Of a stretch of DNA of 64,000 nt, positions 1-64,000 are shown piece by piece. Made by a program: the position numbers and the translations under genes. Each line of letters begins with the position of its first letter. Position 1 is the stretch's first letter. This DNA comes from Tetradesmus obliquus (lineage: Eukaryota > Chlorophyta > Chlorophyceae > Sphaeropleales > Scenedesmaceae): NCBI GenBank assembly GCA_030272155.1, contig CP126207.1, positions 434,001 to 498,000 of the forward strand. Direction: 5' to 3'. A model generated the notes under the pieces. That model had not been told where the DNA came from, did not search any database, and saw nothing but the letters and a program-made list of their open reading frames with translations.

Positions 1-598
1 AGGACAGCTTGCAGGACAGCTGGCCGGACAGCTGGCTGGGCAAGCTGGCAGGGCAGCTCGCAGACATTGTTGAGGCGGGTGCAGCGCAGCGAGGAGAGGC
101 GCGGCAGCATCAGCAGTGCGAACGCGATGTGGCGTCACAAGATACAGTGGTGGGCTGGGGTTTGGTAGATACAGCTTGCAGGACGCAAGCCTTGCCCAGC
201 ACGGGAGGGCGAGGCCGCTCACACGGACAGCGGTAGCTGGCAGCAAGCTGTAGTGCCCGCGCTTGGCTACTGCTAAGGCTTGCAAAGTAAATAACTTAAC
301 AGGGCTGCTTGCAGGACATTGGCCCAGCACAGCAGGGGTAGCCGCGCACACAGGCAGCTGGCAGCAATCTGCAACTCCTGCAAGTTTAATAGCAGCATGG
401 CACATGCAGGAAGAAGTACAGGCAGCATGCAGAGGTGAGCGGCCTTCCAGGAAACTTGCAGTAAACTTGCTGGAAGTTGTGTTTTGTCTCTTTCGCGGCT
501 GCTGCTAGCAGTAGCAGCTGCAGGGCAACGGCCGCTGTACGTTGCGCCTGGCTTTCCCTCACACTGCTGCTGCTGCTGCTGCTGCTTTTCACATGCAG
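1..598. other. Region upstream of the bL19 exons; no exon resolved
   Basis: Presumably intron and 5' part of the bL19 gene. Short repeated phrases such as 'caggacagctggc' occur at 1-60 and again near 300-360. A run of seven CTG units lies at about 564-586, just upstream of the first recognised acceptor (CAG ending at 598). The N-terminal bL19 residues and an organelle targeting peptide should be encoded here or before the window, but I could not identify a convincing exon. Confidence 0.4.
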
Positions 599-1546
599 CG
601 CCTGGAGGGTGTTGTCATTGCGCAGTCAGGCAGCGGCAGCAACATCACCATCACAGTGCGCCGCGTGTTCCAGGTGAGCCCCGGGCTGCACATCGTTACT
701 GTGTTATTTTGCACAGCGTTACTGTTTTTCTGAAGTAGAGTGACTCGGCATGCGTCGTTGCTGGAGGTAATTGATGACAAGTGGCGGCACTGCTGTCACA
801 TTGTGCTGTGTGTTCCGCAGTGCCACAGGGATGTCCTTCACTGTGATACAGTACCATGCCAGCAAGACAGGCGCTGTGGCAACACTCAAACAATTCAGCC
901 AGCTGACTGTTGTCCTGTTTGACGTGTGTAGCACAAGCCTGCACAATGATGCTTCAGCAGCGTTCGCGCGTCCTTGACAGCATGCGTCCATCATTATCAT
1001 GGTACGGAGCAAGTCACATCTGAGACACCATGTGTTACTTTGTCTGTTTTAACGCAGGGTGTGGGTGTGGAGATGAACTTCTTCCTGAACAGTCCAGTGC
1101 TGGGTGGGCTGGAGGTGCTGCGCCGCGCGAAGGTGGGCAGAATTGAATTGCAGAAATGACACCTGTTTGAATAGAAAGTGACGCTGAGCATTGCAGTTTG
1201 AACAGCCCAGTGCTGGGTGGCCTGGAGGTGCTGCGCCGCGCAAAGGTGGGCAGATCTAATAAACGGAAATGACACATTTTGAATCAGAAGTGACAGCTGA
1301 GCATGGGTGTTCTAAACAGCCCAGTGCCCGGCGGGCTGGAGGTGCTGCGCCGTGCAAAGGTGGACAGATTTGAATGCAGTAATAAAATGATAAATGTGAC
1401 AGCTGAGCATCACGATGGAAATAGCCCTGTGCTGGGTGGGCTGGAGGTGCTACGCGCGAAGGCGGGCATAATAATGCGGAAACAACACACGCGACAAGTT
1501 CACGTTTTGCCATACCAACCTTTTTTGTTGCTGCTGCTGCTGCTGC

Positions 1547-1577
<31 letters not shown>

Positions 1578-1650
1578 TGACCGCACCGGCAAGTCTGCCA
1601 GGCTCAAGGAGCTCTTCGTGAGGAAGGAGAAGGCAGCCGCCGCAAACTGA
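599..1650 (+). CDS. PRPL19: Bacterial-type 50S ribosomal protein L19 (bL19), organelle, 3' part
   Basis: bL19 is a large-subunit protein at the interface with the small subunit. Green algae encode the plastid version in the nucleus. Three exons, 599-673, 1058-1132 and 1549-1650, join in phase 0 at GT-AG introns and give 83 residues ending in TGA. Recognisable motifs are EGVVIA near the start, GVGVE at the start of exon 2, and the family signature [18 protein letters not shown] in exon 3. bL19 is normally about 115 residues, so roughly 35 N-terminal residues and any transit peptide are missing upstream. Exon 2's 3' end with its donor is repeated three times inside the second intron, and the last-exon tail is repeated after the stop. 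Plastid is more likely than mitochondrial, but without the targeting peptide this is not settled. Confidence 0.85.
1133..1548 (+). repeat. Intron with three partial copies of bL19 exon 2
   Basis: Copies of the last 40-50 bases of exon 2 (from the codons for [15 protein letters not shown]) followed by a gtgg donor lie at about 1198-1245, 1309-1359 and 1418-1461. The copies are diverged at a few bases. They sit 100-120 bases apart. The intron closes with a (CTG)5CAG acceptor at 1534-1548. Confidence 0.85.
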
Positions 1651-3983
1651 GAAGTTCACGGCGTGAAGCTGTGAAGTTCACGGTGTGCAGCTGTGCACTT
1701 CGTACTGTGAAGTTGCTGGGACCTGTGTGCCAAGAGCGAGCCTGCCAGTCACAGGGAGCTCTCGGTGTGAAGAAGGACGAGGCAGCCGCCGCAGACTGAG
1801 AAGTTCACAGTCCGCTGTGTGACGCTGAGAATTTCACAGTTGGAAGTTCACAGTGGGAAGTGTGAGTGCTGTTGGGCACAAGGGTGCTGTGCCACACTCA
1901 GCGAGCAGCAGCAGCAGCAGCACTTACAGGAGGTGTGTTTGCCGAGCACATCAGAGACACCTGCTAGCATTGGGGTTTAGTTGACTTGGGGCTTTAGGTG
2001 ACTGGGGTTTTGGGTTTAGGGTTTTGACTGAGGCACTTGCCTTCAAGGCATGGCCAGCTGCAGCAGCGCTTGCGGGAGCAGTGGACGGCAGCGGCGGTGC
2101 TGCTGAGGTGGCGCTTGGGTTATGTAACTGTCTAAGATAACTCAGAACTTGCACCTACAGGGTTGACGTGCTGGCGAGGAAAGGCTGCTCTTTGTCGTTC
2201 AATCTTGTGCCAGCAGTATACTACAACAAGTCGCTTGAAGTTCAGCTGAAGAGAACAATCAGCTTGAACCAACTTGGGTCGCAACGCAGCCAGCGAACCC
2301 ACGGGATCATGTGCTAGTAGCACACAGTACTGTGGCATAACAGCTGGTAACAGAACAGGCACCATACAGAGAGGCACCTCTGGACGTCATCTCAGAAACT
2401 CAAGATTACCGTGTGCACCTTGCCAAGGTGAACGTCTTAAAGAAGGTCATGGCTGCGCTTGCTGCAAAAGCATCCAACCACAGAGCCATGCTGCAGTGCC
2501 ACCCTCAGCAGTGGCCCTCAGCGGCCCACCCACGCCGCCGAGCCCAAGAGTGTGCACTGCTGAGCCCGAATCATCTTGTCATGCACAGAGCAAGCGCAGC
2601 ACATGATTGCAGATCAACAAGCTGCTATGACCAGCGCTGGATAGCCTGGAGAGCGGCTCTCCACATAACACAAAACCCACTTTCATCATTGATGCCTCTC
2701 AGGCCACCAACACCAAGCAGCAAGCACAGCGCAACACCACTTGCATACATTTTGGCAGCCTTTTGCTTGCTTGCTAACTTGAAGCGCTACATTGCCTAAG
2801 CCCAACACTTATGAGGTTGCATCCAGCCCTTCTGTTAGAGTGAAGCGCTGAGCTGATACAACAACTGTGGAACCTTTTGAGTCCCAACCTTCACGGCTCA
2901 GCGCAAGCAACAGCTGCTGATGCTGCAAGCGCGGCACAGCCCCTGCAGTCAGGTTTGCTTGACTGCTGCGTGTGACTAGCCAGTAAGATTTCGTCCCCCC
3001 TGGTAACATATAGAAAAAGAGCGGCACAGCGCATCGACAGCATGCCTAAGAGATGCAACATGCCAACTTGGCAGCCAAGGCCAGACTACACCACCCCGAC
3101 CAAACCCGCCCCCGACTGGCATCAGCAACCCTTTTTGCTTCTGCTTTTCTGCATTCACAAAGAAGCACAACAACAGACTGTGGCAGGCTTTGGAAAAAAG
3201 CAGAAGAAAAAGAAAAAAGCAGCTGGCTGATTGCTGCGTGCAGGCACACATGTGCTGCCCGCAGCAAACCAGCAGATGCATATCAGGTCACTGGTTTGGT
3301 GCTTTGCTGCGCAGCAGCACAACGCGCTGCCACGTGGATGTGATGCCTCATGCAGGTGGCCTATCCCTTTTGTGCCATGCAACGTTATAAGGAACAAGAG
3401 TTCTTCAACAGAGCCTGGCATACACAAACATGACCGAGCAGTTCACACCTGACATAATGCTACGTAACGACAACGAATGATACCCAACACCCCACCCACT
3501 ACACCCCACTATACCTGACAGGATCCAAGTACTATATTGTGTCTTTGACCTTATGCATTCCAGCAGGCAACTGGCACTGTACGCGTTGATTCAGTTCTCA
3601 GCCCATTCTTATGCAGACGCACACTGGTGCTCGCGTACGCCGCAGCCTCCGCTGCTGTATAGTACTGCCATCAACAAGCTGCCACAAGCGTTCACTGAGC
3701 TTGCTGAGCAAGGTGCGTCACTGCAGCACAGCTGTGGCAGTAACAATCGTCCTAACAGACAGCTGGCCTATCCTTTTTCCAAGACCAACAAGAATAAACA
3801 GCGGCCTACATCCCTCCCATGATCGCAGGCTGCCAGGCTTGCAGGACAGCTTGCATGAAGGCCTGCAGGAGTTGCAGTCTCAGCTGGCGGCTGAAGCTGC
3901 CTGCATCCTACCCATGGCCTTGCCGCTGTGTGACCGCCGCTGCATCAGTCGCTGCAGGACAGCTTTCCTGCAAGGGCACGGTC
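1651..3983. other. Convergent intergenic region with copies of both gene ends
   Basis: The bL19 gene (+) and the Ala/Ser-rich gene (-) point at each other here. A diverged copy of the bL19 stop region (GCAGCCGCCGCA then a stop and 'gaagttcac') lies at about 1767-1835. A copy of the 3' end of the minus-strand gene ('ctgcatcctgcccatggcc') lies at about 3880-3960. A (CAG)6 run is at 1906-1922 and telomere-like 'gggtttagggttt' at about 2010-2025. I see no convincing coding exon in between. Confidence 0.5.
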
Positions 3984-4420
3984 TCAGCTGGCGGCTGAAG
4001 CTGCCTGCATCCTGCCCATGGCCTTGCCAGTGTTTGATCGCCTCTGCATCATGCGCTGCCTAGCTTCAAGCCGCGCAGCCGTCACAGCCGCCAGCGCACT
4101 GCCCTGCTGCTGCTGCTGCATTCGCTCAGTATAGCCAGGCTGCAGCATGTGCAGCACGCTGTGCGCTGTGCTACTGCCTTCCTGCGGCATGGCACTGCGC
4201 TCGTTGGGGCCCAGCATGGCAACTTGCGGAAGGTTCTGCATGAACTGGCTGCCGCTGCTGCTGCTGCTGCCGCTGCTGCTGCCAGGATCTGCCGCCTCTG
4301 GATCCTGCTGCTGCTGCTGCTGGTTGCTAGAGCTTGTGCGCAGCAGTGCCTGGATCCTGTCATTCAGGCTGCCACTTGTAGAGCTTCCTGTAGGTATGCT
4401 GGATGAGCCACTGCTGCTGC

Positions 4421-4475
<55 letters not shown>

Positions 4476-7400
4476 CCTGTTCATCTCAGGAGACTGAGTG
4501 CGCAGCCGCGATGCGTCAGGTGAGCTGGAAAAGCTGCTGCTGCTGCCAAATGCAGGCACAATGCGCAGCTTCGTCATTGTACCTGGCGTGCTGCTGCCGC
4601 TGCCAGCACTGCTGCTGCTGCTGCTGCTGCTGCCAGTTGGCATGCCAAGCACCAGCTTGTGTCCCTGCGGGGAATGTGCTGCTGGTGCTGCGGCAACCTG
4701 AGTGAGGCCCTGTTGGGTGTTTGACTGGGCGTTGGCCAAATTTGACTGAGGGTTGACCAAGTTTGACTGAGGTTTGCCGAGTTGAAAGCCCCTGCCTAGC
4801 CGCAGGTGGTACAGCGGGCCGGAGGGTGGTGCAGCAGCAGGTGCTGCTGCTGCTGCCGGCTGCTGCTGCTGCTGGGGTGCAATGGCAGGTGGTGCTCCCA
4901 GCCGCTTGTTAGAAGAGGTTGCTGCTGTTGATGGGGGTGACTTGGCAGGTGTCCTGCCGGGAACATCCCCAGGAGCACCAGCAGCAGCGCCGATGTCTGC
5001 CTTTGCCTCTGCTGCTGCTGCTGCCGCGGCGTCCTTGTCTGCTGCATTTTCGTCTGATGGGCCCTTGGCAGCAGCGTCGCTGCTGCTGCTGCTGCTGCCG
5101 TCGCTGCCAGATGTATCTGCGCCGCCGCTGTCGCTGCTGCTGCCGTCACTATTGCCAGAAGCATCTGTACCATTGCTGTCGCTGCCGCTGCCGGCAGCAT
5201 CTGCACTAGCGTCATCCGCTGCACCAGCATCGGTACTGTTGCTGCTGCCGCTGCCAGCAGCATCTGCACTTGCGTCATCCGCTGCACCAGCATCAGTACT
5301 GTTGCTGCTGCCGCTGCCAGCAGCATCTGCACCTTCCTCGCTTGCGTCACCTTCTCCTTCTGCTTTGGGTGGATTAGATACAAAGCTGGTGCCATCATAA
5401 GTATCTTCCTCATCAGCTCCTGCTGGAGCGCCACCTTCCTCGTCACCACCTTCGTCACCCCCAGCGGCGTCACCCGCGGCGGCGTCACCGGTGCCACCGG
5501 TGTCACCGCCGGTGTCACCGCCGGTGTCACCGCCGGTGTCACCGCCGGTGTCACCGCCGGTGTCACCGCCGGCGTCACCGCCGGCGTCACCCGCCGCATC
5601 ATCCACCGTGATCCGCTCGCTGCCGCTGATCGCAAAGCCCGCCGCGATCGCCTGCCCCGGGCCCACCGCCACACGCGCTGAGCCGCCATTGCTCGTCCTC
5701 GAGATCAAACCAAACGCCAGCGCATTAGCCAGCGCATTGCCGGGGTTCTTGTCGGTGTCACTCGCAGACCTGGCCGATGAGTCAGCGATGATCCCGGTGG
5801 AGATCGCGTTCGCCACACTGTCTGACACGCAGTCGATGCAGCCGGTGCCGGAGCTCGAGGTGGCGGCTGCTTCACCGTGGAGTAACCCGAGGCCCACCGA
5901 GATCGCGGCCGAGGTGGCGTCGCCCGTCTCACTCGCGGCGGACGACGTCGACTTCGAGATGGAGTTCACACCCGCAGCCGCGAGTGACACCCCGACCGAC
6001 TGCGCGCGGCCGTCTTTGGTCTCGGCAGAGCTTTTTACCGCGCTCTGCGCCTGGATCAAGCCGGTTGCCACGCCAATCGACAGCCCGCCAGCTGATCCAG
6101 CCTCGCTCCCGGCGCTGCCTGCAACTGCCGCCTTTCCATTGAACACGCCGAGGCCATATGCTTGAGACACACTTGCTGCATTGCCAACGACGGTAGCGGC
6201 ACTTGACGCCGCATTGGCGTCGGCGTCACCCGAGAATGCGCCCGCCCAACCAGATGAGAGTGCGGCGCCTTGATCGGAGTTGGCACTCGCGGTCGCGATC
6301 GACCGTGTCACTAGTGACGCCCCGGCCAGTGACGAACTGATCGACGCCGCGTTGCCATCCATGGTGGTAGCTGAGCTGGACGCCTGTCCTTGGCTGTAGG
6401 CTCCTCCGAGTGACTGGGTTGCTGAAATGCCGGCGGCTTGGCCGGTTGTCGTGGTGGCGTCAGCGCCTCCGGAGGCCTGTGTTACATGCAACATAACATG
6501 TTACAGATGTGTCAGTGTGTGCAATGGCTGTAGGCTCCCGCAAGTGAGTGGGTTGCTGAAATGAAACTGCGTTACATGCGATATAAAATGTTAAATATGT
6601 GTCAGTGTGTGCAGTTGTTGTGATGGCTGTAGGCTCCTCTGAGTGACTGTGTGGCTGAAATGCCGGCGGCTTGGCCGGTTGTCGTGGTGGCGTCAGCGCC
6701 TGCGGAGGCCTGAGGTACATAACAATATAACATGTCACATATGCGTCAGTGTGTGCAATGGATGTAGGCTCCCGTGAGTGACTGGGTTGCTGAGATGCAG
6801 GCGGCTTGGCCGATTGTCATGGTGGCGTCAGCGCCTCCGGAGGCCTGAGTTACAGTGCGATGTGACATGTTACAATTGTGGCAGTGTGTGCACTGGCTAT
6901 GATACCTGTAGGCTTGTATTTTATTAATTGGCCGGTGCCGTGAACGCCTCACCATGGGCCATACTCCTGAACACTCACTTGTGGCACCGACCGTACACTC
7001 TAGTGACAGGCAGTGGCATGTAACTTGCAAACTTTGAGTGACTCAACTGATATCCACACACCTCGTTTTGCACTGCGAGTGCAGAGTTGGCGATGTTGAA
7101 GGCGAGGGCTGAGCCCAGCGGCATGTAACTCGCAAACTTCAAAAGCTGCAAACATCCACACACCTCGTTTTGTACCGCGAGTGCAGAGTTGGCGATGTTG
7201 AAGGCGAGGGCTGAGCCCAGCGTGGATTTTGCAGTGGCGGAGTTGGCTGCCTCGGAGTTGGTGCCGGCTTGTGTGACGCCCACGTTGCCTGCGATGGCAT
7301 CGTACTCTGCCGTACGAGAATCAACCTGCGGCGTCGTACAAGATCAGACATGGCGCAGCCTGTTCAATGTTGAGTGGTCTGTATGCATGCACGTCGACGC

Positions 7401-7983
7401 GCAAGCACCGCAGAACATGCTGCGACAGATGATTATAGCCCTACTCGCATTGACGTTGATGCCGTAGTACACCTCCATGGCGCCGTTGGTCAGCGTGAAC
7501 ACGCCTGGCCCACAGTCACGACTGATCATATGGCCATTTGATCGTATCGCCATTATCAATCCAAATCTGCGGTGTCACTAGTGACATAGCGTTTTGGTGT
7601 AACTAGTTACACTCGCACTCACGTTGATGCCTTGGTACGACTCCACGGCGCCGTTGGTAAGCGTGAACACGCCAAACGGCCCCCAACTCCATTGTCATCA
7701 GCAATTCAAACCTGTGGTGTCACTAGTGATGATGATGCTCAGTGTAAGTAGTTACACTCGCACTCACGTTGATGCCTTGGTACGACTCCACGGCACCGTT
7801 GGTAAGCGTGAACACGCCACCAACTGCAGAGCCCTGCGCCGCAGTGGCCTTGACATTCCCAGAGACCGCTGTGTCGTCATTTGGTGCAATGGCGATGTTA
7901 ATCTGGCCGGCCTGTGCGGTGCCGCGGCCGCGCGTGGTGGCGCTGACGTCATTTTCGTAGGTGTCAAACTCATCGTCGTAGCT

Positions 7984-8020
<37 letters not shown>

Positions 8021-8111
8021 GTATCGACTCAGTGGAGTTTTCTTGTTGTAGCTGCATTTCGTCAATTGGATGTTGTGTGGGGGGCGACGCCGCAGCAGCA
8101 GCAGCAGCAGC

Positions 8112-8165
<54 letters not shown>

Positions 8166-8245
8166 TGGCATCGACTCAGTGTGTTCTCTTGTTGTAGCTG
8201 CATTTCGTCAGTTGGATGTTGTGTGGGGGGCGACGCAGCAGCAGC

Positions 8246-8290
<45 letters not shown>

Positions 8291-9894
8291 TCAGGTGTCA
8301 GTCATTGCATTGCGATGTTGATCTGGCCGGCCTGTGCGGTGCCGCGGCCGTGCGTGGTGGCGCTGACGTCATTTTCGTAGGTGTCAAATTCATTGTTGTA
8401 GCTGTGGCAGGAGCGGCTGCAGCGGGCGTCATATCAGCAAGGGTTTGAATGTGTGAAACTCCTGTTGTAACTGTTATGTTAGGTGCGGCAACAACATCCG
8501 GCCATCTGTCAAACTCAGCAACTGACACCAAAATCCCTGCACCTGAGACCCAACAATTACATTTGCCAATGCAGACCCTGAAATCTGGCACACCCTGCAT
8601 CCAAAAACCCTAGACTCACTCTCCGATGAACGTGCGGCCTTCGTCCGCCTCAATGACGTTGATGGACTGATCCCTCACTCATTCCCTAGACCTCAGCACT
8701 GCAACTTCAAGCCCTGTAACCTAAAGCCTGCACTCTCAAGACACACTCTGCATTGCACGCGTTGCCTTCATCCGCCACGTTGATCGGTGATGCCACCGTG
8801 CCTCGACGATTATAAACCATGAACCTTGCACCCTACCCCTCAACCATAAACCATGAGCCTTGCACCCTACCCCTCCAACGCAACAAATTTAAAAACCGTT
8901 AACCCCAAAACCCCGCACATACTGCATCCTAAACCCCAGACTCACTCTCCAATAAATGCGCCACCCTCGTCTGCAATGGCAATCGTGATGCCGCCCGCGA
9001 CCGCATTGCCGACCGCAGTCGCAGCAGACGCGCCGGGATCGTTTGCTGCAAGCGCATCTTCCAGATATGCTCGGTTCAAGTTCAAGTAGCCCGCTGCAGC
9101 GTTCCCTGCTGCGGTGTTGGCGCGGTTGTCAAGTAAGGTGCCCGTTGCTCCGTAGTCGCCGTCTGTGAATGCGCCTCCCGCGCCGACCTGTTTTCAAATC
9201 GTGTGAACGAGGAGCAGGCAAGTAGAAAGAGGCAGATGCGAAAAGATTTTTTTGCGGATTCCTGGAACGCACATACATCAAACTCTTGCGCATATGCATG
9301 CCTGGTGGTGGTGTTTAAAAGGGTGTTGGTTGCTCTGTAGTCGCCGTCTGTGAATGCGCCACACATGCCCACCAGTTTTTCCGTGAAAAAGGGGAGTAGA
9401 CGAGAAGCAGGCAGGCAGCGACGGGCAGATGGTAATGGAACAAAGTGAATACGTGAGACGCCAAGGCAGAACACTGACATTTGAAACGCCAGGGTGAAAG
9501 CCACATCAAAACCCCCAAACCCCACCGTTTTGCTGCCTATAAAGTCTCCGGTGCCCAGATTCTTTGCCAGCACACCGGCAGTGGCACTGCCTAGGCTGGC
9601 TCGTGCTCTGTTCCAGTTGTAACTGGCGGCTCTGCCGCCCCGGCCGATGTTAGCAATGCCGGATATTGCGTGGCCGGGTGCCATGTACCTGCAGCAGCAG
9701 CGGCAGCAGCAGCAGCAGCAGCAGCAGATTACGTCAGAGCATGTGTGCAGGTGCATGTTGGCAATGCTGAATATTGCCCGGCCAGGTGCCATGTACCTGC
9801 AGCAGCAGCAGCAGAAGCAGCAGCAGCAGCAAAGTGCATCAGATCATGCATTCGCCCAATGTTGGCAATGCCTGTGGCCTGGTGATGTGTACCT

Positions 9895-9987
<93 letters not shown>

Positions 9988-12367
9988 GAGTAGGTTGGAG
10001 CATGCGTGAAATCTGGCATCACCTGACACGGTGTGGCTCCCACTGAGTCATCGTGGGCGTAATCCACGGTGGACATTACACAGCTAGCCAGCCAAAACCC
10101 AAAACCACACGTCCAACCCTTTCCACCTCAAAACCCTAAACCATGCACACTCCTCAGTGTGACGCTTAAGCAGTGGACTTGACTCGGCTGATGGTGCTGC
10201 CTTGCTTGGAGTCCCCATTTGCGCGCCCAAGGGCAACTGCCACACCCTGACCCTCTTCCCTACCATCCTAAACGTCCCACAACAGACACGGCCACACCCC
10301 TGCACCCCGGCACCTTAAACCCCAAAACCATGCACAACACTCACCAGCGTGACGCGTAAGCAGTAGACTGTACTCGGCTGATGGTGCTGCCTTGCTTCGA
10401 GTCCCCATTTGCGCGCTCAAGGGCAACTGCCACACCCTGACACGCTTCCTTACCAGCCTAAACTCTCCGAAACACACGGCCCTACCTCTGCACCCCGGCA
10501 CCCTAAACCCCAAACCCCAACCACGGAAACACACACTCACCAGCGCGACGCGTAAGCAGTGGAATTGACTCGGCTGATGGTGCTGCCTTGCTTGGAGTCC
10601 TCATGCGCCCGCCCAAGGGCAACTGCCACACCCTGACCCGCCTCTGCGCTGACGTCAGTCTGCAGCTTGGCTCCCACTGAGTAATCGTAGGCGTAATCCA
10701 CAGTGGAGATTACACAGCCAGCCAGCCAAACCCAAAACCACGCATCCAAACCTTGCCACCCCAAACCCTAAACCATGCACACTCACCAGCGTGACGCGTA
10801 AGCAGTAGACTTGACTCGGCTGATGGTGCTGCCTTGCTTGGAGTCTCCATTTGCGCGCCCTAAGGCTACTGCCACACCCTGACCCGCCTCTGCGCTGACG
10901 TCAGTCTGCAGCTTGGCTCCCACTGAGTAATCGTAGGCGTAATCCACGGTGGAGATTACTGTGTTGTCAGCGATCGCCGTCGTCGCGCCGTACTGCAGGC
11001 CGGGACGCCCAAATGCATGCACATGCATGTTGGAGTCAATCGTGCCGTTATGTTCGGCATATGTCGATCCTAGGGCAGTGGCCGGCGCGAGCTTCGAATC
11101 AGCTCGAGACGTCGTCGCAAGCTGGATCGCGCTCGCGGTCAGGTCGTCGGGGTATACAAAAACCTGGGACGCGTTGGCGAGGGTTTTGAAGCGCCAGCCG
11201 TTTGGATTGTCGAATTTGGGGTTTGGGTAGGCCGCAATAGCGCGGACATCCACTCCTTTGATATGTGTGGGCTCGTCTGGGGTGTCGAACCGCACGAAGA
11301 CGTCGCCTTGCTTGTAGTCCGGCAGGCGCGTGTCGAAGCGCGTTGTAACAGTTACGGACTTGTTATTTGCGTCCACTGGGATGACCGGCTGCTGGGGAGC
11401 TGCGGGGTCAAACTCCCAAGGGGCCTGGGCTAGGCGGCGGGCGTGTAAACCTGCAGTCACAGATTAAAAAGATTGGCGGGGAAGAATATGGTTGGGTGTG
11501 TTGGTCATGTTATGCCACCTGGCGGGCTGTGGGGGTTGATGCGAGCAAGGGCGCCTGCAGATCATCTCAAAGGGCACACGCGAAGCAACCACTTACAGCA
11601 TGCGGCAGGGTGTGAGGCATGCATGCTTCCTTTGTTAGAGCTCTTATTTTAAAACACTATTACTCTGAAAAAACACTATTACTTTTGCTGGGGGGTTGAA
11701 ACTCCCAGGGGGCCTGGGCCAGGCGGCGGGCCAGGGAGCCTGCAGACCGGCACACATACACAGCAGGGAATGACAAAATAAACACCGACACACAGGTGGC
11801 AGTAGTATGTGTGTGGCTACGCCATTGCCGCGCTGGTGCACGCGAGGTGGTGTGCCCTTGCCCCTGATGCTGCTGCTACTGCTGCTGCAGTTGCGGCTGC
11901 CTTTGCTGCTGCTGCTGCCGCTGCCGCTGCCGCTGCCGCTGCCGCTGCCGCTGCCGCTGCCGCTGCCGCTGCCGCTGCCGCTGCCGCTGCCGCCGTCGCT
12001 GCCGCCGTCGCTGTGACTGCTGCTGCCGTTGCTGCTGCCGCTGCTGCTGCCGCTGCCGTTGCTGCTGCTGCTGCCGCTGGCGCTGCTGCTGCTGCTGCCG
12101 CTGCCGCTGCTGCTGCTGCCGTTGCTGCCTGCCGCTGAGTCAACAGTGCCGGTTGACAAACCAGCATCGACCACTAGCAGAGAGACAACCAGAGGCTACT
12201 TTCTGCATGCAAAAGCAGTGCTAGCATGGGTTACATGTGTGGGTGAATGACTGATTAGATAGCGGCTGCTGTTCTGTTGCTCCAGTGCCTTGACTGTTGT
12301 CCGAGCTGTAACTGGCTGGCATTGGCAGCTGTTCCCCGGGTCGCTGTATGCAGTGTGTGGCTGAACG

Positions 12368-12401
<34 letters not shown>

Positions 12402-12411
12402 GCTGCTGCTG

Positions 12412-12458
<47 letters not shown>

Positions 12459-12642
12459 CGTCAGCTGATGACGGCCTGTTGCTTTTGCTGCGCCCACCGT
12501 CCTGTTTTATGCTGCCCTGGCTCTTATCACTGCACTGGCTTACTCGTCCTAAAGCGCCTGCTGCTGACATGCGCCCTTGATGACGTACTGTGCTGCTCAA
12601 TGTCAGCAGTGGCAGCGCACGGGGCAATGCTGCTGCCGCCAA

Positions 12643-12676
<34 letters not shown>

Positions 12677-13197
12677 AACTCGCTTGCTTTGATTACAGCG
12701 GAAGCTTGCCCACAACATCTAGGAAAACTCAGAAATATATGTCAGCATGCTGCTCACCTGTGATACACAGCAGCTGATGCTGATCAGGGCTTGCTTTGTG
12801 TGCAGCGGCAGCTCAACGCGCAGCATCTAATCAACCCGACATCAACAGCAACTCTTGTACACCATGCTTCCCACCTGGGATGCACAGCGGCATGATGCTG
12901 ATCAGCACCACACAGCGTGTCCACCAGCTCAACATGCTACATCTAATGTTCCTGACATCAACAGTAACACATATCCAGCATGCTGCTTACCTGGGATACA
13001 CAGCAGCATGATGCTGATCAGCACCACACAGCGTGTCCGCCAGCTCAAACTACATCCAATGATCCTGACACCAACAGTAACGCATATCCAGCATGCTGCT
13101 TACCTGGTGTGCAAACTAGTAGGATGCTGATCAGTGCCACACAGCACCTCCAGCAATCCTTGGCATCCTGCCAGCGCTGCACATTGCAGCGCGGCAT
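3984..13197 (-). CDS. Secreted Ala/Ser/Gly/Asp-rich low-complexity protein, function unknown
   Basis: Seven minus-strand exons keep phase throughout: 13197-13104, 11450-10787, 9688-9526, 9187-8946, 7981-7768, 7325-7164 and 6476-3984, giving 1343 residues. Exon 1 is a signal peptide (MPRCNVQRWQDAKDCW, then the hydrophobic run CCVALISILLV). Residues about 32-250 look like a folded domain with mixed composition (motifs KQGDVFVRFDTP, NGWRFKTLANAS). Residues about 250-800 are Ala/Gly/Ser/Asn-rich and repetitive, with many short 'A-x-A-x-G-N-A' phrases. Next come a (GGDT)n block at about 800-840, Asp/Ser/Gly-rich segments, and poly-Ser and poly-Gln runs. I do not recognise the family. The composition suggests an extracellular matrix or cell-wall protein, by inference only. 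The start is chosen because the signal-peptide exon ends in the phase exon 2 needs. Confidence 0.7.
4245..4475 (-). repeat. Coding CAG-phase tracts (poly-Ser/poly-Gln)
   Basis: Runs of CTG on the plus strand (AGC or CAG on the coding strand) at about 4245-4280, 4304-4320 and 4408-4470 encode poly-Ser and poly-Gln near the C-terminus of the Ala/Ser-rich protein. Another run is at 4610-4632. Confidence 0.9.
5489..5592 (-). repeat. 12-bp coding tandem repeat (Gly-Gly-Asp-Thr)
   Basis: About eight copies of a 12-base unit (plus strand gccggtgtcacc) encode GGDT or GGDA repeats in the last exon of the secreted Ala/Ser-rich protein. The unit is a multiple of three, so copy number can change without a frameshift. 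Confidence 0.9.
6477..7163 (-). repeat. Intron 6 of the Ala/Ser-rich gene: exon-boundary copies
   Basis: Two or more copies of the 5' end of exon 7 (plus strand 'ggcttggccggttgtcgtgg') lie at about 6655-6712 and 6785-6847, each followed by an acceptor-like 'ctgag' or 'ctgtg' context. A copy of the 3' end of exon 6 ('cacctcgttttgcactgcga') lies at about 7060-7130. Confidence 0.8.
7326..7767 (-). repeat. Intron 5 of the Ala/Ser-rich gene: copies of exon 5 end
   Basis: The 3' end of exon 5 with its donor is repeated at about 7620-7675 and, more diverged, at 7452-7505. The intron also holds the palindromes TGTCACTAGTGACA (about 7573) and TGTAACTAGTTACA (about 7597). Confidence 0.8.
7982..8945 (-). 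repeat. Intron 4 of the Ala/Ser-rich gene: CAG tracts and exon copies
   Basis: Long CAG runs on the plus strand (CTG on the sense strand) lie at about 7984-8020, 8094-8165 and 8237-8290. A copy of the 5' end of exon 5 lies at about 8320-8402 and copies of the 3' end of exon 4 at about 8612-8660 and 8762-8790. 'ctgcag' at the edge of the first CAG run is the acceptor of exon 5. Telomere-like 'aaaccctag' and 'aaaccctaaac' phrases recur. Confidence 0.8.
9188..9525 (-). repeat. Intron 3 of the Ala/Ser-rich gene
   Basis: A diverged copy of the 5' part of exon 4 (plus strand 'tagtcgccgtctgtgaatgc') lies at about 9335-9375, with an acceptor-like context next to it. The rest is unremarkable intron sequence. 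Confidence 0.7.
9689..10786 (-). repeat. Intron 2 of the Ala/Ser-rich gene: boundary copies and a long CAG run
   Basis: Copies of the 3' end of exon 2 with donor lie at about 10541-10720, 10341-10460 and 10158-10260, and a more internal fragment at 10020-10080. Copies of the 5' end of exon 3 lie near 9776-9800 and 9862-9893. The longest uninterrupted-type CAG run of the window (about 95 bases with one AAG interruption) lies at 9893-9988. The units are separated by 'aaaccctaaaccatgcaca'. Confidence 0.85.
11451..13103 (-). repeat. Intron 1 of the Ala/Ser-rich gene: low complexity and exon copies
   Basis: A copy of the 5' end of exon 2 lies at about 11690-11747. An irregular CTG/CCG (sense CAG/CGG) block fills 11865-12135 and can be read as poly-Gly-Ser, poly-Ala or poly-Leu depending on frame. 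Further CTG runs lie at 12370-12455 and 12640-12677. Copies of the signal-peptide exon's 3' end with donor ('tacctgggatacacagcag') lie at about 12755-12800, 12870-12925 and 12990-13040. An extra exon within the CTG block cannot be excluded, but none is needed for phase. Confidence 0.7.
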
Positions 13198-14670
13198 TGC
13201 TGCTGCTTCCTCTTCTGCTGCTGCTATGCGTTGCGCCCCTTGGAACAGTGTGCGTCGCTGACTGTCTTCTTAGATACTTTTAAAATGCGCATTAGTGACA
13301 AGACTAGCTGACAGCAGCTAGTCCTTGTCAGCGTACATTGCAGGAGATGCATTGCAGAGGTACTGCTGCCAGCATGGCAGCCGTCGCTGTCTTAACCAAA
13401 GTGCACGACGCTGATAGTAAGTTTTAGAAGTCCAAAATCCCTTTTTACGTTCGCTGGGGGAAATGCAAGGTCTGGGGATTTGGCGCAGGCACTCTGTCTT
13501 TCGCGCGTAACCGCCTGTGCACCGGAGGACGTGATGAACAGATTCAAACAGCAAAAAAACAAGCTTTTCATCAAAAATAACTTCATTGAGTTGTGTGTAG
13601 CTGCGGTTGCTCACGTTCTTTCTCAGCTGGGGTGCCGGTAGTTCTGTCAGCTTGTGACGGTGTGCGAAGGCAAGCAAGCTCGAATGCAGCATATACCCAT
13701 TCTTGTCGTTTATTACAATAAACCTGTATGACGTTCAAGATTGTATGAGCTTGATGGACCGGCCTGCGAGCGATTCGTCACGTGGCACATGCATGCATGT
13801 GCGCAGTGCTGGCAGCATAAGAGGCCGTCCAGCGATAGCTGCAAGCCCGCAGACGTCCTCACTCCCACGCCATCATTTGCAGCTTATGAAAATCGTGTTG
13901 TTTCCAGACACGACCGGACCGGCTGATGCTCGGCAGGGCACAGCACTGGATCAGGCTCAGCATGCTATACATAGGTGCAGGCCACACATTACAAGCACAT
14001 GCTGCGCTCTCTGTGCAGCCGTCAACACATGCAACACAATGGTGCCAACAAGCGTACACCTGCCACAGGCCTCCAGCAGAAGCTGCTAGCAGCAGTGGCT
14101 CTAGCAGTCCGGGCAGTGCATGCCAATGTGCAAGGGCTTGCTGCACATCGCGCGGCCTGCTGCTGCTGCCCCGGCAGCGTGTGCAGGTATGCCACCGCCT
14201 GCCTGCTGCACATCGCACGGCCTGCTGTGCTGCCCCTGTAACAACTGCTGCCACCTGCTGCTGCCGCTGCTGCTACCGCTGCTGCTGCTGCCGTCGCTGC
14301 ACCCACTATGTCGCATTCATCTGCTGCAGCAGCGGCTCCAGCAGTCCCGGCAGGGCATGCTATATGTAACAGCTTGCTGCACATTGCGCGGCCTGCTGTG
14401 CTGCCCTAGCAAGCCTCTTGCTCCAGCCAGCAGCCCCAGCCCTGTGCCCTGCTGCACAATGCAACTATGCCACCGCCTGCCTGCTGCACATCGCACGGCC
14501 TGCTGTGCTGCCCCGACTCAATGTGCAACAAACTGCATCATGCATGATACATCTGCTGCAGCAGCGGCTCCAGCAGTCCCGGCAGGGCATGCAAGTATGT
14601 AACCGCCTGCTGCACATCACGCGGCCTGCTGTGCTGCCCCTGTAACAACTGCAACCGACTGCCGCTGCTG
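13198..14670. other. Intergenic between two minus-strand genes, with copies of the MED17-like 3' end
   Basis: At about 14075-14650 there are four to five copies of the last 80-100 bases of the MED17-like coding region (plus strand 'ctccagcagtcccggcaggg' joined to 'tgcacatcgc(a/g)cggcctgctg'). The part 13270-13860 has more ordinary composition and includes a minus-strand open frame at 13692-13318 (124 codons) that I do not recognise and cannot connect to either gene. The signal-peptide start of the downstream gene is at 13197. Confidence 0.5.
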
Positions 14671-17600
14671 CTATGGTGACTGCATCTGCTGCAGCAGCGG
14701 CTCCAGCAGTCCCGGCAGCGCGTGCAGGTATGTAACAGCCTGCTGCACGTCACGCGGCCTGCTGTGCTGCCCCAGCAAGCCCCTTGCTCCAGCCAACAGG
14801 CCCAGCCCTGGCCCCTCCAGGCTAACTGATGTGTCATTTAACAGCACCAGCACGTTATTTCCAGGATTCAAATCCAGGTCGGCGACAGACGGCCGATCCG
14901 ACCCGCGTCGCCGCCCTTGCTGCTGCTGCTGTGGGCTGGGTTTGCTGGGATCGCTAGGTGCTGCTGCTGCTGCTGCTGCAGGCGCTGCAAGCAGCAGCGA
15001 AGGTGCCAGTTGTATTGCAGACACACAGCTGTGGCAGCACTGTAGCGTCTTTGCAGCAACCCCCGGATGCAGCAGCAGCTGGCTGTCGAGCTTGGCACGT
15101 AGTAAGCCTCTGCTGCTGCTGTGCGCAAGCCAGCGCGACAAGCATGTCATAAATGACACCTGCGGCAGCAGCACCACGACTGCGCCTGCTGCTGCTGCTG
15201 CTCCCCTGCTGCTGCCAGCAGTCATAGATCCATCTCGCCCCATACCTCCTATCCCAGCAGCAGCAGCAGCAGCAGCAGCTGATCCGCTGGCTTTAGTTCC
15301 AGCTGCTGCTGCTGCTGCCGCACTGCTGCTGCTGCCAGGCGCGCCCTGCTGCTGCTGCTGCTGCCGCTGCGCCTCAATCCGCTGGCGCTGGCGATCATGT
15401 GCTTGCCGAGCATGGAAAGCATACGCTGCTGCTGCCATGTGTACTGAGTCCCCGCCTCGCCACGGGAAGGTCAACATGTGCCCCAGTTGCGTTACTAACA
15501 AGTGGCCTAACGCCAGCGGCCGCAGCGACAGCAGCTGCGGCTCAACTATGACCCCTTCAGCCCTCGCTGCTGCTGCTGCTGCCGCTGCCTGCATGTCTGC
15601 ATCCGCTGCTGCTGCCGGATCCTGCAGCAGCAGCCGCCCGCCGCCGCCGGCAGCAGCAGCGGCAGCAGCAGCAGCGCGCTCCCACGGCCCCCCTACATCA
15701 ATGTCTCCCAACAACAGCCCCTCTGCTATTGACCCCTCTGCTGCTGCTGGTGTGGTGCCTCGGGAGGATCCTGCAGATCCATCCATCACCGTTGCTGCTG
15801 CTGCTGCTGCTGCTGCTGGATCGGCCCCAGCTTGCTGCTGCTGCTGCTGGAGCACGTACTCCTCGCCTGCTGTTGCAGCGCTGCCAATCACAGTTTGCAG
15901 GACAAGGCTTGACAGTGTAGCATAGAAGCTGAAGTGGCCGCCTGCAGAGGATGCCAGCAGCTGCCGCTGTAGTGCACTGCTGCTGCTGTTCGAGCGCACC
16001 ACTGGCACTGCTGCTGCTGCTGCTGCTGCTGAGCTCGAAGGGCCAGTGGTTCCTGTGCTGAGACTCTGCTGCGCGTCTGATGCTGCTGCAGCACCAGCTG
16101 CTGCACTGATATCAATTGAACCGGCTTGCCCCTGCTGCTGCTGGCTGCTGCTGCTCTTACTTGCTGCTGCTGCTGCTGCTGCTGATGCGGCCCGCGCAGC
16201 CGCCGCTGACGGCTGCAGCCGCGCTGGCAGTCCCAGCATGTGCGTTATTTCCGCATCTAACGATGACAGCACCAGGTGCCACGTGTTGAGCCGCAGCTGC
16301 TGCAGCAGCAGCCCGTGGATGGCGGCTGGGCCTGTGTAAACGGCCGGCGGCTCTGCAAAGTAACAGAAATGTAACACAACAGTGACATGTATCAGTGACA
16401 TAAACTTTACAAGCAGCGAGATGCAGCAGCAGCCCATGGATGGCGGTTGGGCCTGTGTACACTGCCGGCGGGTTTGCAAAGTAACATAAAATAATAAAAA
16501 CACAAGTAGTGACAAAATTGTAACAGCAAAGTGACAAGCAGCGAGATGCAGCAGCAGCCCATGGATGGCGGTTGGGCCTGTGTACACTGCCGGTGGGTTT
16601 GCAAAGTGACACTCGCAGCATGCCACTGGGGTCCTTTTAGATGTAAGCAGCCACAAAACCCAGACCTGTCTCACCTTCCGCGCCCTTTCTGATCGCACTT
16701 GGTGCGCCCGGCTCTTTGACTGCAGGCACCTGCACCCGCAGCATGCCACCACGGTCCTTGCTTAAAACCTAGGGAAGCGTGAAAAACCCCCAAACCATCC
16801 ACACCCGTCTCACCTTCCACGCCTTTTCTGGTCACACTCGGCGCCCCCGGCCTCCTTACAGCAGACAAGGCTGCACCCGCAGCATGCCACTTGGGCCCTT
16901 CAACACCTTGACAGCGTGATAGAAAACCACAAAACCCTCCACACCCCTCACCTTCTGCGCCCTTTCTGGTTACGGTAGGTGTGCACGGCTTCTTCACAGC
17001 AGACAAGGCTGCACCCGCAGCATGCCATCCGCACACCAAGTGCAGCAACCAGCCCTGAAACCTGATACCATCAACCACGCTCACCTTCTGCGCCCTTCCT
17101 GGTGACACTCGGTGCCCCCGGCTCTTTCACTGCAGGCACCTGCACCCGCAGCATGCCACCACGGTCCTTCAACTCCCAAAGGCAGCGTGATAAAAAAACC
17201 CAAAACCCTCCACACCCCCCGCCTTCCGCGCCCTTTCTGGTCACACTCGGCGCCCCCGACTCTTTCACAGTAGGCACCTGCACCCGCAGCATGCCACCAC
17301 GCTCGTTCCTTGGAACTAGGCAGCGTGATAAGACCCCCCAGAAACCCTGCATGCCCCTCACCCCTCACCTGCACCCGCAGCATGCCACTGGGGCCCTTCA
17401 TCACCTTGACAGCGTTCTAAATAATCCTCAAAACCCTCCACACCCCTCACCTTCTCCGCCCTTTTCGGTTACAGTAGGTGCCCGTGGCTCCTTCACAGCA
17501 GGCACCTGCACCCGCAGCATGCCACTGGGGTCCTTCCTTGGAACCTAGCCAGAGTGAGAAAAAAAACCCCAAAACCCTCCACTACCCTCACCTTCCGCGC

Positions 17601-20600
17601 CCTTCCTGGTGACACTCGGCGCGCCCGGCTCTTTCACAGCTGGCACCTGCCCCCGCAGCATGCCACTGGGGTCCTTCAACACCTAAAGGCAGCGTGATAA
17701 AACCACCACAAAACCCTCCACACCCCTCACCTTCTGCGCCCTTTCTGGTTACGATAGGTGCCCCCGGCTCCTTCACAGCAGGCACCTGCACCCGCAGCAT
17801 GCCACTGGGGCCCTTCATCACCTTGACAGCGTTCTAAATAATCCTCAAAACCCTCCACACCCCTCACCTTCTCCGTCCTTTTCGGTTACAGTAGGTGCCC
17901 GTGGCTCCTTCACAGCAGGCACCTGCACCCGCAGCATGCCACTGGGGTCCTTCCTTGGAACCTAGCCAGAGTGAGAAAAAATCCCCCAAAACCCTCCACT
18001 CCCCTCACCTTCCGCGCCCTTCCTGGTGACACTCGGTGCCCCCGGCTCTTTCACAGCAGGCACCTGCCCCCGCAGCATGCCACTGGGGTCCTTCAACACA
18101 TGCACAATGTTGTAAGCAGCCCCAAAACCCAGCACCCCTCACCTGCACCCGCGCATGCCACCCGCACTCCAAGTGCAACAACCACGCCTGAAACCCTATA
18201 CCCTGAACCACGCTCACCTTCCGCGCCCTTTTTGGTCACACTCGGCGCCCCCGGCTCTTTTATTGCAGGCACCTGCACCCGCAGCATGCCACTGGGGCCT
18301 TTCAACACCTTGACAGCGTGATAAAAAACCACAAGACCCTCCACACCCCTCACCTTCCGCACCCTTTCTGGTTACAGTAGGTGCCCCCGGTTCTTTCACT
18401 GCAGGCACCTGCACCCGCAGCATGCCACTGGGGTCCTTCATAATGTACACAGTAGCTACACTGCCGCGCCCCACTGCTGCTGCTGCTGCCGCCGGCGGCT
18501 CACTGCTGCTGCTGCTGCTGCTGCTGGTCAAACGGAGGTTGACCGAGTAGGCAAAGGCACTGTCTGGCGGCTCGGTTTGAACCTTCCAGAACCGCTGCAG
18601 CTGCGCAACTTGCTCATAAAAGGCATCCTCTTTGCTGCCCAAAGCAGAGAGTGCTGCTGCTCCTTCGGAGAGCGCTGCTGCTGCTGCCGCTGCTGCTGTC
18701 GCGCGCCGCTGGTACCTGCAGCAGCAGCACCCGGCCACACCACACGCGGCTAGTTGACATCATGAGAGGCGTCAGAGACCGCGGCTGCTGCTACGTAAAA
18801 CAGCGCCACCGCCTCTGCTGCTGCTGCTGCCGGCCAATTGCACACAAGCCAACGATAGCTGTTAGCAAATCGCACCTGCTGTTTGAGGCTGCCGCATTTT
18901 TCCGTACTACAAGCAGCTGCATGTGACTAAAGACTCTTTATATCGGATATCACAGCATGTGATGATAACTAGTACCGTACTGTTTGCTGAAGACGCACCT
19001 GCTGTTTGAGGCTGCCGCAATGTCTAGCAGCAGCTGCGGCCATTTCGGCTTTCAACACAAACCATGTCTTTTAATGGCCCACCTTCTTCTGCACTAGAAG
19101 CAGCTGCTTTTCATTCATTCTATCTTATACTTGTGCGTGTGCTGCCGCTGCACCTGCTGTTTGCGGCTGCTGCAATGTCCAGCAGCAGCTGCGGCCCTTT
19201 CGGCTTCCGACACAAACCATGTCTCCAATGACCAATCTTCTTCCACAATACAAGCAGCTGCAGTTCATTCATTGTACCTCATACTTGTGCGTGTGCGTGT
19301 TTTGTTTCCAATGCTGCAGCCGCACCTGCTGTTCGCGGCTGCTGCAATGTCCAGCAGCAGTTGCGGCCCTTTCGGCTTCTCCACTTTGCCGACAGTCAGG
19401 TAGCGCCCCTCCTGCAGCACCGCCAGCGTGGCCTGCAGCCATTCCAGCTCGCCCTGCAGTTTAGCATAACGATTCAAAGGCCAGGTTTTAGCAGTAAATA
19501 ACACAATTCAACATGGTTTAGCACCTGCGGTGGAGATTGGGGTTCTCCACTTTGCCAACAGTCAGGTAGCGCCCCTCCTGCAGCACTGCCAGCGTGGCCT
19601 GCAGCTCACCCTGCGGTTTTGCAGTGTGGTTTAGTGTGGCACAGGGTTCAGGGTTGAGCATGGTACAACCACAATTAACAGGTTTTAGCAATGAAATATC
19701 ATTGGGTGCCTCCACGTTCCCAACAGTCAGGTAGCGCCCCTCCTGCAGCACGCTGCAACTGACAAACCTGAAAATAACAAAAAACACTTCAAAACGCCGG
19801 CCTCAGCTGCAGCCCACCTTTGCGGCTGCAAAGGATTTCATGACTTCCTCCGGCCTGGGGGCAGCCTCCTCTGCTGCCTTGGCTGCTGCTGCTGCTGCCG
19901 CATCTGCTGCTGCCGCTGCATCCGGTAGGCCGTCCGGCCCTGCTGCTGCTAGCGTTGCAAGGTCCACAGTGGTCTGTGCTGACTGCGGCAGCAGTAGCAG
20001 CAGCAGTAGCAGCAGCAGCAAGTAGCAGCAGCAGCAGTAAAGCGGCTGGGTGGTTTAGTTATCAGGTGAGCATTACTGGACTTGCTGCTGCTAGCGTTGC
20101 GAGGTCCACAGTGGTCTGTGCTGACTGCGGCAGCAGAAGAGCAGCAGCAGCAGCACAAGCGGCTTTGGTGTCGTATTTTGCAACCCTCTACTTATAAGTG
20201 CTGCTGCTGCTGGCGTGGCGAGGTCCACAGTGGTATGTGCTGACTGCGGCAGCAGAGCAGCAAAAGCACCGCAAGCGGCTTGTGTGCCTCAGTTCCCAGT
20301 AGCTAAGGCTACCAGTATCCTGCCGCTGCCTGCAACTGGTGGTGAAATCTTTGCTGTGTGACACTGCTGCACACTGCTGCTGCAGCTGCTGAATGCCTGT
20401 TCAAACACTTGCAGCACGCTCCCAGCTGCCTGGGGCGTGCCTGGTTAAAGGGTGTCTGTCAGCTGCCAGCTGCCTTAACGCTTGCAGGACACTATGGGTG
20501 TGACCGCCTGCTGCTGGTTGAAGGGGCCTGTGAGCTGCATGTGGGACCCTAAGTGCTTGCAGGACGCTGCAGCTGCACTGACAGCTTGCAGGACACTGTG

Positions 20601-21279
20601 AGTGGCCCACTTGCTGCTGGTTGAAGGGGCCTGTGAGCTGCATGTGGGACCCTAAGTGCTTGCAGGACGCTGCAGCTGCACTGACAGCTTGCAGGACACT
20701 GTGAGTGGCCCACTTGCTGCTGGTTGAAGGGGCCTGTGAGCTGCATGTGGGACCCTAAGTGCTTGCAGGACGCTGCAGCTGCACTGACAGCTTGCAGGAC
20801 ACTATGGCTGCAATGCACATGCTGCTGGTTGATGTGAGCTGCATGTGCTGCAGCCAGCTGCTGCTGTACGTGCGCCCAGCACACCTATGTGCAGTACATC
20901 TACTGCATCCAGACTTACAACCAAGCACAACACATGTACCGCACCCTGCACGCACCTGCTGCTGGTTGAAGGGGTCTGTGAGCTGCATGTGTTGCGCCAC
21001 GCCCAGCTGCTGCTGTACGTACTCTCAAATGATGCACATTACATGCACTGCCCCGACAGTGTATTTCCTGCAATTTTTCAAACTGCACCCAGCACTCACC
21101 TGCTGCTGGTTGAAGGGGTCTGTGAGCTGCATGTGGACCCAAGGGTTATCATCTGACGCCTCCTCGCCTCCCTCCGCTCCGATAGCCCGGACTCTTTTCG
21201 TGAAAGCAGGCAGCACGAAGGGAGCGGCTGCAGGGGCTGTGAAATGGCCTGGGTTTGCTGCTGGTGCTGCTGCTGACAT
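14671..21279 (-). CDS. MED17: Mediator complex subunit 17-like protein
   Basis: Mediator links transcription factors to RNA polymerase II, and MED17 is a scaffold of its head module. Five minus-strand exons, 21279-21100, 19982-19818, 19453-19326, 18715-18354 and 16352-14671, keep phase and give 838 residues with a stop. The family-like core includes LQEGRYLTVGKVEKPK (about residues 128-143), AFYEQVAQLQRFWKV (about 188-203, matching the FY..L..LQ..WK region of MED17), GMLRVQVP, and AIHGLLLQQLRLNTW followed by DAEI near 290-320. Animal and plant MED17 are about 650 residues. The excess here is poly-Ala, poly-Ser and poly-Gln insertions in exon 5. Upstream in-frame codons exist before the chosen ATG, so the N-terminus could be longer. 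The assignment rests on these motifs from memory. Confidence 0.6.
16353..18353 (-). repeat. Intron 4 of the MED17-like gene: about a dozen copies of the exon 4 end
   Basis: The 3' 70-90 bases of exon 4 with its donor recur with a spacing of about 135-160 bases. Donor-like 'ctcacctt' sites (plus strand) occur near 16672, 16812, 16948, 17082, 17447, 17588, 17728, 17867, 18004 and 18215. A copy near 17216 has lost the donor, and truncated copies lie near 17360 and 18138. At the other end, copies of exon 5's 5' end with acceptor lie at about 16430-16477 and 16548-16600. Each spacer carries 'aaaaccctcca'-type sequence. Confidence 0.9.
18716..19817 (-). repeat. Introns 2 and 3 of the MED17-like gene with exon 3 copies
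   Basis: In the intron after exon 3 (18716-19325), copies of exon 3's 3' end ('cacctgctgtttgcggctgc') lie at about 19148-19205, 18995-19045 and 18875-18895. In the intron before exon 3 (19454-19817), copies of its 5' part ('gtcaggtagcgcccctcctg') lie at about 19545-19615 and 19715-19760. Exon 3 itself occupies 19453-19326. Confidence 0.85.
19983..21099 (-). repeat. Intron 1 of the MED17-like gene with copies of exons 1 and 2
   Basis: Copies of the exon 1 end ('ctgctgctggttgaagggg') lie at about 20507-20550, 20605-20650, 20710-20755 and 20955-20990; the middle ones form a near-perfect ~112-base tandem repeat at about 20540-20800. Copies of the exon 2 start ('aggtccacagtggt') lie at about 20098-20135 and 20218-20255. 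CAG/CTG runs flank them. Confidence 0.85.
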
Positions 21280-22835
21280 GGGCAGGCCGCGTGTCGCTGC
21301 TTCACGGGGCTGCGTAAGCCCGTTGGGATTGCATCAGCTGCTAAGGTGGGATTTAGGTGGGTGGCACGGCGCAGTGCTGGCGACGGCAGTTCTTGATGGC
21401 AGGCTAGGCAGTACTACTACTGCTGCTGCTTCCAAGGGTGCGGGACGATGATCACAGTCGCCTGACAAGAATGATTAATGTGATATATAAGAGGTGAAAC
21501 GAATACCGAAGCATCTGCCCTATGATCGCAGAGCTCGTTGATGTACAGGGCTCCAGTTGGCTTGAACCGGAGGGTGTTTGCAGCAGGTGCGAGTGTCTTG
21601 CGAAATTGCACTGTCAAGCCTGTTTGCAATGTCGTTGAGTGGGTTCTATTTTATAAGTGTACCTGGGACTGTCCAATCGCTGTGAGTGGTTGTGGTGTCT
21701 ACGTGGTCTGGTTCTGGAAATGCCCGATAAAGCGAAATGTATGCGATCTAGCTGGCTTATGTGACGCTGCCGCGGCGCAGCGGGAAGAGCAGCCTGGCGA
21801 TGGCCTCTCACACAGAACAAGCACCAAACCTGGAACAGCTGGGGAATGTAGAACAGCAGGCAAGTGTTTGAGCCATCCAATTCAGCCATTAATAGTGGTT
21901 GTTACCTGCCGCATGTCAGTACGTAACCTGTGGCTGCCTCAGCAGCACTGCTGCTGGTGGCACACCCCTGCAGTCCCACTTGCTGACAGCATGGCAGCAG
22001 CACAAACACAGTCCTGCTGCGGCACAGTGAGCTTGCAGATACCAATGGAGTTTGACTGTATGCATAACGTGAACAGCTTGCCTCAAGCAGCTGCAATGGT
22101 GCTGTGTGTTGCATCACTGCCTTTGCAGCTGCCGAATACAATATCTGCAAGCAGCGGCAGCTGGCAGATGTGTGCTCAATCCCTTGCAGGAATGACATGG
22201 CTGTTTGATTCATACAATGACAGCTGGGTTTGACTGCATCAGCAATGCAAGTATCATCACAAAGGTGCTGTGCAGCACACAAAACCTGCAGCATCTTGAA
22301 ACCATGCATAGGCTGCTGGTGTGGGGGGTGCAAGCTTACTGCAGCGGGCACACAACCTAGGTTTCCCAGCAACATCTGCTGCGCTGCAGCTTGACGGGCA
22401 GCAGTCCTGCTGGTTTTGCCGCAAGCCTTGCTTTGTGATTGTCTGTGGCAGTCTCAATGCTCTTGATGTTGGCCTGCCTTGCGTGTGTGCTCTCTCTTTC
22501 TCTCTCTCTCTCTCTGTCTTATGGTACTGGTCTCATGCACGCATCTGTGATACATGTGGCTGAGGCCGGCAAGCAGCAAAGGTTGCTGTTTACTGTTTTG
22601 AGTTAGGCGGTGTGGAAACTGTACGCGATCGCCTACAAACTTTATACCACCTACCTCATACACAGTAACCTTTGCTTGCCTGTAGAAGTGCAGCGTTTGA
22701 ACCCCTGGTGACTCACTAAACCTGGTCATACTTGGTCAACGCTACCAAGCTTCGTGTGTTGACCTGCCCTCTGTGTATGTTCTGTACTGTTGAGGTGACA
22801 GTGTGTGTTTTGTCGTGTCACTTGGTGCCTTGCAG
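21280..22835. other. Divergent intergenic region between MED17-like and LOV kinase genes
   Basis: Both genes are transcribed away from here, so promoters for both and the missing 5' exon(s) of the LOV kinase should lie within. A (TC)n microsatellite is at about 22492-22517. No exon could be connected in phase to the first recognised LOV-kinase exon. A short candidate beginning ATG at 21522 and ending at a 'gtgcga' donor is in the wrong phase to join directly. Confidence 0.4.
21481..21491 (+). promoter_or_regulatory. TATA-like element
   Basis: The sequence tgatatataag lies about 35-40 bases before an ATG at 21522 on the plus strand, in the divergent region upstream of the LOV kinase. It is an isolated match, with no transcript evidence. 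Confidence 0.25.
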
Positions 22836-24599
22836 GCTGAGGTGGGCAGGCTGCAAGCACGCATAGCAGAACTGCAGCTGCAGCTGCAGCAGGAGCGGCA
22901 CAGGTCGCTACTGCTGGAAACAGAGCTGCAGGTTTTGAAAGCAGCACATACCAGCAACAGCTTGCAGGAAACAGCAGAGCAGCAGCGCCAGGATGCGGCA
23001 GCAGCAGCAGCAGGGGCTGCTTGCTGCTTGCAGGACGATGGTGCAGTGCAGGCGCTGCAGCAGCAGCACGAGCAGCAGCACTCAGAGCTGCTGCAGCAGG
23101 TGCTGCTGCCGATGCAGCAGCTGCACCTAGAGCACCAGCGACACGTGCTGCTGCAGCAGCAGCAGCGGCTACAGCAGCAGAATGGTGACGCCATCATCTG
23201 CGGTAGCAGCAGCAGCAGCAGCGGCAGTGGCTTAAACACTCGCTGGAGCAGCAGCAACTGCCAGCAGCAGCAGCAGCAGCAGCAGCAGCCGCTCGTGCCT
23301 GCAGCAGCAGGCGACGGTCAAACGTCTGGTCAAACGTCCGGTCAAAGCGTTGACCACGTGGTCTTGACCAGGGCTGAGCACGAGCTGCTGCTGCTGAAAG
23401 TGCGGGCGATGGATGCAGTGAAAGAAGGCATCACAATTGCTGACTGCAGCAAGCCAGATATGCCGCTGATGTATGTCAACATGGGGTTCTGCCGCATAAC
23501 CGGCTACAGCCTGGCAGAGGTGCTGTACAAGAACTGCAGGTTCCTGCAGGTGGGTTTAGCGAGGCGCATGGCTGTGGTTTTAGGGTACTAGTTGCTGTTG
23601 TGGCGGTTTAGCGTGCTGTGTTTGCTTTGATGTATGTCAACATGGGCTTTTGCCGCATAACCGGCTACAGCCTTGCAGAGGTGCTGTACAAGAACTGCAG
23701 GTTCCTGCAGGTGGGTTTAGCGAGGCGCATGGCTGTGGTTTTAGGGTACTAGTTGCTGTTGTGGCGGTTTAGCGTGCTGTTTGTGCTTTGATGTATGTCA
23801 ACATGGGTTTGTGCTTCCACATAACCTGCTTCAGCCGTGCAGAGGTGCTATACCAGAACTGCAGGTTCCTGCAGGTGGGTTGTGGGTTGTAAGTAGAAAG
23901 GTTCAGGTTTTGCAGGGTTCTGCGCTGTGGGGTTGAGCAATGTGTGGGGTTCTGCCGCATCACTGGCACGGGCTGTGGATGCAGCGAAGGAAGATCACAA
24001 TGCTCGCTGCAGACTGCAGCAAGCCAGATATGCCGCTGATGTACGTTGATATGGGCTTCTGCCGCATAACTGGCTACAGCCTGGCGGAAGTGCTGTGCAA
24101 GAATCGCAGGTTCCTGCAGGTGGGTTTAGTGAGGCACATGGCTGTGGTTTTAGGGTTAAAGTTGCTGTTGGTGACGGTTTAGGGTTCTGTTGGTGCTGAT
24201 GTACGTCAACATGGGCCGCACAACTGGCTACAGCCTGGCGGAAGTGCTGTACAAGAACTGCAGGTTCCTGCAGGTGGGTTGTGGGTTGTAGGTGAAAAGC
24301 TTCAAATTGAGGTTGAGCAGTGTGTGGGGCTCTGCCGCATCACTGGCTACAGCCTGGGGGTGATACTTTACAAGAACTGCAGAACCCTGGGGGTGGGTGC
24401 AGGGTGAGAAGTGGGGGTTGGGTTAGGAGCAGCATTGCGCAGCGGTGTGGCGGCGCGGGTCAGCAGCGGCTGTGAACGCACAGCATGCTTGTCATCAACT
24501 GCTGCTGCTGCTGCTGTTGCTGCTGCAGGGCTCCTGCAGTGACCAGAAGATCTGCGTGCGTCTGCGAGCAGCCAGCAATGCACGGCATGCTTGTCACCA

Positions 24600-24643
<44 letters not shown>

Positions 24644-24717
24644 AGGGCTCCTGCAGTGACCAGGAGATCCGCGTGCGGCTGAGAGCAGCCATCAACGCGG
24701 GGCGTGCTTGTCACTAA

Positions 24718-24763
<46 letters not shown>

Positions 24764-26059
24764 CGCAGGGCTCCTGCAGCGACCAGGAGAGCCGCGTGCA
24801 GCTGCGGGCAGCCATCAACGCGGGGCGTGCGTGCGTGGCGCAGCTTATGAACTTTAGGTGAGGCTGGCAGCGCTTTTTGTTTTACGGGCTGCCTTCTTTG
24901 GGGTCCAGCTACTATTTAGCTGTATACAGCGCTTGTTATTGCGTTTCATCACAAAGCGCCGAGTGCCTCAGCACCATCACGGCAACCTGGGCTCATGCTG
25001 AACTTCGATTTGGCCTACACTTGCAGGAAGAACGGCGACCCCTTTGTCAACCTGCTTTCAATCACGCCGATCCATGACGCAAACGGCACCCTCACGCACT
25101 ACGTTGGCATTCAAAGCGACATCACGGAGCTGGTCAACCACCGGAAGGCCGAGCTGGCGGCGCGGCACGCGGCGCTGCAGGTACGTCATATGACATGTTA
25201 TGTAATTGATTACTAACACATGTCATGTTATAATGCTTTTGATGGGCGGGGCTGCTAGTTGTGTAGGCCCTATAGACTTTTTCCTTTATGGAACATTGGA
25301 GAGGGCATAAAATTTTGGGACTAAAAAGTGCCCTTTGGCGTAAACGCCAAAGTGTCAAAAATCACGGAGCTGGTCAACCACAGGAAGGCCGAGCTGGCGG
25401 CGCGGCACGCGGCGCTGCAGGTGCGTCATATGACATGTTATGTAACAGATTACTAACACATGTCGTGTTAGGATACTCTTGATGGACGGGGCTGATAGTT
25501 GTGTAGGCATCTGTTCAGACATCACGGAGCTGCTCAATCACTGCAAAGCGGAGCTGGTGGCACGGCATGTGGCGCTGCAGGTGTGTCATGTAAAGTCTTA
25601 CATTCAAATGTAGCAGGTGTTACAGTCTTGTGTGTTTTGTGCTGGGCAACTAGCTGTGTGGGCATCCAGACATCACGGAGCTGGTCAACCACCCGGAAGG
25701 CCGAGCTGGCGGCGCGGCACGCGGCGCTGCAGGTGCGTCATATGACATGTTATGTAAGATTACTAACACATGTCATGTTATAATGCTTTTGATAAGCGGG
25801 GCTGCTAGTTCTGTGGGCATTTTGTCAGACATCATGGAGCTGGTCAACCACCAGAAGGCCGAGCTGGCAGCGCGGCATGCAGCGCTGCATGTGCGTCATA
25901 TGACTTGTTATGTAACATGCTGCTACACCTATCACTGTAACACATATCGTGTTGATAATATTTTCAAAGGGCTAGGCTGCTAGCTGTGTAGGCAATTCAT
26001 CGGACATTACGGAGCTGGTCAACCACCGCAAAGCTGAGCTGACCAAACCCGCCACTTTG

Positions 26060-26098
<39 letters not shown>

Positions 26099-29000
26099 AG
26101 GCTGCAGCCGCCACTGAGGCCAAGAGCCAGTTCCTGGCGCGCATGAGCCATGAGATCAGGACGCCGCTCACGTCTGCCTGCTGCAACTAGTTTAGTAATA
26201 AACGCTAAACCCTGCTGCTGCTGCTGCCGCCGTTCTTAAACCCTCAACCCTGCAGGCTGCAGCCGCCACTGAGGCCAAGAGTCAGTTCCTGGCGCGCATG
26301 AGCCATGAGATCAGGACGCCGCTCAACGGCATGATCGCAGTGGGGCAGCTGCTCGCAGAAACAAGCCTCTCCCCTGCGCAGTGGGACCTGGTCAACACCA
26401 TCAGGTAGGTTTGGAAAGGGTGTGGTGGGGTTCAGTGATCTGAGGTTTTGAACATTTCATGACAAAGGCTGGAAGTTCGCATGCCGCTCAACCGCATGAT
26501 TGCCGTGGGGCAGCTGCTCGCGGAAACAAGCCTGTCGCCTGCGCAGTGGGACCTGGTCAACACCATCAGGTGGGGTTTGAAGGGCTCAAGGCTTATAACC
26601 GTTGCGGATTTGATGTGTCAGTGTTCGCCGCATGTTGCTGAAAGGCTGTGTGTTGGTTTGCACGCGGCTCATCACCCGGCACATAATTGCGGTGAAGCAG
26701 TTGCCTTCAGCAACGAGCATGTCCCCTGCGTGATTGGGACCTGGTCAACACCATCAGGTAGGGTTCAAAAAAGTAAAAAGTGAATCTGAATTGTCAGGAC
26801 TTACAGGGTTTTTAAATCACGGGCTTTAATGGGTAATGATGCGACTAATTGGCACTGCTGTACTGTTCATTTGAAACATAGTTTGCACTGCCATTCACAT
26901 CGTCATAGCTTGCGCCGAGACCAACAGACTGGTGCTGGCGTGTCACCTCATCAACTGTCAGCCACCATGTCATTTGGTGTGTTTTTGGTATGTAACACAT
27001 GCAGGTGCTCGGGCGAGACGCTGCTGACGCTGATCACGGACATTTTGGACTGTCCTTGCATCAAGGCCAACAAGCTGGTGCTGACCCACACCGTCCTCAT
27101 CTGTCACTCACTATGTTACTTTTCTTGTTACTTTTTCATCACATAACGCAGGTGCTCCGGGGAGACGCTGCTGACGCTGATCACGGACATCCTGGACTTC
27201 AGCCGCATCGAGGCCAACAAGCTGGTGCTGACCCACACCGTCCTCACCTGTCACTCACTATGTTACTTTTCTTGTTACTTTTTTCATCACATAACGCAGG
27301 TGCTCGGGGGAGACGCTGCTGACGCTGATCACGGACATCCTGGACTGTCCTTGCATCAAGGCTAACAAGCTGGTGCTAACCCACACCGTCCTCATCTGTC
27401 ACTCACTATGTTACTTTTCTTGTTACTTTTTCATCACATAACGCAGGTGCTCGGGGGAGACGCTGCTGACGCTGATCACGGACATCCTGGACTTCAGCCA
27501 CATCGAGGCCAACAAGCTGGTCCCGACCCACACCGTCCTCACCTGTCACTGACAATGTCACTTTTCTTGTTACTTTCTTGTTACATGACACACGCAGGTG
27601 CTCTGGCGAGACGCTGCTGACGCTGATCACGGACATCCTGGACTTTTCGCGCATCGAGGCCAACAAGCTGGTGCTGACGGCAGCAGTGTTCAGCCTGCAG
27701 ACGGTGGTAGAGGCAGCGATGGAGATTGCGGGGCTGCGCGCGGCACAGAAACGCCTGCAGGTGCGATACAGGGTTTATATGTTTTGCATTTTCAGTGCAT
27801 ACCATGTGCAGGCTGCAGATGAGGCTGCGATGGAGATTGCGGGGCTGCGCGCGGCACAGAATCGCCTGCAGGTGCGGTTTAGAGTTGATATGTTTTGTAC
27901 GTTCAGCGCATACCGTGTTCAGCCTGCTGATGAGGCAGCCATGGAGGTTGCAGGGCTGCGCGCGGCACAGAAACGCCTGCACGTGCGGTTTAGGGTTTGT
28001 ATGTTTTGTGTTTTCAGTGCAGACCATGTGCAGCCTGCAGACGGTGGTGGAGGCAGCGCTGGAGGTTGCGGGGCTGCGTGCGGCACAGAAACGCCTGCAG
28101 GTGCCGTTTAGGGTTTGTATTTTCTGTACGTTTAGCGCATAGCGTGTTCAGCCTGCAGACGGTGGTAGAGGCAGCGCTGGAGATTGCGGGGCTGCGCGCA
28201 GCACAGAAACGCCTGCAGGTGCATTTTTTTATTTTTGTGTATGTTTTGTACGTTCAGCGCATAGCGTGTTCAGCCTGCAGACAGTGGTGGAGGCAGCCAT
28301 GGAGATTGCGGGGCTCCGTGCGGCACAGAAACGCCTGCAGGTGCGGTACAGGGTTTATATACGTTTTGTGATTCCAGTGCATCCCGTGTGCAGCCTGCAG
28401 ATGAGGCAGCCATGGAGATTGCGGGGTTGCGCGCGGCACAGAATCGCCTGCAGGTGCGGTTTAGGGACAGTGCTTAGGGCCGAAGCCGCTGCGTGTGGGG
28501 TTTGGAGTTCAAGGTGCAAGATGTCAGGGCCTGCAGTCGGTTGTAAAGCAGCGATGGAGATTGCGGGGTTGCGCGCGGCACAGAAACGCCTGCAGGTGCA
28601 GTTTAGAGACTGTTTGTTTTGTATTTTCAGTGCGTATTAATTTCAGCCTGCAGACGGCGGTGGAGGCAGCCATGGAGATCGCGGGGCTGCGCGCGGCACA
28701 AAAACGCCTGCAGGTGCGCTGCCTGCTTTCTTTCTGGTTTGAAACGGAAAGATTGTAAGTGATCCTACACAAGTCGTTGTGCTGGTAGCTGCTGGTCCGT
28801 GCTCCTTTGTCCTGTTGAAGAGAAGGTGTGTTGCATGCCTTTGCTGGTGCTGCCACATTGCGAGCGCCGCAAGCACTGCTGCTGTTTATATTCACTGCTG
28901 CCGCTGCTGCTGCTGCTGGTGCTGCTGCTGCTGCTGCTGGTGCTGCTGCTGCTGCTGCTGGTGCTGCAGATGGCGTACCACATCAGCTCAGGCATCCCTA

Positions 29001-29416
29001 GGCTTCTGTGTGGCGATGCGCAGCGGCTGCAGCAGGTGGGCCTGTTACTTTGCATCTGTCATTCTGTTATTTTGTATGTTACAGTATATGTTACACGATG
29101 TGCGCGCAGCTGGTAGAGGGACTTTGGCCTGCTTCGATGCTCTTGGAAATGATGCAGCACAATTGCAGCAGCGATAAGTGTGCAATTATCCTGGACGCTC
29201 AATGTTGGGGCTGGCCTGCGGCTGCATCTGTTTGTCTGTCTTGTTTTGCTGTGTCACCAGTTGCTGTTTAACGTGCTGAACAACACCGTGAAGTTCACAA
29301 TTACATCTTTCTTGTGTTGCTGTGTAACCAGGTGCTGTTTAACGTGCTGAACAACACCGTGAAGTTCACCGAGTCGGGCGAGATTCCGCTCTCGTAATCA
29401 CTGTTGTGGCTCTTCC

Positions 29417-29449
<33 letters not shown>

Positions 29450-32400
29450 ATGTGTAACCAGGTGCTGCTCAACGTGCTGAACGCCGTGAAGTTTACAGAG
29501 TCTGGCATGGGGCTGAATCATCTTGTTTGTTGTGCTGTGTCATCAGGTGCTGCTCAATGTGCTGAACAACGCCGCAATATTCACTGAGGCTGGCCTGCGG
29601 CTGAATCATTTCCCTTTGTTTTGCTGTGTCACCAGGTGCTGCTCAATGTGCTGAACAACGCCGTGAAGTTCACTGAGGCTGGCCTGCTGCTGAATCATCT
29701 CTTTTGTTCTGCTGTGTCACCAGGTGCTGCTTAACGTGCTGAAGAACTCCGTGACGTTCACTGAGGCTGGCCTGCGGCTGAATCTTGACCTTGTTCTGCT
29801 GTGTCACCAGGTGCTGCTCAACGTGCTGAACAAACGTCGTGAAGTTCACTGAGGCTTGCATGTGGCTGAATCATCTCCCTTGTTTTGCTGTGTCACCAGG
29901 TGCTGCTCAACGTGCTGAACAACGCTGTGAAGTTCACCGAGTCGGGCGAGATTTTGCTGTCTTCTTCACTGTTGTGGCTCTTCCTCTGCTACTGCTGCTG
30001 CTGCTGTTCTGTGTCACCAGGTGCTGCTCAACGTGCTGAACAACGCCGTAAAGTTCACCGAGTCGGGCGAGATCCTGCTGGAGATCTGGGCGGAGCCGCC
30101 GGTGACACCCGGCTCGGCGTCACCGGTGACGCCGTCGGCGTCACTAGTGACACAGTCATCCGCACAGGACAGCGGCAGCGGTGTAACTAGTGATGCCCGT
30201 GGCAGCATCGGCAGCGGTGTGGCGCCTGGCGGCCCTGAGGAGTGGCCAACACGGCTGATACGGTTCAGTGTGAAAGACACTGGGATTGGCATCAGTGCAC
30301 CAGACTTGGGCAAGCTGTTCAAGTCCTTCTCACAGGTGGGTTGCCACTAATGTTATTGTCATTCTTGTTGTCAGCAGCGACCCAATTGGCTGATTTCTTC
30401 TCTGTCAGTGACACTGGTGTCACTGGTGACACCAGCGCACGACAGTGTCACTAGTGACAGCGGCAGCGGTGTGGCGCCTGGCGGCCCTGAGGAGTGGCCG
30501 ACGCGGCTGATCCGGTTCAGCGTGAAGGACACCGGCATTGGCATCAGTGCACCAGACTTGGGCAAGCTGTTCAAATCCTTCTCACAGGTGGGTTGCCATT
30601 CAATTTTTTGTCATGTTTGATCTCAGCAGCGGTCCACCAGGCTCAATTACTGCTCTGTCAGTGACACTGGTGTCACTAGTGACACCTGCGCACGATAGTG
30701 TCACTAGTGACAGCAGCAGCAGTGTGGCGCCTGGCGGCCCCGAGGAGTGGTCGACGCGGCTGATACGGTTTAGTGTGAAGGACACTGGCATTGGCATCAG
30801 CCAGGTTGACCTGGGCAAGCTGTTCAAGTCCTTCTCACAGGTAGGTTGCCGCTGTTGTGTTATTGTTGATTGTATCTTATTGTCACTGGCTGGTGCAGTG
30901 TGAAAGACACCGGCATCGGCATCAGCGCGCCAGACCTGGGCAAGCTGTTCAAGTCCTTCTCGCAGGTGGGTTGCCATTATTGTCATTCTTGTTGTCAGCA
31001 GCGACCCAATTGGCTGATTTCTTCTCTGTCAGTGACACTGGTGTCACAAGTTACACCTGCGCACGACAGTGTCACTAGTGACAGCGGCAGCGGTGTGGCG
31101 CCTGGTGGGCCTGAGGAGTGGCCGACGCGGCTGATCCGGTTCAGCGTGAAGGACACGGACATCGGCATCAGTGCACCAGACTTGGGCAAGCTGTTCAAGT
31201 CGTTCTCACAGGTAGGCTGTCGCTTTTGTAGTTGACATGACGATTTGTGTGTTACACGACGCGAACACAGCCCGCTTTTGACAAGCTCATTCTGCAATCA
31301 CCCAGTCTTTCAGCGATTGACTGGCTTCCGCCAGTGGTCTAGCGCATTGTGTGCATCATCAGTGCATCCTCTAACAGCAGGTTGCTGCGGGTGTTTGTTT
31401 TGCAGGTGGACGCGTTGGTCACGCGCAGCTATGGCGGTTCTGGGCTGGGTTTAGTCATCAGCAAGCGCCTGGCGCTGCCTCTCGTAATCTTGCTATTTTC
31501 TACACCCCAAGTACTCTTTTGTAAATTGTTGAATGGTGACTTATTTTCCATGCATCCTGCAGGTGGACGCATCGGCCACGCGCAGCTACGGCAGTTCAGG
31601 GCTGGGTTTAGTCATCAGCAGGCGCCTGCCTCTCCTAATTTTTTTTCCACACCCCAAATACCCTTCATTGTGGATTGTTGATTGATGATTTATCTTTTCT
31701 TGCCTCTTGCAGGTGGACGCGTCGGTCACTCGCAGCTATGGCGGTTCAGGGCTGGGTTTAGTCATCAGCAAGCGCCTGGCAGAGGCCATGGGGGGCCGCA
31801 TGTGGGCTGAGTCAGCAATCAGCTAGCTGTTTCCTCCAAATTTTTGCATTTCACACCCTGCTTGCTCTTTGCAATCTGTTTCTGCCTGTCTTGCAGGTGG
31901 ACGCGTCGGTCAGGCGCAGCTATGGCGGCTCAGGGCTGGGTTTAGTCATCAGCAAGCGCCTGGCAGAGGCCATGGGCGGCCGCATGTGGGCTGAGTCAGC
32001 AATCGACTGGCCAATTCTTGTCCGATGATTGCCTTCACATCTCATCTACTTTATATGTTAACAACAGGGCACTGCCATTGCTTTGTGTGTTCTGTGTCTG
32101 CCTGTTTTTCAGGTGGACGCGTCAGTCACGCGCAGCTATGGCGGTTCAGGCCTGGGTTTAGTCATCAGCAAGCTGCTGGCAGAGGCCATGGGCGGCCGCA
32201 TGTGGGCTGAGTCAGCAATGTGCTGGCTGTTTCTTTTGCAGTGTTTGCATGCCCGTCCTGTGTATCACACCATCTAACAGCATATTTGCTCTGTGCTGTG
32301 CGGTCTATTTCTGCTTGTTTTGCAGGTGGACGCATCGGTCACACGCAGCTATGGCGGTTCAGGGCTGGGTTTAGTCATCAGCAAGCGGCTGGCAGAGGCC

Positions 32401-33191
32401 ATGGGCGGCCGCATGTGGGCTGACTCAGCAATGTGCTGGCTGTTTTTTTTTTAATTTTGCACCCTGTTTGAAGGATGTAATTGACAACAGCTTGCTCTGT
32501 GCGTTCTGTTTGTGCCTGTGTTTGCAGGTGGACGCGTCGGTCACGCGCAGCTATGGCGGGTCAGGGCTGGGTTTAGTCATCAGCAAGCGCCTGGCAGAGG
32601 CCATGGGGGGCCGCATGTGGGCTGAGTCAGCAGGGCCAGGCCACGGCAGCACATTTTCATGGTCCATCGCCGTGAAGTTCCCGCAGGGGGGTAGGAACTC
32701 CACCGTGAACACCGCCGCGAAGTCCCGCCGCAGCAGCGTGCTGCTCAGCGCGGCCAAGCAGCAGCGGCAGCAGCAGCAGCATAACTCCGGCAGCGACGGC
32801 AGCGGTTTAAGGGGCGATCTGAACCTCGCCGGGGTTTTGGGGCTGGCGCCAGGGTTTAGCAACCCGGGAGGAGGAGGGTTTTGCCAGGACTCGGATGAGA
32901 CGTGCAGCGTGGTCAGCAGCGACGCGGGCACCTTTGGGTCTGGTGAGTGCTGCAGCCTTGTTATAAAGGGAGATTTTATTGTTTATGTTATGTTATGTTA
33001 TGGCATGTAGATGTGTGGTGCATGTCCAGTACAACTGGTATCAGATGTGTTGAGGGCTTCAGGTATTGCTGCCGCTGAGGCATATGTTTACTGCTGCTGC
33101 TGCTGCTCCGTGTCACTTTGCTGCTGCCGCCCTTACAGATCGTGAAACCATCTCCTCACTGTCGCTGTTGTCACTTCACTGAGGCATACGC

Positions 33192-33223
<32 letters not shown>

Positions 33224-33283
33224 CTTACAGAGCACGAGACCATGTCCTTACTGTCACTGTTGTCACTTCACTGAGGCACACGC

Positions 33284-33327
<44 letters not shown>

Positions 33328-33390
33328 GCCCTCACAGAGCGCGAGACCATCTCCCTGCTGTCACTGTTGTCACTTCACTGAGGCACACGC

Positions 33391-33422
<32 letters not shown>

Positions 33423-35472
33423 CTCACAGAGCGCGAGACCATCTCGCTGCTGTCACTGCCAGCTGGCCACAAGCCGCACCGAGCAGCAGCAGCAGCAGCA
33501 GCCAACAGCAGCGCAGCAGCAGCAGCAGCACTGACGCCGCAAGGCTCTGCCAACCTCGCTGCTGCTGTAGATGCCAGCACTCCGCTTGCTGCTGCTGCTG
33601 GTGCTGCAGCAGCGGGCGGGTTTGCAGGGCTGAGCAGCAGCCCTGCAGTGCACTCCCCGCTCACCCACTCGCTGCTGCTCCAGCAGCAGCAGCAGCAGCA
33701 GCAGTTTGGCGGGCCGTACAGCAGCGCAGCGGCAGCAGCAGCAGCAGCGCCTGGCGAGGCGGCTATGCCGCTGCTTCGGGGCAAGAGGGTTTTGCTGGTT
33801 GAACCCTGCCGGGTGGTGCGGAGTGTTTTAGCGCTGGCCCTTCGGAGCTGGGGCTGCTTTGTGTGTGCTGTGCCTTGTGAAGCAGCAGCAATGCAGCAGC
33901 TAGTGCTAAACGGCACACTGCATGTATCCCCGGGGTCCGCTGCTGCGATCTTAGCAGAAGCTGAGGCAGCAGCAGCCGGCAGCAGCAGCAGCAGCAGTGG
34001 TGTGCTGCAGCTGGAGCATGCGCCTGACATGGATGAGCGCACCTTCTGCTGCAGCGGGCCGTATGACTGCGTGCTGCTGGACATGCACCACACACGGTGA
34101 GCAGGGTTTAGTCCTAGTCTTCTTTTAAACCCTACACAGGGTGTTCAGTTTGACCGCAGTAGACCCTGTATGTTGTGCTGCAGCTGGAGCATGCGCCTGA
34201 CATGGATGAGCGCACCTTCTGCTGCAGCGGGCCGTATGACTGCTTACTGCTGGACATGCACCACACAAGGTGAGCAGGGTTTAGTCATGTCTATTTTGTT
34301 GAGCCCTATTGAGCGTTTTCAGTCTTGACTGCAGTAGACCCTTTAATGTTGTGCTGCAGCTGGAGCATGCGCCTGACATGGATGAGCGCACCTTCTGCTG
34401 CAGCGGGCCGTATGACTGTGTACTGCTGGACATGCACCACACAAGGTGGGTTAAATGGTTTTTTGCTCTTTATTGTGAATGATAAAAATAATAGTTCACA
34501 GGTTGTCATTCATACATTTTATTTGTAAGCAATCTGCTGCAGTGGGCTGTACAATTGCGTGCTGCTGGACATGCACCACACAAGGTGAGTGTGCCTCAGC
34601 CTCATACCTTCATTTCAGGTTTGCATCTTGTATCTTTTGGTTGCCTTGGAGGTCTTGATGTTTGAAAACCCTATATCTTTGTCTGTACCGGGCTGTGCGC
34701 CTTTGTGCTGCTGGGCATGCCTGACCTGGCACCAACCCCTGGAACTACACCTGAGTCCTGATGCAACCCTTTGCTTGCAGGCTGCTGAGTGCGCTGACGC
34801 TGTGTGAGGACCGCGAGGCAGCTCGCCGTGTATTTTTGGGTTATGCCCAGCACTTGAACCCCAAACCCCGACTGAACCCTGACACCACCTGTTTCAAAAC
34901 CTTTTATTTCACAGGCTGTTGAGTGCGCTCACGCTGTGTGAGGACCGCGAGGCAGCTCTCCTTGTGTTCATAGGCTGGCTGCGTCCCTCTTTGGTTCATC
35001 ATTTGACTGTGAAACTCTACTGAACCCTGATACAACCTGTTACAGACTGTTTCAAAACGTGTTATTTGTGCAGGCTGCTGAGTGCGCTGACGCTGTGTGA
35101 GGACCGGGAAGCAGCCCGCCTGGTATTCATGGGCTGGCTGCGACCCTCTTTGTGGTTCATCATTTTACTGCGAACCTCTGCTGAACCCTGATACAACCTG
35201 TGTACAACCTCTGTACAATCTGTGTAAAACCTGTTATTTTGCAGATTGCTGAGTGCGCTTACACTCTGTGAGGACCGCGAGGCAGCCCGCCTGGTCTTCA
35301 TGGGCTGGCCAGGTCAAGGGGAAGTGGAAGCAGCAGCGCCACAATTCGATATGGAATTCGAACTGCCTGTAACACCCCCAGTGGCAGCAGCAGCAGCAGG
35401 CACACAGCAGCAGCAGCAGCAGCAGCAGGGGGGTTTGGCGCTGCAGCTGCAGCGCTCGCCGTCCGGTGCAAA

Positions 35473-35508
<36 letters not shown>

Positions 35509-38500
35509 GCCGGCAGTGCTTCAACTGGAGGAGCACTGGCGGCCGGGCAGCCGGCAGCTGGGATATGTAACAGTTACGAGGCCGTTACGACAGGTGAGGC
35601 AGGGTGTGTGGGAGCAGTTTCCTTTTTTTCCTGAATATGCAGCAAGGTCCTTTTGAAGTGGGGTGCGGGATTGCTCAGCTTGCACAAGAACAAGCACACA
35701 CACTTGCTGTAGCAGCCCTTGGAGCGAGGCAAAAAACTGGCAGTGCTGCAGCTAGGGTAGAGCGCTGCCGGCCAGGCAGCCGGCGACCGTGGTACGTGAC
35801 TGTTACAAGGCCGTCACACAGGTGAGGCGGGGTGTGTGGGGGCTGCCGGCCAGGCAGCCGGCGACCGTGGTACGTGACTGTTACAAGGCCGTCACACAGG
35901 TGAGGCGGGGTGTGTGGGGGCTGCCGGCCAGGCAGCCGGCGACCGTGGTACGTGACTGTTACAAGGCCGTCACACAGGTGAGGCGGGGTGTGTGGGGGCT
36001 GCCGGCCAGGCAGCCGGCGACCGTGGTACGTGACTGTTACAAGGCCGTCACACAGGTGAGGCGGGGTGTGTGGGGGCTGCCGGCCAGGCAGCCGGCGACC
36101 GTGGTACGTGACTGTTACAAGGCCGTCACACAGGTGAGGCGGGGTGTGTGGGGGCTGCCGGCCAGGCAGCCGGCGACCGTGGTACGTGACTGTTACAAGG
36201 CCGTCACACAGGTGAGGCGGGGTGTGTGGGGGCTGCCGGCCAGGCAGCCGGCGACCGGGGTACGTGACTGTTACAAGGCCGTCACACAGGTGAGGCGGGG
36301 TGTGTGGGGGCTGCCGGCCAGGCAGCCGGCGACCGGGGTACATGACTGTTACAAGGCCGTCACACAGGTGAGGCGGGGTGTGTGGGGGCTGCCGGCCAGG
36401 CAGCCGGCGACCGTGGTACGTGACTGTTACAAGGCCGTCACACAGGTGAGGCGGGGTGTATGGGGGCTGCCGGCCAAGCAGCCGGCAGCCGGGGTACGTG
36501 ACTGTTACAAGGCCGTTACGACAGGCGACAGCCAATTAACCATGCTGGATCTGTAGTTGGCTGCCTGCTTAATGATAAACTAAACTGGACAACCGGCTTG
36601 TGAACTGCTGTGCAGGGCCGGCTGAAGCTTGCGCTTCAGGAGGTTTTGGTGATGAGCCTGTTTACTTAGCCATTGTATTTTGTATGACTGATATCTAGTT
36701 CATCTTTGGTGAATTGTGCCAAAGTTTACGGCTGCTGACTGCTGTCTGTCTGCAGGGCCGGCTGAAGCTTGCGCTGGAGGAGGTTTTAGTGATGAGCCTA
36801 GACCGCTGTACACCATTTACTGTGCGCCATACGTATGACTCCCTCGTTATCTTTATATAAGATTGCTGACTGCTGTGCAGGGCCGGCTGAAGCTTGCACA
36901 GCCATTCAACCATGCTGGATTTGTTATTGGCAGCCTGCATAAAGCAAACAAATGAAAAACAATGTGTGTGAACTGCTGTGCAGGGCCGGCTGAAGCTTGC
37001 GCTGGAGGAGGTTTTGGTGATGAGCCTGTTTACTTGGCATTTGTGTGATGTGTGACCACCTACGTACAATTGCTAAATTCTCTGCGCTGATTGTGCGTTT
37101 GCAGGGCCGGCTGAAGCTTGCGCTTGAGGAGGTTTTGGTGATGCGCCTAATTGCTTGGCCATTATATAGTATGTGACTTATCTCTAGTTCATCCGTGGTG
37201 AATTGTCACTCATTTTCATGGCTGCTGACTGCTGTGCTTTTGCAGGGCCGGTCGAAGCTTGCACTGGAGGAGGTGTTAGTGGAGGAGGTGTTAGTGAAGA
37301 GCCTGTTTACTTGGCAATGTTTGATGTATGACTGAGCTTTAGCAACTACCTAACTCACAATTGCTACAATTTTCTGCGCTGATTGTGTGTTTGTAGGGCC
37401 GGCTGAAGCTTGCGCTTGAGGAGGTGTTAGTGATGAGCCTAGACCCTGTCGCCCCTGACAGCCCCCACGGCAGCAGCAGCAGCATCGGCGGCGGCAGTGA
37501 CGGCTACTTGGCAGTGACAGCAGCAGCAGCAGCAGCAGCAGCAGCGGGGCTGGGGCATCAGTCAGATCTGCACATGGATCTCCAGCAGCAGCAGCAGCAG
37601 CAGGGAGCAGGAGAAGTGCTGGCCATACAGCAGCACCAGCAGCAGCAGCTACATGTAGAGCAGCAGCCGCACGAGCATCCAGACAGCAGGCTAGCGGCAG
37701 CAGCAGCAGGTGATATACAGCAGCAGCAGCGGGCTGCGTGTGTCATGTCACACCAGCTGTGTGACGATCTGTTACAAGCCAGCAGCCTATCAGGCTCGGA
37801 AACTGACCTGACAGCTGACTCAGCAGCAGCAGCAGCAGCGTCACCTCTGCAGCAGCAGCAGCAGCAGCAGTTGGCAGCAGCAGCAGCAGCAGTGAGTGCG
37901 CCGCTGCCATGCGTGACAGAGGAGGCTGCAAGCGAGCTGCTGTCTGTCAGCAGCATCAGCTCCACGCCCGAGGCACCAAGCCTCACTGCTGCTGCTGCTG
38001 CTGGCAGCAGCAGCAGCAACTTACAGCAGCAGCAGCAGCAGCATCATGTGCGGCGGCTGCCGCTGCTGAAACCTGCCACTGCAGTGAAGCAGCAGGGCTG
38101 CGGGTTGGATGCTGTTGCCGGCGGGAGCAAGACAGCTGCGCTGCGGGTACTGCTTGCCGAAGACAATGCCATAAACATGAAGGTAGGGTTTTGTGGCCTT
38201 TTCTGTTCGGGGTTTGTGTGCCTGGGGTTTAGTGGCGAGGGCTGCGGGCTGGATGCTGCTGCTGGTGGGAGCAAGACAGCTGCGCTGCGCTGGTGCTGCT
38301 GGCTGAGGACAACGCCATTAACATGAAGGTGGGGTTTTGCGGCCCTTTCTGTTTGCGGTTTTTGTGCCTGAGGTTTTGTGGCTTGGGTTGCGGGCTGGAT
38401 GCGTTTGCTGGCGACAGCAAGCACTGGCAGCAGTGGCGGATTGAATCACTGACAGATTGGTCGCTGACGATCACCGCTGCTGCTGCAGGTTGCAACCAAC

Positions 38501-38676
38501 ATTCTTGTCCGTATCGGCGTGCAGCAAGTGGCTCAGGCAGTGAACGGCGCGGAAGCCAATTGCTGACGCTGCTGCTGCGGGTGCTGCTGCCGCTGCTCCT
38601 GCTGCAGGTGGCGACTGGTATCCTGGCTCGTATCGGCGTGCAGCAAGTGGCTCAGGCCATCAATGTCTGACAAGGA

Positions 38677-38713
<37 letters not shown>

Positions 38714-38829
38714 AGGTTGCAACCGGCATTCTTGCGCGCATCGGCGTGCAGCAAGTGGCTCAGGCAGTCAACGGCGCGGAAGCACTGGCGGCAGTGGAGG
38801 CGCGATGTGCACCAAGCCACTGACCAGTG

Positions 38830-38887
<58 letters not shown>

Positions 38888-39413
38888 CCGCAGGTGGCCA
38901 CTGGTATCCTAGCTCGCATCGGCGTGCAGCAAGTGGCTCAGGCAGTGAACGGCGCGGAAGCACTAGCGGCAGTGGAGGCACGCGGCGGCGGCGATGCTTT
39001 CGATGTGCTGCTGATCGATCTGCACATGCCCTTGATGGGCGGCATGGAGGTGGGTTACTATAACATGTTTTTCAGATACAGGGCATCTGCAAAGGTTTGG
39101 GGTTTTGAGAGGTGGAAAAGTTGTAGGAAGGTAAAATGTGTTGGTGGCCGTGATGCTTTTTATGTGCTGCTGATCGGTGTGCTGCTGATCGACCTGCACA
39201 TGCCCTTGATGGGCGGCATGGAAGTGTGTGGGTTTATATCCTGCACTTGCTAAGACAGTTGGCGACGGTTTCGGCATTCGTGATTACTTGCATATGCATT
39301 GAATGGTTGTGGCTGGGGTGCTTTTGACGGTGTCAGGGCAGCAGGGGGACCTGGTGCGATCCAGCTGCATATGATTGCACACTCTGCAGGCAAATATCTG
39401 CTCCAACCTACAT

Positions 39414-39458
<45 letters not shown>

Positions 39459-41069
39459 AGTGTGTGTCGTGCTTCAAGCAGCGCTACCCTCACAGCAGGA
39501 GCGTGCTGGTGGCGGTGACAGCAGACGCATTTGAGGACACGCGCGACAGGTGCGGCAATGCAAAGTAACATATAAACCAACATCAACATACAAAATACAT
39601 ACAAAATGTAGTACTGATACTCCAATCAGAATATTTTATGGAGAACTGTACTGGCACTTATCTTTGTCAACAGCAGTACATCAAGCAGCGCTACCCTCAT
39701 AGCCGGAGCGTGCTGGTGGCGGTGACAGCAGACGCCTTTGAGGACACGCGCGACAGGTGCGGCAATGCAAAATAACATATAAATTTAGATTAACATACAA
39801 GATAGCGGTGCTGATAATTTGATCAGAAGTTCCCATGGAGAAAAGTACCAGCATGTATCTTCATCAACAACAGTACATCAAGCAGCGTCCCCCTCACAGC
39901 AGGAGCGTGCTGGCACACGAGACAGGTGCGGCAATGCGCTGTCTGCTGTTTTCAAGTACAACTTGCAGGTATCCCCTATCACTATCTTTGTATGAATACT
40001 GTGGTTTGAGCAGGGGGGGGGGGGGGCACGCAAGAAAGTGTAGGACATCATCATAAAAAACCTTGACGGGCCCTAGACACCCCCCCACCCCCCCACCCCA
40101 CTGCAGAAATGTGCGCTGTCAGGCCCCAGAAGTACATATATATTATGTTATAACTATTATATCATTTCTGGACCCTGAAAGCTGTGCTTTGGCGTGGTTG
40201 CAACATCACACGAACGATCTGATGTCTCTGCTGTACTGCTACTGCCGCCACCCCCGGCGCGTCTCGGTGTCTGTCTGCCACCTTGTTATCCTCGGGTATT
40301 TATGGCCAGGATATCAAAACGTGTGCAAACAACAGTACATGACCTAAGCTTTCATATGAGCCCACTCTTGCCTTCATCGGGCTCCTGGCAAAAAAGTTCG
40401 GACCCCCAAGACAAAAAAGTTAGTGGGCCCCCAGACACCCACCCACCCCCCCTCTCCAAAACCACCTCAGAACCCCTGTACAAACTTGCAGTAGTCAATT
40501 TACATTGTATATAAGATGTTCTGAAGTTGCCAGCTAAAAAGGGATGATGATGCTGTCAGTGGAGAAAGTGCCCCCCCCCCCCCCCTTGGTTTGAGTTGTA
40601 TCATATCTTGCTAGTCATTCCACAGCAGGAGCGTGCTGGTGGCAGTGACAGCAGATGCGTTGAGGACACGCGCGGCAGGTGGCTGTTAATGAATGTTGAT
40701 AACATTTGGTCGGTACAGACATGTTAATTATGGGCCACTATGGCTTGCTATGATGTACTGTGGGTTCTCCTCTTACCCTGGTTGGCCTTCAATTGCGCTG
40801 TGCACAATCGTAGACCCTCTTTCTGGAGGCTTGAAATAGGTCAGCAGGCGCTTACATGCTATGTGTCATCCAATTATGCTGCCTGTGCACTTGCCCTGCT
40901 GCTGCTGCTGGGGTTTAACAGGTGCCTGGAGGCAGGGTTTGACGCCTGGCTGGCTAAACCCTTCCGGGTGGAGGACCTGGTCAAAGTGATCTCGGACAGC
41001 CAAGCGAGGCTGCAGCAGAGCAGCGGCAGCAGCAGCAGCAGTGCAGCAGCAGGTGCTTGGAAGCAGTGA
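22836..41069 (+). CDS. Hybrid LOV-domain sensor histidine kinase (blue-light receptor type)
   Basis: LOV domains bind flavin and form a cysteine adduct in blue light; here one controls a histidine kinase with receiver domains. Fourteen exons keep phase: 22836-23549, 24769-24857, 25027-25180, 26256-26404, 27598-27760, 28970-29035, 30021-30335, 32528-32942, 33430-34096, 35245-35593, 37397-38182, 38894-39049, 39461-39549 and 40922-41069 (TGA), giving 1419 residues. Order, counted from the first visible residue: coiled coil (about 1-40, [19 protein letters not shown]); LOV (about 187-307, NCRFLQ); HisKA (H-box [11 protein letters not shown]); HATPase (NNAVKFT, DTGIGIS, GGSGLGL); degenerate receiver (about 800-1040); canonical receiver (about 1272-1410, [27 protein letters not shown]). 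The 5' exon(s) are missing. LOV kinases are known in bacteria and in prasinophytes such as Ostreococcus. An aureochrome is excluded by the kinase and lack of a basic region. Confidence 0.9.
23393..25142 (+). other. LOV domain of the kinase (three exons)
   Basis: The domain starts at [20 protein letters not shown] in the end of exon 1 and runs through [16 protein letters not shown]. It continues in the second exon ([19 protein letters not shown]) and ends in the third ([18 protein letters not shown], then [12 protein letters not shown]). The photoactive cysteine codon is TGC at 23535-23537. The order of these motifs matches plant phototropin LOV domains (NCRFLQG, L.N....G..F.N.L...P, F.G.Q.D). 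An active flavin photocycle is therefore expected. Confidence 0.9.
23550..24768 (+). repeat. Intron array: copies of the LOV-Cys exon end, then of the next exon start
   Basis: Copies of the exon 1 end (coding [22 protein letters not shown], each followed by gtgggt) lie at about 23630-23709, 23792-23873, 23945-23975 (fragment), 24003-24119, 24196-24271 and 24320-24393. Copies of the following exon's start (GSCSDQEIR) preceded by (CTG)nCAG acceptors lie at about 24529-24600 and 24646-24715. Thus the codon for the photoactive Cys exists several times in the gene. Confidence 0.9.
25181..26255 (+). repeat. Intron array: copies of the LOV C-terminal exon and of the HisKA exon start
   Basis: Copies of the exon end coding [20 protein letters not shown] with its donor lie at about 25361-25420, 25519-25580, 25671-25732, 25829-25890 and 26007-26042. 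A truncated copy of the following exon (H-box included, acceptor (CTG)nCAG) lies at about 26101-26178. Spacers repeat 'catatgacatgttatgtaa'. Confidence 0.9.
26405..27597 (+). repeat. Intron array: HisKA exon end and next exon start
   Basis: Copies of the exon end ([20 protein letters not shown] then donor) lie at about 26470-26570 and 26690-26757. Copies of the next exon's start ([14 protein letters not shown], each with 'aacgcag' or similar acceptor) lie at about 27003-27090, 27152-27235, 27300-27385 and 27448-27535, with a spacing close to 148 bases. Confidence 0.9.
27761..28969 (+). repeat. Intron array: eight copies of the exon end coding [15 protein letters not shown]
   Basis: Copies with donors lie at about 27812-27871, 27932-27985, 28035-28100, 28150-28219, 28273-28341, 28395-28454, 28540-28595 and 28646-28713, spaced 110-125 bases. 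The spacers repeat 'ttttcagtgca...tgtgcagcctgcag', which supplies an acceptor for each copy. The intron ends with a CTG tract at 28890-28969. Confidence 0.9.
29036..30020 (+). repeat. Intron array: eight copies of the N-box exon start
   Basis: Copies of 'accag' plus the codons for [14 protein letters not shown] lie at about 29263, 29331, 29461, 29547, 29636, 29724, 29810 and 29899. Some are damaged (for example the copy at 29461 lacks a codon pair and that at 29810 has an inserted base). The true exon follows at 30021. Confidence 0.9.
30336..32527 (+). repeat. Intron array: G1-box exon ends, then G2-box exon starts
   Basis: After the exon come copies of its 3' end ([20 protein letters not shown], then donor) at about 30401-30588, 30657-30840, 30890-30965 and 31030-31211. 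Then come copies of the next exon's start ([20 protein letters not shown] with acceptor) at about 31407, 31562, 31713, 31897, 32113 and 32326. This intron shows the two-sided pattern most clearly. Confidence 0.9.
32943..33429 (+). repeat. Intron with three copies of the next exon start and CTG tracts
   Basis: Copies of 'acagagc(g/a)cgagaccat' preceded by CTG tracts occur near 33137 (diverged), 33228 and 33336, before the true exon at 33430. The CTG runs lie at about 33195-33222, 33285-33325 and 33391-33420. Confidence 0.85.
34097..35244 (+). repeat. Intron array around REC1: exon ends then exon starts
   Basis: Copies of the preceding exon end ([18 protein letters not shown]-type reading, then 'caccacacaag' donor) lie at about 34182-34270, 34358-34446 and 34535-34586. 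Copies of the next exon's start ([14 protein letters not shown]) with acceptor lie at about 34781-34830, 34916-34970 and 35074-35135. Confidence 0.9.
35594..36540 (+). repeat. 78-bp minisatellite, each unit containing a splice donor
   Basis: About ten head-to-tail copies of a 78-base unit occupy roughly 35762-36535. Units are almost identical. Each contains the exon end 'gttacaaggccgtcacacag' followed by gtgagg, so each carries a full donor site of the preceding exon. Because 78 is a multiple of three, the array is open on both strands (about 255 codons on plus and 286 on minus), which mimics genes. The low divergence shows recent amplification or homogenisation. Confidence 0.95.
36541..37396 (+). 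repeat. Six copies of the next exon start ([15 protein letters not shown])
   Basis: Copies of 'gcagggccggctgaagcttg' lie at about 36615, 36754, 36880, 36982, 37104 and 37245 before the true exon at 37397. The true exon uses a TAG acceptor. Copies differ by small changes (one lacks the rest of the exon, one has a 21-base internal duplication of 'ggaggaggtgttagt'). Confidence 0.9.
38183..38893 (+). repeat. Intron array between REC2 exons
   Basis: A copy of the preceding exon end ([18 protein letters not shown] region, then donor) lies at about 38240-38329, and a further fragment near 38385-38430. Copies of the next exon's start ([20 protein letters not shown]) lie at about 38490-38560, 38609-38668 and 38715-38812, each preceded by a CTG tract that ends as the acceptor. 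A long CTG tract at 38831-38885 precedes the true exon. Confidence 0.9.
39050..40921 (+). repeat. Introns flanking the VTADAF exon of REC2, with copies and unrelated inserted DNA
   Basis: A copy of the phospho-acceptor exon's end ([15 protein letters not shown]) lies at about 39150-39230. Copies of the exon 39461-39549 lie at about 39675-39758, 39868-39926 and 40620-40678. Between the last two, 39960-40610 is different DNA with homopolymer G and C runs and two similar segments rich in 'ccccagacaccccccacc', which looks inserted. Confidence 0.8.
40012..40590. repeat. Homopolymer G/C tracts
   Basis: A run of about 15 G lies at 40012-40026, C-rich runs at 40079-40098 and 40438-40450, and about 17 C at 40570-40586. 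Such runs are absent from most of the window and could form G-quadruplexes or be assembly-sensitive. Confidence 0.85.
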
Positions 41070-42000
41070 TCTATCGTTGCCATCTTCAAGTAGCAGCAGC
41101 AGCGGCAGAGGCATTTGCAGGTGGCTGGCTAAGCCCTTCCGGGTGGAGGACCTAGTCAAAGTGATTTCGGACAGCCAAGCGAGGCTGCAGCAGAGCAGCG
41201 GCAGCAGCAGCAGTGCAGCAGCAGGCGCTTGGAAGCAGTGATGGCTTGCGAGCAGCGGATGGAGCGCTAGCATCACCAGCAGCAGCAGCAGCTGATGCTG
41301 CCTGTGCAGGTGGCTGGCCTTATTACCTCATGGTGAAAAGATTTAGTCACGGTCATCTCTGACGGCCAAGCGAGGCTGCAGCAGAGCAGTGGCGGCAGCG
41401 GCAGGTGCTTAGATGTGAGTAGTCAGATGTCTGCTATACAGCACCAGCTGCGGCTGCAGGACAGCAGCAGCAGCAGCTGCTGCAGTGGCTGCTGGAAGTG
41501 AGTAGTTACGTGTCTGCTGTACAGCACCAGCTGCGGCTGCAGGACAGCAGCAGCAGCAGCTGCTGCAGTGGCTGCTGGAAGTGAGTAGTAACGTGTCTGT
41601 AGCACCGCGCCAGCTGCGGCTGCAGGAAAGAAGCAGCAGGAGCAGCAGCAGTGGCCGCTGGAAGTGAGTAGTCAGACGTCTGCTGTACAGCACCAGCTGC
41701 GGCTGCAGGACAGCAGCATCAGCAGCTGCTGCAGTGGCTGCTGGAAGTGAGTAGTTACGTGTCTGTAGCACCGCGCCAGCTGCGGCTGCAGGAAAGAAGC
41801 AGCAGGAGCAGCAGCAGTGGCTGCTGGAAGTGAGTAGTCAGACGTCTGCTGTACAGCACCAGCTGCGGCTGCAGGACAGCAGCAGCAGCAGCAGTTCAGC
41901 TGCAGTTCAGCTGTGTTCCACAGATTTAGGCACAGCCCGTTAGGCACAGCTGCAGCAGAACAGCTGCTGCTGCTGCTGCTGCAGGTGCTTGGAAGTATGC
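41070..42000 (+). repeat. Copies of the LOV-kinase last exon and a ~110-bp tandem repeat
   Basis: The last exon with its stop is repeated at about 41118-41241 ([19 protein letters not shown], stop TGA), and in damaged form at 41320-41400. From about 41400 to 41990 a unit of about 90-115 bases ('gtacagcaccagctgcggct', 'gcaggacagcagcagcagca', then 'tggaagtgagtagt') repeats five to six times. These are probably 3' UTR or downstream duplications. Confidence 0.85.
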
Positions 42001-43405
42001 GTAGTGGTTTCACACAGCACTTGCGCCGTATCGGTTGAACATGCATGTTTGCTGTGTATGGTGAATTGTGATGGGTGCAAGGTCGGTCTGACTACACAAC
42101 GGTCCGGCCCCTACCAGGCCTGTCGTTGTCTTTCCCGTTTAGGCATGGAGGAGCATATGCTAAACCGGGTTTAGAAGCCGCTTCTGATGCGTAGGCTTTC
42201 AATCTATAACAGGCTCAATGGTTTCAATAAAGCATTGCCTGGCAGCGCTGCCTTGAGTTCAAGGGATAATCACAGCCTGGTGTCTGCTAGCAGACATGAA
42301 TGACAACAGTGTATTGTTGTAAAATTGCTTGCAACCTTCATCAGAATCATGACTGGCCTCATAAAAGGAAGAAGGGTGTTCACGACGCACAGGGCAGTTT
42401 ACGGCGGCGCGTTGCAGCTGGAATGGCAGCTAGTGCAGGGCTGCACATGCTAGTCTGAGGTTCAGCAGCCATGGTGGCCTTTCGGGGGGACCACTTCTTG
42501 CCATGCGATTACGCATGATGTTGCAAGTTGCTTGTGATTGTAATGAATGCAATCGGCAAATTTCTTTAAAGGGCGGTGCTGTGTCAGCTGCACTCGTGTT
42601 GGTGAACCTCACGGTGAAGTTGGTGCGTTGCACTTACACTCGTGTTCATTTGATGACAACTTCAAGCGCAATCAATTGATAGGGTGGATTGGATTAAAGG
42701 GTGCTGCAATGTATTCTAACCTTCGAGGTCGTTCGTGATTATTTATTCATTATCAAAGCCGCCAAGGGCGAGACTGGCACGTCCGCAGCTGTAAGCTGTG
42801 AAATGTTTAATTTAAGCCAAGTTTTATTATGATCAGCGAAACAGCAGGGCATATCACACACGCCCTCAGTCGCGGCCTGCTCACTATTAGTCGTCAGTTT
42901 TCGCCACGGTGACGGGCATATCAACGCCCGTCTCCCAGCACATTTGATCAAACACCCTAGCTATACACACTTATCAATAGTCTTAAAGGCACTTCGTTTA
43001 CTATTCCGGTTGAAACGTCGCCTGCTTGCAAGGCAGCGGGCGAGGTGAGGCCATCATAGGCACAAAACAGCTGCGAGCAGCAGGCAACACGCTCACGCAA
43101 GACCAGTTATAACACTATTACAAGAGCGCTATCAATGCATGCTCCTGTATTTCTCTAAGTTGCGAGCACGAGCAGCTGACACTTGAGTCAGCAGGACGGG
43201 CAAATTTGACGTTCAGTAGCACTCTCTCGCGATGCTAGCGGCGTTGCATTATACGAACATCAGCTTTGTAGATGTATGTAACGGTATGAACTGCCTGTAC
43301 CATCCAGCTGCTGCTTGGTGGATTGTGACCGACAAGATTGCACTCACTGAGTGCACTCCGGCTGCTGAGTAGAGCAATGATCAATGATCTCTTCACTACT
43401 AAACA

Positions 43406-43442
<37 letters not shown>

Positions 43443-43483
43443 TCCAGGTATCACTCAACACCTGCGTATCCTCAAACCGAGCC
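42001..43483. other. Intergenic region, no feature resolved
   Basis: Mostly unique, less repetitive DNA with no recognisable exon. A TGTAA motif (the green-algal polyadenylation signal) occurs near 42316, more than 1.2 kb after the kinase stop. A (CTG)11 run lies at 43406-43440 just before the next gene's ATG. Confidence 0.45.
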
Positions 43484-44305
43484 ATGCCTGCAGCTTGTCG
43501 GCTGCAGCGCCTGCAGCCGCTGCTGCTGGCAGTGCTGCTGTGCGCTGCCTGCGCAGCACCCCACATCCGCCCGGCAACTGCTTGCAGGGGCTTGCCAAGT
43601 GCACTGGGCTCTGCTGCAACAGCAAAGCGTGTTGAAAGCACGCTTGAAGTCTGTGACATCAACAGCAGCAGTCTCCCCGGACTCGACGCATCCACCTACA
43701 CCACCGAGTGCACCGCCAACTGCCTGGTGTGTGAGGCAGGAGCCCGGCGCCAGCAGCGGCGCTGCGTGTGTTGCAAAGCTGGCTATCAAGTCAGCCTGAT
43801 TCAAGCCAGTTTCGTCATGTGCAGCATGCCCAATCGGCACCTACAAGGCGCAGCCCGGCATCAGCCAGAAGTGCGCCTCATGCGTAAGTCAAGGCATGAC
43901 AACAGTATCCGTTGCTGCGACGGCCTGCAACGGTGAGCGTCGCATTTGCAGCATTCAATGATGTGCACAAAATGCACATTAGCAGAATGCTGCATGCCCT
44001 ATTTGCACCTACAAGGCACAGCCAGGCATCAGCCACAAATGCGCCTCATGCGCAGCGTTTGGGACGACAACAGTTGCGGTCGCGTCAACAGCCTGCAACG
44101 GTGAGCTGCAGCACCTGCACCGCACTGCACTGCATTGCACTGCACTGCAACGGGAGCTGCATTGCACTGCAATGCTTTGCAGCGCGTACTGAATGTGCCA
44201 GTGGCAACCCAGCACATCTGTTTCATGCATCGCTGCAGTGAGTAGCAAAAACGCACATCCGCAGGATCCCAGCTGTGTAGCCAGGCACCATTCAAAGTGC
44301 CAAGA

Positions 44306-44337
<32 letters not shown>

Positions 44338-45284
44338 CTGCTGCTGCTGCTGCTGCCGACAGCGTGCCGTCCAGGAAGGTCCTTCAACCTCACCACCACC
44401 ACGGACCCTGCACGTGGCAAGCGCATCACCATAAGCCCCTCATGCTTGCAGTGCCCCCTCGGCTCTATCTCACCAGGAGGGCATTTCTTCACTGCCAACA
44501 GCAGCGGGCCAGCCTGCTTTGCCTGCCCTGGAGCATCCACAACCGACAAGGCAGGGAGCACCCGCTGCACATGTGAGTGTGTGCATTACACTGGGGGCAT
44601 TACACCGCCGTTTTTCACCACCAACAGCACCGGCTCAGCCTGCTCTGCCTGCCCTGGAGCATCCGCTACAAACAAAGCAGGGAACACCCGCTGCACATGT
44701 GAGTGTGTGCATTACACTGGGTGCATCACACTGCCGTTTGTCACCATCAACAGCACCAGGCCAGCCTGCTCTGCCTGCCCTGGAGCACTCGCTACAAACA
44801 AAGCAGGAAGCACCCGCTGCAGCTGTGAGTGCCTCGGGTTGCGTGGTTTGTGCTTCACAGTGCTGAGTGCTGTTTTGGCACGCGCCGTTGCAAGCAACCC
44901 CCATGAGCGGTAGATCGGCTCGCTGGGCTTGTGCCTGAGGTAGGTCCGTCCTATACTTTGGTATTGGTATTGGTTTTGGTCTGGGAATTGGTAGTGGTAT
45001 AGGCGCGCAATAATCTAGATCAGCAGGAGGCCTGTCTTTTGGTGCCAACAGCAGCGGGCGTGCCTGGCCAGGAGCATCCACAACCAACACAGCAGGCAGC
45101 GCGCGCTGCAACCGTGAGTGCTGTGTAGTGTGCAAGTTGCAATTACACATATGATCTGGTGAGCATTGAAGGTGCATCAAGCACGTACGTATGGACTCAA
45201 TGTACATGTGCATTGTGTGTTGCTGCAATCTGCCATGTTGTGTTGGTCAAATTATCTGCTGGTGGTAACCCCCGCTTCAACACA

Positions 45285-45325
<41 letters not shown>

Positions 45326-45327
45326 TG

Positions 45328-45405
<78 letters not shown>

Positions 45406-45744
45406 GCAGCATGCAAACCAGGGCACACGGGACCCCTGCCGTGCAGTGACTGCACGCCCCGTTGGCAGCTGGTCTGCTGGCGGACTCATTGCTGCAATGA
45501 TCAACTGGTGAGATCTCCTGTGGCATCCGTACATGTGACACACATGTAACATACATGTAACGGGTTGCAACACTTGCAATGATTATAAAGTTGAATTATA
45601 ACATGACATGCTGGACTTGAAGCAATTAAGATGGGAGGGAGAACCTCACTGCCTATTGCTGGGTCAACAGGTGTGTGAGGCGTCGTTTCGTTGTGGGTTG
45701 CGCATTTGTCTGACACTGTTGCTGCTGCCTGCCTCCTTTTGCGC

Positions 45745-45792
<48 letters not shown>

Positions 45793-48038
45793 TGCTGATG
45801 CTGCAGCACTGCATGCCCAGCTGGCACCAACACCACCGGCACAGGCAGCACATCACCAGACCAGTGCAAGGCGAGGGCATGTTCGGTGAGCACATGTAAT
45901 GTCGTCTGTTCTTGGTTCTTTTGTTGGTGGTCAAGCCGTTTGCGTGAGAGCATTTTAAGCTGCATGTTTTTGTTGTTTCTGGACCCTATCAGCCTTGTCT
46001 TGCTCCTTGATGGTGGGCCTGCAGCCCTCCTTTGGTGACTTGGTAACACTACTTATTGGCTTTGTTGCTGTGCAGCCGAGCTGCAGCAGTGCTGCCGACG
46101 TGGCCTTGGGCGGGCGGTGCGGCGAGGTGCCAGGTGAGAGGCTGCTGCTGGTTGCGCTGCCCTGGTTTGTCCTGTGCCCCAAAACCCTAAACCCCACATG
46201 TGCCCCACATGTGCCCCACATGTGCCCCAAAACCCTAAATCCCACATGTGCCCCAAAACCCTAAATCCCACATTTGCCCCGTGCAATGCGAAGTATGTGT
46301 GCAGCGGTCAATAGCGGTCAAGTCAGGCACCGCCCCTGGCCACACACACCCTCCTTAGCCTTAACGCACCCAGGAAATGCAGAGCTGCCTGGGTAGTCAC
46401 TCACTAACTCACTCACAGTGCAGCGGTGGCACTCAGCTGCTGGAACAGCCCAAGCAGGGGAAGCCTGCTGCTGGGGACCAGCCCAAGCAGGGGAAGCCTG
46501 CTGCTGGGGACCAGCCCAAGCAGGGGAAGCATGCTGCTGGGGACCAGCCCAAGCAGGGGAAGCCTGTTGCTGGGGAACAGCCCAAGCAGGGGAAGCCTGC
46601 TGCTGGGGAACAGCCCAAGCAGGGGAAGCCTGCTGCTGGGGAACAGCCCAAGCAGGGGAAGCCTATGGCACTGCGGTGTGAAATCACGGGGTGTGCAGCA
46701 GCAACAGCCCAGGTAGGGGAAGCCTGCTGCTGGGGAAGCCTATCGCACTGAGGCAACAGCCCAAGCAGGGGAAGCCTGCTACAGCCCAAGCAGGGGAAGC
46801 CTATGGCACTGCGGTGTGCAACAGCAACAGCCCAAGCAGGGGAAGCCTGCTGCTAGGGAAGCCTATGGCACTGCGGTGTGGAATCACGCAGCGTCTGCTG
46901 ACTCCAAACTGTGTGTGGAACTGCAGATGGCTGCGGTAAGGTCTGCACTCGCACGTGTGCAGCGGCCTCGAGGCGCGCCAACGGCAAGAGGGCCGCAGTG
47001 CCGCTGCTGTGCCAGAACGGCACCTGTGTGGCAGCCCCACAAAAGTGCACGGTAGGCCGCAGCGCTATCACTTGCAGTGGGCCTGCTTTTTGTTGAGTAG
47101 TTGCCAGCTCAGGTGTTGCCAGCTCACTGCCGCCTTCTCTTGAATACAGCGGCCTCAGCACGCAACAAAGCGGCCTCCAGCAGCTGCTGGTGTTGTATGT
47201 ATATTGTAACTTTATGATTTTTTAACTAACAAAATTTCATTATTATTAATGTTTATTGATTATTTATTGTTACCAATCATCCCACTATTTGATTTCTTAT
47301 CTTTCTATACAAGTTGAACCAAATTTGTTCAAACAATATTATTTAAAAATCAAAAATTTAGTTACATACATAGGTATAAATGCAAACAATAAACATCAAA
47401 TGATAAGCGGCTTCCAGCAGCTACTGATGTTGTATGTATAATCACACTTCCCGCCTGCCCTGCAGCCCACCTACACCAGCAACCCCCAGGTGGAGCCAAA
47501 TGGCACGAGCAATCTACTGTCATGCACTGCACGCGAATATCCCAGCAATTGACTTTATGCATGCATCGTGCTGCCTGCCCTGCAGCCCACCTGCACCAGC
47601 AACCCCCAGGTGGAGCCAAATAAGCATGGCGGGCACGGAGGAAACTAAAATACCTGGGTGCCAGTTTCGATCAAACAATCAACCGCTTTCATTGGCGGGG
47701 CACACTATTCCGGCCGGGTAAAAGGATATCACCGCTTTGACACAGGTCCCAAGCCCTGCAGCAACACAACCCATGGCCCCTGCGGCCCAGCAGTGAAGGA
47801 TGGCTGTGGTGGCACCTGCAAGCTTGAGTGCTCCACTTACATGAAACACTTCAGCCACTGCAGCCTGTCTTACTCATGCCTTTTTGCATGCCTGCAGCCC
47901 ACCTGCGCCAACAACCCCCAGGTAGAGCCAAATGCCCCCTGCGGCCCAGAAGTGAAGGATGGCTGGTGGTGCTCAAATCTTAAAGGTCCAAGAACCAGCT
48001 GGGACTGTGTCTGGAGCTACTTAGGAAGAGGGCCCTGA
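43484..48038 (+). CDS. Secreted cysteine-rich protein with TNFR/EGF-like and DGCGGTC motifs
   Basis: Starts with a signal peptide (RLQPLLLAVLLCAACAAP). Supported exons are 43484-43730, 43825-43932, 44363-44572 and 45410-45507, which keep phase. Then come one ending at 45885, one at 46076-46133, one ending at 47051 and a last segment to the stop at 48038, whose junctions I could not all resolve. Cysteine motifs: CPIGTYKAQPGISQKCASC and CPAGTNTTGTGS resemble the TNFR/ephrin-receptor-like CP.GTY repeats of secreted proteins. Later segments share a different motif, CGTADGCGKVCTRTC and CGPAVKDGCGGTCKLEC, the last two preceded by a PQVEPN phrase. It is likely a cell-surface or wall protein; no enzymatic domain seen. 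Exon count and C-terminus are uncertain. Confidence 0.6.
43933..45120 (+). repeat. Exon copies in the cysteine-rich gene
   Basis: A copy of exon 2 (CTYKAQPGISHKCASC, donor after AACG) lies at about 44000-44100. Three copies of the exon 3 end (SGPAC.ACPGAS.T.KAGSTR with gtgagt) lie at about 44620-44702, 44745-44826 and 45040-45113. A CTG tract (44305-44356) precedes exon 3. Confidence 0.85.
45284..45406 (+). repeat. Long CTG tract ending in a splice acceptor
   Basis: About 40 CTG units with one CTGTG interruption lead into 'ctgcgcag' and exon 45410-45507 of the cysteine-rich gene. The antisense reading gives the poly-Gln, poly-Ala and poly-Ser frames seen here, which are not genes. Confidence 0.9.
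45970..46075 (+). repeat. Dispersed repeat copy related to 51083-51165
   Basis: The segment 'ttctggaccctatcagcctt' through 'ggtgacttggtaac' resembles 51083-51165 ('ttgctggaccccatgagcctt' ... 'ggtaactggtaac'). The two lie in introns of different genes. The 'tgtgcag' at its end acts as acceptor for exon 46076-46133. The duplicated tail 'ggtaact' suggests a retroposon 3' end. Confidence 0.5.
46168..46275. repeat. Telomere-like and CACATGTGCCC repeats
   Basis: Alternating 'ccccaaaaccctaaa' and 'cccacatgtg' phrases occur four to five times. CCCTAAA is the complement of the TTTAGGG telomere repeat of plants and many algae. This is an interstitial, degenerate, intronic copy, not a telomere. Confidence 0.8.
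46438..46880 (+). repeat. 33-bp tandem repeat (QPKQGKPAAGD/E in one frame)
   Basis: About seven regular copies of a 33-base unit ('cagcccaagcaggggaagcc' plus 'tgctgctggggac') run from 46448 to 46665, followed by irregular copies to 46880. It is open in several frames (QPKQGKPAAG or SPSRGSLLLG). Which frame, if any, is translated as part of the cysteine-rich protein is not settled by splice phase. Confidence 0.85.
47203..47406. other. AT-rich block, candidate organelle DNA insertion
   Basis: About 200 bases are roughly 75-80% A+T inside DNA that is otherwise GC-rich. A plus-strand frame with plastid-like codon use (many TTA, AAA, AAT, ATT) runs through it. It is bounded by near-identical direct repeats: 'gcggcctccagcagctgctg' with 'gtgttgtatgtata' at about 47170-47204, and 'gcggcttccagcagctactg' with 'atgttgtatgtata' at about 47407-47441. 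Plastid or mitochondrial origin is an inference from composition. Confidence 0.55.
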
Positions 48039-48111
48039 CCAACGTAATAGCTGCAACTTGAAAGAAACCAGCATCATGCATGTTCTGCAGAACAACATTG
48101 AGCTCCGCTAC

Positions 48112-48146
<35 letters not shown>

Positions 48147-48601
48147 TGAAGCTGCTGGTGCTGGCATATACCCTACATCACAGAAAAACACTTGCCACTC
48201 GCCCGCCGATGATAACCGCTGTGACAAAGTGTGTGTGTGTGTGTGTTGGATATTCTGCTGGCTGCGGTGAAATGGCGGGCTGGAGATGGAACATTGCGTG
48301 TCAGCAGCACGTGTCACTGACAGCTTGCAGCCTGGCCAAGTGGGTTCATTAAATGACACAGGGGCTGGAGCTGAAGATGAGGCTGCGTGTCGATGGCTTG
48401 TAAAATGACGAATTCTATGCATGTTTGTCACTGACAGCTTGCAGCCTGGGTTCAGCAAATGACACAGGATGCAGCTGTGGCTGTATAGGCGAGTTCTGGA
48501 ACCCCTTGCACCGCTTTCAGCACTGAAAACGAACGTTATACATTGAATATCGCAATGGCAGCCAGATTCATACGAAGATCGTGAAGTAGACAGCCTTCAA
48601 A
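48039..48601. other. Intergenic, with a CAG tract, (TG)n and a duplicated segment
   Basis: A (CAG)n run lies at 48115-48144 and (TG)n at 48228-48247. The phrase 'gtcactgacagcttgcagcc' followed by 'tgggtt...aaatgacacagg' occurs at about 48315-48363 and again at 48427-48470. No gene seen; it should contain the promoter of the peptidase gene. Confidence 0.5.
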
Positions 48602-51389
48602 ATGCTTGCCAGGCCACCACCATGGCTCTGGGTACTGCTGCTGCTGCTGTTGCTGCCGATCTTAGTATCGTGTCAAGTCGAAACACAAGATTTAGATACT
48701 GCGGTGCTTTATGAATGCGTCGTGGGGAACTTGTTGTCCACGTCCCGGAGAGCAGCAGCAGCACGGGAGCAGGTCCCATCTGTCGTGCCTGCTGCGGTGG
48801 TGCAGGCAGCAGCAGCTGCGCTTCAAACGGCGGGAGTCAAGGTAAACAACATGTTATCAGTGCGTTTGGCCCGCCCGGAACTGGTGTCACCCGATAGGGG
48901 TGGTGGAAGTCTGCCAGAAAATGAGACCAACAGTGCCGAAAATCTGTTCGGCATTGCATTTCGATCGTTTTTCCTTTCGTTTCTCCTTATACGGAAAGTG
49001 TTTCGCTGCTGCTTTGGTGGCAGCTGCGGCAGCAGCAGCGACAGCAGCGACAGCAGTAGCAGCAGCAGTAGCACCGACAGCACGCAGGCCGGCAGTAGCA
49101 GCTGTTTTGGGCCTGCGAAGAGTTAAATGAAACCAGATATTCGGGAAACAGCTGCTGAAGTGTTGCATTACGGTGAGCAATGCACCAGGCGCCTGCTGCT
49201 GCTGTTGCTGCTAGTGAAACTACTGTCAGGTGTAACTCCTGGCGGTGTTGCTGGCACTGAGCACAACCACCAGCGGCCAGCAGCAGTCCACAGCAGTTGA
49301 TGAAACGTTCTGTGTCTTTTTTCAAGCAGCCTGCCAACACAATGATGTGTCTACCGGAAACAGCAACAGGAGCAGCAGCATCAACTCTCAAGCAGCCTGC
49401 CAGCTGGCACATCAGCAGCAGCAGCAGCACTAGCACTAAGAACATCGTGGGCGCCGTTTGCCCAGCAAGCAGGCAACAAAGGTTGCATGTATAGCAGAGC
49501 AATGTATGCATTTTTCTGTGTCAATGCTCGTCGTATGCTAATCATGGTGTACATATTATATTTGACTTCCCTCTGTGTTGCAGGTGCATGGCCAATTTGG
49601 TGTGCAACTGTCGGCGCGCATGTCGCCCCGCCAGGCGCGCAGCGCAGCAGTGCGCAGCGCGTGTGCTTACACCTTCAGGTAGGCTCAAACTGCTATTATT
49701 GTTTGTGTAAGCAGTCTGCGCCAGCAGCAGACAAAGGCAAAGGTGCGCGCCACATGCGCACATACTCGGGTTTTTCAAAACTGCCGTTCGCTAGTAAGTA
49801 ATGTACGCCAGCAGCAGAAGTGACATGCCACCCCGCCAGCGCAGCCGTGCGTGCCACGTGCGCCTGCATCTCGAGATCGATTTAAAAACCCGATTGCTGT
49901 AAGCCTCTTGTCGACTGGTTTGGCAAGAGGCTTCACGTCTGGGGCAGCGCACGGAGGTGATGAACACCCAGCCAGCACAGTATTCACCCGCTGCTGCTGC
50001 TGCCGCCGCTGCATCTATGTACTTTTCAGGTCGCGGCTGTGTGTGAGGGGCAGGTGTACAGCATGTTAACAAGTTTCCCCTGCTGCTGTTGCTGCTGCTG
50101 CTGCTGCCAGGTCTCGGCCGCGTGTGCGGGGCAGCGCTCGGCGGCTGCTGCAGGCTTTGCAGGCAGGGCAGGTGAACAGCACGCAAGCAGTGCGGGCAAT
50201 GGGGCTGGACAAGGTTTTAGCAGCAAACCCTGGCCTCAATGGGACCGGCATCCGCATAGGTAGGAAATTTGGTTACTGAAAACCCCTCAACATAGCCAGA
50301 GCTCAAGATGCAAGCATTGCAGCTGGGCAGGGTTGCAGGAAGTGTGAGCTTGATAGCCAGCTGGCGATGCGGGCGATGGGGCTGGATCAGGTTTTAGCAG
50401 CAAATCCTGGTTTGAACGAAATGGGCATCCGCATAGGTGGGCCTGTGGTCATGTTGTTCAGGAAATCTTGATCTTGATGATAGATGTCAACATAGCTGGA
50501 GGTCAGGAAGCGGCAATGCATCTGGGCAGGGTGGCAGGCTGGGCAGATGGACGCACGCAGGCAGTGCGGGCGATGGGGCTGGACAAAGTGCTGGCGGCAA
50601 ACCCTGGCCTAAATGGGACCGGCATCCGCATAGGTGGGCATGTGGTCACTGAAAACCCTCAACATAGCCAGAGCTCAAGATGTGAGCAATGCAGCTGGGC
50701 AAGGTTGATAGCCAGCTGGCAACAACAAACAGGACACAGCCACCTGCAGGCAGGTTGCATAATCTTGGACTCATTTGCTGGTTGGCAAGGCACCAACATG
50801 AGTGCAACAAGATGCCCTACTGTTGAATGTTATGAACCACTGCTGTTGCTGCTGCTGCTGCTGCTGCCACTGCTTCCGCTGCTGCTGCTGCTGCTGCCGG
50901 CTGCCTCTGTCCACTCAACTCAACTCAACTCAACTCAACTGTTCGGGATAATCTTGAGACGATTGCTTTGCTTCCTGGCGAATCTAGTGCCTCAGAGACT
51001 GAGTACTCTGAGGTTGTGGAGGTCTCTGACACTTGATATCTGTCACCCCCCCCCCTTCTTTTGCAAGATTAGTTGGATTCTTGCTGGACCCCATGAGCCT
51101 TGTCTGGCTCCTTTGTGGGTGGGCCTGTGGCCCTACTTTGGTAACTGGTAACTGGTCAACCATGCAGGCATCATCTCGGACTCATTTGCTGCCAGGGCTT
51201 CGTTATGGGGCGGCAACACAAGCAGTTCAGGCTGCCCTGGCGTGCCGGCGACTATCATCCAGCACATATGCTGCTGCTGCTGCTGCTGCTGCTGTTCTTG
51301 TTGACTGTTCAGGCATCATTTCGGACTCCTTTGCTGCCGGCTTTTCTGCCAACATAAGCAGCTCAGGCTGCCCTCTCAAGATATCTGTA

Positions 51390-51444
<55 letters not shown>

Positions 51445-51549
51445 ATCCGTGCATTGCAGGCATCATTTTGGACTCCTTTGCTGCCGGCTTTCCCGCCAAC
51501 ATAAGCAGCTCAGGCTGCCCCGGCGTGCCTGGCACCAACATCCATCACA

Positions 51550-51585
<36 letters not shown>

Positions 51586-52915
51586 CAGGCATCATTTCGG
51601 ACTCCTTTGCTGCCGGCTTTCCCGCCAACATAAGCAGCTCAGGCTGCCCTGGCGTGCCTGGCACCATCACCCAGAAAGAGGGGCCCTCAGGCAGTTCAGA
51701 TGAGGGCAGGGCAATGGCAGAGCTCATCTGCTTTGTAGCGTGAGTAATTGTCCAGATACTTGACCAGATTCGATGCGTGTTCAGGCAGCGGCGTGCCCTT
51801 TGTGGTTCTGTGGTGTTGTTTTCTGTGGTTTTGTGTTTTTAGGGTTGTGTGTTGAGTGGGACCATCATTCAGAGAGAGGGGCCGTCAAGCAGTTCAGATG
51901 AGGGCAGGGCTATGGCGGAACTAATCTGCTTTGTCGCGTGAGTGGTTGACGAGATTCTATTGTATAAAGAAATGCATGTTCAGGCAGCGGTGTGCTTATT
52001 GCGGTTCTGTGGTGCTGTTCTCTGTGGTTTTGTGTCTTATGGCAATGTCATTTGTTGGACCATCATCCAGAGAGAGGGGCCGTCAGGCAGCAGCGATGAG
52101 GGCAGGGCCATGGCGAAATTGATCTGCTTTATTGCGTGAGTGGGATTCTGCTTGTTTGGTTGCATCGTGCTTGTCCAAGATTGCTTGCATCTGGTGATGG
52201 TGCTGATGAGCTGTGCTGGCAATTCGGTCTTGGCTGCCCTGGCGTGCCCGGAACCATCATCCAGAAAGAGGGGCCGTCAGGCAGCAGCAATGACGGCAGG
52301 GCCATGGCGGAGTTAATCTGCTTTGTCGCATGAGTGGTTGACCAGAGACCTGACCAGATTCAATGCTTGTTCAGGCAGCGGTGTGCTTATTGTGGTTCTG
52401 TGGTTTTGTGTTTCATAGTAGTGTGTTTTGTCGGACCATCATTCAGCGGGAGGGGCAGTTAGGGAGCAGCGGTGAGGGCAGGGCAATGGCGGAGCTCATC
52501 TGCTTTGTTGCGTGAGTGGTTGGCGAAATGCTGCTTGGTAACGCGTGTTCAGGCAGCGGTGTGCTTATTGTGGCTCTGTGGTGTTGTGTTCTGTGGTTTT
52601 GTGTTTGATGGTTTCGTGTTTAGTGGGGACCATCATGGAAAGAGAGGGGCCGTCAGGCAGTTCAGGATGTCACACACCTGGGGCTGCAACGATATAGCAG
52701 GACCAACACTTCAACGCATGCTGCTGCCGCTGCCGCACAATTGCAGCCCTGGCTGTTGCTTGCACAAGACATCAATAGCTTCACTGGCTGCTGCTACTGC
52801 TGTGTACCTGCTGCTGCCGTCACAGGCCCCAGGCTCAGCGTATTTTCAGGACAGGCGTGGAGGAGGAGGCAGACATGGCGGCAGGCATCATGCAGCTGCA
52901 ACACCGATGGACTAA

Positions 52916-52968
<53 letters not shown>

Positions 52969-53186
52969 ATCTCTTGAATATCTCAGGCCCCAGGCGCAGC
53001 TAGTCTTTCGCACAGGCGTGGAGGGAAAGGCAGACATGGCAGCAGGCATCATGCAGCTGCACGGTGAAAGAACTGACCTGCTGCTGCTGCTGCTGCAGGA
53101 CTCAGGCGCAATTAGTGTTCCCAACAAGCGTGGAGTGAGAGGCAGACATGGCAGCAGGCATCATGCAGCTGCAACAATGGTATGAC

Positions 53187-53223
<37 letters not shown>

Positions 53224-53759
53224 TGCTCCTGCTGCTGCTGCTGCTGCTGCCACATGCACACAGGCCTCAAGCGCAGCTGGTCTTCAGGACAGGCGTGGAG
53301 GGAGAGGCAGACATGGCAGCAGGCATCATGCAGCTGCAGCGGCAGGGCTGCAGGGTCATTGTGGATGACATCATGTACCCCGCAGAGGTATGGTGTAGAG
53401 CGGTTTATTGATGTTGTTATTTTTGCTTGTCAATTGTGTTGTATACTTTGTTATGACAGCATTTGGAGGGTGCTTCAGCAGGGGGTCTGCACTGCGACTT
53501 CAGTTGACATTAGTGATTTTGTTACTACTCTGGCTTGTCATGTTGTGTCAATTTTGTTGTTATAATGGTGGCTTGTGAAACGTGCAGCTGCAGCCGCAAG
53601 GCTGCAGGCTGATTGTAAATCACATGGTGTACCCCGCGGAGGTGCGACCTTATTACTTTGTTACTTGGGCCTGTCATCTCGTGTCAGATTTGCAGGCATT
53701 GCACAGCTGAATTCAACTGCTGCTGCTGCCGCTGCTGCTGCTGCCGCTGCTGCTGCTGC

Positions 53760-53810
<51 letters not shown>

Positions 53811-55308
53811 AGGCGCAGTTCAGTCCCGGCATCCTGGTCCAGGCCATTGAGAAGGTCAAATCGCTGGGAGTGGCATACTTCACCGCAGGTGACTTCTTTT
53901 TTATTTTTACAGTATTTGAACATTAGATTAGGCATTTGTTATGTTGCTATATGCAGGCCATTGAAAGGTCAAGCCGCTGGGCGTGGCCTACTTCACCGCA
54001 GGTGACATATTCTCCATTTTGAAATTGGCAATACCTTATATGTTGAGAAATTATGGTTTACTGTGAACAAATGATTTATTTATGCTGTGTAATTGACGCA
54101 GGCGGCAATGTGCACATTCCACGTGGATGGCACAGCCATCGATTACACTTTCAGATGGCCACAATGACTGACTCGGCAACTGGAGAGGCACTTGGCAGCG
54201 TCCATGTGTGGCACTTGGCAGCCGCCATGCATTCTAGGTCATGTGACTGCACACATGTGTACACCCACCAATGATATGTGCTGTTTTTTTTTACGCAAAC
54301 AGGTGGCAACGAGGACGGCACAGCCATCGATTTTACTTCCAAATGGGCCACAGGCATTGACCCAGCAACTGGAGAGGCACTTGGCAGCGGCCACACATTT
54401 CAGGTCATTTTAAAGCACACAAGTGTACACCCACCAATGATATCTGCTGTTTTTTCTTGCTAACAGGTGGCAACGAGGACGGCACAGCCATCGATTTTCA
54501 ATCGCGATGGGCCACCATCACCGACCCGGCAACTGGAGAGGCACTTGGCAGCGGCCATGTCTGGGCACCCACTTTCAGTGGCAGCATGGCAGACATGTTT
54601 TTGGAAATCAAGATAAAGCGCCAGGACTACCCCCGATCTGTTGATATTTATCTGCAGGTGAGTGTTTGTGGTAATTTAAAATGATATGTGATTTTATATG
54701 TAAGATGTTGGCTATGTGCAGGTTGATAGGCAGCGGCCATGTGTGGACGCCCACTCTTAGTGGAAGCATGGCAGATATGTTGGAGATACAGATAAAGCGT
54801 CAGGACTACCCGCGATCTGTGGATATTCACCTGCAGGTGAGCCTTTGTAATATTTAATAACATGTTACTATATATAACATGTTGGCTTTTTGCAGGTTAA
54901 CAGGCAGCGGCCATGTGTGGGCATCCACTTTCAGTGGCAGCATGGCAGATATGTTTTTGGAGATCAAGATAAAGCGCCAGGACTACCCGCGATCTGTTGA
55001 TATTTAAACTGCAGGTGAGTCTTTGTAGATATTAAAATTACACGTTATAAGATATGTAACATGTTGGCCATATGCAGGTTGATAGGCAGCGGCCATGTGT
55101 GGGCACCCACTTTCAGTGGCAGCATGGCAGACGTGTTTTTGGAGATCAAGATCAAGCGCCAGGACTACCCGCGATCTGTGGATATGTACCTGCAGGTGAG
55201 TCTTTGTAATGTTTACAATGTTTGAAATGACATGTTGTATTATCACGTGAGAGCTTGAATGAGTGAATAATGTGTTATGTAACGTAATGCCACATGCAGA
55301 GCTGTAGG

Positions 55309-55343
<35 letters not shown>

Positions 55344-55386
55344 CTTGCAACATGCACATACAGTGTCACTTGCTGTTTAAACTACC

Positions 55387-55436
<50 letters not shown>

Positions 55437-55438
55437 TG

Positions 55439-55474
<36 letters not shown>

Positions 55475-58400
55475 ACTCCCTGCAGTGGGACCAGCCCTTC
55501 TTCCGCAACACGCTGGGCCTGTCCAAACCTCTGCCAGACCTAGACTTGTAGTGCCACCTGCTTTTTAACACATGATCATGCTGCTGCGGCTGCTGTTGCT
55601 GCCTGCTTAAACCTCAAAAACCCTCCGCGCAGTGGAACCAGCCCTTCTTCCGCAACACTTTGGGACTCGCCGGACCCCTCTCGGACGTGCATATCTACGT
55701 ATGCGACAAGCCTGTCACGAGCTGGCAGCAGCTTGATCCTTTTCTGCCGAGCCGTGACAAGATCTGCGACGTTTACTACGACACGCCGATCGGCTACGAG
55801 CCCTTCTGGCCGTCAGACCTGGTGGACCACAATGTGAGTTCCGTCAAGGTTTCAGATATACCCCTTTGTCCCCATCTCATTAGGCGGCACCCAAGACGCT
55901 GCTGGGCCGGTCAGCTTCTTCGTGACCCCAAGCAGCAGCCCTGGATACTATGTTGCGCAACAATGTACAATCATTGAACATGACAAAACTGCTGTTTCAA
56001 TCTGCTGCCACTGCCGCCGCCGCCGCCGCCGCTGCTGCTGCTCCTGCTGCTCCTGCTTTTATCGCAGGGCGAAGAGCCCCCGCCCGGAGCCATTTCATTG
56101 GGAGGTACTCAGGATGCAGCAGAGTCGGTCAGTTTCTTCGTGACCCCAAGCAACAGCCCTGGCAAATTCCTCAGCAAGTTCCTGTTCATTCAGCACGTTG
56201 ACACGTACCAGGGGCAGTGGGACGCGCCCGCAAACAGCAACCTTGATCTGAAGATCTTCTGGTGAGGCTGAAGCTGCTGCTTTATTGTTGATTTCTTATT
56301 TTTTCCAAGAAAGATGATGTTTGAAAGCCGCCAAGCAACACTACAACTGTGACTCTCAGCAAGTTCCTGTTCATTCAGCACGTGGACACGTACCAGGCCC
56401 AGTGGGACGCGCCCGCTAACAGCAACCTGGATCTGAAGATCTTCTGGTGAGATGTTGCTGCTTTGTTGTTGGTTGCTTTGCTGTCAAGAATAATGATGAT
56501 TGAAATTCGCCAAGCACCAATCCAAACGCAAAATTTAGCAAGTTGAGCACGTGGACACACCCAGCAAGTTGACACGTACCAGGGGCAGTGGGACGCGCCC
56601 GCCAACAGCAGCCTTGATCTGAAGATCTTCTGGTGAGACGCTGCTTCTTTATTGTTGGTTTCTTTGTTGTCAAGAACATCAATGATTGGAAGCCGCCAAG
56701 CAACACAACAAGTGCGACTTTCAGCAAGTTCCTGTTCATCCAGCACAAGGAAAATATCCATCATGTTGACACGTACCAGGGGCAGTGGGACGCGCCCGCA
56801 AACAGCAACCTGGATCTGAAAATTTTCTGGTGAGGATGCGGCAGCTGCTTCTATAATATCTTGGGGCCAGATTTGGGTGTGTCAGGCGTAAAACTACATT
56901 TTGTGTGAATCTGTAGTTTAACTGCAGTCTCAGCAAGTACCTGTTCATTCAGCATCTTGACACGTACCAGGGGCAGTGGGACGCGCCCGCAAACAGCAAC
57001 CTGGACTTGAAGATCTTCTGGTAAGGCTGAAGCTGCTGCTGCTGCTGCTGCTCGGAGTTTGGCTTGCAGGAATGACAGTTGGGGTGGCTAGAGCTCACAA
57101 CGGCTTTAAATTTATGTTCCAAGCCCAGAGCAGCGGCCTGGACGTCACCTGGTTTGAAAGACTAGCGATCTGCTGCTGCTGCTGCTGCTGCTGCCAGGTC
57201 TGGCAATGAGCGCATGACATCCTGGTACCCTCTGGCATCATTACTTACCGACAATAAGCTGGTAATGTACTGACTTTGCTGCTGCTGCTGCTGCCGCTGC
57301 TGCTGCCAGGTCTGGCGATGAGCGCAACAACATCCTCTTACCCCCCAGGCAGTGGGGCGGCCGCTACCTGCGCAACGGATCAACCACAGCAGCACACGGC
57401 AACACGCCAGGTGGGGCTGACAGGGCTTGCAATCAATGGCAAAGCTGGGGTTCAGGTGTTATGCTTTGGGGCTATGGGCCTTTTGTTGGGTCTTACTGAT
57501 CAGTTGGGTGCTTGCGTAAAGGACGCGTAACATGTCTCAGCTGGCATTGATATTATAAATTAAAGCGAGCAGTGAGGCGGCCGCTACCTGCGCAACGGCT
57601 CTACTACTGCAGCACACGGCAACACGCCAGGTGGAGTTCAGGTTTACCAACAACTTCATGGCTTTGAGAAGTCCAAAGATCATGTGTCTCAGCATTGTAG
57701 TTGGGTGCCTGTCACATTTGTTGCGTTTGTTTTTCATTGTGGAGCCTGACTTGAGCTTCTCCCACAACAGCGTCACAGCCACATGCACGTGTTATACATA
57801 TGCGCCGCTACACTGCTACGACATGTGCAGGTGCCATGTCGATCTGTGCCGTGGACTACCGCAACACGCCAGCTTTTGGCGTGTCGCCGGCAGTAGCGGA
57901 GGACTTTTCTGGTCAAGGCATCACGCTCATCTCCTTGCTCACACAACCAGACAACCGCATGCATGTGTTTTAACAATTATTTGCAACATGTGTTACTACT
58001 GTTGTTATAACACGCAGGTGCCATGTTGATCTGTGCCGTGGACTACCGCAACACACCAGCTTGTCACCGGCAGTAGCAGGAGACTTTTTGCGGCAAGGCG
58101 TCACACAACTTGACACAACCATGCAACCGCATGCATGTGCACTAACTTGTGTTATAACGTGTGTTACTACTGTTGTTATAACACACAGGTGCCATGTCGA
58201 TCTGTGCCGTGGACTACCGTAACACGCCAGCTTTCGGCGTGTCGCCGGCAGTAGCAGAAGACTTTTCTGGGAAAGGCGTCACACCCATCTACTTCTTGAC
58301 ACAATCATGCAACCGCATGCATGTGTTCAATCTTGTGTTATGTTAACGGTCCTTCTGTCCTCTCAGGCTATTGCCCAAGCTATTGATGATGCTGACGAGT

Positions 58401-60973
58401 TTTTTTCTGCGTTTTCGTCTGACGGTTTGGACGATGATGAGTTGTTCTTTGATGTTTCCTCCCCCTATGAGCCTCTCGTTGGCTCCTGACTGGGGTTCCC
58501 ACTCCTCGTTGAGTGGAGCATGTAATGTAATGTAATGTAATGTTAACCTTCCCTCAATCTCCACCACAAAGATTAGCTTCCATGAAAGCACGGGGTGTTC
58601 AAGTTCTTAATCGCAGACGCGTGTGTAGGGGTTGGGTGTATCCAGATACTTTTCACTTTTTCACACAAAGGCGGCCGGACTGGAAACGATAAGGACGTGC
58701 CCCAGATAACTTTTACTTTAATCCAACACCCAACAGTGTTTCTTTGCGAGTGTGCTGGCTATAGGCAAGCACCGAGCATGTCATGTGTTACTCAGGGTTC
58801 TGCAACCACAGAGCAGTGCACAGCAACAGCAGAGCGCTGCAAATCACATACTACAATGTGTTACAACTGGTGTTATGACATGCAGGTGCCATGTCGATCT
58901 GTGCCGTGGACTACCGCAACACGCCGGCCTATGGCGTGTCGCCGGCAGTAGCGGAGGACTTTTCTGGGCAAGGCATCACACCAATCTACCATGATGCACA
59001 AGGAGCTGCACTGCCGGTGCCTGTCCGCTACTTGAAACCTGATGTTTGCGCACCTCAAAACACAGGTGGGCAGCTGAAAACAAGTTTGCTGTGTTGTGGT
59101 TGCTTCGCACAACCATCTTCAAGTTTTGCCGGTGATAAAGTATAAAATTGGCAGGGTTTTGCACTGCTATTGCTAAAGACTTTTCTGGGCAAGGCGTCAC
59201 GCCCATATATCATGGTGCTCAGGGAACAGCGCTGCCGGCACCTCTGCGTTATCTTAAGCCGATTATTTGTGCGCCGCAAGCCACAGGTGTGCAGGATTGT
59301 CTTTGGTTTCAATCAATCAATTACACGTTTTGCTAGCAAGAGATGGTACCTAGAAAGGCAGCCACTCCCAAACCACCTCAGGTGGTTCCTGACCAGACGG
59401 GGCAATCCCACAAGCCAGGGCCAGATACGGCCAGAACCTTCAAACACAGAAGAATAAGCAGGTCTCTCAAGCTCTGATGGCCCTGAGCTGGACCACCGCG
59501 TCAGTGCACTCCCGTGTTGGATGAATCCTTCCACAAGGGCACTGCCAGCCCACACCAGCAATCATGAATGGCTCATGTGATGCCGGGTACATCTGCTGTA
59601 GGCGCTGCTGTCGCAAAAGTGACTGCTGCTGCCTGTAAGAGTGGGAGGACGAGCGGGAACTCCTCATAGGAGCCCCTACAGCATCAGAGTGGGTAACCCT
59701 GTATACCATAGACCGCCATGCACCCCTCATGAGACAGTAACCACGAAGGTCATCCATCTGATGGGGGAGTTCTAGTTGCTGCAAGTCGCTGTGCACACAG
59801 TCCGTCCACCGAACTGGAGGCCGGCCCCTAGGTCGCTTTGTCACTCCATGTAATGAAGAAAACAAAGCGACATGGGGGATCCTGCCCTCATCCATGCGCA
59901 CAACATGACCCAACCACCTTAGGCGGGCCGCCGTCAGGTGATCTGCAAGGCTGACTGTGCCGCACTGCTTTCTGATTTCCACCAGCCGGTGTCCATCAGA
60001 GAGGCGCACATGTAGCAGCTGCCGCAAACAACTAGAATGCACACACTCCAGGCTCTCCGTCTGCTGCTTAGTCAAAGCCCATGTGTCACTGGCAAACATG
60101 AGAACAGGCAATACATACGCATTATAGCATCGCAAGTTCACATGCACAGACATGTTCTTCATCCCCCAGAGTCTCTGCATCTGCGCAAACCTGCCTTTGG
60201 CCTTGCTTATGCGGGCACGTACTTCTGCATCACAAGTGGCAGTTGTATCAACAATGCCACCCAGGTACTTGAAGCTAGGCACATAATTTGCAACACCTCC
60301 AGACAGCTGCACACCTTGCGGCAGCGAGTCATCTGAGGATGGTGCCAGAGCAACCAACTCTGTCTTGCTGGCATTGATACGCATACCCATATTGTTGCAA
60401 ATGTCATCCACAATCCTGAGCATGCATTCAAGCTCTTCCTGACAGCAACTCATGAGCACCATATCATCTGCATACAGCAGTGTGGAGAGGGTGAACAGGC
60501 AGGAGCTTGCACCAGCAGACCGTTGAAACAGCTCACCATTTGCATGGTAGGACAGCTGCACACCACAGCCTGCTGGCATAGCTGCCTGCGCTTGCCTAAC
60601 AACACTATCAAAGAACACGTTGAACAGCAGGGGAGCAATGACACCACCCTGCCGCACCCCGCTGCTGATACCAAACCACTCGCCTACTCTGCCTGCCAGT
60701 TTTATGGCTGCTTGGGTGCCTGTATGCAGATCGGTTAGCAGCTGTACCAGCTTGTCATCAACTCCATAAGCACGTACCACACACCACAATGCGTGCCTTG
60801 GTATGGAATCATATGCTTTGGTTTAGTGTGCTGGTTTTGCTCTGTCTACCATAATGCCCAGGGCTCTGCCGCCACAGACAAGTTGTTCTTTGGTGTTGAC
60901 GGGCTGTGTGAGACAGACACAGAAACAAACGAACTCTGACCAACGTGCTGCTGCTGCTGCTGCCGCCACCGCC

Positions 60974-61023
<50 letters not shown>

Positions 61024-61523
61024 CACAGACACATCATTTTTTGGCGATGATGGCCTGCCTGAGACAGACACAGACAACACAGGACTGCCAAACTTTAAAG
61101 GTAGGCATTGCCAGGAAGTAACATGTCATGTATCATGTTACTGAACATCATCCGAGACCATGTTGCTGTGGTGTGCAGTTGATGCTGCTAACAGCTTGTG
61201 AATTTTGTTTCCCTGGCTGAGTGGCCCTGGTGAAGATGCCAAGCAGCTGCTGTATCTGTTGGGTGCCTTGTACAGCCTAACAACTGCTTGCACCTCACCT
61301 TGTACAGCCTAACAACTGCTTGCACCTCCCATGTACATGTTTTTTACAGCCAAACATGCTGCCTGGACTTGAGCAATATGTACTTGCTTGCACATGCCAG
61401 GCTGCAGCCCTTCTGCACTGCGTGCATGTGCCAAAGACCCGCTGTGTAGCTGGTGTATTAGTCCAAGAAAGGCTGGTTGTCATTGTCGCCAGCGGTCTTG
61501 TCAGGCATTGCCGACACCTACCC

Positions 61524-61558
<35 letters not shown>

Positions 61559-62071
61559 GTAGGCACCTCTGCTGCCGCGCCACATGCTGCTGCAGTTGCT
61601 GCGCTGATGCTGCAGCAGAACCCATTGCTGAAGGTGAGTGCTTGCAGCATGCATTCTGTTGGTCAGACTGTTTTTTTATGATGCCGGCAGATGCATGTCA
61701 AGGTTTGTGGCTCTGATTGCTGGTTATTGGGCATGCTGCTGCAGTTGCTGCGCTGATGCTGCAGCAGAACCTGTTGCTGAAGGTGAGCAGAGTAACTAGG
61801 TTCAGGGGTTCGGGGGTTGCTGCGAGCAGCAGCAGCTGTGGTATGACTCAACTCTGAGAGCGAGCGCCGGGTCTTGCAAGAGACCAAAGCTCAAGACGAT
61901 GTCAGCATACGCATGCTTATTGTGTGTTCTGAACTCATGGTTTGCTGCCAGCAACAGCCACTGCAGCAGACTTCAACGCTTGAGGCTGAAGACCTCCAAT
62001 GGCACTGCAGCAGACTCACAGCGTTCAGTCTGACCAGCACCCTTTGGCGGTGATCAAGTTGCTGATCCTAG

Positions 62072-62108
<37 letters not shown>

Positions 62109-62186
62109 CTTGACACCATCTACAGCCTCATGCGGGCAACAGCATACGACATGCCTTACAGGCCGACAGTGCTTTTGTGACTCATC

Positions 62187-62219
<33 letters not shown>

Positions 62220-62374
62220 GCTGCTTCTGCTGCTTCTGCTGCTGCCGCTGCTGCTGCTGCTGCTGCTGCCAGCCTGACACCATCTACAGCCTCATGCGGG
62301 CAACAGCATACGACATGCCGTACAGGGCGACAGTGCTTGAGTCACTGATACTCGCTGCTGCTGCTGCTGCTTGC

Positions 62375-62427
<53 letters not shown>

Positions 62428-63754
62428 AGCCTGACACCATCTACAGCCTCATGCGGGCAACAGCATACGACATGCCCTACAGGGTGACAGTGCTGGAAGA
62501 GAGACCAAGGCGCCCCAGTGCCAGCCCAAGCCCAAGCCCTGGTCTAAGCCCTAGCCCTGGCTTAAGCCCTAGCCCTGGCCTTAGCCCTAGCCCAGGCTTG
62601 AGCCCTAGCCCAGGCTTAAGCCCCAGCCCCGGCTTAAGCCCTAGTCCAGGCTTCAGCCCTAGCCCTGGCCTAAGCCCTAGCCCAAGCCCTGGTTTAAGCC
62701 CTACTTCAGGGTTGAGCCCTAGCCCAATCCCAAGCCCAAGCCCTAGCCCTGGTCTAAGCCCTAGCCCAGGGTTGAGCCCTAGCCCCAGCCCAAGCCCCGG
62801 CTTAAACCCAAGCCCCAGCCCAAGCCCAAGCCCTAGACCCGGCAGAAGACGCCTACTGTCAGCACCTGAAGCCACTAGTGCTGCTGCTGCTGCTGCTGCT
62901 GACAAGGATGCAGCAGCAGCAGCAGCGGCAGCAGTGGCAGCAGCAGCGCCAGCTCAGGCCAACGGCACTGCTGTTGCTCCGGTGCCAAACTGGATGCAGT
63001 GGGACAGGCGCACCGGCTATGGCTACATTGCTGCTGATAGACTGCTGGTGAGGATTTTTGTTTGAGACAAAGGTGTCATAAAGCATTTTAACAGGTGGCT
63101 TGGCTGTGCGCATGCCAGATTTGGGGCTTCCCAAGCCCTTCAGATTCTGTCAGGGGTGCAGATGGATGCAGTGGGACAGGCGCACCGGATACGGCTACAT
63201 TGCCGCTGATAGACTGCTGGTGAGCAGGATTATTAGACACACAGAGCCAGCTGTTGTGTACTGAAGCTTGCTGTTTTGGCTGCTTGCGAACAAATCCGCT
63301 GCTTGCACTCCAGCTAGAACCTCATAGATCTTGACTAGTCAATAAGAACATGTACGGTACCAAACTGGCTGCAGTGGGACCAGTGCAGCGGCTATGGCTA
63401 CATTGCTGCTGACAGACTGCTGGTGAGGATTTGACAACTGCTCTAAAATACATTTGAACATGTGGTTTGGCATCGTTTCTGCAGCTGTGGAGCTGTGAAA
63501 ACCAGCCCAAGTGCCTGAGGCCGTAGCAGGTCTAATCGTATGCCTGTTGGTTGTGGAGAGATATGTGAAAAGTGTTGAGATATCTGTCATGGGTGTAGAC
63601 GGCTGCAACAGGACAGGCGCAGCGGATACGGTTGCATTGCTGCTGCTAATAAGCTGCTGGTGGGACAACTAATGGGGCACGGTTCAGCGGTGCAACGCCA
63701 GAGTGTCTTGCTGAGGTGTTATTTGGTCTCTTCACACATTGTTTGCACTGCTGA

Positions 63755-63793
<39 letters not shown>

Positions 63794-64000
63794 AGGGCCC
63801 CCAGGGCTTTTGTGCTAACCAGCCAGACGGCACCGCCTGCACCCCAGCCCGGTCCCGGTTACAGCAATCAACAGCAGCAGCACCAAACCCAACAAACAGA
63901 GCAGCAGTGGCCACCCCCCCTTGGTGGTGGAGCACCAACTGCTCAACAGCAGCGTGGCAGTGCAGGGGCCAGGCGTGCACTGCAGTGCGGGTGCCGATAC
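48602..64000 (+). CDS. Secreted subtilase-superfamily (S53-like) serine peptidase, 3' end beyond window
   Basis: Fourteen exons keep phase (821 residues): 48602-48841, 49584-49678, 50111-50259, 51589-51739, 53264-53387, 53813-53888, 54467-54657, 55633-55833, 56068-56261, 57310-57410, 58886-59065, 61029-61100, 61563-61633 and 62430-63047; a fifteenth starts at 63796. A signal peptide opens it ([17 protein letters not shown]). Catalytic residues: Asp in [10 protein letters not shown] (GAC 51600-51602), Glu in [11 protein letters not shown] (GAG 51702-51704) where subtilisins have His, VDDI for the oxyanion-hole Asp, and Ser in [17 protein letters not shown] (TCT 61568-61570). Glu/Asp/Ser is the sedolisin (S53) triad. 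The domain order follows bacterial homologues: [43 protein letters not shown], then [11 protein letters not shown] Ser-Pro linker (about 645-760) interrupts the C-terminal part. The start is the first ATG before the signal peptide. Confidence 0.85.
48842..50110 (+). repeat. Introns 1-2 of the peptidase gene
   Basis: Intron 1 (48842-49583) holds CAG/AGC-rich low-complexity DNA and no clear exon copy. Intron 2 (49679-50110) holds a diverged copy of exon 2's interior ('cgccagcgcagccgtgcgtg') at about 49825-49870, a copy of exon 3's start ('ttttcaggtcgcggctgtgt') at about 50025-50060, and a CTG tract that ends as exon 3's acceptor. Confidence 0.65.
50260..51588 (+). repeat. Intron 3 array: exon 3 ends, retroposon-like DNA, exon 4 starts
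   Basis: Copies of the exon 3 end ([20 protein letters not shown], then donor) lie at about 50365-50438 and 50515-50634. After a CTG tract, (CTCAA)n and retroposon-like DNA (50905-51165), copies of the exon 4 start ([20 protein letters not shown]) lie at about 51169-51250, 51313-51380 and 51461-51545, each with acceptor. In the last of these the triad region reads ILDS rather than ISDS. Confidence 0.9.
50915..51165 (+). mobile_element. Possible retroposon 3' fragment with (CTCAA)n
   Basis: Five CTCAA units (50915-50940) are followed by a short acidic frame ending in a stop ([20 protein letters not shown]) and a tail with 'ggtaactggtaactgg'. The tail region resembles 45970-46075. It interrupts the series of exon copies in intron 3. 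Family not recognised. Confidence 0.35.
51740..53263 (+). repeat. Intron 4 array: exon 4 ends, then exon 5 starts
   Basis: Copies of the exon 4 end ([20 protein letters not shown], then gtgagt) lie at about 51858-51939, 52062-52136, 52240-52331, 52440-52511 and, truncated, 52630-52665. Copies of the exon 5 start ([18 protein letters not shown]) lie at about 52828-52905, 52985-53065 and 53100-53175, each after a CTG tract or 'ctcag' acceptor. Every exon 4 copy keeps the GATGAGGGC (Asp-Glu-Gly) triplet set or a one-base variant of it. Confidence 0.9.
53388..54466 (+). repeat. Introns 5-6 of the peptidase gene
   Basis: Intron 5 holds a copy of the exon 5 end ('taccccgcggag' then donor) at about 53584-53641 and a long CTG/CCG tract ending as exon 6's acceptor at 53812. 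Intron 6 holds a copy of the exon 6 end at about 53955-54000 (followed by donor gtgaca) and copies of the exon 7 start ([11 protein letters not shown]) at about 54103-54220 and 54302-54405. Confidence 0.85.
54658..55632 (+). repeat. Intron 7 array: three copies of the exon 7 end, CTG tracts, one exon 8 start
   Basis: Copies of the exon 7 end ([20 protein letters not shown], then 'ctgcag' donor) lie at about 54722-54836, 54898-55014 and 55082-55195. CTG tracts lie at 55312-55341, 55389-55436 and 55440-55470. A copy of exon 8's start ([11 protein letters not shown]) lies at 55486-55550 and ends in a stop. Confidence 0.9.
56262..57309 (+). repeat. Intron 9 array: four copies of the exon 9 end
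   Basis: Copies of the exon 9 end ([20 protein letters not shown], then donor after TTCTG) lie at about 56358-56451, 56562-56632, 56725-56831 and 56932-57021. A copy of exon 10's start ('ccaggtctggcaatgagcgc') lies at about 57196-57240. Confidence 0.9.
57411..58885 (+). repeat. Intron 10 array: exon 10 end and three exon 11 starts
   Basis: A copy of the exon 10 end ([17 protein letters not shown]) lies at about 57570-57632. Copies of the exon 11 start ([20 protein letters not shown]) with 'caggtgccatg' acceptors lie at about 57828-57925, 58017-58110 and 58187-58290. A retroposon-like tail follows at 58360-58545. Confidence 0.9.
58360..58545 (+). mobile_element. Retroposon-like 3' fragment with (TGTAA)n tail
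   Basis: A short acidic open frame ([20 protein letters not shown]) ends in TGA at about 58489, then about 30 bases later four tandem ATGTA units form a tail. A short ORF end plus simple pentamer tail is typical of LINE 3' ends in green algae. The element family is not recognised. Confidence 0.4.
59335..60833 (-). mobile_element. 5'-truncated LINE (non-LTR retrotransposon), antisense in intron
   Basis: The minus-strand reverse-transcriptase frame is open from about 60825 to 59467, with a short 3' region down to about 59335. The upstream part that would encode an endonuclease is missing. The 8-base word GTTTTGCT occurs at 59327-59334 and 60834-60841 and could be a target-site duplication, though a match this short may be chance. 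The element lies between copies of peptidase exons 11 and 12. Confidence 0.8.
59467..60825 (-). pseudogene. LINE reverse transcriptase, N-terminally truncated
   Basis: About 450 codons survive. The frame begins near [12 protein letters not shown], a typical RT motif A region (the catalytic acidic residue lies in 'KAYDS'). It contains [16 protein letters not shown] and the active-site YADDMVLM, then [11 protein letters not shown], a thumb-like region, and [16 protein letters not shown]. It ends with a Cys/His cluster, [12 protein letters not shown]. No endonuclease domain precedes it, so the copy is dead on arrival through 5' truncation. Intact motifs and open frame indicate recent insertion. 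Similarity of this type is typical of RTE/L1-like elements of green algae and plants. Confidence 0.85.
61101..62429 (+). repeat. Introns 12-13 of the peptidase gene
   Basis: Intron 12 (61101-61562) contains a small duplication ('cttgtacagcctaacaactgc' type) at about 61266-61325 and a CTG tract; its acceptor is TAG. Intron 13 holds a copy of the catalytic-Ser exon's end (LLQLLR-frame region 'catgctgctgcagttgctgc') at about 61731-61782, and two copies of the exon 14 start ([17 protein letters not shown]) at about 62106-62185 and 62271-62345, each preceded by CTG tracts. The true exon 14 also uses a TAG acceptor after a CTG tract. Confidence 0.85.
62515..62850 (+). repeat. Coding Ser-Pro repeat (SPSPGL)
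   Basis: About 18 repeats of 18 bases ('agccctagccctggctta' and variants) encode SPSPGL units inside peptidase exon 14. Ser-Pro repeats of this type are hydroxyproline-glycosylation sites in volvocine and other green-algal wall proteins. They sit between the YDMPYR and [10 protein letters not shown] parts of the peptidase C-terminal region. Confidence 0.9.
63048..63795 (+). repeat. Intron 14 array: three copies of the exon 14 end
   Basis: Copies of the exon 14 end ([19 protein letters not shown], then donor gtgag) lie at about 63163-63221, 63365-63423 and 63602-63660. A CTG tract at 63753-63795 ends as the acceptor of exon 15. Confidence 0.9.
63796..64000 (+). CDS. Exon 15 of the peptidase gene, incomplete
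   Basis: In phase 0 from exon 14 the reading begins [17 protein letters not shown], a short Cys motif. Another frame further on reads [14 protein letters not shown] then [17 protein letters not shown], which also looks protein-like. A small intron or a frameshift between them is possible. The gene continues past the window end. Confidence 0.5.

What the first reader, a model, noticed from the sequence alone, without database searches (positions are those of the whole stretch)
1..64000. Introns built from two-sided partial copies of their flanking exons
In five unrelated genes on both strands, the DNA right after an exon repeats that exon's 3' end plus donor. The DNA right before the next exon repeats that exon's 5' end plus acceptor. 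I count more than 80 copies. The intron between kinase exons 30021-30335 and 32528-32942 shows four copies of the first kind, then six of the second. The polarity rarely breaks, so copying seems seeded at exon-intron junctions, not by random duplication. It multiplies splice sites and could create mutually exclusive or skipped micro-exons, or act as a buffer of decoy sites. I know no named system that matches this genome-wide pattern.
Basis: seen in the sequence. Interest (0 to 1): 0.92.

Follow-up and report, generated by a model that had tools for sequence, protein, structure and literature searches.

The report
Exon-edge tandem repeats swelling algal introns
In a green alga whose genome figures match Tetradesmus obliquus, many introns have grown several-fold because short DNA pieces spanning an exon's edge were copied in tandem, leaving each intron crowded with extra, intact-looking splice sites; whether and how the cell ignores them is an open and testable question.

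Summary
Window = G000:C17:434001-498000; genome figures fit Tetradesmus obliquus GCA_030272155.1 (inferred). Collapsing tandem copies shrinks the window from 64,000 to 34,816 b (66 arrays) and 20 other 10-kb stretches by 8% (46 arrays). In a LOV histidine kinase gene 45 partial copies crowd six introns; the outermost exons give continuous PAS, HisKA and HATPase domains. In 17 of 17 introns with both kinds, all donor-side copies precede all acceptor-side copies; the innermost pair is a normal intron apart (median 217 b), the outermost 1148 b.

Seeding is not needed for the polarity: tandem duplication across a splice junction forces it. Spacers between copies are homologous too (120 of 165 adjacent pairs; 15 of 16 youngest), so whole exon-plus-intron units were duplicated. 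Copies decay mostly like non-coding DNA, yet keep GT/AG (44 of 44 in the kinase after hand-placing junctions; 84% vs 77% more widely). Junction-spanning arrays still exceed geometry-corrected expectation (31 of 33 vs 63%; 40 of 46 vs 65%); this is not fully explained. New variant of gene change by tandem duplication; my searches found no report of it.

The parts
23031..23549 (+). LOV/PAS exon of the histidine kinase gene, functional copy (start approximate; outermost donor after 23549)
   Evidence: PAS domain runs across its junction with 24769
23628..24440 (+). 5 donor-side copies (exon 3' end + donor + intron part)
24472..24710 (+). 2 acceptor-side copies of exon 24769-24857
24769..24857 (+). 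functional exon
25027..25180 (+). functional exon
25361..26050 (+). 5 donor-side copies (the fifth lacks the junction itself)
26040..26170 (+). 1 acceptor-side copy of exon 26256-26404
26256..26404 (+). functional exon (HisKA)
26483..26780 (+). 2 donor-side copies
26944..27527 (+). 4 acceptor-side copies of exon 27598-27760
27598..27760 (+). functional exon
27796..28760 (+). 8 donor-side copies, period about 111
28970..29035 (+). functional 66-b exon without copies
29199..29959 (+). 8 acceptor-side copies of exon 30021-30335
30021..30335 (+). functional exon (HATPase_c, first part)
30458..31260 (+). 4 donor-side copies
31370..32440 (+). 6 acceptor-side copies of exon 32528-32942
32528..32942 (+). 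functional exon (HATPase_c, second part)
34175..34590 (+). 3 donor-side copies of exon ending 34096
34746..35125 (+). 3 acceptor-side copies of exon starting about 35245
35764..36525 (+). donor-side array, period 78, 9.8 copies, 98% matches: the most uniform long array (junction predicted, position uncertain)
36613..37281 (+). 5 acceptor-side copies of exon starting 37397
51864..52512 (+). 4 donor-side copies of exon ending 51739 (second plus-strand gene)
52815..53177 (+). acceptor-side copies of exon 53265-53387 (3 by tblastn, 2 by DNA probe)
54726..55195 (+). 3 copies of the 3' part of the exon ending 54657; the middle one stops short of the donor
56331..57027 (+). 4 donor-side copies of exon ending about 56261
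57830..58292 (+). 3 acceptor-side copies of exon 58885-59064
16670..18408 (-). donor-side array (11 copies found, 10 with GT; period about 138) following minus-strand exon 18409-18715

Best explanation
Local tandem duplication of genomic units of roughly 80-300 b that straddle a splice junction, followed by array growth and turnover, with purifying selection acting mainly on the outermost, functional exon copies. Shown: units contain exon edge plus adjoining intron; copies are local; polarity and order; the outermost kinase exons give the intact domains; copies decay mostly like non-coding DNA; the innermost donor-acceptor pair is separated by a normal intron length, as expected if it is the ancestral intron and everything outside it was added. 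Inferred: the events are tolerated because the first donor and last acceptor still yield the same mRNA, whereas duplications inside exons are purged; arrays persist at junctions partly because the constrained functional exon keeps supplying a homologous partner. How the spliceosome uses the outermost pair past several equally strong sites is unknown.
For: 253 of 256 direct self-hits under 2 kb, 5 inverted pairs; a whole-genome search with 621 b of the intron finds the exon copies only at this locus (40 of 73 candidates scored). Spacers between adjacent copies beat all 40 shuffles in 120 of 165 pairs, 15 of 16 when the cores are at least 97% identical; spacer/core divergence ratio 1.33-1.42 in the pairs with detectable spacer homology, below the bound of about 1.5-2 I derive for neutral decay with a constrained source copy. 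Pfam PAS, HisKA and HATPase_c cross the outermost junctions. Removing copies lets the gene finder read the HisKA-HATPase part continuously (it loses the LOV exon and fuses neighbouring genes). Order 17 of 17, innermost median 217 b, outermost 1148 b; predicted introns after collapse have median 257 b. Differences among kinase copies are third-position biased (0.124/0.094/0.237), as expected if the source stayed under protein selection; copy-private changes are flatter (27/33/44); exon-part indels 13 frame-breaking, 3 not.
Against: Junction-spanning arrays exceed geometry-corrected expectation: 40 of 46 against 65% and 31 of 33 against 63% (introns up to 600 b), 38 of 41 against 78% and 26 of 28 against 71% (introns up to 350 b). 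A longer detectable life of exon-bearing copies explains perhaps a factor 1.5 (my estimate), not all. Copy-private changes have more synonymous ones than neutral: 40 of 103 against 28%, 96 of 224 against 26% (functional copy assigned by position, unreliable outside the window); removing the most divergent copy per kinase array makes it stronger, 29 of 59. GT/AG kept in 44 of 44 kinase decoys against 88.8% for nearby exon dinucleotides, P 0.005. 45 of 165 adjacent pairs show no detectable spacer homology, including 5 low-complexity-free pairs with cores of 95% or more.
Confidence: 0.78

Rival explanations
1. Nested or stepwise ('Russian doll') splicing: the innermost normal-length donor-acceptor pair is spliced first, then successively outer pairs, so the copies are working intermediates that let a short-intron spliceosome remove kilobase introns.
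For: Innermost gap is a normal intron (median 217 b) and outer pairs lie in nested order, 17 of 17; decoy splice sites intact 44 of 44 and as strong as functional ones (PWM 6.34 vs 6.40 donors, 6.17 vs 6.22 acceptors).
Against: Numbers of donor and acceptor copies are unequal in the six kinase introns (5/2, 5/1, 2/4, 8/0, 0/8, 4/6), so pairing cannot run to completion everywhere. The geometry alone gives the nested layout. In the wider set splice dinucleotides are kept 91 of 108 against 371 of 484 for exonic controls, P 0.09.
Confidence: 0.12
2. Recursive splicing on AG|GT: each donor-side copy ends in AG|GT, so the exon can be spliced to the AG of the next copy and regenerate a donor, which would make the duplications silent.
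For: All five kinase donors with copies read CAG|GT and three of five acceptor exons begin with GT; [quoted passage not shown]
Against: AG at the exon end is no commoner at array donors (32 of 55) than at others (144 of 261), GT at exon start 11 of 37 against 50 of 234 (predicted junctions): not a requirement.
Confidence: 0.06
3. A junction-linked copying mechanism (for instance breakage or template switching tied to transcription or splicing) makes duplications preferentially at exon-intron borders.
For: Residual excess of junction-spanning arrays and shortage of intron-internal arrays, also among arrays at least 85% identical.
Against: Unit and exon-part lengths vary from array to array, spacers are copied too, gene models are predictions, and exon-bearing copies stay detectable longer.
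Confidence: 0.2
4. Copies are alternative (mutually exclusive or skipped) coding exons.
For: Excess of synonymous private changes; 44 of 45 kinase copies lack an in-frame stop inside the exon part.
Against: 0 of 23 copies cover 90% of an exon, frame-breaking indels 13 of 16, 40 of 44 decoy uses meet a stop.
Confidence: 0.03
5. Assembly artefact.
For: None found; tandem repeats are error-prone in assembly (general knowledge).
Against: Adjacent cores average about 11-13% divergence, with copy-specific substitutions and indels, and the pattern recurs at many loci.
Confidence: 0.02

Closest known systems
[quoted passage not shown]
   Same: Tandem genomic duplication of gene DNA tolerated because splicing removes the extra copy; that paper also mentions fission-yeast genes in which a 24-b exonic AGGT segment is duplicated several times and an intron spans four or two duplicates.
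   Different: Those cases make a new intron from an exonic AGGT segment or from one duplicated intron-exon piece; here existing introns are enlarged from both ends by units of about 80-300 b in many genes, and AG|GT is not enriched.
Direct repeats near intron borders (Rogers and Bendich 2025, PMC11782384; abstract and passages seen)
   Same: Repeats at exon-intron borders.
   Different: Those are single pairs of 4-30 b shared between the two borders; here arrays in which each border repeats itself.
Recursive splicing, including exonic recursive sites (PMC10156609; passages seen)
   Same: Serial splice sites inside one intron.
   Different: No RNA evidence here; sites are junction copies, not isolated ratchet points.
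Partial gene duplication inside introns (for instance MSH1 exons 4-16 within intron 14 of Vanilla, passages of PMC10487979)
   Same: Exon copies lying within an intron of the same gene.
   Different: Single, multi-exon copies; not arrays of exon edges at each junction.
Intronic minisatellites / tandem repeat arrays
   Same: Local tandem arrays with copy turnover.
   Different: The unit includes an exon edge and an intact splice site, on both flanks of the same intron.
Introners / introner-like elements
   Same: Many intronic copies carrying splice signals (recalled).
   Different: Copies are local to one junction, not dispersed.

Membership tests
Tandem repeat (minisatellite-like) array | head-to-tail local copies with shared period | tested here: met
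[quoted passage not shown]
[quoted passage not shown]
   array donors AG 32 of 55 vs 144 of 261; duplications straddle existing junctions
[quoted passage not shown]
   no relatives available
Introners | similar copies dispersed over many genes | tested here: not met
   (one intron probe genome-wide, 40 of 73 candidates scored; only a separate short element in its middle is dispersed)
Recursive splicing | stepwise removal seen in RNA or lariats | not testable with these tools
   no RNA data
Mutually exclusive exons | complete alternative exons with both splice sites | tested here: not met
   0 of 23 copies of five kinase exons cover 90%
Mutually exclusive exons | reading frame kept | tested here: not met
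   13 of 16 exon-part indels break the frame

The most novel reading that the evidence does not exclude
Nested introns assembled by duplication: the exon-edge copies are functional relay sites, and long introns of this alga are removed inside-out by a spliceosome tuned to introns of about 200 b, which would explain the intact decoy sites and the retention of junction-spanning rather than intron-internal duplications.
Probability: 0.13. Interest if true: 0.88.

Novelty: new variant of a known kind. Interest (0 to 1): 0.62.

Why it matters
It shows a route by which introns can grow several-fold without changing the protein, and offers natural introns with, for example, 5 donors and 7 acceptors of similar strength. 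That makes two open questions testable: what makes a spliceosome choose the outermost pair (if it does), and how much of intron length evolution is junction-spanning tandem duplication. It also warns gene annotation: my gene finder threaded such copies as exons.

Tried and rejected
First gene-finder training collapsed onto CTG repeats and was redone with masking and kinase seeds. Splice-site retention in the kinase was first counted as 39 of 44 and 38 of 44 with four junctions misplaced; I moved these to the functional copy's own AG or GT (24769, 26256, 26404, 27598), after which it is 44 of 44. The zone table rests on the misplaced junctions and is not used; the codon counts rest on two junctions one base off. 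A whole-unit identity filter found only 7 near-complete pairs, 2 without a third copy, too few for a breakpoint study. A first spacer test with free end gaps was insensitive (29 of 152 pairs; shuffled spacers scored 0.725) and was replaced (then 79). The up/downstream counts printed are not a polarity test, because collapsing can map the junction to either end of an array; I do not use them. The first expectations for junction enrichment used decayed homology lengths and were replaced by unit lengths and intron-length limits. AG|GT enrichment: not found. RWP-RK search to ask whether the hotspot is a mating locus (link recalled): 7 hits, none on C17. Rfam on the window: nothing at gathering scores. 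No Pfam hit and no convincing PDB hit for the 48-59 kb gene.
Full report
SOURCE. The window is G000:C17:434001-498000 of a 104,662,953-b, 17-contig genome. Passages of PMC12571836 list Tetradesmus obliquus GCA_030272155.1 as 104.70 Mb, 17 contigs, N50 6.1 Mb, 56.5% GC; contig C7 is 6,124,559 b. The identity is my inference from these figures; an 18S check failed for machine reasons.

OBSERVATION. Local direct repeats dominate: 245 direct against 5 inverted pairs of 40 b or more; 253 of 256 direct pairs lie under 2 kb apart, in 46 clusters; 5 shuffles gave none. In the LOV histidine kinase gene, tblastn of the spliced protein against the whole 21.0-33.5 kb region shows exon edges repeated in the adjoining introns and no copy on the wrong side. 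Curated copies: 24 donor-side (5, 5, 2, 8, 4) and 21 acceptor-side (2, 1, 4, 8, 6), in six introns (one search covered the introns only). The intron 24858-25026 and the exon 28970-29035 have none. The outermost exons are the functional ones: PAS runs over the first junction, HisKA over 26404|27598, HATPase_c over 30335|32528. The receiver part and the gene at 48-59 kb repeat the pattern, as do sampled loci elsewhere: a protein kinase (L006, Pfam-confirmed), and L010, L015, L016, L020, L023, L026 (the names Snu114-like for L010 and p300/CBP-like for L020 are recalled, untested).

EXTENT. An inverse procedure that deletes tandem copies shortens the window from 64,000 to 34,816 b (66 arrays) and 20 stretches of 10 kb, taken at round coordinates on contigs C1-C7, by 16,222 of 200,000 b (46 arrays; 7 of 20 stretches have none). 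Along C17 local repeats cover 30% at 330-340 kb, 48% at 434-498 kb, 39% at 520-530 kb, 79% at 640-650 kb, and none at 1.00 Mb: a regional hotspot of unknown cause, from four sampled places besides the window.

WHY THE POLARITY IS FORCED. Duplicate in tandem a unit [exon 3' end | intron start]: the first copy keeps the rest of the exon, all others sit in the intron. The mirror holds for [intron end | exon 5' end]. If both ends expand, all donor copies precede all acceptor copies and the gap between the last donor and first acceptor copy equals the ancestral intron. This is what is seen: 17 of 17 introns, inner gap median 217 b (83-591), outer median 1148 b (442-2192), against a predicted intron median of 257 b after collapse. 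No special seeding is needed for polarity.

WHOLE UNITS, NOT EXON EDGES ALONE. The spacer (intron part) of adjacent copies is homologous beyond all 40 shuffles in 120 of 165 pairs, and in 15 of 16 pairs whose cores are at least 97% identical; 45 of 165 show none detectable. Where homologous, spacers diverge 1.33-1.42 times as much as cores, within the factor expected when one partner, the functional exon, is constrained; this subset favours similar spacers.

DO THE COPIES DO ANYTHING? As coding sequence, little: exon-part indels are 13 frame-breaking, 3 not; 1 of 45 kinase copies has an in-frame stop in the exon part; using a decoy meets a stop in 40 of 44; no copy of five exons is complete (0 of 23). 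Private substitutions are flatter by codon position than the differences among all copies (27/33/44 against 0.124/0.094/0.237) but have more synonymous changes than neutral: 40 of 103 against 28% and 96 of 224 against 26%. Part of this may be unpolarised changes of the functional copy, but dropping the most divergent copy per array raises it to 29 of 59, which I cannot explain. As splice sites they are intact: 44 of 44 kinase decoys keep GT or AG (one further copy lacks the junction), against 88.8% for nearby exon dinucleotides, and their scores equal the functional ones (after correcting four junctions; see Tried and rejected). In the wider automatic set the excess is weak, 91 of 108 against 371 of 484, P 0.09, with some junctions misplaced by the gene finder.

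IS THERE A JUNCTION BIAS? With unit lengths used for the expectation, single-junction arrays are 43 of 66 in the window (random 19.3, sd 3.7) and 32 of 42 in the 20 other stretches (14.8, sd 3.1; 4 of 46 arrays with period over 400 left out). Allowing only exons plus introns up to 600 b and comparing single-junction with intron-internal: 40 of 46 (expected 65%, P 7e-4; 14 arrays outside the limit) and 31 of 33 (63%, P 6e-5; 7 outside); with introns up to 350 b: 38 of 41 (78%, P 0.013; 22 outside) and 26 of 28 (71%, P 0.005; 12 outside). So geometry and selection explain most, and an excess of about 3.6- to 9-fold in odds remains; longer detectability of exon-bearing copies (about 1.5-fold, my estimate) covers part. 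Units with two or more junctions are about as frequent as expected in the window (7 against 7.8) and fewer in the other stretches (1 against 4.5).

KNOWN OR NEW. Searches of the paper library listed no description of such arrays; some returned hundreds to thousands of papers of which only 15-20 were listed, and most subscription papers are not held. I saw listings, plus passages of PMC12571836, PMC10487979, PMC10156609, PMC4974935 and PMC11782384 (also its abstract), and no match of terms in PMC3629103. PMC4974935 mentions fission-yeast introns spanning two and four duplicates of a 24-b AGGT segment, the nearest multi-copy precedent seen. The nearest ideas are tandem-duplication intron gain, border direct repeats and recursive splicing; each differs as listed. 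I call it a new variant of a known kind.

LIMITS. One genome, no RNA, no relatives, no official annotation; gene models outside the kinase gene are predictions; copies in an array are not independent.

Noticed in passing
31240-31349: About 110 b in the middle of the kinase intron match 39 other places on 15 of 17 contigs at 72-97% identity (a lower bound): a short dispersed element, no Rfam match.
   Followed up: partly
G000:C17 330-650 kb (L029, L031, L032, window): Regional hotspot of local repeat arrays (30-79% of sequence) that is absent at C17:1.00 Mb; no RWP-RK hit on C17. A low-recombination region is one possible cause, untested.
   Followed up: partly
35764-36525: 78-b unit, 9.8 copies at 98% matches: more uniform than the other long arrays, perhaps a recent expansion or conversion.
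   Followed up: no
23628-24440; 26944-27527: Mosaic copies: LOV copies 3 and 4 agree in the exon part but differ in the intron part; two of four copies of exon 27598 share a cluster of changes (DFSRIE to DCPCIK). Suggests conversion or higher-order duplication.
   Followed up: no
whole window: Very many CTG/CAG triplet tracts on both strands, in some arrays forming the tract before the acceptor.
   Followed up: no
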